This document shows, piece by piece, positions 1 to 64,000 of a stretch of DNA of 64,000 nt. The position numbers were made by a program, and so were the translations under genes. Source of the stretch: Paracyclopina nana (lineage: Eukaryota > Arthropoda > Copepoda > Cyclopoida > Cyclopettidae). Numbering within the stretch: the stretch's first letter is position 1; the number at the start of each line of letters is the position of its first letter. The stretch lies in NCBI GenBank assembly GCA_019096065.1, contig JAGUCH010000007.1, positions 7,078,215 to 7,142,214 of the forward strand, given 5' to 3'. The notes below the pieces were generated by a model. That model was not told the DNA's origin and made no database searches. It saw nothing but the letters and a program-made list of their open reading frames with translations.

Positions 1-1183
1 CATACTAAATGACGAATCATTGATCCAAATTGGTGTGGATTGACACATCAATCTGCCTAAAATAATTGCCAGTACAGCCTCAAATGCGACTGAGGATGCA
101 GTTGGTCACTTTGATATAAGGGGCATTTTTAGTCCTATGACTACCCTCAATCGAATTTCTGAGTGCCCCTTTCCACTACATGCACTGTTCGAAGATGGCA
201 TCTTCTTCAGTTACATTAGTGAGATCTAGAATGGGGAGGCGCTTTGGGTCTAATTCAGGGCTGGAAAGGGTTCACAGGTAAATGGCATCCCTTTCATGCT
301 GCTCCCTGGCAGCCTTCAATTCTTGAAAAAGTAAGTACATAACCTGCCCATTATCAAGATTAGGGGGAGGAAAAACATTGAAGCCAGAAGTGGCCCATAT
401 TGAGGAAGTTGGTTCTCCTTGTTGAGATTTAAAGCCTCTAGATCAAGATCAACACGCCAAGTCTCAGCATAATACAAGGATTTTCGCTTCACTGCCATAT
501 GCAGTGAACCCTCTGCCAAGTTGACAAAAATGCTTATTGAAGTGCTTTATTTTCTTGTGGTTTTAATGTCTACTCCTGCATTGTGGTCTGCTCAAAGGTG
601 TAGTGATTCTGGCGAAGAAGAAGATCCAGACTTAGCAACACACGAATTTCAAGTGAAGAAAAATGCCTACAAAACTGAAAGTAAGGCTGGTCAGTGCAGA
701 AGGCTAGTGACACTATTGATAAAAACATTCAAGAGACATAGGTAGTGTGCTAGCCCCAATATTTTCTCCCCAATATTGGCTCCATCATAACAAGATGTTC
801 AATGATATAATTGTTGTGGGAGCCCATACTGATGCTTGTGGTTAATTTTAATGACTGTGTTGGAGCAATCAGCAAAGAATTGATAGCATAAAAAGGGAGA
901 AAATATTGTGGCTTGGGGTCCTGCCTCTTTTTGGCCTTGAGGTTCTTATCTGGCCCGCTGGCTCATCAGCAGCAATTTCAAGATCGGACCCAAAATCCTC
1001 ATCATCATCCCCTTTCAAAACTAAAAACTATTGCTTTCTGGGCCATGTTTCTGAAGGGCATGGCCCCTGTATAGTCTTTGGTTTAGGTGCTGGTGCTGGG
1101 TCAGAGCCAGCAGTTTCATTTTGTGTGGAAGTATTTAAGTTGGCTACCATGTGTGTTAATTTTTGGATAGCTCCCACAATAGC
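1..1183. other. Left edge, probable decayed retroelement tail
   Basis: No gene is supported here. The minus strand holds short open stretches that continue the low-complexity, acidic and basic composition of the neighbouring gag-like fragment, with stops between them. A plus-strand open stretch at 906-1568 lies antisense to the recognisable gag-like sequence and is treated as a shadow. The most likely reading is the eroded 3' part of the retroelement copy that starts near 2,682. Confidence 0.3.
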
Positions 1184-2682
1184 TCAATTTTCTGATGAAC
1201 TGCTCACTGCATTAACCTTGGGCCCCTTTTTTCTGGGAGCCTCCTCAGTCTCCTCAATGAGGAAGTCAAGGAGATATTCTCCCACTAATGCGGGGACATT
1301 AATACCACAGGAAATCATTTGTTCCCTTTTCAAGTCCTCCCTAAGAATCTTTTTGATCAAAATGCTGTCTGAAGAGGACAACACTTTTTCTTTTAACAAT
1401 GAGTTGATCTGGGAGGTCGTTCTTTCAGGGAAAGCTAATATGACAGTCTTTTGCAAGTTAAGATATGAGGCTCTGAGATTGCCATTGCACAGTGGGTTTA
1501 TTTGCCGATTTCACGCGCACGGAAAAAAGTCGCGAAATCAACGTAGCACCTTTTCTTATTGGCTGTAAGCTAAAAATATTGCATCCTGGCACCCGGGAGA
1601 GCAAGTAAGAGCAGCCAATTCTGGTGGATTATCAATTTATGCTATTAGCTTGACTTCCCTGACTTGGTCACTCAATTGGAGTCGTTTGGAATCAAAAGTT
1701 ATGGGCGATTCAATTTTTTCTCAAATTGTGCAAAGTTGCTGTTCTACTGAAGTCGCCAAAATCAACTTTTGCCCAAAAATTATGCTTCCTTCACCAAATT
1801 TGAATCTTTATCTGTCAATAAACATTAATTTGTGCTCTTTAGATAGCCTAGAAGTCATACAAATTAGAAACTGAAAATGGGTGCTAAAATCGGAAATCTG
1901 CGATTTGACGTAATTTCTCGTGCGCGTAAAATCGGCTTTTTGATCCACTGTGCATTGTCAATCTGTGTTTTAAAGAACGCAGCCACCTTGGACCCGTCAA
2001 TTGGGGCCATTGCGTAGTCCCTGCAGACGTTTTCTAACACCGATCCCAAGTCATCATGCTTGTTCAAATTGGAGATCAGTTTATAGAATTCAGGGACCAA
2101 TTTGACCCTGAGTAACTGCAAGAAGTCTAATTCAGAGTAATTTTTCGAGAGCTGCAGAGTGCTCATATATTCAAAGAAATAAAAAAGTTCCTTTGAGGAC
2201 TCCGTGAGAGGGTTTTTAAACATCGAGTCCAATAATTTGATCGTGCTAGTGATCTCCTTAAGGTCTGCATTTACTTCATTCTCAAAAGAAAAAGTTGGTA
2301 GAGGATCCTGAAATTTAGGGAAATCCTCCATCAAGATTTGAACTTTTTTCTGTTCTTTCAATTGTTCCTGCTTAACCATTGCCATGAGAGAAGGTAGGTT
2401 AGCAGTTTGCTTTAGAAGTTTTGAAGCTGATTTCTTGTCAGCTTCTGATGCATCCCTTTTCAAGGAAATCAGACTAGCCCTAGTAAGATTGTTCAGAATG
2501 GGAATGTAAGAACTATCAATTATTTCTTGGGCATCAAAAAATTTGTCTGCACTTGAAGCCCTTGAAGAAGATAGAGAGACAGCCCTAGAAGTGGGTCTAG
2601 AAGTTGGCCTAGAGGTGGGCCTGGAAGAAGGTCTAGAGGCCCCTTTAGAGGCATTAGGTTGGGAAGGACCAGCCATATCCAT
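1184..2682 (-). pseudogene. Gag-like gene of a decayed retroelement, copy 1
   Basis: The minus-strand frame opens with ATG at 2682, passes through a Ser/Arg-rich tract (repeats of the type SRPTSRPTSRP) and then a helical region that includes the phrase KLVPEFYKLISNL. It stays open to 1864. A second fragment at 1456-1184 (with the phrase SSSDSILIKKILREDL) continues the same protein after a break. A second, more damaged copy lies at 3,000-4,397 with the same order of motifs. That copy is followed by a CX2CX4HX4C zinc knuckle, which is why I call both gag-like. No reverse transcriptase is visible in the window for this element. It could instead be a domesticated gag-derived gene, because about 270 codons remain open, but the downstream break argues for decay. 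Confidence 0.5.
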
Positions 2683-2999
2683 TTTCTCCAGAAAAGTAAG
2701 CAAAGAAGTCACAAAATGGAAAAAGTCATTTTGGTTGCAAAATTCAAAAATAGCCTGGATCGCCAATGTAGAGTTTTTGGTTTGATCACGAGGAATAAAT
2801 GGATGTGATTGGAGAATAAAGAGACAAAAGTGATGACTGACCTTATTTATTGTAGATCTAAGTATGACCTTAAGGTTGGAAGGATTGTTGCAGACTGGGG
2901 AGATACATGAGAGAAAAATACCTGTGAGCGCGCGCGTGTACATTGTGATATAATATGGTCTTACAGGTAAAACATGAGGGTAAATGGAACATTTCAATA

Positions 3000-4397
3000 C
3001 ACCCCTTAATTAGTTTTTTGGTGCCTGCTCCAAATGGACAAGGCAATCTTTTGCTTTGTGGAAGCCTCTCTGGCATTTTTTGCAAATGCTGAAGCTACCT
3101 TCAGTATTTCTTAGAATGCAAAAAGTGTTGGTATAGGAGCAATCATCCTGAGATTCTTGTTTCTGAAGTAATTAAGAACTTCATTGGAAAAGTATGCTCT
3201 TGGCCCCTTCCTGACTAGCACAGGAAATTCAATAGGGCTGTGCTCAGGGAGGTAGCGACCATTTATCATGGTGTAGCATGGCCTCTCCTGTTTGCTAATG
3301 AGGTTTTTGTTTTTCAAAAATCTTTTTGCACGATTGAAATTTGTTGTGAAAAAAGTGCCAAACTCTCAGGTCCTCCCTCAGAATCTTTTTTATCAAAATG
3401 CTGTCTGACGAGGACAACACTTTTTCTTTTAACAATGAGTTGATTTGGGATGTGGTTCTCTCATGTGGGATTAACATTCCTACATTGGAAGGAGAATATC
3501 TCCTTGACTTCCTCATTGAGGAGACAGAGGAGGCACGTAGGAAAAAGGGCCAAAAATTGATTCAGTGAGGGGTTCTATCAAAAAATTGACGCACATGAAA
3601 AGCCAAAATCGCAGTTTTTTGCAAGTTCAAATTGGAGGATCTGAGATTGCCAAAGTCAATTTGTGTTTTGAAAAACTTGGATCCATCAATTGGAGCCATT
3701 GCATAGTCTCTGCAGACTTTTTCCAACACAGATCCCAAATCATCATGTTTGTGGAGGTTGGAAATGAGCTTGTAAAATTCAGGGACCAACTTGACCCTGA
3801 GGAGCTGCTTGAAGGCTAACTATGAATAATTTTTTGAGAGCTGCAGTGAGCTCATGTATTCGAAAAAATAAAAAAGTTCTTTTGAGGATTCCATGAGAGG
3901 GGTTTTAAACATGGAGTCCAACAACTTGATAGTGATCTCTTTCAGGTCAGCATTGACTTCGTTTTCAAAAGAAAAAGTGGGTAGAGGATCTTGAAACTTA
4001 GGGAAATCTTCCATTAAAAACCTTCCTTTGTTCTTTCAATTATTCCTGCTTAACCATAGCCAGCCGAGATGGCAGGTTAGCAGTTTGTTTGAGAAGTTTC
4101 GAAGCTGACTTCTTGTCTAGAAGCAGACAAGAAGTCAGCTTCGACATTGTTGCATCTTTTTTCAAGGAGATCAAACTAGCTCTAGTCAAGTTTTAATAAG
4201 AGGTATGTAGGGATTACAAAATGATTCTTGGGCGTCAAAAAACTTGTCTGCACTTGAAGCCCTTGAAGAAGTCAAAGAAACAGCCCTAGAAGTGGGCCTA
4301 GAATTTTGTCTAGAGGTAGGCCTGGAAGAAGGTCCAGAGGCCCTTTTGAGGTATTACGAAAATTATCTCCTGGCTGGGAAGAACCTGCCATATCCAT
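3000..4397 (-). pseudogene. Gag-like gene, copy 2, rearranged
   Basis: A second copy of the gag-like gene begins with ATG at 4397 and matches copy 1 through the stretches containing MEDFPKFQDPLPTFSFENEV and DDLGSVLEKVCRDYAMAPID, with several frame breaks. The segment at about 3,461-3,555 is inverted relative to copy 1: its plus strand matches the minus strand of 1,230-1,310. The left end, minus strand about 3,090-3,000, encodes a CCHC zinc knuckle of spacing CX2CX4HX4C (CKKCQRGFHKAKDC). It is a pseudogene: it has frameshifts, an inversion and a local palindrome at 4,099-4,144. Confidence 0.55.
4099..4144. repeat. Perfect 20-bp-arm palindrome
   Basis: Arms 4099-4118 and 4125-4144 are exact reverse complements (TCGAAGCTGACTTCTTGTCT on the left) with a 6-nt spacer. 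The matching place in gag-like copy 1 lacks the second arm, so the palindrome arose locally in copy 2, most simply by a template switch during repair or replication. Confidence 0.85.
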
Positions 4398-4918
4398 TTT
4401 CTCGATGATAAAAAGAATGTATGCAAAGAAGCTACACAAAAGAGAAACTATTTATGTTAGCAAAATTCAAAATAGCCTGCATCGCCAATGAAGAGTTTTT
4501 GATTTGCTGCTTGTAAGTGGAGCAATCAATATCATCTCCTTTGCTTTTATAATTTCTGGTAGAGTTGAGCCATTTACTGTATTGCACTACACAACACGAG
4601 CAGGACTTTTTAAAAGCAATATTTTGAGTTTTTTGCCATGTTGCAAAAAATCCCTGTCAATGTTTGATCCTGACTTGGGGATTTATATACATATACATCT
4701 GGATTTCGGCTTAGAGCATTCTATTACCTGATAATGACCTTCATGCACCTCCATCTGGAGCAATTATAAACAGGTGGAAGTTCTTACTTTTGCTCAAGTA
4801 GCTCAAGCTGATCACCAGCAGGCTCAATATCAGTTTTCTGGCTCTCCAAGATCAGGTATATCTAATTTTGGTAACAAGAAAAGAATAAATAAACTACTAC
4901 TTGTGGAAACCAATTTAA

Positions 4919-7681
4919 TTATTTCATTTTCAGCGTCATCAGAGCAAGAAACAGTAAGCCTAAGGTGAAAGTATCTAGATTGGAAGCAACTGATTCCATT
5001 GGTGGTGGCCGGCAGTCCTCTTTGGTGCACCCAACAGAGTAGTCAAAGTAGGCACTGTGAAGGCCAAAAAGGCCCAGACCAGGAGCTTGACCCTTGTACT
5101 CTGGCTTCATGTTTTGGGCATTCAAAATGAGAATGTTGCTCCTTGCTGCAACGCCATCAATCGTATTCACAATGATGTATCCATCATCTTCAGCTTCTCC
5201 TCCATTGGACACAAAAATGGGCTCAGTGCCAAACTCCCCATTTGGCAGTTCATAGGTTTTGCTATTTGAGGGGTTTTCAAAGTCCAGCTTCATGATGGCA
5301 TTTCTCAGCTTGAAAACATTCCTGACAGCATAGCCATACCTAAGAAGAGTATTAATTAAGCCAAAGGCGTAAAGTTGCTAGATTTGCAGCGCCATCTAGC
5401 CTGGCAACTCTACCCAGTACATTTGTCATGGCTACACTACATAGGCCATCACTAATGGGCTATTTTTTGGCTTTTGGTGCACTAATTCTTCACACTTTAC
5501 TAACATGACAAAATCACGGAAAAAATGGCACCCTATCAAGAGTTGTCAGCTTCTGGAATAAATAGGCGTAAAGTTGCTAGATTTGCAGCGCCATCTAGCA
5601 CGGCAACTTTGCCCAGTACATTTGACATGGCTGTACTACATTGGTGATCACTAATGGGCTATTTTTTGGCTTTGGGTGCAGTAATCCTAATCATTTTATT
5701 AATATGACATAATCTACGGATAAAATAGCACCCTTTCAAGAGTTGTCAGCTTCTGGAATAAAGTTGCTAGATTTGTAGCGCCATCTAGCACGGCAACTTT
5801 GCCAAGTACATTTAACATGGCTACACTACATAGGCCATCACGAATGGGCTATTTTTTGGCTTTTGGTGCACTAATTCTTAGCACTTTATTAACCTAAGGA
5901 TAAAATGGCTCCCTTTCAAGCCATAAAACCATATGCAACTCACGCAAATTTCCAAGCCTTTCATTGCTGAAACCAAATTTTTCTAACCTGATCAGCCAAT
6001 AAAATAGCCGCTCGAGATCACGTGACAATTTTACGCAAAGAAGCAGTTTTCCAAATTTTCTTGCCCAAAAAGCGCCATCTAGCGAAAAAGTTCCTCCCTC
6101 CAATGCTGCTCATTATTCACTTTTTGATGTAATTTTACCTGTATGGCTTGCCAGCAAAAGCCCAATTGATGTTGGGGAATTCCACATAAGTGTTTTCAGC
6201 TTGAGGGTGCAAAAGTTTGGCTACAGCCTTCTTGGTCTGCAAATTCAGCTCAAACCGAGTGATTTCGTTTTTCCAATAAGTCTGCCCATAGAGAGCTTCT
6301 TTGATTTGTGGATATTCAATGTAGGCCTTGGCATCATCATACTTAATGACGTCCATGTAAATGACATCTTTGTTGGAGGCATCTTCAAATGATCCAAATG
6401 AGTGGGTGATGAAGAAAGCATGGTCAGCATCAAGGAGTGTGACCTCAGAAGTGTTCTTGTTCACCACTATGAACCTGCCATTGACCTCAGGCTCATAGGT
6501 CAAGTCCCTGAGGAATCCAGGCTCAGCTTTGGCATCTCTGGCAAATGTGCAAGGATCCCTCAAGTAGGAAGACTCTGGCACAATGACATAATGTTCAGTG
6601 ACAGCAATTGTGTGCATGTGCCTGTGAACAAGCTAATTAAATATAACCCAAAAGTTTTGAGCAGTTTTACTACCTCACTCTGGCTTCTGGGTCAGGATAT
6701 GGACCATCATCATCTTCTGGGCATTTGGTCAAGTTGGCATTTTCAAATGGTATTTCAGCCATGATTTCCCTCACATTTCCCTCTGGAGTGGGCTTCACTG
6801 TGTACACCAATCTGGATGACATGACAAGGCTCTTTTCTTTGTTGAAAGCATAGGCAGCTGATGTGCTGATGATGCCAGCTTCTGGATCATCACTGACCTG
6901 TGCCTGGTGAGCTGGATTCAGGTCATTGTAGTAGGCTATGTCAGCATCATCATCAATGGGGAAGCTCCCCACCAGAGGGCCTCCCAAATTGTAGAAGCCT
7001 GCACCAATTGCCCTCACATTGTGGGGATCCACTTGGTGGCCTTCGTGGTACTCAGCCATGGCCAAAACATCTTTGCCAACTTGCCACCAAGAAACGTGGA
7101 AGATGCCATCAGGCTGCAGAAAACAGCTGAATGACTACTATTTTTTGTAGTTGCATTTGCTCACCTTTTTGCCATTGTACAAATCTGGGGCATGTTTCTC
7201 CACTTGGCTCTCATTGAAAGTGGCATAGGTGGTGCTGAAAAATACCGAGGATTTCGACATATCTTCCCCATAGGTATCCCTGTCATTACAAAATTCAGAT
7301 TCTGGTTTTTCATCGGATTTTTTTTAGAAACCTGTAAATGTCATTTTTGTTGGTGTCATAGAATTTGCTGTTGAAGAAGGCTTTCCCATCAGCAAATGAA
7401 AAGGATTGGCCCACTTCAATGCAGTCGAAAAGGTGGTCAATCCTGTCCAAAAAATCCAATTCTGGCTTGGTGCTCCTGCCCAAGACGCCGCAGCCATGCC
7501 TTGCAAAAGATCCCTCCAGGCTCGCTGGCACTTGTCCATAAATCACCTTCACAGGGTGCTGGTGAAAGCTGTGATTCATGCCAAGATTTCCATAGCCAAC
7601 CTCAAGCTGCTCAATTGTATCCTCTGGCCCACAAAAGGCCAAAGCAGGGAAAAAGAGGCAAAGTGTAAAAGTCTTCCACAT
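4919..7681 (-). CDS. Carotenoid oxygenase (BCO/NinaB/RPE65 family), secreted form
   Basis: Five exons join in phase on the minus strand: 7681-7332, 7279-7165, 7113-6674, 6621-6139 and 5339-4919, giving 602 codons and a stop, all with GT-AG borders. The family cleaves carotenoids, or isomerises retinoids, with a non-haem iron held by four histidines. Family-like landmarks are LEGSFARHGCG near residue 60, HMHTIAVTEHYVIVPES at the start of exon 4 and LGLFGLHSAYF near the C-terminus, each with a candidate His ligand. Oddities: the protein starts with a clear signal peptide (MWKTFTLCLFFPALAF) and ends with a short hydrophobic tail after a Ser/Asn-rich stretch, suggesting secretion or a GPI-type anchor, whereas classical members are cytosolic or membrane-associated. 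Intron 4 (6138-5340) carries a tandem dispersed repeat. Family sure; exact substrate unknown. Confidence 0.85.
5365..6100. repeat. Dispersed repeat, three head-to-tail units plus tail, in intron
   Basis: Three copies of a roughly 190-bp unit start near 5,366, 5,566 and 5,760. Each contains GCGCCATCTAGC followed by a CAGTACATTT-like stretch and GGGCTATTTTTTGGC. They end in a distinct tail (about 5,920-6,100) containing CGCTCGAGATCACGTGA and a last AGCGCCATCTAGCG. The same unit-plus-tail structure, with two units, lies in the CREB intron at 50,085-50,660. It is a non-autonomous repeat family whose internal unit number varies. Confidence 0.8.
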
Positions 7682-7873
7682 CTTGGAAATGTATGCACTG
7701 ATTGACCTTTATCATTATCTTGAAAAGCTGATAAACTGAATTTGTCGGACAGATGAAAGCAACAAACAGAAAATGGATCAATATTATGCATCATTAAAGT
7801 TGACCTTTTTTTAAAAGCAGCTTTATGGAATTTTCCACCAATCAAAAAGTGGCATAAAATGTATTTTGGCTAC

Positions 7874-8887
7874 TCAATTGAAAAATTCGGCCAAGTCTGA
7901 CCAGTCAAAAGTGCCATCTTCAAAAAAGTCCATTCTGGGAACTCTGGAGGAGTCAGCAAAGTTGCCATTATTGGTTGGGAATAGGGCAGTGTGATTCCTT
8001 AGATTTCTCAGCAATCTCATCACCTCACTGTTTTGCATCTCTGGAATTCTGCTTCGCCTCTCAAACTGGGAGAATGGCATTGGAATCATGTTCATCAATG
8101 CCAAAGCAGTCATGCCACACTCAGGTCCAAACATCCTGTTGAAAACTTCCCCTTTGATGGTCTCCTTTAAACAAATATTTAATTATGAAAAGTCAAGATA
8201 GGACAAATATACCTGAAATTGAAACTCCTTGTATTTCATGCACCATTTGACACTTTGCAGCTGGTCCAGATTTTCAATTTTCAATCCAGACTGGGCCAAG
8301 GTCTCATTGAGGCACATGTTGAACTCAATTTTGGCCAAGCTGCCTTTGAAGCATCCAATGATGCCAAGGATTTGTTCAGATGAATGGATATCATTAGAAA
8401 AGCTCTGAAAAAAGTTGAAACTAAAGAAAGTAAATTGAAAATATTATCCAATTAAAAATTATCAATAATTAGCATGAAGATGAAATGTAATGAAAGTAGT
8501 GCTCACAGTGTCAAAGTTGATGCAGTTTTGGTACTCCTCAGGCAAATAGTTTCTGGTGCAGTTCACAAGGCCACTGACATTGTTGTAGTTTTGGTGAAAG
8601 CACCTTGTGCAATCCCAATTACTGCTGCCATTCTTGAGCGAGCAATGCTGATTCAACCAGACATCAATCACTGCCCCACCAGCAATGCCAACCCTGTCCA
8701 ACTTCAAAACTGGCTCAACTCCATTCATAGAGTTCAAGGAGTTGCTTAAAATGTGCTGCATTTTATACAGCCATTCCACTTCGGTGTCCTCATGTTGGCC
8801 TTCAATCAAGGCCACTGTTAAGGCCAAAAGTAATGCTTGAATCTGCATGTTGCATGCTAGACTCATGGAAACGCATTGGAACTTCAC
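7874..8887 (-). CDS. Small secreted Cys-containing protein, family unknown
   Basis: Three exons join in phase: 8887-8507, 8404-8213 and 8164-7874 (stop at the left end), giving 287 aa from the first ATG. The better start is probably the ATG at 8848, because it places a clean signal peptide (MQIQALLLALTVALIEG) at the N-terminus. The mature protein has several Cys (for example WDCTRCFHQNY and ECGMTALAL) and N-glycosylation sites such as NVS and NCT. I do not recognise the family. It sits between the carotenoid oxygenase and the glycosyltransferase-like pair, all on the same strand but each with its own signal or anchor. Confidence 0.7.
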
Positions 8888-8952
8888 AGGTACATTTTTT
8901 TATTCATGATAAATCACAATAGAAATTGATGACTGGGCACAAAAATGAGGTG

Positions 8953-10178
8953 TCAACAATAAATCCAGTTGCGATGCTCACCAGGCCTACACTGCACAGG
9001 ACATTCATAAGTTTTATTGAATGGGATCGAATCCTCCAATGAATTTGATGCGCCAACATAATTGCCCACACCTTCTGGCCTTTGAGTTGGAAAAGCTCTT
9101 GAAAATTGATGCACCTTGCAAGAATACGAGTCATGAAACAAGGCCTTTGCTCCCTGATAAATCCATGGCCTATTTAAAGTCATAATGTTCACTGAATTTA
9201 AGAAAGGCGATTGATATTGAATACCAAAAGTATTTTTGAAGAACTGCTTTGTCATGGTCATACTGTGTTCGCTTGCCATAAAAATCATTGGACCGCTCAA
9301 ACATTTGGTTGAAGATGGCTTCGATTTGTGGCCTCGAATGTGGAGTCAGCTTCATGCCCCAAAGTCCAGCCATGATGGGATCAACATGCTTTGGATGATC
9401 CCTCATGCCATGGAATTCCTTCAGATGCTCTCATGATGAAAAATTGTTGATTTGTAATATAATAAAATTACTTGAGTTGATGCGATGAAATCATAGACTG
9501 CTCTCGCTTCTCGAAGACTTATGAGGGACTCCAAATCTCGCACTAGTGCAATGTCAACCTGAGGATCCAGAAGCGGAAAGAAACTCCATATGAGAGGGTA
9601 AACTCGGGTGATGTTTCCAAATCTGGGGATTTGTTCAGCGTTACAAATGTCCAATTCTGGAGATTGGCAAGCAATGTCGCACAGCTGTGGCAGGAAGCTT
9701 GAGTGCTTTGAAAATTGGAAGTAGATCCTCATTGTCCAATCCGGACCATAAAATTGACGCATCAGATCCAGATTCAACTTGATATTATGCATGTAGCTAT
9801 CAAGGACGTTGTCATAAATGCCACTATATGGAACAAGATGTATGCATTTTTAAAGAGAAGGCAATAATTTCTTAGTGCTCACTTTGAGAAAATGCTGTAG
9901 GAAATCACTTTTTGGTGGAATCCTCTGAGCACAGTGGCCTCTTTGGAGCATGTGGTCTTTTCCAAAATATCTTGTTTTCTCTGCACGCCTAACCAGTTTG
10001 CTTCTGCAGACACTTTTTTGTCACAGCTACATTCCTGAATCTGCAAATTTGGTACAGTATTCATGTACTCCTCAATCTTGTGCACTGTAAATCTTTTCCT
10101 GGTGATTTCAAATTGAGGCACCAAGATGAATGCAATTGAGAGGACCACGCAAAGTGAGACTATTGCCAATCTCTTCAT
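8953..10178 (-). CDS. Type II membrane protein, glycosyltransferase-like, paralog A
   Basis: Four exons join in phase: 10178-9883, 9823-9472, 9427-9225 and 9169-8953, giving 355 aa. An N-terminal signal-anchor (LAIVSLCVVLSIAFILV) is followed by a luminal domain. Diagnostic phrases are FYGPDWTMRIYFQ, an LVRDLES motif that fits a DxD-type metal site, HGMRDHPKH, MAGLWGMKLTP, and a C-terminal block ending CPVQCRPGEHRNWIYC. The same landmarks, in order, occur in the neighbour at 10,492-11,776, so this is a tandem duplication. The layout suggests a Golgi enzyme that transfers sugars, but I cannot name the CAZy family and activity is inferred only from topology and the DxD-like motif. Confidence 0.75.
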
Positions 10179-10491
10179 GTTGGCGATTCATTTGGTCACA
10201 GACAAAGTTGCATGCTCACAATAACTTTGGTTGTCATACCAACGATTTTTCTAATGTAACCAAATGAACCCAATAAATGCCAAAAGTTTGAATTTACCTA
10301 ATAGTTTAGCCATGAATGATTCAATTTTTGTAGAGTCTAAAATTGAAAAACAATCCAGTAGAGAGAAAAAATTGTTTATGAATCTCTTGGCTTGAGCAAT
10401 TTGCCGTGATTTTAATGACCAACATCAGATTATTGGTTTTATGTGACATTTATCAACAGTGAAAAAGTAGTCATTTCAATTAGAAAACTTG

Positions 10492-11776
10492 CTAGCAATA
10501 CATCCAGTCTTTGTGATACTTTGGCCTACATTCTTGAGGACACTCATACTTCTTAGTTGATGGAATGGAATTGCCCAATGAGATCACCGAGCCAACAAAG
10601 TTCCCCAGACCTTCTGGCCTTTGAGTTGGAAATGCTTTGGAGAACCCGTACTTTTTGCAAAAGTACGAGTCATGAAAAAGGGCCACAGATTGTGCCCAAG
10701 GCCTAAAATACACAAAAAAACTTTAAGGCTCTATACAGCTAAATTACTCCTATCTAGCATATACCAAATGTAGCGAGTGAGAACTGTTTGGTCATGTTGA
10801 GCTTCTGTTCGCTTGCCAAACAAATGTGAGGACTTGGCCAACATTGAGTCGAATGACGATTTCATTTGAGACCTCATGTCTGGAGTCAGCTTCATGCCCC
10901 AAAGTCCACCAAGAATGGGAACGTCATGTTGGGGATGATCCCTCATACCATGAAATTCCTAAAAAATATTTATAAATGATTGTCTCCCTTTTGCATAACA
11001 TTGATTTTAAATACCCGTCCTGAAAAGAGGAACTCATTGACGGCATCCACTTCACGAGGACTTATTTGCGAATCAAGATCTCTGACTAGGAAAACGTCGA
11101 CTTGAGGATCAAGCGATGGAAGGAATCTCCAGATGAGAGGATACATGGCAGAAATGTTTCCAAACTTTGGGTTTTGCTCAATGTTGCAAATGTCCAGTTG
11201 AGAGTTTTGGCAAGCAATGTTGCACAGCTTCGACATCATGGTGGAGTTATCCGGAATCTGGTAGTAGAGCCTCATTGTCCAATCCGGACCGTACAATTTC
11301 TGTATCAGATCCAGATTGATTTTGATGCCTTCAAAATAGTCTCTTTGGTAACTGTCAAAAGTTCCTCTGTGACAACAAAAAAAAGCAATTGATTTCACAA
11401 ATAAATGATGGTCATTTTTGAAGGCCTTACCCACTGTAAAATGTGAATGCAATGACTTTTTGGTGAGCTCCCCTAACTCTTGCAACTTCCTGAATAAAAA
11501 AAGAAGTGTGATAAGGAAAATTCTTACTGCAGAGCTTGAAATCACCTTTGAACATGTTGCCTCTTTGAATACATCACTTTTGGGGTCAATTTCAGTCCAA
11601 TAGTCATCTTTTCTCACACTTCTCAAGCATCCACATGCTTCCAAAGGCTCCAGAGCAAGTTTGCCAAATTGAGGAAAATCTGCATTTGCAGGCTTCTCAA
11701 TAATGTTGATTCTTGGCACCACGAAGCAAAACAGGAGGAAAGTGGCAGCAAATGAGAGCACTGCAATTTTCTTCAT
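10492..11776 (-). CDS. Type II membrane protein, glycosyltransferase-like, paralog B
   Basis: Five exons join in phase: 11776-11546, 11489-11431, 11366-11015, 10958-10765 and 10702-10492, giving 348 aa. Compared with paralog A it has one extra intron (11545-11490), placed just after the Cys-Ser-Lys near residue 77, so either B gained or A lost an intron. Shared landmarks are an N-terminal anchor (VLSFAATFLLFCFVVP), LYGPDWTMRLYYQ, LVRDLDSQ (DxD), HGMRDHPQH, GGLWGMKLTP, FGKRTEAQHDQ and a C-terminus ending CRPKYHKDWMYC. Function is inferred as for paralog A. The gap between the genes (10,179-10,491) has no coding signal. Confidence 0.75.
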
Positions 11777-12840
11777 TTTCCCTTGAAAATGCTACTTTTC
11801 CAGCTGCTTTCTATTTGTGTGTTGGCTTCCAAAAGGCTTGCTGTCATCACAACTGCTAGAAATGATATTAAGAATTGCACTTGACTTTGATGTAATTATG
11901 CGTTTTCACGTTTTGCACAAAAGTGTTTGGCAAGTATCAAAACAAGGCAATATTGGTTCAGTTTTATACCTGTGGAGCCTTTCTATTCCATGTATGAATG
12001 TGACCATGTAAGCAAAGCTGTGGCTGCATTTTGGCTGAAAAGGGAAAGCCAATTTTTAAGTGACCCTTGTATTTGAAAGTGATAATTGCTCTCAATTGTA
12101 ACACACTTCTGAAGATTGATGACACTTTTTACGGTTTTTTGAGACAATACTCAAACACAAGTGTTTTAATAACCAACAAAAAGTTGTGAAATGAAGCCTT
12201 TTGCGTTTAAATGTCGAATGCTTACTGGATTATAATCTTGTAACCCCAACTTGTTGAAGAATGAGTAAGCAGGATTTTTATCGAAAACTTGAGCTGAATT
12301 TGAATGAAGAAGCAAGCTGGCTAAAAACTTGAGAAACAAAAGTATTCTTTACGGATAATTATTATAATAGTGCTTTTAATGTGCAGCAACTTGCTTGGTT
12401 GTAGAGGAATTCTCTAACATTTGAAGTTTGGAGGTCTAATTAGAGTGGAAAAAGTGTGTAAACTGTGGCGTCAAAAAGATAACAACTCTAATGTTTTCCT
12501 TCTATGTGCGGTAGATTTTGCAACGGCTTGAGGGCACTTATTAAGCATTGCGTAAATGTGCGAGGGCATCTTGCGAAAAAAGGACGAAAATGACGAATTG
12601 CCGTGGCAATATTACGAAGGGATTTCATTAAATTAATAGGGTTAATAGAGAAATCAATCTGTGATTATTATCTATTCATAAATGTAAACGCTATAAAAAC
12701 AAACGCAACCGTATAAAATAGCGCTAAGCAAATCGTGTAAAGAAAAAATCGAGTGGTAGCTTTGCGGGCTCAAGCTGAGTAATCTAAGTTATAAATACAG
12801 GAAGATAAGTTTTCTGATGGAACGAGCCTATGATTTTTAG
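11777..12840. other. Intergenic, nothing recognised
   Basis: AT-rich sequence with many stops in all frames. The first part should contain the promoter of the minus-strand paralog B. I see no RNA gene or repeat in it. Confidence 0.6.
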
Positions 12841-12849
12841 GCAAGAAAA

Positions 12850-13875
12850 TCCGCTCTATATAGATCATTACGATCTTCATGATCTTTGTGATCTATAAAT
12901 GGACATTTTTTGTTAATATTTAGATCACAGTGGTGGACGCGCTAGCAAAGCTGATCTATGTATGGACATTTTCTATTTACAGAAAACAGAGATTCATATT
13001 TATAGATCACATTTTGTTTATGATCTATAAGTGGACCTTTTGAGATCATTGAAGACTCTGCACATCTTTTTCAAAAGTCTAGGGGAAACTAAGGCTAGCT
13101 TGTTCACCTGCAATAATATATCAGCAAAATCACACGCAATATTTTGCTGATATTTGCAAATAACTGGTATTTATAAAATCATTTTTCAGATTTTGACTTT
13201 GGATTGGTCTATTGCTTTCAAAAGCCATCCAACACCAACATTAAAATTCTCAGTTTTTCAGTATTTCTCTCCAGTATTATGACTAAATAACAGCCATAAT
13301 ATGCTGGTGAAAAGGCCCTCAATTGATTTATTTGAAAAGGCAGACTATTCCTCTGTTGGCTCTGGTATGTTTTACTCATTTTATTTTATTCAGTTTGGTA
13401 AGAGAATAGGATACTTAGCCCTCAGGTTGATGTGAGTTGCAATCAAAAAGGAAGGAACTAGAAGCCAACAAATATTGTAAGAGATTGAAATTGCTCTTTG
13501 GCATTTTGTCTCCACCGCTGTTTTGAAAGAATGAGTTGATGAAAAATATAAGTAACACCATTTTGATTTCAGACAGAATAATTAAGCATTCTTCAATCAA
13601 GTCTTGTATTTTTAAATAAATCAATTTAGCTTACCCTAGGCTCAGTAAAAAGCTGCGTTTTCCGTGATCTTAAAAGGTCCAGTTACAGATCATAAACACT
13701 GATTGTGATCTACTTATGAATATCTGTTTTCTCTGACTAGAAAATATGCTAGCTAAGCTTATCTATATATCTACCACTGTGATCTATACATATCAACAAC
13801 AAATGTCAATTTACAGATCACAAAGATCAGTGATTTTTACTATCTTTATGATCTTTGGGATCTATTTATGGATGG
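12850..13875. mobile_element. Foldback-type / MITE-like DNA element with long inverted repeats
   Basis: The left arm (about 12,855-13,050) and right arm (about 13,665-13,870) are imperfect inverted repeats of roughly 190 bp. For example TTTGTGATCTATAAATGGAC on the left corresponds to TTTGTGATCTGTAAATTGAC on the reverse strand of the right arm. Both arms are themselves rich in GATC-containing short palindromes. The roughly 600-bp interior has no convincing gene; a 69-codon minus-strand stretch at 13,415-13,624 is short and low complexity. It has no transposase, so it is non-autonomous. Ends and target duplication were not resolved. Confidence 0.7.
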
Positions 13876-14302
13876 TGCCAAGAAAATCAGTTAGCGTACT
13901 CAGCTGTTATGTACCGAGATCGAGATGTACCCAAGCCCATAACAAACGAGCGCAAAATATAAGTGGCATTTACATCATCAGTGCTTTTGTGAATTTGACA
14001 TCATAATTATCAGGACTAGGAAATCAACCAGGATATCTAGGTCAACATTAAGTCCAAAATTGCAAAAAACTTCTGCTACACATAATAAAATATTTTGAAT
14101 AAAATGAGACAAATTGGAAAACTGAATTATGCATGAGAAAATCACTTTCCATCATATCAAACTAGTTTTTCAGAGTGTCTTTCAGTTTTCAATCTTGTCA
14201 TCAAAGTTGAGCTGCATGCTATGGAACAATTTCCACAATCCTCTTTACAAAACATCTTCTCTTGCTCTCTCAGTTAGAATATCAGTCCTCTATTTCAGTG
14301 AA

Positions 14303-14936
14303 ATGGAAAGCATCACTGTTGAGAGTTCAGCTTTTCAACCCAGATTCCATCTCCTTGATTTGGATGCAGTGGTGAAAATCCCCATTTTGGCCACTTTATC
14401 CATTGCTGGAGTCTTGAATGTCTTGCTGAGAGGCCATTATATCTATTTCATATTGCAATACACTCCAGACTACCAAATCAACACACTTTTAGCCTTTGAC
14501 CAGGTTCTAAGCATAATAATTTGTTTCCAGTATGTTCTTCTTATTATTTTTTCAGGTGAGTGTGGGCCTTGCTTCTCTGTTGGTATTTGGCTTCCAAATG
14601 ATCCCTCTCACACTGGGAGTGCCAGTCATGGATGCATTTGGAGGCTCCCTGATTCCCTGTGAAGTAGCCAAAGTAGCTGGAAGAATCTACTTTTGCATCA
14701 AATCTTGCAACGGGCTTGGATTGGCACTCTTCAGAGTCCTCCTCATCAAAATTGGCCACCTCAAAAAGGGAGACAGGAAAATCATAGGGTTCATGCTGAC
14801 AATTTGTCTGGTGACAAGTGTGGCATTTCACCTTGGATCTGAGCTCTCCAGCGTCCAAATTGGAGAGGGCTTCTGCACTGGAAGAACTTCAGCCATGAAT
14901 GAAATCATTGACGAATATCATTATGGCACCAATTAT
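14303..14936 (+). pseudogene. Multi-pass receptor-like gene, 5' part, interrupted by the LTR element
   Basis: Exon 1 CDS is 14303-14503, preceded by an acceptor-like TATTTCAG. A 52-bp intron (14504-14555) follows, then exon 2 from 14556 to 14936, where the LTR element begins. The predicted protein has hydrophobic segments such as IPILATLSIAGVLNVLL and VSVGLASLLVFGF, and KVAGRIYFCIKSCNGLGLA, spaced like a seven-helix receptor. The other half is at 39,650-40,094. If one copy of the 4-bp target duplication is dropped, exon 2 continues in frame across the insertion, and the whole gene would be 322 aa. I do not recognise the family; a divergent GPCR or chemoreceptor is the best guess. Confidence 0.7.
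14933..14936 (+). repeat. Target-site duplication TTAT, left
   Basis: TTAT directly precedes the left LTR (which starts TGGTGTAC) and is repeated at 39,646-39,649 directly after the right LTR (which ends CATCA). Confidence 0.8.
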
Positions 14937-15645
14937 TGGTGTACAATTCGTACTCTCTTCAGGAACCTAGGAAGGTTAAGCATCGGTCCCAAGTCCAGTA
15001 CTCATTCGCAACACCGGAGCTGCCAGGTCTCACGAGCCGCTATGCAGAGGCCGCAGCCTCACGTACACAGCTTCTGGCAAGGAACCTCTCGGCACGCTTA
15101 TGTACAGTTGACCAGTGGTTAAGGCTCGCCCTTTCACCCTGATCATTCCAGGGATCAGGACCTCGCTATGAGTTGAGCACTAATATACTTCATTAAGGTC
15201 TGATGGTATTTTCTATTCATTAGCTGGCACAACACAACATAACAGCTGCTTCTAATCAGAGCTCAAAACAATATATATGACAATAAAGTTTCTTCTCTGT
15301 GGCTGTCTCTTCAGTGCTGCACACGTCAAACTTGGCGAGGATCTTCAGGTTCCAGCTGCTGGCAGAGTTCACACCAGTCAACCTCTAGCTATAAGGTTGA
15401 CATGTTGCTTCTCTGAAGTCCCCTGAAGAACTCCCCTCTACCTCGCAATCCTGCCTTGTCCTCCCAAGGCTAACCTCCCTTCACCAGGTAGCTTCATCTT
15501 CCTTCCCATATTTCTGATGCAATTCAACAGGGAGGTTGCGAGGTTATGGTTGATATTTTTGCGTTGAATAGTCATCTTCTTCTTCCTTCTGTTTCTGTCA
15601 TCCCATTTCCATATCATAACGCCATGATGAACTTGTCGTCCATCA
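14937..15645 (-). repeat. LTR, left copy (3' LTR relative to gag-pol)
   Basis: 709 bp, starting TGGTGTACAATTCG and ending GTCCATCA on the plus strand. A palindromic TATATAT at about 15,271 could serve as a TATA box on either strand. Plus-strand AATAAA occurs at about 15,282. I could not fix the R/U5 borders. The sequence next to it inside the element gives at best a weak polypurine tract (minus strand, GGGCCGGGG). Confidence 0.9.
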
Positions 15646-15759
15646 TTACCCCGGCCCAAACTTTTTCAGCTTTTGTCATCATTTTATGAACTAAAATATG
15701 AAAAAAGGTGACTAGATTGCTCAATAGTAAATGATAAGTGATACAACAAAACTTTAGCT

Positions 15760-17663
15760 TTATACTAACGTAGCAGCTCCAAGTTTGTTTTTTGCACCCA
15801 TCAGTCCCATTTCCATGGGGTCCTTTTCATTGTCAAGGCGCCTGGCATTAACCCGCCGGCGCCCAGTTCTTGGTTCAACATAATCAGGCTCTCCACAGCA
15901 TCTGCGGATTAGTGCCCGACGTTTCCACACTAGGATGCAGACTAACAAAATTATAATAAAGCCTGAAAGTGTGCTTATAATTAGTATGATTTTCCAATGG
16001 TCAAACAAACCCAATGGCTCTTCCTCTGGAAACTTTGTAAAGAACTTCAAAATGTCACTTTCCCATGGGGAGTCTTCATACCCAGTACTATAACTTCCCA
16101 TCGTGACCAGGCAATGGCTCAGTACTTGGTACGAGCCAGGCACTAAAGTTATGGAATTCTTAAAGTCATTTAAGCAAGTCCTGTTTATAGAAGTGTCCTT
16201 GATGACGTTCAGGAACCCTCTGTACTCCTGGCAAGCCACTTCTTCCAATGTATTATCAGCCAGTGGGACCATGTTACACTCGGAAAAAGGGTCACCCAAA
16301 GCTAGGCCCAATAATAACTTGGCACACTGTTGGGCTCCGTATGGTATTGTAACATGCTTATTACCACACACAGTGACATTGGCATCATGCATATAGCAAT
16401 CTCCATAAATAGGTAGATCCTTAGTGACATAAGCCATATCTTTATATTTTGTTAAGAATGTGTCTGCTAACACTTGTCCATGAACACTTCTAGACACTAC
16501 TTTAAATGTCACTTCAGGTTCAGGATCCAGACTGTGGGAACTCATCATTCCCTGAGATACACTATCGCCCACCACTTCAGTATTAGTTAGTGGATCATAC
16601 ACACTATTTGTCACAGCTTGGTTCTCCAAATCACTAGCTATGTTAACTCGGGGCAGACTGAATCGCTTGTCAACCTGCCTAATGTTTCTAGCAAAGGTTA
16701 CTATTTGTTCCACCATCGCTAGCACTTCCTTGTAATCTCCGGGCAAGTAGCCGAGTTTTACAAATGCGTCACTAACCTTCGTAGCATGTGTACTGCCAAA
16801 CTAATATTATCCGGAATGACCAGAAGTTTGACTTTCTTCATCATTCCTTCAGTAAATTTTGTAGTGCGACCAGCTTCAGCAAGGTTATTAAGAGCGGTCA
16901 AAGCATGGTTGACCATACTTTTGGCCTTGGACAATTTATGGCTGATCCGGCCTTTATGATTAATGGCATATTTATGACGTACACAGATAGTTCCCACTGG
17001 GCTTGTGCCGTCAAAAAGATGTGACGAGGCCTCTACTAGTTTTTTATCAGTAAACTTCCCTGTTATGCATGGGAACCCAGGTTTGATGGAAGCTTTAGGA
17101 ACTTCTTTCCATGGAATTCTATCAAACTGAACACGTCCATCCAGTGAAACTGGAGAGTTCCCAATGAAACGAAACTTCAAGCAAAACGTGAAGGTAGTCG
17201 CAGTATTAGAATCTGCTGCTTGAGTCAAAAGTTCTAATGTTCTGTCCATGTCAACTTGGTTTTCCGGAATAAACGAGTTAAAATCAAGTCCTAGTGTTTT
17301 ACACTCCTCATCCAATTTCGTTGGGAGAGCCTTAACACCCACATATTCTCTATCTTGGTAGGTCACTACATCAGTGGGAGTCTGAGTTGTAGGAACCTCC
17401 TCCGTTAATCGTCCCACCCCATCCTCAAGCATATTCACCGAGTCACGGGTCTTTTCAAGGAGCTGGCGGAAATTACCAGTGTCAATGATCATAGCCTTTT
17501 TATCAGGCTTAGGATGATAAACCATGCGCACAGGGACCAAGGCATGCCCTTTGTGACATACCGGTCCATCTAATAGTGCGTTAGATGCAGCCCGGCTGTT
17601 GATTATGGGCACGGACAAAGTTAAAAGCACAAGCACCAACATTATTAACTCAGCGAATGTCAA
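15760..17663 (-). pseudogene. Env-like membrane glycoprotein, one frame break
   Basis: Two adjoining minus-strand frames, 17663-16758 and about 16746-15760, together look like one type I glycoprotein: signal peptide at the start (LVLVLLTLSVPIINS), Cys-bearing ectodomain with N-glycosylation motifs (NIS, NVT, NRT), a membrane anchor near 15,930-16,000 and a basic cytoplasmic tail of about 55 residues. The two frames differ by a single-base shift somewhere in 16,750-16,800, so the copy as read cannot make the full protein by simple translation. The break may be inactivation, sequencing error or recoding. It is placed just before the 3' LTR, the usual env position. I see no obvious multibasic cleavage site and cannot assign it to a known env lineage. 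Confidence 0.7.
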
Positions 17664-17909
17664 GTAAAAACTGACTAGGCCCCAGGCCTACGCCGCCTTT
17701 ATATGTACAACAGGTACTTGTTTCGGGCAAGGCAAGCGAGCCAGCCTTCCCCACCAAACATTTATTAGTATAGTCAGGTGCGCACAAGACCATATCTTAC
17801 TTTATAATACCGTATATCTCGAGTCTAACCTACTTAGAACCCGAGGTCCAATTAGCAAAGTAGATCAAAACTCATAATCCATATCTACAACAAAGTCAAA
17901 ATACAATGT

Positions 17910-19547
17910 TTAGAATTGGTCAACAAACTCATTTATCGCCGCTCCAAAGGACTTCAAGTCAGTTGATGATAGCGTCTCCATCTTGGCTACAATTAATTGG
18001 CCCAATCGAGCCTTTTCCTTGTCACCCTTGGTACGTTTCGCTTTTGGAGCTCCTTGTTTTATAGACATGGCCCCAGCAGATTGATTGGTCGCCGCCTCCA
18101 AGTAAGTGCGGGTACCTCGACGGTTTTTCTGTGGCCGATCCTGTATTTCAGCTACCTTCAGTGAGCGGGCCCCAGAGATGAAACGCATCGCTTGGGGGTT
18201 AGAGCGCTCTACTCTTTCCACAAACCTGCCTACCTCGCGAGGTAGCATGGCAGTCATGTCAACTTTGATATCGATTCTTCGTGGGGCTTGAGCAACCTCA
18301 TGCATAAGGCAAGACGGGGTTCCAACGTGCAATTGGAAGTAAGGTGAGCTCACATCCATAAAAAGCCTGGCATTGGCAAAAGACCTATCCAGAGTTGGCT
18401 TTAATTGAACAACGCCATGTTTAGCCAGATGCTTGGACACCACAACAGGTACCCTGGCACCGTCTCTTCCTTGGACATTGTAGACTGCGTAGCTAAGTGC
18501 AGAGGGACTTTGAATCGCAGCCCAATCCCTGACATTAGTGCGTCGATGATAGGTGTCATTGAACGCAGCCTCCTTTGGCAAATTGAAGACCGGGAGCGTC
18601 CCCAACATCAAGAAGACCACCACAAAATCTGGTAGCGGTCCTCCCTCGCTAACTGGCTTCAATTGTAACTCGAAAGTCTCAAAGTTACACACCTTTAATG
18701 GGCGGCGGAAGTCCGGTTGCTCCAGAACCTCGCCATTGCAGCGTACCGTGATATCAAAGGCTCTCTCACGGCTAACCATCGGAGTATTACTGATAGCCAC
18801 TTTTAACATGGCCTCGTTAAAGCCCCTCTGGACCAATTCTCGTACTGCCATTGCTTGACGGTTATACGTCTTGACGGTGTCCGGAAATGGGGGGCGGATC
18901 AAGTCCTGATACGCCACAGGATACCTCAGCCTCACAGCTTCATCCCCAAGGGGGAGCTCAACTATGCAAGGCCTCATCAATCTTGGGTCAGCACGGGCTA
19001 CCTCAACATTGTGAGTAGGTGCTAGTCCTTCATCATCCTGATCCATTTTTTCAGTCATAACTCTAGCATTTGGAGCCCGAGTCACAGTAGCAACTTCATG
19101 TTCTACATTCTCGTGGATAACCTGGTCACCAGAGTCCTTCCTTGAAGCCTCACCTCCCCTCACAAGTAAGGGAGGCCCCTCAGCCTCGTCAGCCTCATCA
19201 CCAGTTTGGGTATCAGCAAAGAGCGCCATCTGGTCTAATCTAGCACTTTCTTCGTCCCAAAACTGGGCATTAGCCCGGTATGCATCCTGATCAATGGTAC
19301 CAGGGGCCACACCCTCAGGTACCTCTTCCATAAGTAGAGCCTCATGTTCATGATCCTCCAGTTGCGGGATCATGACTACGTCAACCTTTCGGACTTCACC
19401 GTTCTTTTTCTGGTCCATCTCGTTTTCAGGCAAAGCTTCACCAAGTTTGGCAAGACTGGGGAGGGTGGTATCGGTAGCAGTGTTCATCATAGACTGGAAC
19501 CTGCTCATTTCCACCCCTTCTTTTATAGCTCTCAACCAGGTAACCAA
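17910..19547 (-). CDS. Accessory ORF of the LTR element, 545 aa, no known family
   Basis: Uninterrupted ORF. In-frame starts lie at 19547, 19508 and 19490. A minus-strand TATAAAA at 19527-19521 and an Inr-like CCAGTCT at 19497-19491 would put transcription start at about 19,495, so the ATG at 19490 or 19487 may be the one used, with a very short leader. Residues 20-170 are acidic and low complexity (Glu/Asp rich). Residues about 190-470 look folded, with phrases such as RRIDIKVDMTAMLPREVGRF. The C-terminus has a basic stretch (KQGAPKAKRTKGDKEKARL). There are no membrane segments. A nuclear or regulatory role, like the accessory proteins of complex retroviruses, is a guess from charge pattern and its own promoter. 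It lies between env and the insert and is divergent from the mucin-like gene. Confidence 0.75.
   Translation of the reverse strand: MVTWLRAIKEGVEMSRFQSMMNTATDTTLPSLAKLGEALPENEMDQKKNGEVRKVDVVMIPQLEDHEHEALLMEEVPEGVAPGTIDQDAYRANAQFWDEESARLDQMALFADTQTGDEADEAEGPPLLVRGGEASRKDSGDQVIHENVEHEVATVTRAPNARVMTEKMDQDDEGLAPTHNVEVARADPRLMRPCIVELPLGDEAVRLRYPVAYQDLIRPPFPDTVKTYNRQAMAVRELVQRGFNEAMLKVAISNTPMVSRERAFDITVRCNGEVLEQPDFRRPLKVCNFETFELQLKPVSEGGPLPDFVVVFLMLGTLPVFNLPKEAAFNDTYHRRTNVRDWAAIQSPSALSYAVYNVQGRDGARVPVVVSKHLAKHGVVQLKPTLDRSFANARLFMDVSSPYFQLHVGTPSCLMHEVAQAPRRIDIKVDMTAMLPREVGRFVERVERSNPQAMRFISGARSLKVAEIQDRPQKNRRGTRTYLEAATNQSAGAMSIKQGAPKAKRTKGDKEKARLGQLIVAKMETLSSTDLKSFGAAINEFVDQF
19491..19527 (-). promoter_or_regulatory. 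Internal promoter, minus strand (TATA + Inr)
   Basis: TATAAAA at 19527-19521 and CCAGTCT with the presumed +1 A at 19495 are 32 bp apart, the spacing expected of arthropod core promoters. It would drive the accessory ORF, and perhaps env, as a separate mRNA. Confidence 0.6.
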
Positions 19548-19732
19548 CAGCGCCTCACAGCGTTATTATTACCATAATTTCTCCAGCACGTTCATATTAT
19601 AGTGCGCAATTTTCTCGTTGCCGAGGTGAATCATTTCTCCCCGCTGAAATCGTTGCTCTTGTCTCCAAGATGCTGAGTCAACAAATTCCACTGCTCAAGT
19701 CTCGGTCTTGCAACATACGTCAAGCTCTCTTG

Positions 19733-19770
19733 CATAAAAGGCAATGCCCTGGTCAGCTTTCACGCAGTCT
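19733..19770 (+). promoter_or_regulatory. Internal promoter, plus strand (TATA + Inr)
   Basis: CATAAAAG at 19733-19740 and GCAGTCTT with +1 A at 19766 are 33 bp apart. The Inr heptamer CAGTCTT nearly repeats that of the divergent minus-strand promoter. The 200 bp between the two TATA boxes (19,530-19,730) would be a shared bidirectional control region. Confidence 0.6.
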
Positions 19771-19835
19771 TCAGCAGCATATCAACCCTTGAACTTATAA
19801 TAGCCCAACTTTACAGTTGTTTATATACATAAGTC

Positions 19836-20845
19836 ATGGGTTTCCTCCAGTTGCCCACCACCACTACGGCGGCTACAACTACAACAGCAATGACTAGCAC
19901 ATTGCCAACGACAGTTCGTCCCACTGCAAAGACCCTTGCAACCACCACTAGGTGGACCTTGCCCGAGTCTTGGACAAGAACTTCAACAATGGCGACTGCA
20001 GCACCCCCAACTAGGGTTACCACGGCCTCTACTAGTCCTCTCCCTGAGGTTGCAACCTCTATGGAGTCTGTTCCAAAGGATACCGCGGAGATCGACCCCT
20101 CTGTACCGTCATCCCGAAGTTTCTTCGAATTCGATCAGTACAGCGTTCAGGATTGGGTTGGCCTGGTAGCGGCCCTAGTGATCATTTTGGTGAGTCCAAT
20201 TATGACCATTGAATTTAAGCAAGGCTAGTCATTAATACTTTTCCTCGCCATCGTAGCTTCTTCTAATCATGGTCACATGCTTCTTGTACCGCCTGTACAA
20301 GAGGTGCAAGCGGTGCTGTCTATGCCGAGCCTGCGTTGAGAACGCAGAGGTCATTGACCAGGTTGAGCTGGAGCCTCTGGCCTTGCCATTGGCAAACCCC
20401 TCTTTCCCGGAACTTTACGAAACTATGAGTAGGAGACCGTTGCCTTCATTGCCATTGTCCAATTTTGATAACATGATCTTGGTACGTGGAGGCACGCCCC
20501 CTTACCATGTCTCCACCTTTTCACGCCCATCATTGAACGAGCCCATCTATGATGTGCTGCGGCCACTGGGACAAGTAAGTAATTGTTCGTTTCCTTAATG
20601 GGATCAAAGCTCAATGAAGATGTCTGCTCCATGCGTTTTGTGTACCTTAGATCCTCATCAGGTGCCTTTTTTTACAGGGGCAAACAGATGAAAGCCAACG
20701 CTCTAAGCGGAGAAGGAACAAAAGGCGCCGCAACCGGAGCCAGTTCTACGTCAATGTCCCGAGGACCACTGGGGCAGTGATCCAAGAACTACCAAACGAG
20801 GCCACCCACGCATTGTCAAGCACTGTAGCAGAGCCCACCAATTAG
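19836..20845 (+). CDS. Spliced mucin-like transmembrane protein encoded on the opposite strand of the LTR element
   Basis: Three exons join in phase with good borders: 19836-20189 (GTGAGT donor), 20257-20574 (GTAAGT donor) and 20678-20845 (stop TAG), giving 279 aa. Residues 1-100 are Thr/Ser/Pro/Ala rich (for example PTTTTAATTTTAM), a mucin-like, probably heavily O-glycosylated stalk. One membrane segment (GLVAALVIILLLLIMVTCFL) is created across the first splice. The cytoplasmic part has a Cys/Arg-rich juxtamembrane stretch (YKRCKRCCLC), tyrosine motifs YETM (YxxM type) and YDVL (YxxL type), a Pro-rich patch and a basic C-terminus (RSKRRRNKRRRN). There is no N-terminal signal peptide, so it either uses a signal-anchor, N-out topology or has a further 5' exon. 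Poly(A) signal AATAAA is at 21,005. A receptor or adaptor-like signalling role is inferred from the tail motifs. Confidence 0.75.
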
Positions 20846-21004
20846 TGATCCATGGCGACCTCATCAGACCTCGCGGGGCCCAATAGTCTTACACTTAGTC
20901 ATCCCACTCGTCAAGTGCAACTTTTCGGGTGGAAATTATTCATTTTATGCGGTCTGTTTTAGCACTATGTTATTGTTTTTATTTACATAAGCATTGACAG
21001 ATCC

Positions 21005-21010
21005 AATAAA
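21005..21010 (+). terminator. Poly(A) signal of the mucin-like gene
   Basis: AATAAA lies about 160 bp after the stop codon at 20,845, followed by a second AATAAAA near 21,014. Confidence 0.6.
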
Positions 21011-21180
21011 CTAATAAAAGCACTAATGCCCTAATAGTCATATATTCATAACACAAGTTCGATACCGCCAAGTGTGGTAGTTACATCAACCAAGAATGCC
21101 GGCATAGCAGTCAGGGCTGCTTTTATGAGCTAATGCAAGTGTTCCTTTTATTTTGGCACTTTTGGTTAACTTCTTACTCA

Positions 21181-21214
21181 TATAAGTGACAAATTACTTG
21201 GTAGCGCTACAGTT
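21181..21214 (+). promoter_or_regulatory. Promoter of the GC-rich mini-gene (TATA + Inr)
   Basis: TATAAG at 21181-21186 and ACAGTT with +1 A at 21211 are 30 bp apart. The first ATG (AAGATGG context) follows at 21230. Confidence 0.55.
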
Positions 21215-21229
21215 AGCATTCTTTCCAAG

Positions 21230-21563
21230 ATGGCCCCATTTTTGGATGGTTTTTTCGTAAGTGCAAACAGAAATCTTTAAATTCCAGTGCAATCTTATAC
21301 ATAAAACAACATTTTTATGTTTTACAGTCAAACGAACAAACAACAGCAGCAGCAGCAGCAACGGCTGCCCCCGCCCACCTTCCCGTCGAAGGGGGGCAGG
21401 CCGCGGCCGAGTCCGCGGTCCTGCTGCCCCAGGAGCCCGCAGGCCAGCTGGCGGGCCTTCAAGGCCAAACCTGCCAGGGGGATGGTGTTGTAAGTTCTTT
21501 TCATAACAGATTAGATCCCTTTAGCGATCTTCCTTTTCATTGCAGGCCGAAGAGATTCTCTAG
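21230..21563 (+). CDS. GC-rich mini-gene, 68 aa by splicing, possible readthrough
   Basis: Exon CDS 21230-21256, 21328-21489 and 21546-21563 join in phase; each intron is GTAAGT...CAG and AT-rich, while the exons are about 70% GC. The product is Ala/Gln/Gly rich (for example NEQTTAAAAATAAPAHLP) and ends at TAG (21561-21563). The same frame then stays open for another 70 codons to 21773, with hydrophobic and charged residues (YYGVVLPGLVWVNRAKPR). UAG readthrough, or use of the downstream frame, would double the protein. A third intron (about 21773-21831) and AATAAA at 21,914 complete the transcript. I recognise no family. A structured non-coding RNA is an alternative reading, but the phase-consistent splicing favours coding. 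Confidence 0.5.
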
Positions 21564-21913
21564 GGCATCGCCATAAACGTGGCAGCGGCGGCCACCTATT
21601 ATGGGGTGGTGCTCCCGGGCTTGGTCTGGGTCAACCGGGCCAAGCCCCGGGGGCTGTATCGGCTCGTCAGCCGAGTCTGGGCCGAGCCAGAGGAGCTCCC
21701 CCGGGTGACCCGCTGGGTCCTCGGCCTCCTCGGGATCCCCGAGACCGAGGACCCCCTCGAGGGCGTGGTGTAGTAAGTGTCCTTATCAGGATTAATGAAA
21801 TCACCCTTGACACTGTCTTTTATTTTTGCAGAACTGTCTGGTTTCGAGGAGGGGCGACAGGGCGCACCCCCGGCCCACCCTTCCGCCGGGCCCGGCCTCG
21901 CCTCCCTTCAGGC

Positions 21914-21919
21914 AATAAA
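21914..21919 (+). terminator. Poly(A) signal of the GC-rich mini-gene
   Basis: AATAAA after the last GC-rich exon, which starts at 21832 after a TTTTTGCAG acceptor. Confidence 0.6.
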
Positions 21920-22809
21920 GCCAGTTCCACCTTACTTCTGATATCTGAGTTTTCGCAAATCATTTCGCGTTTTCTGAGCTGAGCAACTTATCATCGTCTG
22001 GGCCTCAGCAAAAACTACGGCTTCTTCAAGTGCCGAATTGCTTTGCCTGCCTCATCTTATCATATCATATTTACGTTAGCATGGCATAACTTGAGCCTTG
22101 CCGACTACAATATTCTCATGTGCGTATATAGCTAATTCGCACTTTTTCACGCATCTCAGCGAAAAGCTACATTTACAGCGTTCGTCACGCACATTATAAT
22201 TAGCTCCACAGGTAGAAAGCCATAGCAGAAAATCAGAGGTTAAGGTCTTATCTCGTCACCTCACGTGAGCAGGTAATAACAATAACCTTCTCGTACTCGG
22301 TTCAGCACTTGCACATAAAATTCTGTACGGTGCGACGAACAGATTACTTTCCATATTAGCTATATTAAGGGGCGCTATCGCCCAACAAAAATACGGGTGC
22401 GTGGAGGCATCCGAAATCAGGTGTCATAAGCAGAGAAAAGAAGAAAGTTCAAGCCCATAAACCAAGGGACTAGCCCCTGGAGCATCGCTTTATTCTTCTG
22501 ATCCCAGATGCCTTACGCACCTTAGCTCAAGCAAGGGGCAAAACCCAAGCTGAGACTAGGAACAAAAAGTGAACAAAAATATGGTCTGTTTAGCACACAC
22601 TGCGGTACCATCTTTCCATCAGTCTTATTTTCTCTTTTGGTAAAAGACGCAGTACATATTAGCCTCGACACCTTTCAAAACTTCAGCAAGGTTCTCGATG
22701 CACATTAATAATAAGTCCACATTAAAGCACTGCTCCTTGGTTCTCATGCCTCTACGCTATAATGGCATGACATTACTGGTGGAATTAATGATTCACGATT
22801 ACCACCCGT

Positions 22810-22822
22810 GGCGCCCCCTAGC
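22810..22822 (-). promoter_or_regulatory. CTCF-like motif 1
   Basis: GGCGCCCCCTAGC, which is close to the reverse complement of the CTCF core (CCASYAGRKGGCRS). Confidence 0.45.
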
Positions 22823-23413
22823 ACTAACACAGCGGTAATTTATATTCATAACGTTTCGTTCTTAGACTGAGTGCTAAGATGATATTTGCATTCTCATTGG
22901 CGCATAAGAAGCACCGGTTATTATCATGAGCTCTTTTTCACATCAGCACGCTCAGAACTTTTCCAAGTCAATGCCCTCATATTTTACCTTTTAAATGATA
23001 GGGCTCGCTTTTGAGCCCCACAAAAATTAACTGCCTTCGTGTAATTAGCGCCATTTGCCAAGAGCTCATTTATGAGTCTAACCTGAGGTGGAGAGGCAAC
23101 TACTCAGCTTATGGCCACTATTACGGCAGCGTCTCATTTGGCTTGTAGGGGGCAGAACCCCAAGCACAAACAGAGTCACAAAGTTAAATGCCTTTATTGA
23201 TGCACATTTTCTTTACGTACAATGTGGCGATATGCTCCTCGTTTGCACACTTCTCAAGTTATAGCGTGCTACGTAGTTCTTATCCACAAAGCATGTGCGC
23301 ATTCATGATCCCTCTAGGTCATATTTTGTCGATGAAGCAAATGGAAATAGTTCCTTTGCTACACCTTTTGTATATTGCAAACTTTACTGTCCGTTCCAGC
23401 CACTCTTTTGGCT

Positions 23414-23429
23414 AGCGGCACCATCTAGC
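23414..23429 (-). promoter_or_regulatory. CTCF-like motif 2 (weaker)
   Basis: AGCGGCACCATCTAGCG, in the same position of the unit as the other sites. It resembles the GCGCCATCTAGC form seen in host repeats of this window. Confidence 0.35.
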
Positions 23430-23480
23430 GAGCTTCACTGCTGTACTAACCTTTATGCTCATAAGGCGCAAGCAAGTAAA

Positions 23481-23588
23481 ATGCCAGCGTACACAGCTTA
23501 TCTCGCATTCTTTATCGCCATTATCTTAGCGATCATTTTGTTGGTGGGCAAGCTTACTTCTTTCACTGAGAAAGTTATTTTCAGCTAA
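23481..23588 (+). CDS. Possible 35-aa single-pass membrane micropeptide
   Basis: ATG at 23481 opens a 35-codon frame whose centre is strongly hydrophobic (LAFFIAIILAIILLVG), with KLTSFTEK after the membrane segment. It lies about 60 bp after CTCF-like motif 2. No clear promoter and no equivalent in the neighbouring units, so it may be chance in AT-rich DNA. Confidence 0.25.
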   Translation: MPAYTAYLAFFIAIILAIILLVGKLTSFTEKVIFS

Positions 23589-24243
23589 GTCTGGAGCCTC
23601 AGTAACACGTTCCAGATCAGATCGCCCCATTTTGCACAGTGGTCGAGCCCTAAAATCGAACGATTTACAGGAAGTGCAAAATTATAGTAGCATCATGTCA
23701 GCTAGCTTTACTAGCCTCCACGCTTAACATTATTGCTCATAGAACATGACTTTTTCTTCAAGTTTTTTATAAGCATCATAAGTGTTCTTAGGCCACACAT
23801 AATACATTATAATGGGCTCGAAGCCCTACAAAAATTGTGTGACCTTTAGCAGACAGTGGTCCTATGGCCATAAGCTTATATTAAGCGCTTTCTAACTGGA
23901 AGCTTTTAGTAAGATTCCAGTGTACTGCTACATGACAGACCACTGAATGCTACTGCACGGTACCTACTCCTGGGGACAGAACCCCAGAAGCAGACAAGCA
24001 CAAAGTTGTCATAAAGTAATGGTTTGTTCGTACATTTTTGTTTAGCAACCATCAAACCATTTTCTCATTTACATTGAACATTCTCATACTTGTAGCATGA
24101 ATAGCCATTTTTAAGCCACCTGCAGCTACAGTAAAGAAGGCTATGTATTACAGCCCCAAGCACATACCTGCAAAGCTATTATTTCGGGTTTCGCTTCGCA
24201 GGCAGGCAGTAATTTTCAGGTGCAGCATAGTCAACGAGTCATG

Positions 24244-24258
24244 GAGCGCCCTCTGGCG
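24244..24258 (-). promoter_or_regulatory. CTCF-like motif 3
   Basis: GAGCGCCCTCTGGCG, close to the reverse complement of the CTCF core, in the corresponding place of its repeat unit. Confidence 0.45.
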
Positions 24259-25071
24259 CAACCCTCAGTACTATTAACCGCAACGTTTGTAACGTTTTAC
24301 CCATTTACTGTCTGCCGTACCATTGCTTTTTATGGGCAGTGTCTGCCATTATTTTCATCTTCTAGCAAAACCACACAGCGGGGAAGACGTTCAATAATGT
24401 TTTTTGCCAAGCAATAACCATTACTCAACTCATGGCAGTTCATTGTCTGTTCAGAAGGGTCATTGTCCCTCATCCAACCCAAAACTTCTGGCTCGCTAAA
24501 GGCCAACTTTAGGCACAGACACATAACCTGTTTGAGTACTATTTATTTGTTTCCATGTAATGGTAAACGAGCACTCACTGTTTATCGTTTTCATTGTAAA
24601 GCTTTACCTTATAGCTTTGTCTAGTTATCATTAAAGGCCCAAAATGGGGCCACATAAAAATTGTGCGCTTATTTGTGACTGAGTACCAGTACAGATAGCT
24701 CGGTTATAGGACGGAAAAGCAAGAGCTACTAGAGCAATTATCGGCCTTTTTATAAGGCGCGTACTCTGCGGCATCAGTCACCTTTGCAACTCAATCTGGT
24801 CCCAGGGCAAAACCATAGAACCAGACGAGGAACAAAAAGATAATAAAGTATGGTTTCCAGTAGGTTCTAGCTCAATTCATGACCAAGCATCATGATATCT
24901 ATCTTTGAATACATAATCAAGTCCGGATGTTTTCTATAAACTCCTTGCCAAACTTAGTATTGGTCTGGTCAACTTATTAAGCCATGCATAACGGCACCAA
25001 TGATGTACTGTTTCAGGTACTAGGTTGTTGCATAAAATATGCATCATCCTTGCCACAGTTATATGGGGATA

Positions 25072-25089
25072 GTCGCGCCCCCTGGAGGC
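25072..25089 (-). promoter_or_regulatory. CTCF-like motif 4 (best match)
   Basis: GTCGCGCCCCCTGGAGGC. The core CGCCCCCTGG is the classic reverse-strand CTCF sequence. Confidence 0.5.
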
Positions 25090-25468
25090 TACGGCTACGT
25101 CACATACGTTGCAGCCAGCACACTTTTACTAATGGTTTCAGTGGTCACTGCACCCAAAATATCATAGACAGATTTTTTGATATAAGTCAGCTTTTTTATA
25201 TAGAAGCTTGTTCAGCTGACCGAGCAAGAACTTTAGCTTAGTTTACCTTAATGCTCAAATTTCCATACGTGTACATATCTTGTAGGGAAAGTTCTGCAAA
25301 GGCTACTCAGCATTTATTAGAATTTGGCAGAATTTTGACAAATCCAGTCGCTTTTGGATATCTTTTTCCCGAGCAAAACTACAATGTTTTAGTTTGCAGT
25401 CTGCTTATTTTGCAAAATTATCTGCTAATTTAGCAAAAACGTTTTCAAATGGGCGCGGGCCCCTTGGT

Positions 25469-25484
25469 CTCTAGGTGGCGCCAC
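25469..25484 (+). promoter_or_regulatory. CTCF-like motif 5, opposite orientation
   Basis: CTCTAGGTGGCGCCAC matches the forward CTCF core on the plus strand. It lies directly upstream of TATA-like sequences at 25,491 and 25,524. Confidence 0.45.
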
Positions 25485-25523
25485 ACCCCTTATATAATTG
25501 CACCCTGACGCGGGCCAGGATGT

Positions 25524-25822
25524 TATAATATAAGCGCTACGTTTTTCCTATTGGTGTGCATTGTTATAGTTTTAGGGCAGACTGTTCCCTTGGAATTCTT
25601 GGGCTGTTTCGGTCTAGACTTCAGCTTGCTTTAACAAAGGGGTAAAACCGCCTCAAACTAGATGTGGTCGCGTCTGTTTTAAGGACGCCTCCATTTTTTT
25701 GGAATTTTTAGTGACAGCGCGCACTCGCTCTCTGGCTTGTGCGTGCTCTGGCTCTGGGTACCCCCCCTACCCAAGAAGCTCAGGTTTTGGGAGGAAAATC
25801 CTTCCAAAACTTGGCAGTCTTC
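25524..25822 (+). promoter_or_regulatory. Candidate plus-strand promoter and leader exon with strong 5' splice site
   Basis: TATAATATAAG (25,524-25,534) follows the inverted CTCF-like site. About 290 bp downstream, CTTCAGGTAAGTAT at 25,817-25,830 is a near-perfect splice donor. The exon between has no long ORF. I could not identify the matching acceptor. A rightward transcript from here would pass through the structured modules at 25.88-26.15 kb and then run antisense to pol. Confidence 0.4.
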
Positions 25823-25877
25823 AGGTAAGTATCCTTTTGCTCAGTACTAATAAAATAATAATAATTTTTTAAATAAA

Positions 25878-26145
25878 CATGGTCACAGGACGCTGTGGCC
25901 ATGAACGTTTCTAAAGTTGCTTAATGCAACGTAATCTATTATCGCGCTTGCTCTAGCCCAATTCGGGCAGAGCAGTGCATGAAGAACGGCGACCCGCTTG
26001 CAAGGGTGTCGCATCCTTCATTTTTGTCTTCTAATTTTTATTTTTAAAGTTGCTTAATGCAACGTAGGCTATTATTGCGCTAGCCCACGCCCACCCATGG
26101 CTGGGCAGCGCTGCGATTAAAGAATGGCGACCCGTTCTTTGATTC
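25878..26145 (+). ncRNA. Duplicated RNA-like module with compensatory changes
   Basis: Two modules start with AAAGTTGCTTAATGCAACGTA at 25,913 and 26,046. Each then has (a) the small stem GTTGC/GCAAC, (b) a longer hairpin, GCTCT-A-GCCC...GGGC-AGAGC in module 1 and GCGCT-A-GCCCA...TGGGC-AGCGC in module 2, and (c) a third stem around a shared GGCGACCCG. In stem (b) a T-A pair in one copy is a G-C pair in the other, which is what selection on structure produces. An 11-bp hairpin (25,878-25,888 with 25,893-25,903) precedes them and contains one pair that is U-G only in plus-strand RNA. Function unknown; export, packaging or translation elements are candidates. Confidence 0.5.
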
Positions 26146-27660
26146 ATATTGAAATGTCGATTGGCACTTGTCAAGTTGGCCAAAGTCTTTTTGCAGCTTA
26201 AGCAGATTGCTTTTCCATCTGGAAGCTTGGCAATATTGTATAGTACACGCTCAGTTGAAAGAGCTGTACGTGGGACAAGAAGAAGTAGCCAAGAGGCGCT
26301 ACTGAGCTCCCCTATTTTATTCTTGCTCTTTTTATCAAATCCATATAGTATGCAAGTATCAGGTGGCAGCCTGATACTTCTCGTCCATGATGTTAAGAAT
26401 TGATGTGCCCTAGTTGTTCAGCACACACCTTATTTTATCATTCATTTTATTTATATTACACTACGTGCCAAGTGGCCGATAGTAGTGGTAATCTTATGCG
26501 AGTGCCCTTGTTCGGTTCAGTCCGAGGGTGGCGTACATTTCGCATTTAGTTTATAGCTTGAGTTTACCACCTTCGTGGAACTCAAGCGTAGAATTCCAGC
26601 AATTATCCTTTATGCTGAACTCTTACATCGCCTCATTAAGATTTTATCAAAGAGGCGGTCAACTCTGAAGTCCATAATGGAAGCAAGATTTTTGCTTAAT
26701 CAACCTTAATCAACCCCATTTGCACTTGCAGTCGCACACTGGTATGGAGCTAGTCACACCAGAGCTGCCCCCAAAAGGTTGCAAATGGTTTTCACTTATC
26801 ATCTTTTGGAGACAAATAGTGTTCTATTAAAAGGTAGCAAGACATAAATGCCTTATATTTTATAATATTGTAACGCTGACGCCAGTGCTATTGTGCTGGC
26901 TAAGCATTTCACTGATGAGTAAAAAATCGTAAAAAAGGTACACGAATTTGTAATCATTCGTGACATTTTGTTCGGGTTATTTTCAAGTTATAAGCTCGAA
27001 AACAGTTCCACACATCGTACCATTCGCATCTATGCGTTGTTCAAGGGTTCCATTTGAACATAGCCACAGTGCATCAGGCACTTCGTTAATTTTATAGTAA
27101 TATCATCAGTGGGAGTGGCATAAAAGCTGCGCCCCACTGATCACTTTGATCAACCCCACTTGCAACTTCCAATTGCCTAGGGGCAAAGTTCTGAAAGATT
27201 TTATCATACATCTGAAGCCAGCATCCTAAGTTACGCCAAATCAGATTTTTATTTGCATGACGTTCTTAGTATACTAGCTATAACAGTATCAGGGGCCTAA
27301 TAAGAGGCTCCATTCCCTGGTGATGACATATTACCCTACACATTGATTTTGTTAAATCAGACGCAGCAATATTTTGTTCACTTTATTTCCATACTTTCTG
27401 GCATCTGCCACGGGAGTATTTGGCCTTTGTGCATCACGATTCCCCATATACATAAGTGCTTTATGGTACAAATGTATATACTTAGAAAGCATGACCACAC
27501 TCGGTTATGGTTAAAGCAATAGGCAAAATATAACCTTTTTCTTTACACTTTTAGTATTCCATTACCAGTTACTAGCTGGTAATGTTTGTTTTCGTAAAAA
27601 GCATGGCCACCGTACTTACTATATGAAAATGTGGCATCTTACGAATACCAAATAAAGACC
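26146..27660. other. Structured non-coding DNA between modules and pol
   Basis: No gene. Several stable hairpins stand out: AAGTATCAGG/CCTGATACTT at 26,354-26,379; CTTGAGTT..CCAC-CTTC-GTGG..AACTCAAG at 26,557-26,586; CATTACCAG/CTGGTAATG at 27,560-27,584; CACGAAT/ATTCGTG near 26,940. A short motif TCAACCCCAYTTGCA occurs at 26,711 and 27,150, suggesting another old duplication. In the minus-strand genomic RNA this would be a very long region 3' of pol. Confidence 0.5.
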
Positions 27661-27682
27661 AGATTCTGGTCATTTTATCAGG

Positions 27683-30600
27683 TTACTTGAATTGTTTATG
27701 TACCAGCAGATAGAGTTCGTGGCGGTTCAGCCTTAACTGTTTCAGCTCTTGTACAAAACTATCATTCAAGTGGTCTAAGCCACCTGCTTCCAGGAACTTG
27801 GAGTAATCTTGGACCGTTGCCACGTTAGTATCTTTCCTCCAAGCAGGAACCACCTTCTGTAAAATATATTTTTCATTAGGTTTTGGCCTAGGATTCCTGA
27901 ACGAGTATTTGATCCGGGCCAATTCACGTTCCTCTGGAGTGAGCGCAGACTCACGTGGATGTCCAGGATTATAGTGGATAGGTAATTTTCTATTATATCG
28001 GCGTGTTACCATCGCTTTATAATCAACTCTTGGTTTGTCTCGTAGCCCTTCACGAGGACGCTGGAGAATTTTTAGAGGTATCGCTGCAGCAGCACCTTCC
28101 GGCTCCACTTCATCACTGGCCCCAGGCACTGCGGCTTCCTTAATTGGTGATAACAATTCATCTTCCGGAGAACTAGTACTAGAAGACTCACTATCATTTT
28201 GTAACATATCTGTCTCGTATATTTGTTCCCGTGTGGGGGCTGACGGAATTACATTACTTTTTATACTCTGATTTCCATCCTCTTCTTTGTCATTTTTCTT
28301 TGGCGACATAGAGAGTTTTTTCTTTAGTAATTGTGAGCCTCGCTTAAAGGCATCTAGAAATCGGTTTTTTGTATCAGGAGAAAACTTTCTGTTCTCCGCC
28401 ATTACTTTAGATAGAGTCTCTTCAAAATCTTTCTCAGATTCAAAGGTTTCTAGCACATCAGCAATTGTAGGCTGATATAGTGGTTGGCTGTCTATATATT
28501 CATCATCTATGAATTCACCTACATTTTCTAGTGCCGAAGCTAGCGATTCAAGATCCGTATCAAACTTATCTTGATTTATAAGCAACGAGGCCTCGCTCAC
28601 TACTTTTGAGATGTCAGCTTCTTCCTGTTCTGGGCTTTTGGGGCTGGGGCGCGGTGACCTTCGACCTCTAAAAGCACGAGGAACTGGACTGACATCATCA
28701 TTCAATAGTGTCCCAGTCATATTAGTAGGTGTACTTATTTGACTGGGGCTGCGTGGTCGAGTGGATTTCGGTACTTCGAGGAATACCTTCCCTTTTGCAG
28801 CCAAGTCTTCAAAAGTGGGTAAATCTTCCGATTGGAGAGACTTAAGCTCCTCGTAGAGGGTAGTCTCATATGTTTTGCTACTAGATTCGAGTAACTGGTC
28901 AATGAGTTTATCAGCCTTCTGTTCATCCGGAGAAAGGTACGAACCTTCCTTCATATGAGCAGAATCAGCAGAATCAGTCACACCTTCATTAGGCGGTGGT
29001 TTAGGTACATAATTGTCCCATTGCTGCTTAACAATTCTACGATTTTCCTCCTGGATGCGACGCACATCAGAGGGCTTAAACAAATCAGTAGCCTTCTTCC
29101 GCAGTATAGATCCAGAATGTTTCAAGGTTTGGTGATCCTTTATGGTAGAGGTTCCTAGCGAAGAAGTAGCAGTAATAAGTTCTTCTGTTACGTTGGAAGC
29201 CCATTCACTTTTCGCTTCATCTCGAGCGGCAATACTTTGTGACACTCGATTTCGCAATGCATACTCATTTACTTCAGGCTCATCCTCCTCCAAGAATTTA
29301 AGCATTTCATTCCTGGAAAGACGTTGTAACATCTCATCAGGAGTGTAAGGCCGCATAAGCAAATGAGTTATCTTTTCAGGTAAGAACTTATATAACTCAT
29401 GAAACCGGTACAACTTTACATGATCCAGACTGACTTCACGAGTTAGTCCATCATGCAAATAAGGTTTTACTGTCACAGTGGAGTGGGACCCCACATCAAT
29501 CACCTCAAATAGATCCTGCATGAATTTGTACCCATGCTTATTTACAGGATGTTTAATAACTAAGACTAATGAACCAATTTCAGGTTTAAACGAAGGCCTT
29601 TCAGTGGCTTTCATTAGTTCAAAACGTCTTTGCTCTTCCTCATCATACTTCCTCATGACATCCTGCCATTCAGCTTTATGTATGATGTCCTCACTTTCGC
29701 TCAATATTTCAAAGACATCACGTCCAAGGTGGTAACCTGGCATTTTGTCAAAGAATAGAGAGAATGGAGTAGGTATTACTTTGACTCCATTCGGGTCAGT
29801 ATATGATAAATAAGTTAGTGGGCGGTTATTTATGGCATATACAGACAGTTTAAATACTTCACTCATAGGCCGCTTATATGACTTGGAGTTTAGTATTAAA
29901 GCATTCCTCAAAACACGAACACTGTTCTCAGCATAAGCATTTGAATGTTTGTTTGGTGACAGTGTTCTGTATTGGCACAATTCCTGTATTTTATACTTGT
30001 CAATCAAGCGCTGGAGGGCATGGTTACTAGTAAGCTGCGCTCCATTATCAGCCAATAAGGTTTTAGGCACACCAAACAAGGAGGTTACTTCTTCCATAGC
30101 AGTAGCTACCTCCCTGTAAGTGGAATTTAACAAAGGTTTAGCTATTATCATTTTCGAATAAACATCGATAATAACTAGGCATACTTTGGCATCCTTTCCT
30201 TTGACTAAAGTTTGATCAAAGTAAGCAAGGTCAATCATAACAAGGTCAAAGGGCTTATCCGGAATACGGAATCTGCCCTTACCCACAAACCTTGTATTTG
30301 CTTGTCTATACAGTGCACAATGCATGCACGCACCTACAATTATTCTACTTATTCTAGCAGAATAAGTTGAGAACATAGACTGTGTAAACAAGGTATTCAC
30401 CTTCTTACTTCCTAAATGGTTATGTAAAAGGTGAATGCAGGCCATCAAGTAAACACAATTTTGCATGCTCATATACACTTTCGTGTTGGTGGCCTTCGTA
30501 AAAGGTAACTTTACATTCTTTCTAATAACAAGAAGTGCACAATCAATGACACGGTACCTGGCCGCAATACTGGTAGGTACCTCGTGTTCAGGAGTGAGAA

Positions 30601-33600
30601 CTAACATGTTCACTAGTTTTTGAGTTTCCTCACAGTTTTGTTGCAAACGTATGAGAAGGTTGCGTGTAATTCCTGGTAAATGTACCGATATTTTACGCTT
30701 AACAGTAATTGCGTCAACAATAACATTGTTTTCTATGTCAAAGACAGGGGATTCAGGGTTAGCTTCACCTTCAAATGAATGCGAAACCTCAGTTAACCTG
30801 TCAACCTCATTATCATCCTTATGACGCGCATGAAGAATAGTGGAAGTGTCATCATGAACAAAAGGTGGAGAGGAACCTATTAGTTCAACCCACTTGTCAT
30901 TCAGACATTGTAATCTTTTTTGTAGTAAAGACTTTGACATAGTACCTGAATTAACCAAAGTGTCAAATACATGTGTCAAAAGTTCCTGCGTGGTTATTAC
31001 TTTAGAGGAAATTTCCTCCGGGAGTGGATAAACACCAGCATAAATGTCCTTCGTAATTTGCGATTGAATGGAATACGGTGCAAAGAACACTGTATTTCCC
31101 TCAGTTTGATGATACTTATTCAATAATATATCAACAATTTCAATCTCAGTTCTTGGCACAGCACGTATTTTCCACGCTACTGGCAAGGAGTATATTCTCG
31201 CTGCAAGTCTGTGCGTAAAAGCATCTTTACCAGTAAATGAGCTAGCCAGTATACTGGCAATCGATAGACAATCAGTTACTATCACTAACCGCTCATACGC
31301 AAAGAGTATACTTTTATAGTGGTGTATCATCATTAATACACCTAATGCTTCTCGCTGAAACGAGTGGTAAGACAAGCACACTGACAATGGGAATCTAGCA
31401 CTGTGAGCCCCAACACACACTGCCTTCCCATTGGCATCAATTTCCATAAGTAGAGCTGAGGTACTTATTACACCCGAGTCTACTACTAAATACGCTTCCT
31501 TGAAGTTAGGCAAGGCCAAGGACATTCCTGTCTTTATTTCCTCTATAACCTTGTAAAAGCATTTTTCTTGAAAAGGGGAGAAGTTAAACTTCCCTGTTTT
31601 CCCCTGTTTAGTTGCCATTACATCCAATAGAGGTGCCGTGTAAGTGGCCATGTTAGGACAATATTGGCTTAACCAGTTGGTCATACCAATGAACTTTTGT
31701 AATTGCTTCTTTGTTGAAGGCATCGGGAAGTCATCAAACGCAGTCCTGTATTTATCAGGCATCTGCATCGTCATAACTCCATGCTCATCAATTTTTATGA
31801 GGTGTCCAAGGACTGTAGCTTCCTTGACCCCTAATTGAGTCTTTTTGATTTGTAATAATGCATTTAGTTCCCTTAAACTGTCAAACAGTTTCCTGAGATC
31901 ACCTAAATGCCTCTTATAATCGTCTAGAGTTGCCGGCTTCGGTTTGTCCGGATTCTTGCAAGAGACCAATAAATCGTCTACATAGACACAAGTGAAAGGT
32001 AATATTTCAGGATTAATTGCCTGAATTAATAAAGATGAAAATTCTCTCACAGCCAAGGCCGTACCCTGCAATATAGCCTTACTTTTCAAATAAAGGCCTC
32101 TATACCTAGACCGTGGTGACGTCACAGCCAGGCAGCACATATCTGCACTGTCAGAATCAACAGGTAAGTTGTCATATCCTGAGGTGACATCAAAAGATGA
32201 CATCAAACATGAGTTCGAAAGCATCCCTAATAATGTAGGAATAGGCGGAACAATATGTTCAGATGGCGTAAAAATCAGGTTCTTATTAAAGGACGTCAGG
32301 TCCACTAATAACCTAGGTTTACGTTGTTTCATAGGTAACTTTTCATCGTTTGGCCTTGATGTTAAGAAGCAAGGGCAAGCAGAGTACCTATTTAAAGACT
32401 TATCTACTATTTCAATTAAGCCAGAAGATAACATTAATGATATCTTCCTATCCACTTGGGTGGTTTCATACTCAGACATGTTAAACACCTTCGGTACCAG
32501 GGGTTTATTGTCCTTTAATTGAAATTTTACGGGGTCCACATTCCATAACCTAAAAGATCTCGGATCATCAGAGAAGATGTCCTTATATTCTATCAATATA
32601 TTCCTGTAGTCTTCTCTGACTTCCACTGGTATGTGGTCCAGGTCAAACTTTAAGACTGTGTCAAGTTCCAATGGAAAGGTGTAGCCAGCTACTCCATTTA
32701 GAACTCGATGTGGGTCAAATTCACTAGGGAACTGCAATAAAAGGTTATAAACCTCTTCATACAGCCTCTGATTCTTTGCCTCGTCTTGCGTTATTTCTAA
32801 AGAGGCGGACACTAAGTCCAATTCAGAGGGGTTTTTAATTACCGTTTGCCTGACACAGAGATCAGCTATTGGGCCTTCATATATAGTAGTGTAACTTTTA
32901 CACATTATCTTAGATCCAGCACGCTTAGCTATACAAAGGGCACAAGCACAATTGTCTGGCTTGTACTCAAAAGGTATAAAACCACCAAACTTTGTCTTTA
33001 TATCCTCAAATGTAGATTCATGTGGATACATAGGCAAGCCCGATAGTAATAACAATGCAGAAGACACTGCTAAACACACCGGTTCTTCTACTGACACATC
33101 ACCATCCATTAAGGTTCTCACCCATATATTATCAGCCACACATTTGTAACGTAAGTGGCCAAATATATTGTAAACTAAGGTAGCCATGTAACCAACATCC
33201 CTTGATTTGGGGCAAGGCACATGGATCATTAGTTCTATATCATTTGCTATCTTATACATGACGGTGGGAGCACCCAAGATAGTGAATTCGTAATATTTAT
33301 CATTTCCATTTCTTTGATAAGCAACAGGAAAGCAATCATAACTATGAACCATGATAGTTAGCACCACTCTCTCCATACCAGCCAGGTAATTCTCTATAGG
33401 AGTGAGAGCTATAGTCCTACATTTATCATGAACGTTTTTGTATTTTACCCAAACTACACTTAGTTTTTCAACTATAGAGTTGAGCTTTAATATAATCCGC
33501 TTTTGTTCCCCAGACAATAATTTATCACTAGGGACAACAACTACCCATGGTAGGCTATTCCAGTTCCATTTACTGACAAACTCCATCAATAGGTCATCCG

Positions 33601-35194
33601 TGATTTCCTCAAAACCATCAGATTGGTTAGAGGCAATGAAAACATGATTCCAATGTCTGGTTAGCTTTTGTTTAACATTACCCTTTATGTGAACTTGTTC
33701 ATTAAAGGTGTGCATGTCAGTGAAAGCTAATCCATTTATGTCAACAAATTGCACCAAAATATGCGTGTCAATAAACTCACAATAGCAAGTGTCCACTATA
33801 TGGTTCAAAGACTTTAAACTGAGGTTTAACTTATGCACTATTTGGGTAGGCTTATAGCGTTGTTTCTTAACAATATTAGCCTTTCCTATGATAGAATGAG
33901 CCTCAATGTAAATGGGCTCGTCAGAATTATTACCTATCTGCACTGGAAAAGTGCCCTTCCGGGTCACAGAAGTAACACATCCTTCAGCAGTAGCGCTGGT
34001 ATAATCCTCATCCGGACTAAATTCCAAACACTTATCATGAAAGCTAGAGTAAACGCTTTTACTTTCTGGCTTTACTTTAACTTCATCATGGTCCACTTCG
34101 GCGTCTGAATCACCAAGAATGGGCTCAGCTACCAAAGGTATCTCATGCGGAAAGCTAGCATTAACTGTCACTTCCCTTCCAGGTAGCACAGTAATACTTT
34201 CATTTATAGCTACAGGGTAAAACGCTTCCTTAGTAAGGACTAGGGGAATCTTTTTATATTTTATTCGCCCTGGGAAATCAATAAAATGACTTCCATCCCT
34301 ACTAGTCAAGCGTATGTTGTTATCTACTAATAACGAATTCCCAATCATAAGCAGGGTCTCACAGTCAGAGACTAAGAACACTGCTTGTCTAATCAGTACT
34401 CTATTGTTAAAGGCGACTTGCAGAACCACGCCTTCAGTGCTGGGAAATTCTTCCCCATTGAAATTCTTAATAAGATAATTGGTTTGAACTCGCGGTAATG
34501 AGTAACCCAATTTTTCTTCAACTAACCTTACTAGTGTGCGAGATATGATTTGAACCATTGCTCCACTGTCAAATAAGGCATGAAGTCTTATCTGGCCTGT
34601 AACTTGGACAGGTATGTAGTACCTTTCACACACATTGTGTAATTTTAAGGAAAATACACTTAGCGTGTCATCGTCTTTAATGATCCTTTCTAGCTGTACA
34701 TTTTCATCCGGAGTTTCAATGCAGCCAGCAGTTAGCTTCGCCACATGTACAGGTACATCATACTTGTAGGATGTGTCTGGAAAGAACCAGCACATGCACA
34801 AGCATGCCATTATTATAATGTATGCTATCGCTACAGGCACGACTTGGTCATAATTGTTCAGCCACAGCACCAAAGCTAGCATAACAATTACCCATAACAA
34901 TATTTCTTTCCACATCCTAGGTGGGGTTAACCCATCTTTAGTCTCATTCATGTACTGAGAACCAGATATGGCCAAAACAATGGCACTTGAGGTTTTTTCA
35001 TCAGGCCTCTTTGCGCACTGTTTTCTCTTTTCTGAGAGTGCTTTTAGGTGATCAAAATACACTCTCCCTACTTCTTTGTTACATTCTCCACGCATAAAAG
35101 AGGGCAGAACATAACTATCATCATGTGTAGTGTCTGTTTTAGGTTCTTCTTCCATTTCAGACATTACCTTCGTGCTTGTCTCGACTTCCAGCAC
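27683..35194 (-). CDS. pol: Pol polyprotein of the LTR element, 2,503 aa
   Basis: One open frame starting at ATG 35194, overlapping the end of gag by 31 nt in a different frame, so it is made by frameshift, reinitiation or its own message. Domains: two predicted membrane helices at residues about 95-145 (WVIVMLALVLWL and VAIAYIIIMACLCMCWF), unusual for Pol; retropepsin near 205-212 (LFDSGA); Ty3-like RT about 905-1160 with catalytic YVDD at about 1073 and the downstream FPMPSTKKQLQKFIG; RNase H about 1230-1360; integrase with an HHCC zinc finger about 1560-1620 and catalytic Asp, Asp, Glu at about 1653, 1715 and 1754 (MIDLAYFD, ADNGAQL, NAYAENS). After about residue 1900 an extra tail of about 600 mostly disordered residues follows. 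All catalytic residues are present and no stop interrupts it, so it is probably functional. Confidence 0.93.
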   Translation of the reverse strand: MLEVETSTKVMSEMEEEPKTDTTHDDSYVLPSFMRGECNKEVGRVYFDHLKALSEKRKQCAKRPDEKTSSAIVLAISGSQYMNETKDGLTPPRMWKEILLWVIVMLALVLWLNNYDQVVPVAIAYIIIMACLCMCWFFPDTSYKYDVPVHVAKLTAGCIETPDENVQLERIIKDDDTLSVFSLKLHNVCERYYIPVQVTGQIRLHALFDSGAMVQIISRTLVRLVEEKLGYSLPRVQTNYLIKNFNGEEFPSTEGVVLQVAFNNRVLIRQAVFLVSDCETLLMIGNSLLVDNNIRLTSRDGSHFIDFPGRIKYKKIPLVLTKEAFYPVAINESITVLPGREVTVNASFPHEIPLVAEPILGDSDAEVDHDEVKVKPESKSVYSSFHDKCLEFSPDEDYTSATAEGCVTSVTRKGTFPVQIGNNSDEPIYIEAHSIIGKANIVKKQRYKPTQIVHKLNLSLKSLNHIVDTCYCEFIDTHILVQFVDINGLAFTDMHTFNEQVHIKGNVKQKLTRHWNHVFIASNQSDGFEEITDDLLMEFVSKWNWNSLPWVVVVPSDKLLSGEQKRIILKLNSIVEKLSVVWVKYKNVHDKCRTIALTPIENYLAGMERVVLTIMVHSYDCFPVAYQRNGNDKYYEFTILGAPTVMYKIANDIELMIHVPCPKSRDVGYMATLVYNIFGHLRYKCVADNIWVRTLMDGDVSVEEPVCLAVSSALLLLSGLPMYPHESTFEDIKTKFGGFIPFEYKPDNCACALCIAKRAGSKIMCKSYTTIYEGPIADLCVRQTVIKNPSELDLVSASLEITQDEAKNQRLYEEVYNLLLQFPSEFDPHRVLNGVAGYTFPLELDTVLKFDLDHIPVEVREDYRNILIEYKDIFSDDPRSFRLWNVDPVKFQLKDNKPLVPKVFNMSEYETTQVDRKISLMLSSGLIEIVDKSLNRYSACPCFLTSRPNDEKLPMKQRKPRLLVDLTSFNKNLIFTPSEHIVPPIPTLLGMLSNSCLMSSFDVTSGYDNLPVDSDSADMCCLAVTSPRSRYRGLYLKSKAILQGTALAVREFSSLLIQAINPEILPFTCVYVDDLLVSCKNPDKPKPATLDDYKRHLGDLRKLFDSLRELNALLQIKKTQLGVKEATVLGHLIKIDEHGVMTMQMPDKYRTAFDDFPMPSTKKQLQKFIGMTNWLSQYCPNMATYTAPLLDVMATKQGKTGKFNFSPFQEKCFYKVIEEIKTGMSLALPNFKEAYLVVDSGVISTSALLMEIDANGKAVCVGAHSARFPLSVCLSYHSFQREALGVLMMIHHYKSILFAYERLVIVTDCLSIASILASSFTGKDAFTHRLAARIYSLPVAWKIRAVPRTEIEIVDILLNKYHQTEGNTVFFAPYSIQSQITKDIYAGVYPLPEEISSKVITTQELLTHVFDTLVNSGTMSKSLLQKRLQCLNDKWVELIGSSPPFVHDDTSTILHARHKDDNEVDRLTEVSHSFEGEANPESPVFDIENNVIVDAITVKRKISVHLPGITRNLLIRLQQNCEETQKLVNMLVLTPEHEVPTSIAARYRVIDCALLVIRKNVKLPFTKATNTKVYMSMQNCVYLMACIHLLHNHLGSKKVNTLFTQSMFSTYSARISRIIVGACMHCALYRQANTRFVGKGRFRIPDKPFDLVMIDLAYFDQTLVKGKDAKVCLVIIDVYSKMIIAKPLLNSTYREVATAMEEVTSLFGVPKTLLADNGAQLTSNHALQRLIDKYKIQELCQYRTLSPNKHSNAYAENSVRVLRNALILNSKSYKRPMSEVFKLSVYAINNRPLTYLSYTDPNGVKVIPTPFSLFFDKMPGYHLGRDVFEILSESEDIIHKAEWQDVMRKYDEEEQRRFELMKATERPSFKPEIGSLVLVIKHPVNKHGYKFMQDLFEVIDVGSHSTVTVKPYLHDGLTREVSLDHVKLYRFHELYKFLPEKITHLLMRPYTPDEMLQRLSRNEMLKFLEEDEPEVNEYALRNRVSQSIAARDEAKSEWASNVTEELITATSSLGTSTIKDHQTLKHSGSILRKKATDLFKPSDVRRIQEENRRIVKQQWDNYVPKPPPNEGVTDSADSAHMKEGSYLSPDEQKADKLIDQLLESSSKTYETTLYEELKSLQSEDLPTFEDLAAKGKVFLEVPKSTRPRSPSQISTPTNMTGTLLNDDVSPVPRAFRGRRSPRPSPKSPEQEEADISKVVSEASLLINQDKFDTDLESLASALENVGEFIDDEYIDSQPLYQPTIADVLETFESEKDFEETLSKVMAENRKFSPDTKNRFLDAFKRGSQLLKKKLSMSPKKNDKEEDGNQSIKSNVIPSAPTREQIYETDMLQNDSESSSTSSPEDELLSPIKEAAVPGASDEVEPEGAAAAIPLKILQRPREGLRDKPRVDYKAMVTRRYNRKLPIHYNPGHPRESALTPEERELARIKYSFRNPRPKPNEKYILQKVVPAWRKDTNVATVQDYSKFLEAGGLDHLNDSFVQELKQLRLNRHELYLLVHKQFK

Positions 35195-37650
35195 GGTAAT
35201 CCATTTATGACCTTGTGTAATCCTTTACAAGATATACACACAGTGCCATCCTTTTTTAACTCATCCAGTGAAACACCTGGATAGTTCTCGCAACTTTTGG
35301 CATAGTGGGTCCCATTGCAGAACAGGCATCCACCTGTTTCAAATGGGTTTCCCGCCGGCAGCTTACTAATGTCGATATTAAAGGTAGCTGCAATTCTTTT
35401 AGATCGCTCAGCCTCAGTCTCGGCTTTTAACGCCGCTACTTCAGCAGTTTGGCGTTCCAATTCTGTATTCTTTCTAGCCAACTCACCATGCAGAGCACTT
35501 ATTATTTTGGCACTCTTTGAGCTAACATGTGACATCACTGATAGCATGCTAGCACTGTCCAAATTGTCCTCATCAACTTCAACCATAGCAAGATGGGCTT
35601 TGTGTTTAACAGCTGGGGCCATAGGTAGCCTAGCATCTCTAGCCCCTCTGTCTCGCTCAGTTTTCGGTATGTGAGTCCCCACATGGCCCCCAATTACCTT
35701 GACCATCTCCGATAGAGCGGCCATGCTCCTCAGGGGCGTACCTTGTTTCAACAGATGCTCATGGTATATATTGATATACCCTTGGTATTGTTGAGGCCAA
35801 TGCCTTTTCAGTAGGGCATGTGCATCAGTGATCGTCTCAGAAATGGCATGTGCTTTGCCATCTCCATCCATAGAGTCTCTATGGATTCGCAACCTGAGTT
35901 TATACAATTCCCTAACGGATTGATCAAAAGTCTGGGTGGGGTTCCTGATGATGTTATGTATTCTTACAAACTCATCTACCTCCTGGACATTCTTGGTGTA
36001 AGCATAGATGTCATTCCAAAGGATCTCTACGCCTTCACTTGCCACACCTCTGAAGTACTCAGCTGTGCTTGCAGTAGCCCCTTCGCATAAACCTTCAATT
36101 ATAGCATCATGGCTCCAGTCATACCGGCGGGCCAGTGTGCTCACTGTGCGCAAGAATTCTAGCACACTATCAGCAGTATTAGAAGAACTTTGCATATCGA
36201 ACCTCTTAGCGTACTTTGCTCTGATCTCCTTGAGGGCACTAGTATTGGCAAATTTCAGATGCCCATTAGGAGGCAAAGGTATATAATCCTTATTGTATTT
36301 AGGATCATACACACTTTTCGAATGTTCGGAGTACGAGGGAACAGCATAGCTCACCTCAGGGCTTTTTAAGTGACATTCCACAAAGATTTTGCGCTGCAAT
36401 GGGGTGAACTCAGGTCTGGTCTGCAAGGCCTGAAATAGTTTTTGCATCTCAATGACCTTTTTTCCAGGTGACAACTCCGGATCCACCATTTGCAACACAA
36501 CTCGCCTAGCAGATTCAACATCTATTATTTCATTAATATTGATAGCTTCAATCCTTTCATCCAGTGGGGCATCTTCATGGTAGACCGACTCAGCCACTGG
36601 TACTAATGAATCCTTGGACGCAGCATCAGCTAATTTCAAAACCCGTTCAAGGTTTCGTTCGTAAATATCATTTGGGTCAGCCCCAAACATGTGCTTTGCA
36701 GTCATTTGGGCAGTAGCTATTATTTTATTAGCAGTGCTCGCATCATGCAACGCAGTGTAATGGGCTCGCACCACACCCAAGTCATATGGACTCAAGGTCT
36801 TTCCTTTCAACAATTTCATTACTGTGGTTTCTACCACCTTACCAGGGGGCAGAACCACCGAATTATTTAAGACAGTCAAGTCCTTCAAAGTCATTTTAGT
36901 GGACGTAAGAATTGATTTTTGGCCATCTTGGAACCCAACCTTCTTGGGGATGGCCGACAGGTCCAATGACTTGTTTTTATTAGCATCCTTTGGCGGATCC
37001 TCCACTGCAAACGAAGTGGAGATCACTAGTCCTTCTTCCTCATCAGGTTCTAAGAAGAAGTCAGGCCGTAATCCAAACAAAGCAGCAACAGCATCTAATC
37101 CTGTTGCTGGGTTAGTAAGTTTCTCTTTATTAATCATGGTACTCAGAGCTGTTATTATTGGCTCCAATTCCTCATTAGGGCTAGCAAAGTCCTCTTCACC
37201 AGCATCAGTGGATCTATTAAGAATGATCGTTTTCTTCTCCCTGAATGCTTTATTTAAATACTCCATACCAAAACAATAGAGGAGCAAAGCACACGTAGCC
37301 GAATTGCGGTCAGGAGGGTCAATTGCATTGACATACCTGACCACCACCATAATCTGTCTAATAGGATCATCCTGGGGCATTTGCTCTATGATTTTCATAA
37401 TATGCAAATCAAGAGAAAGGGGCTCCTCGGTGCTTAGGACAATAATTTGTGTAGCATTCCATGCTCTTACCACCTCTGTCTTGGTGACATTCAAGGTACC
37501 AGTAGACGTTGGGTACTTGACCCACGATAGAAAGTCCTTCACTGCCTCCCTGCTTCCCCCAGTAGGAGTGCAAGGTTTCAGCAGTTTCCCCAAAGCAATC
37601 TCAGTGACTTCCAAGTGCACTCGAAGTGCATTTTTCAAATCACGAGACAT
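35164..37650 (-). CDS. gag: Gag of the LTR element, 828 aa
   Basis: Intact frame from ATG 37650. It is long for a Ty3-like Gag (often 300-500 aa). The C-terminus has a coiled-coil-like stretch (residues about 735-770, with ELARKNTELERQTAEVAALK), then a zinc-binding block: CX2CX3HX4C (CLFCNGTHYAKSC) and a second CX2CX3HX7C. This paired knuckle spacing recalls BEL/Pao proteins, although RT and integrase are Ty3-like. It forms the particle and packages RNA. Stop is at 35164, overlapping the start of pol. Confidence 0.88.
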   Translation of the reverse strand: MSRDLKNALRVHLEVTEIALGKLLKPCTPTGGSREAVKDFLSWVKYPTSTGTLNVTKTEVVRAWNATQIIVLSTEEPLSLDLHIMKIIEQMPQDDPIRQIMVVVRYVNAIDPPDRNSATCALLLYCFGMEYLNKAFREKKTIILNRSTDAGEEDFASPNEELEPIITALSTMINKEKLTNPATGLDAVAALFGLRPDFFLEPDEEEGLVISTSFAVEDPPKDANKNKSLDLSAIPKKVGFQDGQKSILTSTKMTLKDLTVLNNSVVLPPGKVVETTVMKLLKGKTLSPYDLGVVRAHYTALHDASTANKIIATAQMTAKHMFGADPNDIYERNLERVLKLADAASKDSLVPVAESVYHEDAPLDERIEAININEIIDVESARRVVLQMVDPELSPGKKVIEMQKLFQALQTRPEFTPLQRKIFVECHLKSPEVSYAVPSYSEHSKSVYDPKYNKDYIPLPPNGHLKFANTSALKEIRAKYAKRFDMQSSSNTADSVLEFLRTVSTLARRYDWSHDAIIEGLCEGATASTAEYFRGVASEGVEILWNDIYAYTKNVQEVDEFVRIHNIIRNPTQTFDQSVRELYKLRLRIHRDSMDGDGKAHAISETITDAHALLKRHWPQQYQGYINIYHEHLLKQGTPLRSMAALSEMVKVIGGHVGTHIPKTERDRGARDARLPMAPAVKHKAHLAMVEVDEDNLDSASMLSVMSHVSSKSAKIISALHGELARKNTELERQTAEVAALKAETEAERSKRIAATFNIDISKLPAGNPFETGGCLFCNGTHYAKSCENYPGVSLDELKKDGTVCISCKGLHKVINGLPCWKSRQARR

Positions 37651-38922
37651 CCTTCCGTTTCGCTAAAGAGAGGTTCTCTTTAACTCAACTTGTCCTTTAG
37701 TTTCGTCAGAGAAGTTAATCTCTAAGACTCAACTAGGTTTTTGTACTAAGTTAACACAAATGCTAACTTTTCGTACAGAGCTACGTCGCACGACTTAAAA
37801 GCACTAGGCCTCTAATCGCACTCAATTAAAAGCTAAAGCTTTTAATCGTAATACTGTTCAAAGCACAGTTAGCTTCCTACTTACGCCGGTCAAGTGACTC
37901 GGAGAAAAAGTTGCAATTACTATGACAAGTTTTTATTTCAATGATTAGGACCACTTTTACCTAAGTAGTCTTCACCAAAGACCCACACGCACACAAATAT
38001 ACACACACACACACAAGAATAAAGATGAGCACTTGCTCAGAAGAGATATTACCAAACCTAGGCACCAGATGTCCAACAGAATCCTAAGTGCCCACAAGCT
38101 GAAAAACAAGGGTTGCATTCACTTTTACCAATCCTGAACGCCACTGTGCTGAGCAAGCTCAACAAAGTGAATGGAAAGAGAAAGAGGTACACACACACAC
38201 AGGTATACGAAGCTCGCCCAGGCGCGCACTCTTTGCGCCCCAGAAGAGCCCTGGTCCAGAGCACCATACACTTTCCAGGGTGGCTTCCACCCCAAGCTCC
38301 ATGCACGCCCTACACGCTCCAGGTTATTCGTTCTTCCATCTGCTTCAGCTTCTAACGGGTTCAACTTTCCAAAATGGCTCCCATCTTGAGCTCCATTGAC
38401 CCATTAAAGCCCACAGGGGCAATGACACGCATGCCACCACCCGGCTACCATTTCCGGCTGCTTGGCTCCCATTTTCCAGCTTAAGACAAGCAAGGACGTC
38501 CCCACGGGCCTTCTCCCTTAGGAAATGATAGTACCAAGCCACACAACATAGGAACTTTGTCTGGCTAGGATCCATGGAATTTTCTTCACAAACTAGGGCC
38601 GTCCATTCATAGATATAGTCTATTTAGGCACAACCTCTAAATGTGGCAACGGTGCGAAATGTACGTGTGCCTTTTTCATTGCATTTACCGCTAGACTACA
38701 CATAGACACTTCCACCGGGATGGCCTTCTTGGCTCGTCAGCCTCAGGACTTTTACAGTATTGACACACCCCAGTCGCAACTAAAGTGCCGCCTAACCATC
38801 GCAGCCTCGCCCTCGGCAATTCACAGCCACAAATGGGTAACTTCAGGACGCATCCATCCATCTTTTTCCAGGACTTCTTTTGGTCTTCAAACCACTAGAG
38901 AGAGAGTGGCCATTCATCCCTC
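37651..38922 (-). other. Leader between 5' LTR and gag
   Basis: About 1.27 kb without a supported gene. It holds an imperfect (CA)n tract at about 37,995-38,014 and several short hairpins. Small plus-strand open stretches here are not supported. It should contain the packaging signal. Confidence 0.5.
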
Positions 38923-38933
38923 CGGGGCCTCCA
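38923..38933 (-). other. Primer-binding site, tRNA-Thr type
   Basis: Three bases inside the 5' LTR the minus strand reads TGGAGGCCCCG. Its complement CGGGGCCTCCA equals the 3' end of animal tRNA-Thr including CCA, based on my recollection of tRNA-Thr sequences. Confidence 0.6.
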
Positions 38934-38936
38934 AAA

Positions 38937-39645
38937 TGGTGTACAATTCGTACTCTCTTCAGGAACCTAGGAAGGTTAAGCATCGGTCCCAAGTCCAGTA
39001 CTCATTCGCAACACCGGAGCTGCCAGGTCTCACGAGCCGCTATGCAGAGGCCGCAGCCTCACGTACACAGCTTCTGGCAAGGAACCTCTCGGCACGCTTA
39101 TGTACAGTTGACCAGTGGTTAAGGCTCGCCCTTTCACCCTGATCATTCCAGGGATCAGGACCTCGCTATGAGTTGAGCACTAATATACTTCATTAAGGTC
39201 TGATGGTATTTTCTATTCATTAGCTGGCACAACACAACATAACAGCTGCTTCTAATCAGAGCTCAAAACAATATATATGACAATAAAGTTTCTTCTCTGT
39301 GGCTGTCTCTTCAGTGCTGCACACGTCAAACTTGGCGAGGATCTTCAGGTTCCAGCTGCTGGCAGAGTTCACACCAGTCAACCTCTAGCTATAAGGTTGA
39401 CATGTTGCTTCTCTGAAGTCCCCTGAAGAACTCCCCTCTACCTCGCAATCCTGCCTTGTCCTCCCAAGGCTAACCTCCCTTCACCAGGTAGCTTCATCTT
39501 CCTTCCCATATTTCTGATGCAATTCAACAGGGAGGTTGCGAGGTTATGGTTGATATTTTTGCGTTGAATAGTCATCTTCTTCTTCCTTCTGTTTCTGTCA
39601 TCCCATTTCCATATCATAACGCCATGATGAACTTGTCGTCCATCA
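38937..39645 (-). repeat. LTR, right copy (5' LTR relative to gag-pol)
   Basis: 709 bp, the same as 14,937-15,645 by line-by-line reading. Its inner edge leads straight to the primer-binding site and the outer edge to the TTAT duplication. Confidence 0.92.
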
Positions 39646-39649
39646 TTAT
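39646..39649 (+). repeat. Target-site duplication TTAT, right
   Basis: Matches 14,933-14,936 and joins the left and right halves of the receptor-like exon in frame when counted once. Confidence 0.8.
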
Positions 39650-40094
39650 TCCATTGATGAAGCCAACAAATCTTTGGGATTTGCCCTGCAATTAAGCGCC
39701 ATTTCCATCCTCTTAGGTAATACTATTAATATTTTACCAAAACTGAAAATTTAACAATCTTTCATTTGACACAGTTGTGGAAACCTGCCAGGTTCTGATT
39801 TACATCTGGATCACTTGGTATCGACACAACCACAACAGATCAGTGGCTGGAATCCTGAATGGGAGCACCTTGAGAAAAAGGCAGAGAAGCACAATGATCA
39901 CCTTTGGAGGACAAGTACTGATCTACAGCATCAAGTCCATCGGCTTGGGACTCATCCAGTTCTTTCTCCTGTTCAACTCATCCAACAAGTCCTACTTTGC
40001 CCTATTTGTCGTTGTCGAGTCAGCAATTCTCGCTTTAGCTCAGTGGATCAGCTCACCTGACATTCTCAGAAATGTCCTCCATATGTCAATCTGA
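39650..40094 (+). pseudogene. Multi-pass receptor-like gene, 3' part
   Basis: The rest of exon 2 (39650-39716), a 58-bp intron with GTAATA donor and TTGACACAG acceptor, and exon 3 (39775-40094, stop TGA). It adds three more hydrophobic segments (for example QVLIYIWITW, GLGLIQFFLLF, FVVVESAILALAQW). Separated from its promoter and first exons by the 24.7-kb insertion, so this allele should be null unless the element is spliced out of the transcript. Confidence 0.7.
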
Positions 40095-40264
40095 AAAAGT
40101 AAGCTTTTTTAAGAGCATTTTGACTTATCATTCATGAAAGTCAGTTCAATCTAGCTTCAACGGTTGTGAAAGCATCCTACTCAAATATGAATTTGATCCA
40201 TTTTGTGAATTCACTGAGTTTTGACATTTATTGCTGGATATTCTTCACATAAAATAAAGCAGGA

Positions 40265-43200
40265 CTATTCTGATCCTGGCGAAGGAGTGTAACACCACTT
40301 TTTGGTCACGGGTTTCTTGACCTTGATGGGAGGGGACTTTTTCTTGGCACATATTTCTTTGGGCACATCGGTGCATTCTTCCACAGGTTTGAGGGTTGGC
40401 ACCAATTTCGTCACATGCTTGCACTCCTTGTGAGGCTTCAGGTCACAAGTCTCCTCGGGTACCTTTAAAGCAAAGATTTGTAATTCTAGTCAATTGTATA
40501 TGATGGAAAGCAATTTCCGCATGTATAATTCAGTTTACCAATTTGTCTATAATTATTTAACCATATATTTAAAGCTCTGGTGTATTACTTTATCAAGAGT
40601 CTCGCATTATAAAGTTTTTCATTAGGTGTGTCACTCCCCTGTTCGACACCAACAAATAGGACCAGGACATAATATTCAAGGAAGTAAAACCCATTACAGA
40701 AAAAAAGGAGAAATAATACATCTTTCTTAAATGGGGATCGAACCCTGGACATTTGGTTTCAGAGTCCAATGCTCTACTGCCTGAGCTACTGATTTACTAT
40801 GAGTATTAACTGTAAAATTTCTTTTCTATGTCTGACCCCTGATGAAAAAGCTGAGCTAAGCTTAATAGAGTACAGTCTCTATCAGACAAAACTTGATCTA
40901 ACACATCTTTTAGCTCAAAAAAGTGCCAAAATTAGTAATGCACAGTTTTTGATTGATTAATTAACGCTTTCAGCTACTTTTGCATGACTGAGGGCCTCTC
41001 AACCCAAGCCCCCTAAGTAATGGATCAGATGCTAAGCCGAGATTGCCTGGTCTGGTAACTTCATTAACATTTGAAAATAACTTTCCGTCATGTAAAATTG
41101 TATTTACATATGTAAACAAATTATAAAACAGGCTTCAAAATATCAGAGCTCATTTTGCAAAGGAAAAATATTGTAGCATCACTTGGCTCTCGCAAGCTCA
41201 AGCCCACAAAGTTGCCACTCGATTTATACTTTACAAAATTTGCTCAGCTATTTTATTAGCTTGTTTTATAAATTGTTTACATAAAAAATAGATATTATTT
41301 CTGTTTTACCATCATCTTTGGTTGGGAAAATGAAAGCTAAGCTATTTGATTTGTTAACATTACTGCGCCATAAAATAACTAATAAAATGTCATCAAATGC
41401 ACTCTCTAACAAGCATAATGACATTAGTTACCTCTTGGATTGTGGTCTCTTTCTTTTGGATACACTCTTCGGGTGCCTGGACAAATCCACAACCTGAAGG
41501 TGCACACAACTTCTTGGGCACTTTGAAGCACTTGGTTTCAGGCGTGACTTTCTTCACCAATTCAGATCTGACATTGCACTTTTGCACTGGCCACTCTTTG
41601 CACTCTTCCTCAGCAGAGTAGCCCTTCTCCACCAGCTGGCACTTGTACTCCTTCACCTCTATACAGTCTGGAATGTCATCCACAACATTGTGCTCATGAT
41701 ACCTTGAAAGCAAATAAATGCTTACCTAGAAGAATCATCCTTGATTACATAAGTTGGCTTACCTGGTTTCGCACATGGACTCGTACTCAGTTTTGCACTC
41801 AACTGGACCAGGCACATTGCAGTCCTTGACCAAGGGAGTGTGGCAGACCTCCACAGTTTCATTCATGGCTACCTTTTTGTACTCGATGAAGCAGTTTTTC
41901 TCAAAGGTCTCCTCGCACTCTTCTTCCTGCTGAGCCTCAAAATCGGTTGTGTAAGACGTTTGGCACTGCTTGTCATAGGTGTGGTGGCACTCAATCTCCT
42001 CATCTTCCACGATCTCTTCAACATACTCAATTTTGTCCACACACCTCTCCGCTGCCTTGGCAATGACTCCAATGGTCAACTCTGGAGGGTGAACCGGACC
42101 GACCAAGTAATCAGGCTTGGCATCAATTGCCTCATGATGAACATGGATGGGTTCTTGGACCAAGGGTTGTCTTGCACGAGGATTAAATGAATTGTGATTT
42201 GTTTCCAATGCTGGTGGAGGACCAAGATCTTGATGACCTACATGATGAGGCTCTAGATGACCTAAGTGATGAGGCTCTTGATGACCTAAGTGATGAGGCT
42301 CTTGATGACCTAAGTGATGAGGCTCTTGATGACCTAAGTGATGAGGCTCTTGACGACCCAATTGATGAGGCTCTTGATGACCTAAGTGATGAGGATCTGG
42401 ATGATGTTCAACTAGTTTGGGAGCAACATGTGGAATTGCTCCTGGATGACTTTGATGATCATGGTTTGCCTGGAAAGGATGAAGCTTATGATCCTCCAAT
42501 GCTGGAAAATTATGATACTCTTGACTCTGATCATGGGTTGGAATGTCATAGGGATCTTTTTGAGGCTGATTGCTGTCATGATGATGAACATGAGGATCTT
42601 GAGCATCAAGATCATTTTGATCTTTAATGTACGGATCTTCATAGTAAGCTTGGGTAATTTGAACCTGAGGATCATGCCCCTGATGAGAATGATGATCACG
42701 GTCATAAGCACTATAAACTTCATGACCATGATCTTTGATATCAGTTTTTCTGATGCTATCGCTACCATAAGGGTTTGGGATGACTCGGTCATCACTGATG
42801 GGTTTAGAGTTAATATGCTCATGCTTGTGATTATTAGGATTATGGCTGTTAGTAATGCTTGAGTGAGGATCTGGATGAGGACCAAGGATTGGAACAAGAT
42901 TGTGATCATCATCAATGTTTTTTCTTGAATATGGACTATTTTGAAAGGCAATGTGCTGGTGATCTTGAACGCTAGGATGCCTGTCTGGATGAGGATTTTT
43001 TGAAGGGTTTGGCCTCTCTGAATGATGATCTGGAGCCAATGGTTCTGTATGGGTACCCGGATTATAATGAGAGGGTTGAGGCTCCGGATGAGGATCTGGA
43101 GGATAGTGATGATAAGAGGGAGCTGCTGGAGGCTCAACAGGATGAGAAGTTTTTTCTACATGATATGCAGTACCTTGGCCTTTATGAATATCACCATGAA

Positions 43201-45145
43201 GATGAGGCTGCTTTTGATGAGCCTCATGGCGATGAGGCTCTGGATGGTGATGATGAGCTGATTTTTCAGTCTGGTTGTGAGTTGTTACTTTTGAATATGG
43301 CCTAGGATCAAATAGTTTGGAAGGTTTTTCAAGTTGGATATAGTCGCCCTGGATTGATCCTTGATGATCCAGATTTGAATATGGATCCGAGCCATGATTT
43401 CCAATATGAAATTGATCCTGTTGTTTTGGATGGTAAGTTTTACCTTTGCCATGATGGTATTCGTTGGACTTGTGATGGGAGTCTGGATGATCCAAAAGAC
43501 CATGACTGCTGTCAGGATGAGGAAGATCATGATGATGATCTTGAGGGTATGATTGGGTATTTTCATGCGGATATTTTTTGGGCTTAGCATAGGTGTCCGG
43601 ATGCTCCATAAGACCACCAACAGTTGGTTTATATTGGTCTTTTGGAATTGGATGATTGTGATGATAGTTAGCGGGGTTATTTTGATCATGTCCATGCTTG
43701 CGGTTATGAGAGTTGGCATGCAAAGGTCCTTGATCAAGTTGGTGATCATATGGATCAATTGGACTTGGAGTTACTTCATCAGCATAATGGTTAGCAGGAT
43801 TAGTCAAATATTGGGTAGGATCTGGATTAGCTTGAATTTTAGCCTGTACGGGATAGTGATGTTGGCCATGATGATCATGTTGATGCTTCTGAGCATAATG
43901 ATTTTGAGGGTTGGGACTTTGATCAGCTTTATGAGCAATGCCTAAATGCTGATTAAGTGAGTACACTTGATGTTCCGGATGAACGGAAATTTTCAGGGAA
44001 TCGGAAGCTTTGTCGCCATATCCAGGATGAGCCTCTGAATGTTGATGATGATGAGCATTGGCAAGGTTAGTGATCTTGGCGGCAAAAGCATCATGGTTAG
44101 GATTTTTTGGATGGTTAGTAGATTTTATAGAGTTATCATATGGATGTGGATGATCGCCACTTACCACATGATGATGATGATCCTGGGTCTGTTGATGCTG
44201 AAATGATCTTGGTCGGGAAACCACCTTGAACTTGGGCTCCTGATAAGTCTCTGGAACCTGCTGAACTGGCTGAGGCTGCTGCACAGGTTCCTGGATGACA
44301 ACAGGACGTTTACTAGCATGATCTTGAAACTTGTCCAAGACTTGATTGCCAGGATGGATGACTTGTCTACTTGTCGTCTGGAATCCAGGATGAACTTGGG
44401 CTTGTGGACTAGGTTGACCCATGAGAGCCAACTGGGCTTGAACTCTCGCCTCGTGATCCTTGAGTGCTTGGGCATGCCGTTCCAAGGCACTGGACAAGCT
44501 TGAATCCGTGATGAACTGAGAGTTGGCTTGAGCCTGTCTTTGGGAGTTGAGTGTGGGCAGCCTTGGACTGAATTGGCGTTGCTGACTCTGGAATCTTTGT
44601 TGCGGAAGTTGGGGAAACGAAATCCTTTCTTGAGCAGCTCTTCTGGACAATTGTTGCTGCTCTTGCTGAAGTTGCTGCTGAGGATTGGCCGTTGGCCTTG
44701 CCAAACTCGCTTGTTGAGCAAAAGGAAATTGGTTGAGGGCCTTGCCATTTCTCGACCAATAGCTTCCATACTGACGTCCTAAAACACAATTTAAAACAAA
44801 CTAGAATATGCTGTTGAGTTTATTTGTTTTGAAAGGAGACGCTTTCTTGTGAGGAAAAGCCAAATTCGGCCTTTTCCCGGACCAAATAAACAACTCGAGC
44901 AACGCCCCGAATCAAAACAAAAAATAACGGTTTTTAACGAGATATTGGGGGAAAAAGTACTTACCGTACGATCTGCCAGGAAAGAAGTAATTGTTGTAGT
45001 AATTTCCCAAACCAGGCTCAGCCTCGGCCTCAGCCTCGGCTTTCACGAGGTGCACGACCAAAATGGCCGCCCAGAGAAGTACCTAAAACGGATTTTTAGT
45101 TTCACAAAGAAGATACTTTTTATTATATGGCTTTACCTCCTTCAT
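40265..45145 (-). CDS. Histidine-rich secreted protein with Cys-rich C-terminus, 1,203 aa
   Basis: Five exons join in phase: 45145-45137 (only three codons), 45082-44965, 44778-41763, 41702-41432 and 40462-40265. A signal peptide spans exons 1-2 (MKEVLLWAAILVVHLVKAEA). The N-terminal part is Gln-rich, followed by about 700 residues dominated by His, Pro, Asp and Asn, including about six repeats of the GHQEPHHL type near 42,230-42,400. The C-terminal ~250 residues carry paired cysteines at regular spacing with acidic stretches, probably a disulphide-bonded domain. Such architecture suits an extracellular matrix, cuticle or metal-binding secreted protein; I do not recognise a named family. A plus-strand Asp/Glu/Leu-rich open stretch at 42,187-42,627 is an antisense shadow of the His repeats. 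Confidence 0.8.
40730..40797 (-). pseudogene. tRNA-derived sequence (tRNA-Gln-like) or SINE head
   Basis: The minus strand has an A box (TAGCTCAGGCAGTAGAGC), an anticodon loop of the CTCTGAA type that would read CUG (Gln) and a B box (GGTTCGATCCC). The acceptor stem does not pair and the T stem keeps only three pairs, so this is a pseudogene or SINE head rather than a working tRNA. It lies in an intron of the His-rich gene. Confidence 0.55.
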
Positions 45146-46378
45146 GACCTTGGTGGTGTCACATTCAAACTGAACTGCAATTGCGTTAAAAACGCGCTCT
45201 TTGTGTCTTAGTAAGACACACAAAAAATCTCACGGGCCAATATTGAGCCCTCTCGACTCGAAATGGGTTGGTCCTTGTTAGCAACTCTTCGCTATTAAAA
45301 GGTCATTTTCAATTCTTGAAATTCGAAGAAAATCTTCTTTGCTCAATAATTTTATTTCAGCTTTAAGGAACAAGAAAATAATGAAGTGTGATTCGTTTTT
45401 AGCTACAATTGCCGTCAATTTTTAAATCTTCATGTCTTTAAATGTCACTATTTGAAAATGGATGATAGCCATTTCTTTTTTTATAATGATCTTTTTGATG
45501 GAGCCTTGCTTTGCTTGAAAAGCAGAGTGAGACCGAGTTTGATATTTCGGAAAGAGTCAAAGGTCAGAATAGTTCACTAGTCCTTAAGCGTTTTTTGATG
45601 TTTTTGAGCAGCTTAATCATTTTTTAGCTGCTAAAAATCCAGCATTTTACTTTTGCAGATGAAGGCATGGAATTGAAGCTTCCTAATCAACATAATGAGA
45701 TCCTTGTACATCAAAGGAAGAAGAAGAAGCTTCTCTGCTAGATTTATAATAAAAGTGCACACTTTGAGAGCCTCAGAGTTTTTGAGCTAGCTAATTTCTG
45801 ATTTGGAAAAAAGGCTTGATTAAGGCATTCATTCAATTTTGGCCATGTCAGGTAACCGAACTTAACCCAGCAGCTCAAATGACCATTCTGGCCTAAAATT
45901 AGACCACCAAATCTTCTTTATTCAGGATATTCTGATGATGATGAAGCCTTGTGAGGATGGATTATTGCAGTTGTGACACATAAAGTGGTGTGCTATTTAG
46001 AATTTAGGACAAGAAGGTTATGGCACCATGGAATAATTGCCCTTTTGTGACTGAAGACTGCGCACAAAATGCTTTGTTGCCAATAGGATGTAGTTATTGT
46101 GTCGTGATCTACCAACATCACTTCACAAAAGTTCACAAAGTGTAAAACAAACAATTAATCCCTTTTATAAAAAACGATCTCAATTCCATGCAGAGTCGTT
46201 GAATAAGTCAAGGAAAATGAACATGAAACTGAGAAAAAAAGTCTCAACAAATGAAATGTCATCAAAAGTTGATTATTGCAAAGTAAGGAAGTGCCTAATT
46301 TGCTCAAAAAATTTTTGACAAATATTTAGTTGTTCGTCAAATGAATACGGGTCTTCATCAAGAGAGTGAACGTCAAAA

Positions 46379-46386
46379 TGACGTCA
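46379..46386. promoter_or_regulatory. CRE palindrome TGACGTCA
   Basis: Full 8-bp cAMP-response element upstream of the CREB gene. Confidence 0.6.
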
Positions 46387-46616
46387 GCAAAATTGGCCTT
46401 TCTCTACAAACAATTGACCTTCTCCGATTGGAAAACTTCGCTTCATGATCTCTTCTTTCCTAAGATTATTTGACTGATTTTAGCTTAAATAATGAGCGTA
46501 TTTAGTACCAGCTTCCAATGCTTCAATGCCACTATGAATAGCAAACTTTCGGCCATTTTCCCCACATTTTCCTCGATGATTTCTTCTTGAGTGAGTTGAG
46601 TACTTGCGTAATCTTC

Positions 46617-46624
46617 TGACGTCA
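46617..46624. promoter_or_regulatory. CRE palindrome TGACGTCA
   Basis: Second full CRE, about 240 bp from the first. Confidence 0.6.
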
Positions 46625-46859
46625 TCTCGGCGGAGAGAAACGTTCAGCACTTTTCTTGGCATAAAAAGACTTACACTGGAAAAAAATCCCAGTTTTAGCC
46701 AATTTATGGCTGCAAATCTGCCAATTGTCGAAATTCGAAAGCATCATTTAAAAAGGCAAGCAACGGGGAAGAAGATTATTAAGAATTATTATTATAACAA
46801 AATTCGTTTACTCGGCTTCAGAAATGAACGGAGATGTCATTTACACGCGCGCGCGCGCG

Positions 46860-46867
46860 TGACGTCA
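46860..46867. promoter_or_regulatory. CRE palindrome TGACGTCA next to (CG)n
   Basis: Third full CRE, again about 240 bp on, directly after the alternating sequence ACGCGCGCGCGCGCG. Confidence 0.6.
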
Positions 46868-47496
46868 TTTCGCAGGAAAGTCCCCGTAATTCTCCACGTC
46901 ACAAAAATAAGGTGAATTTTAGATTAGAAACCTAAAAAAGCGCCTGATTGGATTTACTTATAGATTTCTTTACACGGATTTTCGTGAATATTACGCAAAT
47001 TAATGAATTTCCGCGCAGAAAAAAACCTAATTTTCAAGCTATTTTTGTTATTTTCAGGTCAAATTATAGTCGAGTATCAATTTGAAAAATAAAACCTATT
47101 TTCGCGTTCAATTAGCGTCAGAATTTTATATATCAATTATATAGGTGAATCTTTGAAGGAAATTTAAAAATGCGTGTAGAGAACGAGCCTCTAGGTGTGT
47201 ATACAGTAGACAGCTGAAAGAGAGAGAGTATAAGGCTGTGCTTTCGAAAATATATGCAACGCGTAGAGCGGCCGCGCCGTAGTAGTTGTAATACACCTGG
47301 CCATGGCCTTGCAAGGCCTTGGAAACAGCTGTTGAATATTTTTGCTCTCTGTGTAAGTGAAGCTCAACCAAGGGCACCACAGGCTGCTGTTTGGTGAGGA
47401 GAACTACCACTCATTTGGCATCAACTTCTTCAAGCAGAAAGGAGCTTTTCCAACCAACTTTTGCAGCTGAAAGCGCAACAGGTTTCGCACACCTAC

Positions 47497-47507
47497 TATA
47501 TAAAAGG
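47497..47507 (+). promoter_or_regulatory. TATA box, candidate CREB promoter
   Basis: TATATAAAAGG about 750 bp before the first recognised CREB exon. The first untranslated exon was not resolved. Confidence 0.45.
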
Positions 47508-48174
47508 TGAGTCACCTTATTGAAAGTATTTTCAAACATTTCATGGGTTAGCTCAGGTTGGGATTTAAAGCGGCTCAGAATGGAAAAATCGGGAAATTTC
47601 TAGCATTATTTGAGGCCTCTTCTATAATAGAGGCTTTGATTCTTTGTAGCGTTGAAAGCCTGGGCTTAGTCTCGTTCTGTAAGATGTATTTTGCTGAGTT
47701 TCGAATCATTGGCAAAAATATCATGGCTCAATATTTTAGGCATATACTGCATTTACTCCATGCATAACTCCTAAGGAAAATGCACGAAAAACACCTTAAG
47801 CCAACATAAAAGTAAACAAATGTATAATTTGGCTATTAGCTGCGCCTTTTTAAAGCTGAATTTTACTTTTAATCATAGAAACGTGAGGAAAGCTTTTGTT
47901 TTGAAAAATGCTGCAAACCATATGAGACAAATTGGAAAAACTGCCACTAAAAATGCCGCTCGGCCCCAAGCTGAACTCACAGGGAGGCATTTTAAACCAT
48001 TTTTTCCACACCCTTGCTTAAAAAGGCATTTGTGAAATTGGCATCAATTTTCAGTTTCCCTACCTGAAATTGAAGGGATTTCGAGCCTGAAATCTTTGCT
48101 CATCTTTGTAAGAGATTTGATTTGAGTGATTTGGAGTACGGCAAATAAAACTGTCAAATCCTTCGGGGGAAAAG

Positions 48175-48182
48175 TGACGTCA
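48175..48182. promoter_or_regulatory. CRE palindrome TGACGTCA
   Basis: Fourth full CRE, 64 bp before the exon at 48,246. Confidence 0.55.
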
Positions 48183-48245
48183 ATGAGAGTGGAGAATCTT
48201 TTGCTGCAGCTATTTTCATTATCTTATCTTTTAATCTCGTTTCAG

Positions 48246-50760
48246 AAGCATTATTACGAAACGTTGCTTTTCCAATCCACTGATATCATGATAGGTAAGC
48301 ACTTGAATTAAGTCAAAGCGAGAATGAATTGAGTTTTTCTGTCCGCCCAGAAGACAAAAGTGATGCCCACTCTGGAAGTGAGTCGAGTGGAAGCGATGAG
48401 CTGAGCCACCAATCGGCCTCAAATGTCACCACCTCTACCTCCATCATTTCGGCTTTTAATGCTCACCATGGTAAGAGATCTGTTACCTAAGCTAATTAGG
48501 GCCTAATCTCGGATATGGAATCACAAATCAGTGAATTAATTTAGTAATTGGAGCGGTTTCAGCTTGCATTCAAGGTTAGGCAACTTTGCTCCCAAAAAGA
48601 CGTACTTTCATGTTAGTCATTTACATAACATAGGCCTTTAAAAGAGCCTTTGTTCACCATTTGGCAAAATGATGTAATTTTTGAAAAACAGGCCTTTTGG
48701 GCTGACATTTGCCTTACTTACAGGCCTACTTTTCTATTTCTGACAAAATAGGTCCTTTTATCTATGTAGGCCTTTTATAACTAAGTAGGCCTTTTACAAC
48801 TTAGTAGGCCTTTTATAACTTAGTAGGCCTTTTATAACTTGGTAGGCCTTTGATAACTTGGTAGGCCTTTTATAACCTGGTAGGCCTTTTATAACTTGGT
48901 AGGCCTTTGATAACTTGGTAGGCCTTTGATAACTTGGTAGGCCTTTAAGAACTAAGTAGGCCTTTTATAACTAATTAGGCCTTTTATAACTAATTAGGCC
49001 TTTTATAACTAAGTAGGCCTTTGATAACTTGGTAGGCCTTTTATAACTAAGTAGGCCTTTGATAACTTGGTAGGCCTTTTATAACTAAGTAGGCCTTATT
49101 AAAGTGTTGATCTCTGAATAGTAGGCCTTACTGAATTGTAGGCCTTTCTAAATAATAGCATTTTTTTTACTAAAGTTTGAGACATTATTGGGCTTCTCTT
49201 TTGCTTTTGTGAGGTTCCCTTTGTACAATGAGGGCATTCTTTGAAAAATCCCGAATTTTGTTGAGTTTTTGGCTTGAGTTGCTACAGTCGATATTAGCAG
49301 ATTATTGGCTTTGTTTTCACATGATTTTCCAACTGTTCAAAAAATAGGAATATTCATGCATGCGCAAGTGAAACCTGAAAATGGAGTAAGTTTAAGTGAT
49401 GATCACAGATTGATCAAGCTCATTATTTTTGGTTATGAGAAAAGATTTAATTTTAACTGCTCAAAGGAAGAGATCAAAGGAAGAGAACGACATGATAGGG
49501 TTTTTTGGTTTTTTTATGACCTAAGTTGGCATTGAAATCACGTATTTCAAGGGGCAGGCGTAATTTTGGTGATTCCGGATTTTACTCCAATTTTCTCCTT
49601 GATAATTGAGCTGTTAAATTTTGAAAAAAAGGGAGGAAAATGAGCAAGGAATTTTGCGTTAAAGGTCGAAGGAGCCACGTGACGAGCAGCTCGACTGACG
49701 TCAATCCGTCTGAGGGTTTTGGCGAGGCCGCTCGAGGCCACCACATTGCTCACTACACATCATCGCAGCCTCATCATGTAAGTTGAAGGAGCTGCTGCAG
49801 TCGAATAGCACTCACCATTGTTTTCAGGCTTCTGGATTCTTCCCAACTAACGGCGGAGGCCATCTAGGGCTTCAAATGATGCCTGGCTTTGGAGGCCACG
49901 AGTCCTCCCCTCACGTTGGAGGTCATCCGCATCAGCCGACCGAGGCCAACCGGAAGCGGGCGGTGAGGCTGCAGAAAAACCGAGAGGCTGCCCGCGAGTG
50001 CAGAAGGAAGAAGAAGGAGTACATCAAGTGTCTGGAGAACAGGGTGGCTGTCCTCGAGGTGAGCTTACCTAAATAAAAGGCAGTTAAAAGGCGTAAAGTT
50101 GCCAGGTTCGCAGCGCCATCTACCCCGCCAACTTTGCCCAGTACATTTGACATGGTTACACTACATAGGCCATCACTAATATGGGCTATTTTTTGGCTTT
50201 TGGTGCACTAATCCTAAGCACTATTAATACGGCATAATCTACGGATAAAATGGCACCCTTTCAAGAGTTGTCAGTTTCTGGAATAAATTGGCGTAAAGTC
50301 GCTAGATTCGCAGCGCCATCTAGCCTGGCAACTTTTCCCAGTACATTTGACATGGCTACACTACATAGGCCATCACTAATGGGCTATTTTTTGGCTTTTG
50401 GTGCACTAATTCTATGCACTTTATTAATATGACATAATCTACGGATAAAATGGCACTCTTTCGAGCCATAAAACCATATCCAACTCACGCAAATTTCCTA
50501 GCCTTTCATCGCTGAAACCAATTTTTCTAACCTGATCAACTAGTCAAATTGCCGCTCGAGATCACGTGAAAAGTTTCGCGCGCGACAGTTTTTCCAAATG
50601 TAATTGCCCAAAAAGCGCTATCTAGCGAAAAAGTTTGTCCCTCCAAAGGCTTATTTTTGCTTTTCACTCACAGAACCAAAACAAGGCCCTCATCGAGGAG
50701 CTCAAGTCGCTCAAAGAGTTGTATGCTGGAAAAAGCTATGGTGCATCCGAGGTGAGCTAG
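48246..50760 (+). CDS. CREB: CREB/CREM-type bZIP transcription factor
   Basis: Exons 48246-48294, 48351-48470, 49665-49777, 49828-50058 and 50674-50760 join in phase with GT-AG borders. From the ATG at 48288 the product is 185 aa; exons further 5' may exist. Exon 4 encodes the CREB1-type basic region (NREAARECRRKKKEY) and the start of the leucine zipper (CLENRVAVLE); exon 5 continues NQNKALIEELKSLKELY and stops at TAG, as in vertebrate CREB, where an intron also splits the zipper. The N-terminal part is Ser/His rich; no kinase-inducible domain with an RRPSY site is seen in these exons, so it may be a short, ICER-like form or the KID exons may lie upstream. Intron 2 carries an 18-19-bp minisatellite and intron 4 a dispersed repeat. 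Confidence 0.85.
48755..49115 (+). repeat. Minisatellite, ~19-bp unit, about 18 copies
   Basis: Tandem units of the form TAGGCCTTTTATAACTTGG, with variants (AACTAAG, AACTAAT, TTGATAACTTGG), in the CREB intron. Confidence 0.9.
49696..49703. promoter_or_regulatory. CRE palindrome inside a CREB coding exon
   Basis: TGACGTCA encoded within exon 3. It may be chance. Confidence 0.35.
50085..50660. repeat. Dispersed repeat, two units plus tail, in CREB intron
   Basis: Same family as 5,365-6,100: units start near 50,090 and 50,290 with GCGCCATCTA motifs, followed by the tail with CGCTCGAGATCACGTGA and AGCGCTATCTAGCG. Confidence 0.8.
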
Positions 50761-51078
50761 CTATTATGCAGAGATCGCTGATGATTTAACGGAATGCCCA
50801 GTTTTGACACGTGTTTCAGGTACCTAAAGTCAAGATCTTGTGACTGAACTTTGTATTTGGCGAGTTTTCCTAAATGTGGGCGTGACTTTTTAGGATGATT
50901 GTGTGGCTGTGAAGACACTGTAAAAAATGTATTTGTTGTACACATCTTCTCTGATCCCACCAAAAAGCTAAGCAAAAACCGATGTTTCAATTTTTGTCAT
51001 CATTACATTATGTGCTAAATAAACCGGACCAAGTTTTTAGGTGTTTTCAGAACATGAGCTGAGTCAAATACTTGAGTC

Positions 51079-51560
51079 TCAAAAATGGAGAAAACAAACT
51101 TGGCATTTAGCCTGAAAATGCAAATATAGTATGAAAAAAAGGGAAAATATGGTTATAGAGGTAGGCTTTATTGCTGTATATAGAATCTCTGTGGCATAAA
51201 ATAGATTTAAGATAAACTGTGTGATGGCAACTGAAGATAATAATGCGCGCGAGTTGAGGCTGAGAATCTCCCTGAGCATGTATCCCTGGTGGCTCAGTGA
51301 GTCCTGACATCACCACCTGGAGCTGCCAGGGTAGTCACCCTTCCGCAGCACACTCAGCTGCTGGCCCTTGCTCAGCTCCAGCTCGTTGCTCCTGGCCGAG
51401 TGGTAGTTGTGGCAGGCGTAGAGCCGGCTCTGGTTGGCCACGCCCAGACACTCCTCCATGCACCGGAGGTAGGCGTGGCAGGCCTGGTGGTCGAGTAGAG
51501 GTCCGCGGCCGTTTTGCCCGAGCTGTAAGCAAGCGCGAGGACGCACCAAAAACCTGAGCA
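51079..51560 (-). pseudogene. Broken duplicate of the ASPP-like SH3 exon
   Basis: Minus strand 51,560-51,300 repeats the ASPP-like ending (YLRCMEECLGVANQ... then ELELSKGQQLSVLRKGDYPG) and breaks at a premature TGA where the parent has a Trp-Trp-Cys run. The ankyrin part is missing. The downstream flank (50,991-51,130) also repeats that of the parent (51,586-51,720), so the duplication is tandem, about 0.6 kb. Confidence 0.8.
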
Positions 51561-51808
51561 AATACCGAGGAAATTTTCAATTTTTGTCATCATTACATTA
51601 TACTAGTATGTGCTAAATAAACCAGACCAAGTTTTTAGGTGTTTTCAGAACATGAGCTGAGTCAAATATTTGAGTCTCAAAAATGGAGAAAACAAACTTG
51701 GCATTTAGCCTGAAAATCTTGCAAAATAGAGGTGGGCTTTATTGCTGTATATAGAATCTCTGTAGCATAAAATAGATATAAGATAAACTGTGTGATGGCA
51801 ACTGAAGA

Positions 51809-53711
51809 TCATAATGCGGGCGAGTTGAGGCTGAGAATCTCCCTGAGCACGTATCCCTGGTGGCCCAGTGAGTCCTGACACCACCACCAGGAGCTGCCAG
51901 GGTAGTCGCCCTTCCGCAGCACACTCAGCTGCTGGCCCTTGCTCAGCTCCAGCTCATCACTCCTGGCCGTGTGGTAGTTGTGGCAGGCGTAGACCCGGCC
52001 CTGGTTGGCCACGCCCAGACACTCCTCCATGCACCGGAGGTAGGCGTGGCAGGCCTGGTAGTTGGGCAGGTTTGCCGAGCAGAGGTCCGCGGCCGTCTTG
52101 CCCGAGCTGTGGGCGAGCGCGAGGACGCAGGCCCCGTGGGTGAGGAGGAGGCGCACGATGGGCAGGTAATTGAGGGCGGCCGCCAGGTGCAGGCCGGTCA
52201 AGCCGGCCGCGTCAGCTGACGCGTTGGCGTCGAAGCCGCGCGCGAGGAGCGCGCTCACCATGTCCTCGCGGCACTCGACGATGGCGGCCACGAAGGCCGA
52301 GCGCACCTCCTCGGTGAGCAGGGCCGCGTCCGAGACCAGGTGCAGGTGAGTGCGGATGACCTCGAGGTCACGGTCGCGCAGGCCCTGCAGCAGCATCACG
52401 TACGAGTCGAACTTGACTTGCTTCTTCTTCTGCAGCGAGGGGCTGGGCTTGGGGGGCAGGGGGGGCACCAAACTGCCGGCCCCCCGGGGCTCCCGGTCTT
52501 GGTCACTGCCGTAGCCTGACTCTGAGGACGTGTCCAAGCTGTTGTACTTTTCTTGCACCAGTTTCTCCACCGCGGTGTGGAAGTCATACCTATGGAAATT
52601 ATTGTAACATAGTATATTTAGAAAATATGACCTAATGGCTTGATGGCGAAATTGCATCTTCTTTTGGTACGCATTTCAGCCAATTGTGGCCAAAAAACTG
52701 ACAATGATAATGAGCTTTTATGCCAAATTATACATCAAATGAACATTGAGTTTACTTTCGTCAGACTTTTGTTGATTCAGAGTAAATAAGTCAAATGAAG
52801 GAGCCATCTCTTAATCTAATAGACATTTTGGTCATAACATCAACATTGACCATGGAGATTCATCAGGCCTTTAAGGGCGAAATTGGGTAAGCCGGAAAGT
52901 GAATCATTGCTACCAGAAAAATTACAATCATTTCAAATAAATCCCCAAATTGGCTTTTGCGCTAATTATGTGAGGAATTCATCAAAATATTCACTAATGC
53001 TGTTTTGTTCATTTTTTATTGAATTTATTGAACAGCTTCTTCAGCTAACTCTATTTGCTTCTTTGCTAACTTGGCCCTAAATTGAGTAATTCACTTTTGA
53101 TGTCGATACTGAATTCTTTCCCTACCCAAAACTTCCCATGTTTCATCGCAAGAGGGCAGTGTAATGTTATGATAAAGATGTCAATAACGGCTAGAATCTT
53201 AATAAGGCATTAACTTTTGTTTTGGCCAAATAATGCGGCAAAAAGCAAATTTAAACAATTTTGGAACGACATTTGTACATTTTTTGGCAAAAATTGGATA
53301 ATCTAATCACACTTTCAAGCATTTCTGCCATGTTTGACTTTCTTACCTCTTTTTGAGCGCGGACTTTTGAGGTACGGTTTCTGAGGTGCCAGCACTCAGC
53401 CTCTGCACTGAAGGGGTCAGGGGCATTTGAGGCTTTTGTGGCCTCGAGGGCCTCGAGGGCAAAGGCGGAGGCGGTGTGGAAGTTATGGCCTTTGGCGCCC
53501 TCTCAACTGAAGCCCCGCGGCGAGGCCGCGCTGCAATGGGGCTGCTGTGGCACAATTTGATGCTGCTGATAGGCCGGTCAACCGAGCTGGACCGGCTGTG
53601 CTTGGTGAACTTGAGCATGCTGCTCTCTATGGCGTAAACATGGCTTCTTTGGATGCTTGGTCGGCGCACTTTGGGAAGAGACTGCAGATTTTGGTTGCTG
53701 GAATTTTTCAA
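51809..53711 (-). CDS. ASPP-like protein (PPP1R13 family), C-terminal exons
   Basis: The last exon is 52589-51809; a preceding exon at about 53711-53347 joins it in phase (the GTAAGA donor and CCATAG acceptor split an Arg codon). Family landmarks in order: a Pro-rich stretch with PPPPLPSRPSRP, a PP1-docking KKQVKFD just before the ankyrin repeats as in ASPP1/2, ankyrin-type GLHLAAALNYLPIVRLLLTHG and GKTAADLC, then an SH3 domain (RVYACHNYH... ELELSKGQQLSVL ... GYVLREIL) that ends the protein. ASPP proteins bind p53-family members, PP1 and cell-polarity partners. More N-terminal exons should lie at higher coordinates but I could not identify them. A poly(A) signal AATAAA is present on the minus strand near 51,735. 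A partial duplicate lies downstream. Confidence 0.82.
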
Positions 53712-53899
53712 TTCATCCAGGTGCGGGGCAACGCCGTTGGGCGGTTGTAGCCGCGCGCGTTTAAGGGCGCCCGCCTTTTTTGAAATTCAGGTAGAAAAAG
53801 GTGACCACATTCCAAGGGGAGCAACAACAGCGAGCCCTGATACACCCCATGGAATGTTTATCACCGACGACCACTGATAAGCTTGAAAGTTGAATTTTT

Positions 53900-56800
53900 T
53901 CAAAACATGCACGCATTTCCAAGACTTTGAAGTTTAATATTTTTGAATGAGTGAGCAATGCTAAATATGATTTTGTAAAATATTCTCCTTTCTCTGCTTG
54001 AATTTCGGCTCAAAATTAGCTAAAAATGTCCAAAGCTCTTCGATCTGCATAAAAATTCATAAAAATCCATTGAAACCTGTGAATTACGAAAAATTATATG
54101 CCCTGATGCCATCTAGCGTAGGAATAATCTCTACTCAAAGCTGATGTTCCACTGTGGCTATAATGGTTGGTTTTTTTATTTTATTGTAGAACTCGGTGCA
54201 ATTGATTGGTGTCAGTAATCCAGGAGGATTTTACATAGGTGGTTTGGTTCGCTTTCCGGGGCTCGATCGATGGTCATTTGCCAGTGTGTTGCGGGGCCCT
54301 CAGTTGGGTAGCTGAGCCTGCATGACGCACATTTGAAGCTGGAGCTTTGCATTCCTTCACCTTTTCAATATGGGGAACGAATCTTGTGACGTCACGGATT
54401 CAACTTCCCAATTTTGTTGGGTGAATCATGGAAGTTGCCATGATTCACTGCGTACGCGCTGAAAAAGTGGCATTTTTTCACTGGAACCATCATGATTATT
54501 TTTTTTATTATTCACCATTTAGCTCTACTTCTTACCATGATTTCATTTTCCTAAACTAAATAGAATTAGAAGTATTAGTGGACACCCTTTAAAGTTATTC
54601 ATTTGACTAAAACTAAATAGGAGTATTATTGGAAACCCTTTTAAAATTGAGCTCAAATCGTAAATTGTCATAAATGGTGATTTGAAGGCTGGAATGCACG
54701 CTTAAGTCTGTGAATGCTTCAAGAGAAACTCGTGCAGACGCTTTTTAAAAATGCCAAGCCTTACATTGGCTTGGCTTGCATTCCTCGACGAAACACCTCA
54801 GGATTTTTTCCCAGGAAACGAGAAACCCTGTTTGCTTTCTTCTTTCCCTATTTGCATTGAGTTTTCCCACCAAAACCAACCTAAAATTCAAGCATTTTCT
54901 TGCAAAGACTATTGGATTTCTTGCCTGTTTTTTACTTGTTTCTTACTAGAGATGAACATTTTTCATTCAGCTATGGCAAACTCTGAATTCCCTTTTGCGT
55001 TGAATTTGTGTGCAATAGCCAAAATAAGCTCGTTACACGAGACGTTAGCACGTGAATTTTCCACAGCAGCTGAAATTGCAATGGAATGCAGAAAAGGATT
55101 TTCGTAGCAACAGGAGGAGCACCAGTGTGAGGTCCAATTTTCATCATCATTTTGCACCTGGAATTTGGGATCCATGATCACTTTTTGCTGCCACCCACAG
55201 AGAGAGAGAGAGAAAAACCACAACAACGCTGATGTTGTTCATCTTCCATTGATGAGCTGAAACGGGCTACTACTCAGACTCAGACTTGTGAGCAAGCATT
55301 TCACATTTCCCAAAAGGTCACTTGCAAAGGTTGCCCTCTAAATGCCTTTCTATTCTTGCCAGAATCTTCAAATTGTGTGGAGGCACTATGGATCTTTTTT
55401 ATTATTTGAAAAGAGGAAAATCTTGGCAAAAAACAAGCGCCAATTTGAGAGAAATCTCGGTTTATGCGAATTCATGCTAAATTGGGCAATGACAGCTCAC
55501 TATAAGGCAATTTTGCACAAACGCTAATAATTTAAGGAATACAAAAAAGCCGCTAAAATGCTCAAGTCTTAAGTTGCTTTAAAGATGAAAATAATCTAAA
55601 AAATTGATTCATCGAATGTGCTTCGTAATTATATTAGTCTACAACGCTGACAAACATTAGACATGACATTCTACGTGTAATAGTCTGCTCAATTGAGTAA
55701 TCCCCATAGGAATCTCAGGTCATTTTCCGCGCTGCTCTAGGGTCAAATCTCGTTAATTGCTCGTTTTGCAATTACAGCCAATTTCAAAGTCTCTCTTGAG
55801 GCTTCCTGATTTTTGATTTATACCATGATTTCATTGGCCTACTTTCTGGCCAAAAACCGAAAGTATAAAAAAACTGCAAGAATAAAAAAACCCTTAAGAT
55901 ATTACTGTTCTGCGATTGAAAACTTTTGCGGTTTTCGACATTATTTCCTTGGTTTATAATTAGCGGTGGAACAAAAGCGGCTGAGCAACTTAATCCCCTT
56001 CTTTATTAGAGATTACCATGATTTCCTTTGATAGGCATCTGTATGAAGAATATTCAACTGTTACAATGTCCAGGTGATGATGAAGTTCCCTTTGTCGCAA
56101 AAATTCCATTTACACTTCAATGACTCAGCATGAAGGGAAACCCTAAAGAAATTCCTTCAAATAATGAGAAAAAAAAAAAGATTTCGCACAGCAGTCCACA
56201 AGAATGCAAAGCTAGAATGCGATGACAATTTACTCTGCGTAGCAAATACAATCGAGGAAAATTGATGCAGCCCAAACGTCAAAGCTGACCTTTTGAGAAC
56301 CGAAAATGGGAGTTTTTTTCCAAGCTGAAATCGAGGTTGATTTTGTATGTGGTTGCTAATTATCCTTATGGAGTGACGAGAACGTGATGTCAGAAAGTTA
56401 CTATGCAATGACGAAAAAACACAAAAGATAAAATTAGAAAAGAAGTGGACTTCAAAGTGAAAAATTGTAAAGTTTGTAAAATGGCAAACAAGTTAAATTA
56501 CTCACTTTTAAAATTGCTCCTTAAAAGTACAGCTAATAAAAGTTTGCCCACAATGTGAATTCATCTCAAGAGTTCAAGAGATGCTATTTTTCAACAAGTG
56601 ATGCCGCAGCAACATTTCGAATCGAGAGTCACGCAACCTTATGCGATGCTTGCCTATAGAGGGCGAAGCTAGAAGAGCCATTTTCCTACTAGCGGATTTT
56701 AGTCCAAGCCTTGGAGGACTGAGAACTGCTTTGCCTAGGTGAGCTCACAATTCAAATTGGATGGTTTTCTGAGTAGAGGTGTAATATCTTTTGGTTCTCT

Positions 56801-57530
56801 ATGCTACTTTTAAAAGATAGCTGCCATGCTTTAGATACGTTCCTTTTTCCAAAGCCCTAGATTCAAAAATATTACCAAGTTTTTGAGGACTATTTCTAAA
56901 AATAAGGGACATTTCACAACTTTTGGGCTGGCTTTTTCCAATTTTCTGAGCTTTTGCCATGCCAGTACAACAACTATAGCATGGCCATCATGATTACCAT
57001 AAGATACTTTTTCCTCAATTAATAGCAAGTAATGGCCAATTTGTCTAAAAACTGGCTATTTTTATTGAATCCACACTAGATGCTAGATGAACTTTGCGTA
57101 GCCTGGGTCTGGGCTACGCGCATGTGTTCATTTTTACAAAAAATTGCAAATAATTAATTTTATATTCTTGGAACATATTACAATGTTCCATAGCCAATGA
57201 GGTAACAAGGTTATATTGTTTTTACTAAGGAAAGCAAATTGTCACAGAGGCATTTGCTATGAAGTCAGGGCAACCTCCTCTACAAGGTTTCAAGGTGTCA
57301 AAGGCCGTAGACCGACTTTAATTTGATCGCTCGAAATTTGACGCGATCCGTTTTTCGCGGAAAATTCCACTTTAGAATGCAATAAAGTCTTCAAATTCAT
57401 GAAAAAGTCCAAGAAAACAATAAGAGGAAGCTTAGGAGGAAGAATTGACCCATTTCGGGCAATTTTAGGCCCCAAAACAAGCCGAATTCGGGCCCAAATG
57501 GAAAAGTAAACAAAGTCTCTATATAGTAAA
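53900..57530. other. Subtelomeric intergenic region, no supported gene
   Basis: AT-rich with many short open stretches but no domain, splicing or codon pattern that convinces me. Notable items: a CRE-like GTGACGTCAC at 54,386-54,395, an 11-bp-arm hairpin at 54,421-54,448 (GTGAATCATGG/CCATGATTCAC), a GCCATCTAGCG motif at 54,107 and a short AT-rich duplication at 54,555-54,645. Missing 5' exons of the ASPP-like gene may be here. Confidence 0.5.
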
Positions 57531-57534
57531 CTTC

Positions 57535-57900
57535 GGCGCGCGATATCTCAGCAACGGAGAGTCCCAGCTCACTACTTTTTGCTGCTATGAATTCGTCTTG
57601 ACATTCTCTATCACTTTTGTAACAAAGCAAACTCAGCATCTCCGCTTTAAGTCTCCGTAAAACTTACCCGCTAGGCTGCTATTTAGCGGTACCGGCGGCG
57701 CGCGATATCTCAGCAACGGAGTGTCTCAGCTCACTTCTATTTGACCTCATGAATTCGTCTTGACATTCTCTACCACTTTTATTAGTACTCAAAGTCTCTC
57801 AGCTCATTTTCATTTTCGAAGTTATATAGTGCTCCGACCTCAGTGCTATCTCAGCAACGGAGCGTCTCAGCACACATCAATTTACGGTTTTGAAGTCACG
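57535..57900 (+). repeat. Short subtelomeric tandem repeat, three diverged units
   Basis: Units at about 57,540, 57,702 and 57,848 share ATCTCAGCAACGGAG followed by CTCAGC(T/A)CAC; the first two also share GAATTCGTCTTGACATTCTC. Period about 150-160 bp, lying just inside the telomere. Confidence 0.7.
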
Positions 57901-58061
57901 CCGAGCTCCTCTACAACTTTTGACTTCATAGTCAAGTCCATTAAATGACTCAGGACAAAGTCGAGTTCCCCAAGGCCTGAGGCTTAGAGAATTTTCGACG
58001 ATTTCCTAAAAAGCGGCCTAGCTCAAAAACAAGACCAGTTCTGAATTCAGTGATTTATTTG

Positions 58062-61000
58062 CTAGGTTAGGTTAGGTTAGGTTAGGTTAGGTTAGGTTAG
58101 GTTAGGTTAGGTTAGGTTAGGTTAGGTTAGGTTAGGTTAGGTTAGGTTAGGTTAGGTTAGGTTAGGTTAGGTTAGGTTAGGTTAGGTTAGGTTAGGTTAG
58201 GTTAGGTTAGGTTAGGTTAGGTTAGGTTAGGTTAGGTTAGGTTAGGTTAGGTTAGGTTAGGTTAGGTTAGGTTAGGTTAGGTTAGGTTAGGTTAGGTTAG
58301 GTTAGGTTAGGTTAGGTTAGGTTAGGTTAGGTTAGGTTAGGTTAGGTTAGGTTAGGTTAGGTTAGGTTAGGTTAGGTTAGGTTAGGTTAGGTTAGGTTAG
58401 GTTAGGTTAGGTTAGGTTAGGTTGGGATTGGGTTGGGATTGGGTTAGGTTAGGTTAGGTTAGGTTGGGTTAGGTTAGGTTAGGTTAGGTTAGGTTAGGTT
58501 AGGTTAGGTTAGGTTAGGTTAGGTTAGGTTAGGTTAGGTTAGGTTAGGTTAGGTTAGGTTAGGTTGGGTTAGGTTAGGTTAGGTTAGGTTAGGTTAGGTT
58601 AGGTTAGGTTAGGTTAGGTTAGGTTAGGTTAGGTTAGGTTAGGTTAGGTTAGGTTAGGAGGTTAGGTTAGGTTAGGTTAGGTTAGGTTAGGTTAGGTTAG
58701 GTTAGGTTAGGTTAGGTTAGGTTAGGTTAGGTTAGGTTAGGTTAGGTTAGGTTAGGTTAGGTTAGGTTAGGTTAGGTTAGGTTAGGTTAGGTTAGGTTAG
58801 GTTAGGTTAGGTTAGGTTAGGTTAGGTTAGGTTAGGTTAGGTTAGGTTAGGTTAGGTTAGGTTAGGTTGGGTTAGGTTAGGTTAGGTTAGGTTAGGTTAG
58901 GTTAGGTTAGGTTAGGTTAGGTTAGGTTAGGTTAGGTTAGGTTGGGTTAGGTTAGGTTAGGTTAGGTTAGGTTAGGTTAGGTTAGGTTAGGTTAGGTTGG
59001 GTTGGGTTAGGTTAGGTTAGGTTAGGTTAGGTTAGGTTAGGTTAGGTTAGGTTAGGTTAGGTTAGGTTAGGTTAGGTTAGGTTGGGTTAGGTTAGGTTAG
59101 GTTAGGTTAGGTTAGGTTAGGTTAGGTTAGGTTAGGTTGGGTTAGGTTAGGTTAGGTTAGGTTAGGTTAGGTTAGGTTAGGTTAGGTTAGGTTAGGTTAG
59201 GTTAGGTTAGGTTAGGTTAGGTTAGGTTAGGTTAGGTTAGGTTAGGTTAGGTTAGGTTAGGTTAGGTTAGGTTAGGTTAGGTTAGGTTAGGTTAGGTTAG
59301 GTTGGGTTAGGTTAGGTTAGGTTAGGTTAGGTTAGGTTAGGTTAGGTTAGGTTAGGTTAGGTTAGGTTAGGTTAGGTTAGGTTAGGTTAGGTTAGGTTAG
59401 GTTAGGTTAGGTTAGGTTAGGTTAGGTTAGGTTAGGTTAGGTTAGGTTAGGTTAGGTTAGGTTAGGTTAGGTTAGGTTAGGTTAGGTTAGGTTAGGTTAG
59501 GTTAGGTTAGGTTGGGTTAGGTTAGGTTAGGTTAGGTTAGGTTAGGTTAGGTTAGGTTAGGTTAGGTTAGGTTAGGTTAGGTTAGGTTAGGTTGGGTTAG
59601 GTTAGGTTAGGTTAGGTTAGGTTAGGTTAGGTTAGGTTAGGTTAGGTTAGGTTGGGTTAGGTTAGGTTAGGTTAGGTTAGGTTAGGTTAGGTTAGGTTAG
59701 GTTAGGTTAGGTTAGGTTAGGTTAGGTTAGGTTGGGATTAGGTTAGGTTAGGTTAGGTTAGGTTAGGTTAGGTTGGGTTAGGTTAGGTTAGGTTAGGTTA
59801 GGTTAGGTTAGGTTAGGTTAGGTTGGGTTAGGTTAGGTTAGGTTAGGTTAGGTTAGGTTAGGTTAGGTTAGGTTAGGTTAGGTTAGGTTAGGTTAGGTTA
59901 GGTTAGGTTAGGTTAGGTTAGGTTGGGTTAGGTTAGGTTAGGTTAGGTTAGGTTAGGTTAGGTTGGGTTAGGTTAGGTTAGGTTAGGTTAGGTTAGGTTA
60001 GGTTAGGTTAGGTTAGGTTAGGTTAGGTTAGGTTAGGTTAGGTTAGGTTAGGTTAGGTTAGGTTAGGTTAGGTTAGGTTAGGTTAGGTTGGGTTAGGTTA
60101 GGTTAGGTTGGGTTAGGTTAGGTTAGGTTAGGTTAGGTTAGGTTAGGTTAGGTTAGGTTAGGTTAGGTTAGGTTAGGTTAGGTTAGGTTAGGTTAGGTTA
60201 GGTTGGGTTAGGTTAGGTTAGGTTAGGTTAGGTTAGGTTAGGTTAGGTTAGGTTAGGTTAGGTTGGGTTAGGTTAGGTTAGGTTAGGTTAGGATTAGGTT
60301 AGGTTAGGTTAGGTTAGGTTAGGTTAGGTTAGGTTAGGTTAGGTTAGGTTAGGTTAGGTTGGGTTAGGTTAGGTTAGGTTAGGTTAGGTTAGGTTAGGTT
60401 AGGTTAGGTTAGGTTAGGTTAGGTTAGGTTAGGTTAGGTTAGGTTAGGTTAGGTTAGGTTAGGTTAGGTTAGGTTAGGTTAGGTTAGGTTAGGTTAGGTT
60501 AGGTTAGGTTAGGTTAGGTTAGGTTAGGTTAGGTTAGGTTAGGTTAGGTTAGGTTAGGTTAGGTTAGGTTAGGTTAGGTTAGGTTGGGTTAGGTTAGGTT
60601 AGGTTAGGTTAGGTTAGGTTAGGTTAGGTTAGGTTAGGTTAGGTTAGGTTAGGTTAGGTTAGGTTAGGTTAGGTTAGGTTAGGTTAGGTTAGGTTAGGTT
60701 AGGTTAGGTTAGGTTAGGTTAGGTTAGGTTAGGTTAGGTTAGGTTAGGTTAGGTTAGGTTAGGTTAGGTTAGGTTAGGTTGGGTTAGGTTAGGTTAGGTT
60801 AGGTTAGGTTAGGTTAGGTTAGGTTGGGTTAGGTTAGGTTAGGTTAGGTTAGGTTAGGTTAGGTTGGGTTAGGTTAGGTTAGGTTAGGTTAGGTTAGGTT
60901 AGGTTAGGTTAGGTTAGGTTAGGTTAGGTTAGGTTAGGTTAGGTTAGGTTAGGTTAGGTTAGGTTAGGTTAGGTTAGGTTAGGTTAGGTTAGGTTAGGTT

Positions 61001-64000
61001 AGGTTAGGTTAGGTTAGGTTAGGTTAGGTTAGGTTGGGTTAGGTTAGGTTAGGTTAGGTTAGGTTGGGTTAGGTTAGGTTAGGTTAGGTTAGGTTAGGTT
61101 AGGTTAGGTTAGGTTAGGTTAGGTTAGGTTAGGTTAGGTTAGGTTGGGATTAGGTTAGGTTAGGTTAGGTTAGGTTAGGTTAGGTTAGGTTGGGTTAGGT
61201 TAGGTTAGGTTAGGTTAGGTTAGGTTAGGTTAGGTTAGGTTAGGTTAGGTTAGGTTAGGTTAGGTTAGGTTAGGTTAGGTTAGGTTAGGTTAGGTTAGGT
61301 TAGGTTAGGTTGGGATTAGGTTAGGTTAGGTTAGGTTAGGATTAGGTTAGGTTAGGTTAGGTTAGGTTAGGTTAGGTTAGGTTAGGTTAGGTTAGGTTAG
61401 GTTAAGGTTAGGTTAGGTTAGGTTGGGTTAGGTTAGGTTAGGTTAGGTTAGGTTAGGTTAGGTTAGGTTAGGTTAGGTTAGGTTAGGTTGGGTTAGGTTA
61501 GGTTAGGTTAGGTTAGGTTAGGTTAGGTTAGGTTAGGTTAGGTTAGGTTAGGTTAGGTTAGGTTAGGTTGGGTTAGGATTAGGTTAGGTTAGGTTAGGTT
61601 AGGTTAGGTTAGGTTGGGTTAGGTTAGGTTAGGTTAGGTTAGGTTAGGTTAGGTTAGGTTAGGTTAGGTTAGGTTAGGTTAGGTTAGGTTAGGTTAGGTT
61701 AGGTTAGGTTAGGTTAGGTTAGGTTAGGTTAGGTTAGGTTAGGTTAGGTTAGGATTAGGTTAGGGTTAGGTTAGGTTAGGTTAGGTTAGGTTAGGATTGG
61801 GTTAGGTTAGGTTAGGTTAGGTTAGGTTAGGTTAGGTTGGGATTAGGTTAGGTTAGGTTAGGTTAGGTTAGGTTAGGTTAGGTTAGGTTAGGTTAGGTTA
61901 GGTTAGGTTAGGTTAGGTTAGGTTAGGTTAGGTTAGGTTAGGTTAGGTTAGGTTAGGTTGGGTTAGGTTGGGTTAGGTTAGGTTAGGTTAGGTTAGGTTG
62001 GGATTAGGTTAGGTTAGGTTAGGTTAGGTTAGGTTAGGTTAGGTTAGGTTGGGTTAGGTTAGGTTAGGTTAGGTTAGGTTAGGTTAGGTTAGGTTAGGTT
62101 AGGTTAGGTTAGGTTAGGTTGGGTTAGGTTAGGTTAGGTTAGGTTAGGTTAGGTTAGGTTAGGTTGGGATTAGGTTAGGTTAGGTTAGGTTAGGTTAGGT
62201 TAGGTTAGGTTAGGTTAGGTTAGGTTAGGTTAGGTTAGGTTAGGATTAGGTTAGGTTAGGTTAGGTTAGGTTAGGTTAGGTTAGGTTAGGTTAGGTTAGG
62301 TTAGGTTAGGTTAGGTTAGGTTAGGTTAGGTTAGGTTAGGTTAGGTTAGGTTAGGTTAGGTTAGGTTAGGTTAGGTTAGGTTAGGTTAGGTTGGGTTAGG
62401 TTAGGTTAGGTTAGGTTGGGATTAGGTTAGGTTAGGTTAGGTTAGGTTAGGTTAGGTTAGGTTAGGTTAGGTTAGGTTAGGTTAGGTTAGGTTAGGTTGG
62501 GTTAGGTTAGGATTAGGTTAGGTTGGGTTAGGTTAGGTTAGGTTAGGTTGGGTTAGGTTAGGTTAGGTTGGGGTTAGGTTAGGTTGGGTTAGGTTAGGTT
62601 AGGTTAGGTTAGGTTAGGTTAGGTTAGGTTAGGTTAGGTTAGGTTAGGTTAGGTTAGGTTAGGTTGGGTTAGGTTAGGTTGGGTTAGGTTAGGTTAGGTT
62701 AGGTTAGGTTAGGTTAGGTTAGGTTAGGTTAGGTTAGGTTAGGTTAGGTTAGGTTGGGTTAGGTTAGGTTAGGTTAGGTTAGGTTAGGATTGGGTTAGGT
62801 TAGGTTAGGTTAGGTTAGGTTAGGTTAGGTTAGGTTAGGTTAGGTTAGGTTAGGTTAGGTTAGGTTAGGTTAGGTTAGGTTAGGTTAGGTTAGGTTAGGT
62901 TAGGTTAGGTTAGGTTAGGTTAGGTTAGGTTAGGTTAGGTTAGGTTAGGTTAGGTTAGGTTAAGGTTAGGTTAGGTTAGGTTAGGTTAGGTTAGGTTAGG
63001 TTAGGTTGAGGTTAGGTTAGGATTAGGGTTAGGGTTAGGTTAGGTTAGGTTAGGGTTAGAGTTAGGTTAGGGTAGGTTTGGTTGGGTTAGGTTAGGTTAG
63101 GTTTAGGTTGATTGGGTTAGGTTAGGTTAGGTTGGGATAGGTTAGGTTAGGTTAGGATTAGGTTAGGTTAGGATTGGTTAGGTTAGAGTTAAAGATTGGG
63201 ATTAGGTTAGGTTAGGTTAGGTTAGGTTAGGTTAGGTTAGGTTAGGTTAGGTTAGAGTTAGGTTCAGGTTAGGTTAGGTTAGGTTAGGTTAGGTTAGGTT
63301 AGGTTAGGATTAGAGTTAGGTTAGGTTAGGTTAGGTTAGGTTAGGTTAGGTTAGGTTAGGTTAGGTTAGGTTAGGTTGGGATTAGGTTAGGTTAGGTTAG
63401 GTTAGGTTAGGTTAGGTTAGGTTAGGTTAGGTTAGGTTAGGTTAGGTTAGGTTAGGTTAGGTTAGGTTAGGTTAGGTTAGGTTAGGTTAGGTTAGGTTAG
63501 GTTAGGTTAGGTTAGGTTAGGTTAGGTTAGGTTAGGTTAGGTTAGGTTAGGTTAGGTTAGGTTAGGTTAGGTTAGGTTAGGTTAGGTTAGGTTAGGTTAG
63601 GTTGGGTTAGGTTAGGTTAGGTTAGGTTAGGTTAGGTTAGGTTAGGTTAGGTTAGGTTAGGTTAGGTTAGGTTAGGTTAGGTTGGGTTAGGTTAGGTTAG
63701 GTTAGGTTAGGTTAGGTTGGGATTGGGTTGGGTTAGGTTAGGTTAGGTTAGGTTAGGTTAGGTTAGGTTAGGTTGGGTTGGGTTAGGTTAGGTTAGGTTG
63801 GGTTAGGTTAGGTTAGGTTAGGTTAGGTTAGGTTAGGTTAGGTTAGGTTAGGTTAGGTTGGGTTAGGTTAGGTTAGGTTAGGTTAGGTTAGGTTAGGTTA
63901 GGTTAGGTTAGGTTGGGTTAGGTTGGAGGTTGGGATTAGGTTAGGTTAGGTTAGGTTAGGTTAGGTTAGGTTAGGTTAGGTTAGGTTAGAGTTGGGATTG
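58062..64000 (+). repeat. Telomere, (TTAGG)n
   Basis: About 5.94 kb of the pentamer TTAGG, the ancestral arthropod telomere repeat, with the G-rich strand running toward the right end of the window, as at a chromosome terminus. Variants TTGGG and GGATT occur throughout; the first ~350 bp are almost pure. A cluster of irregular units lies at about 63,010-63,320. No retrotransposon is inserted in it. The array continues past the window. Confidence 0.96.

What the first reader, a model, noticed from the sequence alone, without database searches (positions are those of the whole stretch)
14937..39645. A 24.7-kb, apparently young, ambisense retrovirus-like LTR element
Two 709-bp LTRs with no visible difference, a TTAT duplication, intact gag and a 2,503-aa pol with all catalytic residues, an env-like gene, a novel accessory ORF and at least two genes on the opposite strand. 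Animal Ty3-like elements are commonly 5-10 kb with genes on one strand. Extra promoters, antisense genes and several kb of structured non-coding repeats would make this a complex retrovirus-like system of a new type.
Basis: partly seen in the sequence, partly recalled or inferred. Interest (0 to 1): 0.93.

Follow-up and report, generated by a model that had tools for sequence, protein, structure and literature searches.

The report
Giant two-way retrovirus-like mobile element
A very large, recently active retrovirus-like element, probably in a copepod, carries two genes that run against its own genome, are interrupted by introns and are conserved between distant subfamilies, an arrangement that looks more like a complex virus than an ordinary jumping gene.

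Summary
Window 14937-39645 is one 24,709-bp LTR element on the minus strand: identical 709-bp LTRs, duplication TTAT, tRNA-Thr primer site, gag, Ty3-like pol, ORF3 and an env-like gene. It is not a chance nest: I read 15 LTR pairs of this family in the genome (11 spanning 24.3-24.8 kb) and at least 89 RT matches, down to 51% identity. The ambisense claim is right and stronger than stated. Two plus-strand genes, alpha and beta, lie between pol and ORF3, are spliced by prediction, and encode single-pass membrane proteins. Alpha has a phase-0 intron inside the membrane segment in all four lineages examined; its splice sites are kept in 15 of 15 A/A' copies, and dN/dS is mostly 0.1-0.4. Alpha behaves as an exchangeable cassette. 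ORF3 and env have TATA-initiator promoters in several but not all lineages. 'Structured non-coding repeats' are weakly supported. Antisense genes (HTLV HBZ, Grande, Retand) and giant elements (Burro, Ogre) are known; I found no report of this combination. There is no RNA evidence; functions are inferred.

The parts
38937..39645 (-). 5' LTR, 709 bp, TG...CA
14937..15645 (-). 3' LTR, identical to the 5' LTR
39646..39649 (.). target-site duplication TTAT
14933..14936 (.). target-site duplication TTAT
38916..38933 (-). primer-binding site, 18 nt complementary to the 3' end (with CCA) of tRNA-Thr(AGT)
35164..37650 (-). gag, 828 aa; zinc-knuckle-like C-x2-C-x3-H-x4-C near its C-terminus
27683..35164 (-). 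pol, 2,493 aa: hydrophobic hairpin, PR, RT, RNase H, IN and a long C-terminal tail; start overlaps the gag stop (TAATG)
17910..19508 (-). ORF3, 532 aa, accessory protein of unknown fold, with relatives in four lineages
15760..17687 (-). env-like glycoprotein gene (N-terminal hydrophobic segment, C-terminal membrane anchor), split into two frames in this copy
19836..20189 (+). alpha exon 1: Ser/Thr/Pro-rich outer part and first half of the membrane segment
20257..20574 (+). alpha exon 2: second half of the membrane segment, basic Cys-rich juxtamembrane part, tail with RPLPSLP and YDVL
20678..20846 (+). alpha exon 3: Arg-rich C-terminus and stop; AATAAA at 21005
21230..21256 (+). beta exon 1 (predicted)
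21328..21489 (+). beta exon 2: Ala/Thr/Pro-rich
21546..21773 (+). beta exon 3: membrane segment and conserved tail; alternative acceptor at 21564 just after an in-frame TAG; AATAAA at 21914
19490..19835 (.). divergent promoter region: minus-strand TATA 19527 for ORF3, plus-strand TATA-like site about 19735 for alpha
17669..17703 (-). predicted TATA-initiator core promoter of env
21950..27680 (.). stretch without convincing genes, role unknown

Best explanation
This is a recently mobile, retrovirus-like LTR element of the Ty3 kind whose downstream half is laid out like a small virus genome. Shown by sequence: gag and pol lie next to the 5' LTR, ORF3 and an env-like gene next to the 3' LTR, all on one strand. 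Between pol and ORF3 lie two genes on the other strand, alpha and beta, with short conserved introns and single-pass membrane proteins by prediction. The alpha layout is found in four lineages that differ by up to half in their RT, beta in three. Inferred (about 0.7): ORF3 and env are made from their own TATA-initiator promoters, and alpha diverges from the ORF3 promoter region. Inferred (about 0.8): introns survive in alpha and beta because the packaged and copied RNA is the gag-pol strand, on which they are not read as introns; intron-bearing genes would therefore have to be antisense. Inferred (about 0.5): alpha is an accessory membrane protein acting on the host cell surface, signalling or trafficking through SH3-type RxxPxxP and tyrosine motifs, and its exchange between copies reflects pressure from the host. 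The env-like protein probably serves, or served, spread between cells.
For: Copies: 15 LTR pairs, 11 spanning 24.3-24.8 kb; 89 RT matches. TSDs in 4 of 4 pairs read and 0 differences of 709 within each. Alpha: GT..AG at both introns in 15 of 15 A/A' copies, exons without frameshift in 13 of 15. Between alleles dN/dS is 0.09-0.65 in 20 of 24 exon comparisons, 4 saturated. Phase-0 intron of 60-67 nt inside the membrane segment in A, B, C and D; alpha exons 1 and 2 open in 3 of 3 B and 2 of 2 D copies. Beta exon 3: 74% identical A to B, and 50% over 44 residues A to D, E 4e-12; omega 0.18-0.32 A to B. ORF3 of A matches C and D at E 5e-15 and 8e-16. TATA-Inr score of 13 or more before 5 of 8 ORF3/env genes against 0-3.5% of control windows. 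Alpha TATA-CAGT pair kept in 14 of 14 other copies. Alpha exchange: 56-57% identity in alpha against 95% just downstream in L030 and L032.
Against: No RNA or protein data: transcription, splicing and promoters are all predicted. Only one genome was seen. Copies within subfamily A are near-identical and not independent, and many dS values are near saturation, so omega is rough; the close pair W-L029 gives 0.30-0.95 on 4-9 changes per exon. TATA-Inr: B ORF3 scores 9, B env 11, C env 12, A alpha 12, A beta 12 and B alpha 10, values that controls often reach (12: 8-11%). The strict pattern also hits inside pol at 28722, and the beta pair is seen in only 8 of 14 other copies. Beta was not found in C, is damaged in three A' copies, and alpha has frameshifts in two of 15. 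RxxPxxP is absent in C, and shuffled tails give it by chance in 2-13%. No homologue of env was found and none of ORF3 outside this family.
Confidence: 0.8

Rival explanations
1. Alpha (and perhaps beta) is a FAST/sORF2-like cell-cell fusogen that moves capsids between touching cells, as proposed for Drosophila MDG1-group elements, rather than a signalling or trafficking adaptor.
For: Single membrane segment, a Tyr and a basic Cys-rich stretch right after it, and a PxxP tail resemble features described for sORF2 and FAST proteins (PMC11952523, passages read).
Against: No MGxxxS/T motif in any of 15 alleles; outer part over 100 aa against about 30; 279 aa against 63-107; antisense, whereas all sORF2-like candidates in that paper were in forward orientation; an env-like gene is also present.
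Confidence: 0.25
2. Alpha and beta are regulators of the element's own expression, like HBZ or the nuclear protein of Grande, or the antisense RNA itself is the effector.
For: Antisense genes with regulatory roles or nuclear proteins are the known precedents; alpha ends in an Arg-rich stretch.
Against: Both proteins have a predicted membrane segment (KD 3.31 for alpha, a weaker 1.61 for beta) and alpha is under protein-level constraint, which an RNA-only role does not need.
Confidence: 0.2
3. The element is a nest: an ordinary Ty3 element with an unrelated insert between pol and env.
For: Size; a long stretch without convincing genes.
Against: The same order recurs in the copies and four lineages read, and B elements have their own LTR pairs about 23 kb apart.
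Confidence: 0.02
4. The antisense reading frames are chance openings opposite unannotated sense sequence.
For: GC-rich stretches open several frames around 21.3-21.9 kb.
Against: Conserved splice sites, synonymous bias, the same intron position in four lineages.
Confidence: 0.03

Closest known systems
Burro giant Ty3-like elements of planarians (PMC6431247, passages read)
   Same: Internal region over 20 kb, Ty3-like pol, env homology, many copies
   Different: Burro joins gag, env and pol in one polyprotein of about 4,900 aa; here there are separate genes, and two spliced antisense genes
Retand and Grande of plants (PMC11963269; PMC7264820; passages read)
   Same: Long pol-3'LTR region with conserved antisense genes; Grande's is transcribed from a promoter upstream of it
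   Different: No TRP28 or other Pfam domain over cut-off; membrane proteins; introns; env-like gene and ORF3 also present; 24.7 kb; animal host
HTLV-1 HBZ and HIV-1 ASP (PMC10186651, passages read)
   Same: Antisense genes in a retrovirus; HBZ spliced; ASP a membrane protein with PxxP
   Different: HBZ is driven from the 3' LTR and is a bZIP factor; ASP overlaps env (recalled); here there are two genes in a dedicated region with predicted internal promoters
Drosophila MDG1-group sORF2/FAST-like proteins (PMC11952523, passages read)
   Same: Small single-pass membrane protein of an LTR element with a juxtamembrane basic stretch
   Different: Forward orientation, shorter, mostly with a myristoylation motif
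Foamy viruses (internal promoter; recalled, search listing only)
   Same: Internal promoter for downstream genes
   Different: Sense accessory genes (recalled); this RT is nearer Ty3 than the foamy-type RTs

Membership tests
Ty3 / Metaviridae-like LTR element | PR-RT-RNase H-IN order | tested here: met
Ty3 / Metaviridae-like LTR element | RT nearest to Ty3 among solved RTs | tested here: met
   12 chains at E 0.01: Ty3 5e-22 and 2e-21, then 2e-11 (caulimovirus), 2e-10 (foamy type), 2e-7 and worse (other retroviral) (the virus names of the non-Ty3 chains are recalled)
Ty3 / Metaviridae-like LTR element | Clade placement by a tree with named references | not tested
   no named reference set at hand; 14 hits, 10 unnamed, 21-27% identity
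Ty3 / Metaviridae-like LTR element | LTR TG..CA, short TSD, tRNA primer site | tested here: met
Errantivirus or retrovirus (env) | env related to a known fusion glycoprotein | tested here: not met
   by sequence: nothing over a Pfam cut-off, PDB hits only at E 0.4-2.7, no hit among the 8,000 best-sharing candidates of the protein database; the fold was not tested
Errantivirus or retrovirus (env) | N-terminal hydrophobic signal, ectodomain, C-terminal membrane anchor | tested here: met
   hydropathy and alignment
Burro | gag-env-pol polyprotein | tested here: not met
   separate genes
Retand | antisense TRP28 domain | tested here: not met
   alpha exons 1-3 and beta exons 2-3 scanned apart: no TRP28; one sub-threshold hit of the Arg-rich alpha exon 3 to Ourmia_CP, 17.1 bits against a cut-off of 27
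HBZ-type antisense gene | driven from the 3' LTR | tested here: inconclusive
   internal TATA-Inr-like pair found for alpha, no RNA
FAST/sORF2-like | MGxxxS/T and about 30-aa ectodomain | tested here: not met
   against
FAST/sORF2-like | single membrane segment with basic juxtamembrane stretch | tested here: met

The most novel reading that the evidence does not exclude
A lineage of giant animal retroelements has evolved a DNA-virus-like gene layout. Each downstream gene has its own promoter, a bidirectional promoter divides sense and antisense blocks, and spliced antisense membrane-protein cassettes, which can keep introns only because they oppose the copied RNA, are swapped between copies as counter-host modules. 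In beta the stop codon TAG doubles as a second splice acceptor, switching between a short and a membrane-bound form.
Probability: 0.45. Interest if true: 0.92.

Novelty: new variant of a known kind. Interest (0 to 1): 0.8.

Why it matters
It shows how a reverse-transcribing element can carry intron-bearing genes, by placing them against the copied strand, and makes that rule testable in one genome with many young copies. It extends the size and complexity that I found described for arthropod LTR elements and blurs the line to complex retroviruses. It also offers a natural system for asking what antisense retroelement genes do, an open question in both retroviruses and plant elements.

Tried and rejected
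Nested insertion and assembly join: rejected. Known RNA families in 14.9-39.7 kb: one hit up to E 1, below its curated cut-off. Beta exon 3 read as an Arg/Gly-rich frame or as a minus-strand frame: both stay open over long stretches, but were set aside because substitutions fit the frame GIAINV.... Two rows (W-L036 and L036-L039, beta) are artefacts of a lost stop symbol and are not used. D-lineage DUF5662 genes as relatives of the A stretch 21.9-27.7 kb: no match. Relatives in viral contigs: none confirmed for RT (4 pattern stretches) or env (44 stretches). Structure of ORF3 (window protein, no alignment): mean pLDDT 36.4, useless, so no fold search was made. Identifying the host from chromosome lengths in papers: no hit. 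My first guess, an oribatid mite (note), was dropped when the only named one of 5 hits for a flanking ORF was Lepeophtheirus salmonis, a copepod, at 66% identity over 96% of 113 residues. Literature searches for a precedent; none of the papers listed showed this combination in title, abstract or the passages that I read, but listings are capped and most subscription papers are not held.
Full report
WHAT WAS CLAIMED AND WHAT IS THERE. The window is the end of a contig (G000:C7, last 64 kb) and finishes in 5.9 kb of TAGGT repeats, that is TTAGG, the usual arthropod telomere unit (recalled). The element lies at 14937-39645 on the minus strand. Its two 709-bp LTRs are identical and bounded by TTAT. 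The primer site is an 18-nt match to the end of tRNA-Thr(AGT). gag and pol are open, and the pol motifs are present. Pfam finds RVT_1 and the integrase core over their cut-offs. The nearest solved RT is Ty3, E 5e-22, well ahead of the other 10 chains listed. In a search of 5.8 billion proteins the 14 RT hits share only 21-27% identity, so the lineage is distant from what is catalogued there.

COPIES AND AGE. An LTR search of the whole genome gave 47 matches, from which I read 15 pairs (12 close, 3 of a subgroup A' with about 90% LTR identity): 11 span 24.3-24.8 kb, two 23.4-23.8 kb and two 34-37 kb, the last presumably with further insertions. Four pairs were read in full: all four have matching 4-bp duplications (TTAT, ACTA, TAAT, CCAA) and no difference within the pair. 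With 0 of 709 differences the divergence is below about 0.4% (95% bound, my arithmetic), so these are recent. The RT search gave 89 scored matches out of 395 candidates, a lower bound: 14 matches at 95% or more (13 elements, subfamily A with A'), 60 at 77-88% (B), 8 at 67-69% (C) and 7 at 51-52% (D); some matches are pieces of one element. Of the 89, 25 lie in open frames of 2,400 aa or more, one of them with a stop inside the match. B elements have LTRs of about 926 bp; of eight pairs that I could read among the 40 matches, five span 23.0-23.4 kb and three 29-33 kb. The family is therefore large, has several lineages and has been active recently.

THE REGION BETWEEN POL AND ENV. I fetched it from 11 other A-type copies, three A' copies, three B, one C and two D copies. 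The A-type copies carry it along most of its length; L034 lacks about 0.9 kb, and L030, L032 and L033 show no nucleotide match over alpha; the A' copies match in blocks. In the eight copies whose ORFs I listed, plus-strand frames recur in A and A' and opposite-strand frames of like layout in B, C and D. The reason that they looked like scattered ORFs is splicing. In the A/A' alignment the donor sites at 20190, 20575, 21257, 21490 and 21773 are kept in 14, 14, 14, 14 and 13 of 14 other copies.

GENE ALPHA. Exons 19836-20189, 20257-20574 and 20678-20846 encode 279 aa: a Ser/Thr/Pro-rich outer part (50% S, T and P in the first 100 residues), one strong membrane segment (KD 3.31), a basic Cys-rich juxtamembrane stretch, a tail with RPLPSLP and YDVL, and an Arg-rich end. 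Both introns keep GT and AG in 15 of 15 copies including the window. Exons are free of frameshifts in 13 of 15 (L025 and L026 have small deletions in exon 1), and L036 and L038 lack the stop at the usual place. Between alleles dN/dS is 0.09-0.65 in 20 of 24 exon comparisons (16 of them 0.1-0.4), with 4 saturated in dS; the close pair W-L029, with 4 to 9 changes per exon, gives 0.30-0.95. In lineages A, B, C and D the first intron is 60-67 nt, in phase 0, and sits inside the membrane segment, although the protein is otherwise hard to align (A to B 29% over 45 residues, E 0.001), so homology of alpha between lineages rests on place, layout and intron. Exons 1 and 2 are open in three of three B and two of two D copies. 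In the copies read of all four lineages it starts next to ORF3 and runs the other way.

ALPHA IS EXCHANGED. In L030 and L032, which are about 95% identical to the window over 21.1-21.9 kb, alpha is only 56-57% identical; L033 is similar and L035 carries a third type at 58-63%. Adjacent beta exon 3 has dS 0.04 in L030, while alpha dS is saturated in exons 1 and 2 and 1.41 in exon 3. The simplest reading is recombination between co-packaged or co-resident genomes, with the alpha block moving as a cassette; the mechanism is inferred.

GENE BETA. Exons 21230-21256, 21328-21489 and 21546-21773 are predicted. Exon 2 is open in 15 of 15 copies, and the start ATG is present in 14 of 15. Exon 3 is the best conserved antisense piece: 74% identical between A and B, and 50% over 44 residues between A and D (E 4e-12), omega 0.18-0.32 between A and B. 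After the TAG described next it is open in 12 of 12 A-type copies, while the three A' copies are damaged: a stop in two, a deletion in one. The exon has two acceptors 18 nt apart, the second being an in-frame TAG (CAG|GCCGAAGAGATTCTCTAG|GGC), in A, A' and B. In D a like pattern recurs, with an in-frame TAG three codons after the first acceptor. So either two isoforms are made, a short one ending at the TAG and a membrane-bound one, or only the second acceptor is used. This cannot be decided without RNA. Beta was not detected in C, where only a loose search was made.

PROMOTERS. TATA boxes paired with CAGT-type initiators at the right distance lie before ORF3 (TATA at 19527, minus), env (17703, minus), alpha (about 19735, plus; kept in 14 of 14 other copies) and possibly beta (seen in 8 of 14 other copies). 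A strict pattern finds in the whole element only the ORF3 and env sites and one site inside pol, against 3 hits in 66,682 strand-bases of flanks. With a simple score, 5 of 8 ORF3 and env genes over four lineages reach 13 or more (A ORF3, A env, C ORF3, D ORF3, D env), against 0%, 0.4%, 3.5% and 0% of 1,500 control windows in each of four sets. B ORF3 (9), B env (11) and C env (12) do not; A alpha and A beta score 12, which 8-11% of control windows reach, and B alpha 10, which 61-71% reach. Other alpha alleles were not scored. AATAAA follows alpha (21005), beta (21914) and ORF3 (minus, 17761), but the hexamer occurs 40 times in the element on both strands, so this is weak.

OTHER GENES. ORF3 of A matches B in the genome search (46%) and C and D in pairwise comparison (E 5e-15 and 8e-16). 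env of A matches B, C and D (52%, 33%, 37-38%). Neither reaches a Pfam cut-off (best weak hit: DUF3736, E 0.03, for D ORF3) or a credible PDB hit. NCBIfam finds none for the A proteins, and PHROGs none for ORF3 and gag. env found nothing among the 8,000 best-sharing candidates of the protein database and nothing confirmed in viral contigs. env has an N-terminal hydrophobic segment, conserved cysteines and a membrane anchor. The gag stop and pol start overlap as TAATG, which suggests reinitiation (inference).

HOW IT MOST LIKELY WORKS. Full-length RNA from the 5' LTR supplies Gag and Pol and is the packaged genome. ORF3 and env come from internal promoters. Alpha and beta come from antisense promoters, are spliced and go to membranes. 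Because the copied RNA is the opposite strand, their introns are carried along unchanged; indeed both alpha introns are present in all 15 A/A' copies read. The role of alpha is inferred from its motifs: [RK]xxPxxP in A, B and D but not C; shuffled tails give it in 13%, 8%, 2% and (C) 10%. YDV is seen in the tails of A, B and D by eye, while the scored pattern Y[DEG]x[LVP] matched only A and B, with chance rates of 20% and 11%. A Nef-like or Tip-like adaptor role (recalled analogies) is my first choice, and a FAST-like fusogen my second.

NOVELTY. Antisense genes in LTR elements are known in deltaretroviruses, HIV-1 and plant Grande and Retand, giant Ty3-like elements in planarians and plants, and extra ORFs in rotifer elements (PMC5408684, passages read). 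I found none with spliced antisense membrane-protein genes in an animal LTR element, in the searches named under Tried and rejected; the held library is partial.

HOST. The only named relative of a flanking ORF is from the salmon louse, a copepod. With TTAGG telomeres and a 92-Mb genome this suggests a copepod with a small genome; the species is not established.

Noticed in passing
L043:796-1425 and 1598-2317 (lineage D): Two paralogous sense genes (40% identical) just after pol match Pfam DUF5662 (E 9e-9 and 2e-8); no relative in the A stretch 21.9-27.7 kb or in the L036, L039 and L042 regions: perhaps a captured and duplicated gene.
   Followed up: partly
pol residues 84-126 (window about 34915-34787, minus): Two hydrophobic segments near the N-terminus of Pol, ahead of the protease, unusual for a Pol protein.
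   Followed up: no
L043:6617-7857 and L044:2493-3398: ORF3 of lineage D is in two overlapping frames in L043, and L044 shows the same second frame; perhaps a small sense-strand intron.
   Followed up: no
22396-22615, 23810-24000, 25644-25876, 26622-26822: Blocks kept at about 74-84% in some or all A' copies but partly in another order or repeated there; unexplained.
   Followed up: no
25350-27100: Several 200-nt windows fold with z of -4 to -6 on the minus strand; a donor-like site at 25825 is kept in 14 of 14 copies.
   Followed up: no
58063-63989: 5.9 kb of TAGGT telomere repeats at the contig end; the element is subtelomeric here.
   Followed up: no
5369-5893 and 50090-50462: Related tandem arrays of about 200 bp on both sides of the element.
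   Followed up: no
41759-44422: 887-aa His-rich ORF whose Cys-rich end matches a salmon louse protein at 66%.
   Followed up: partly
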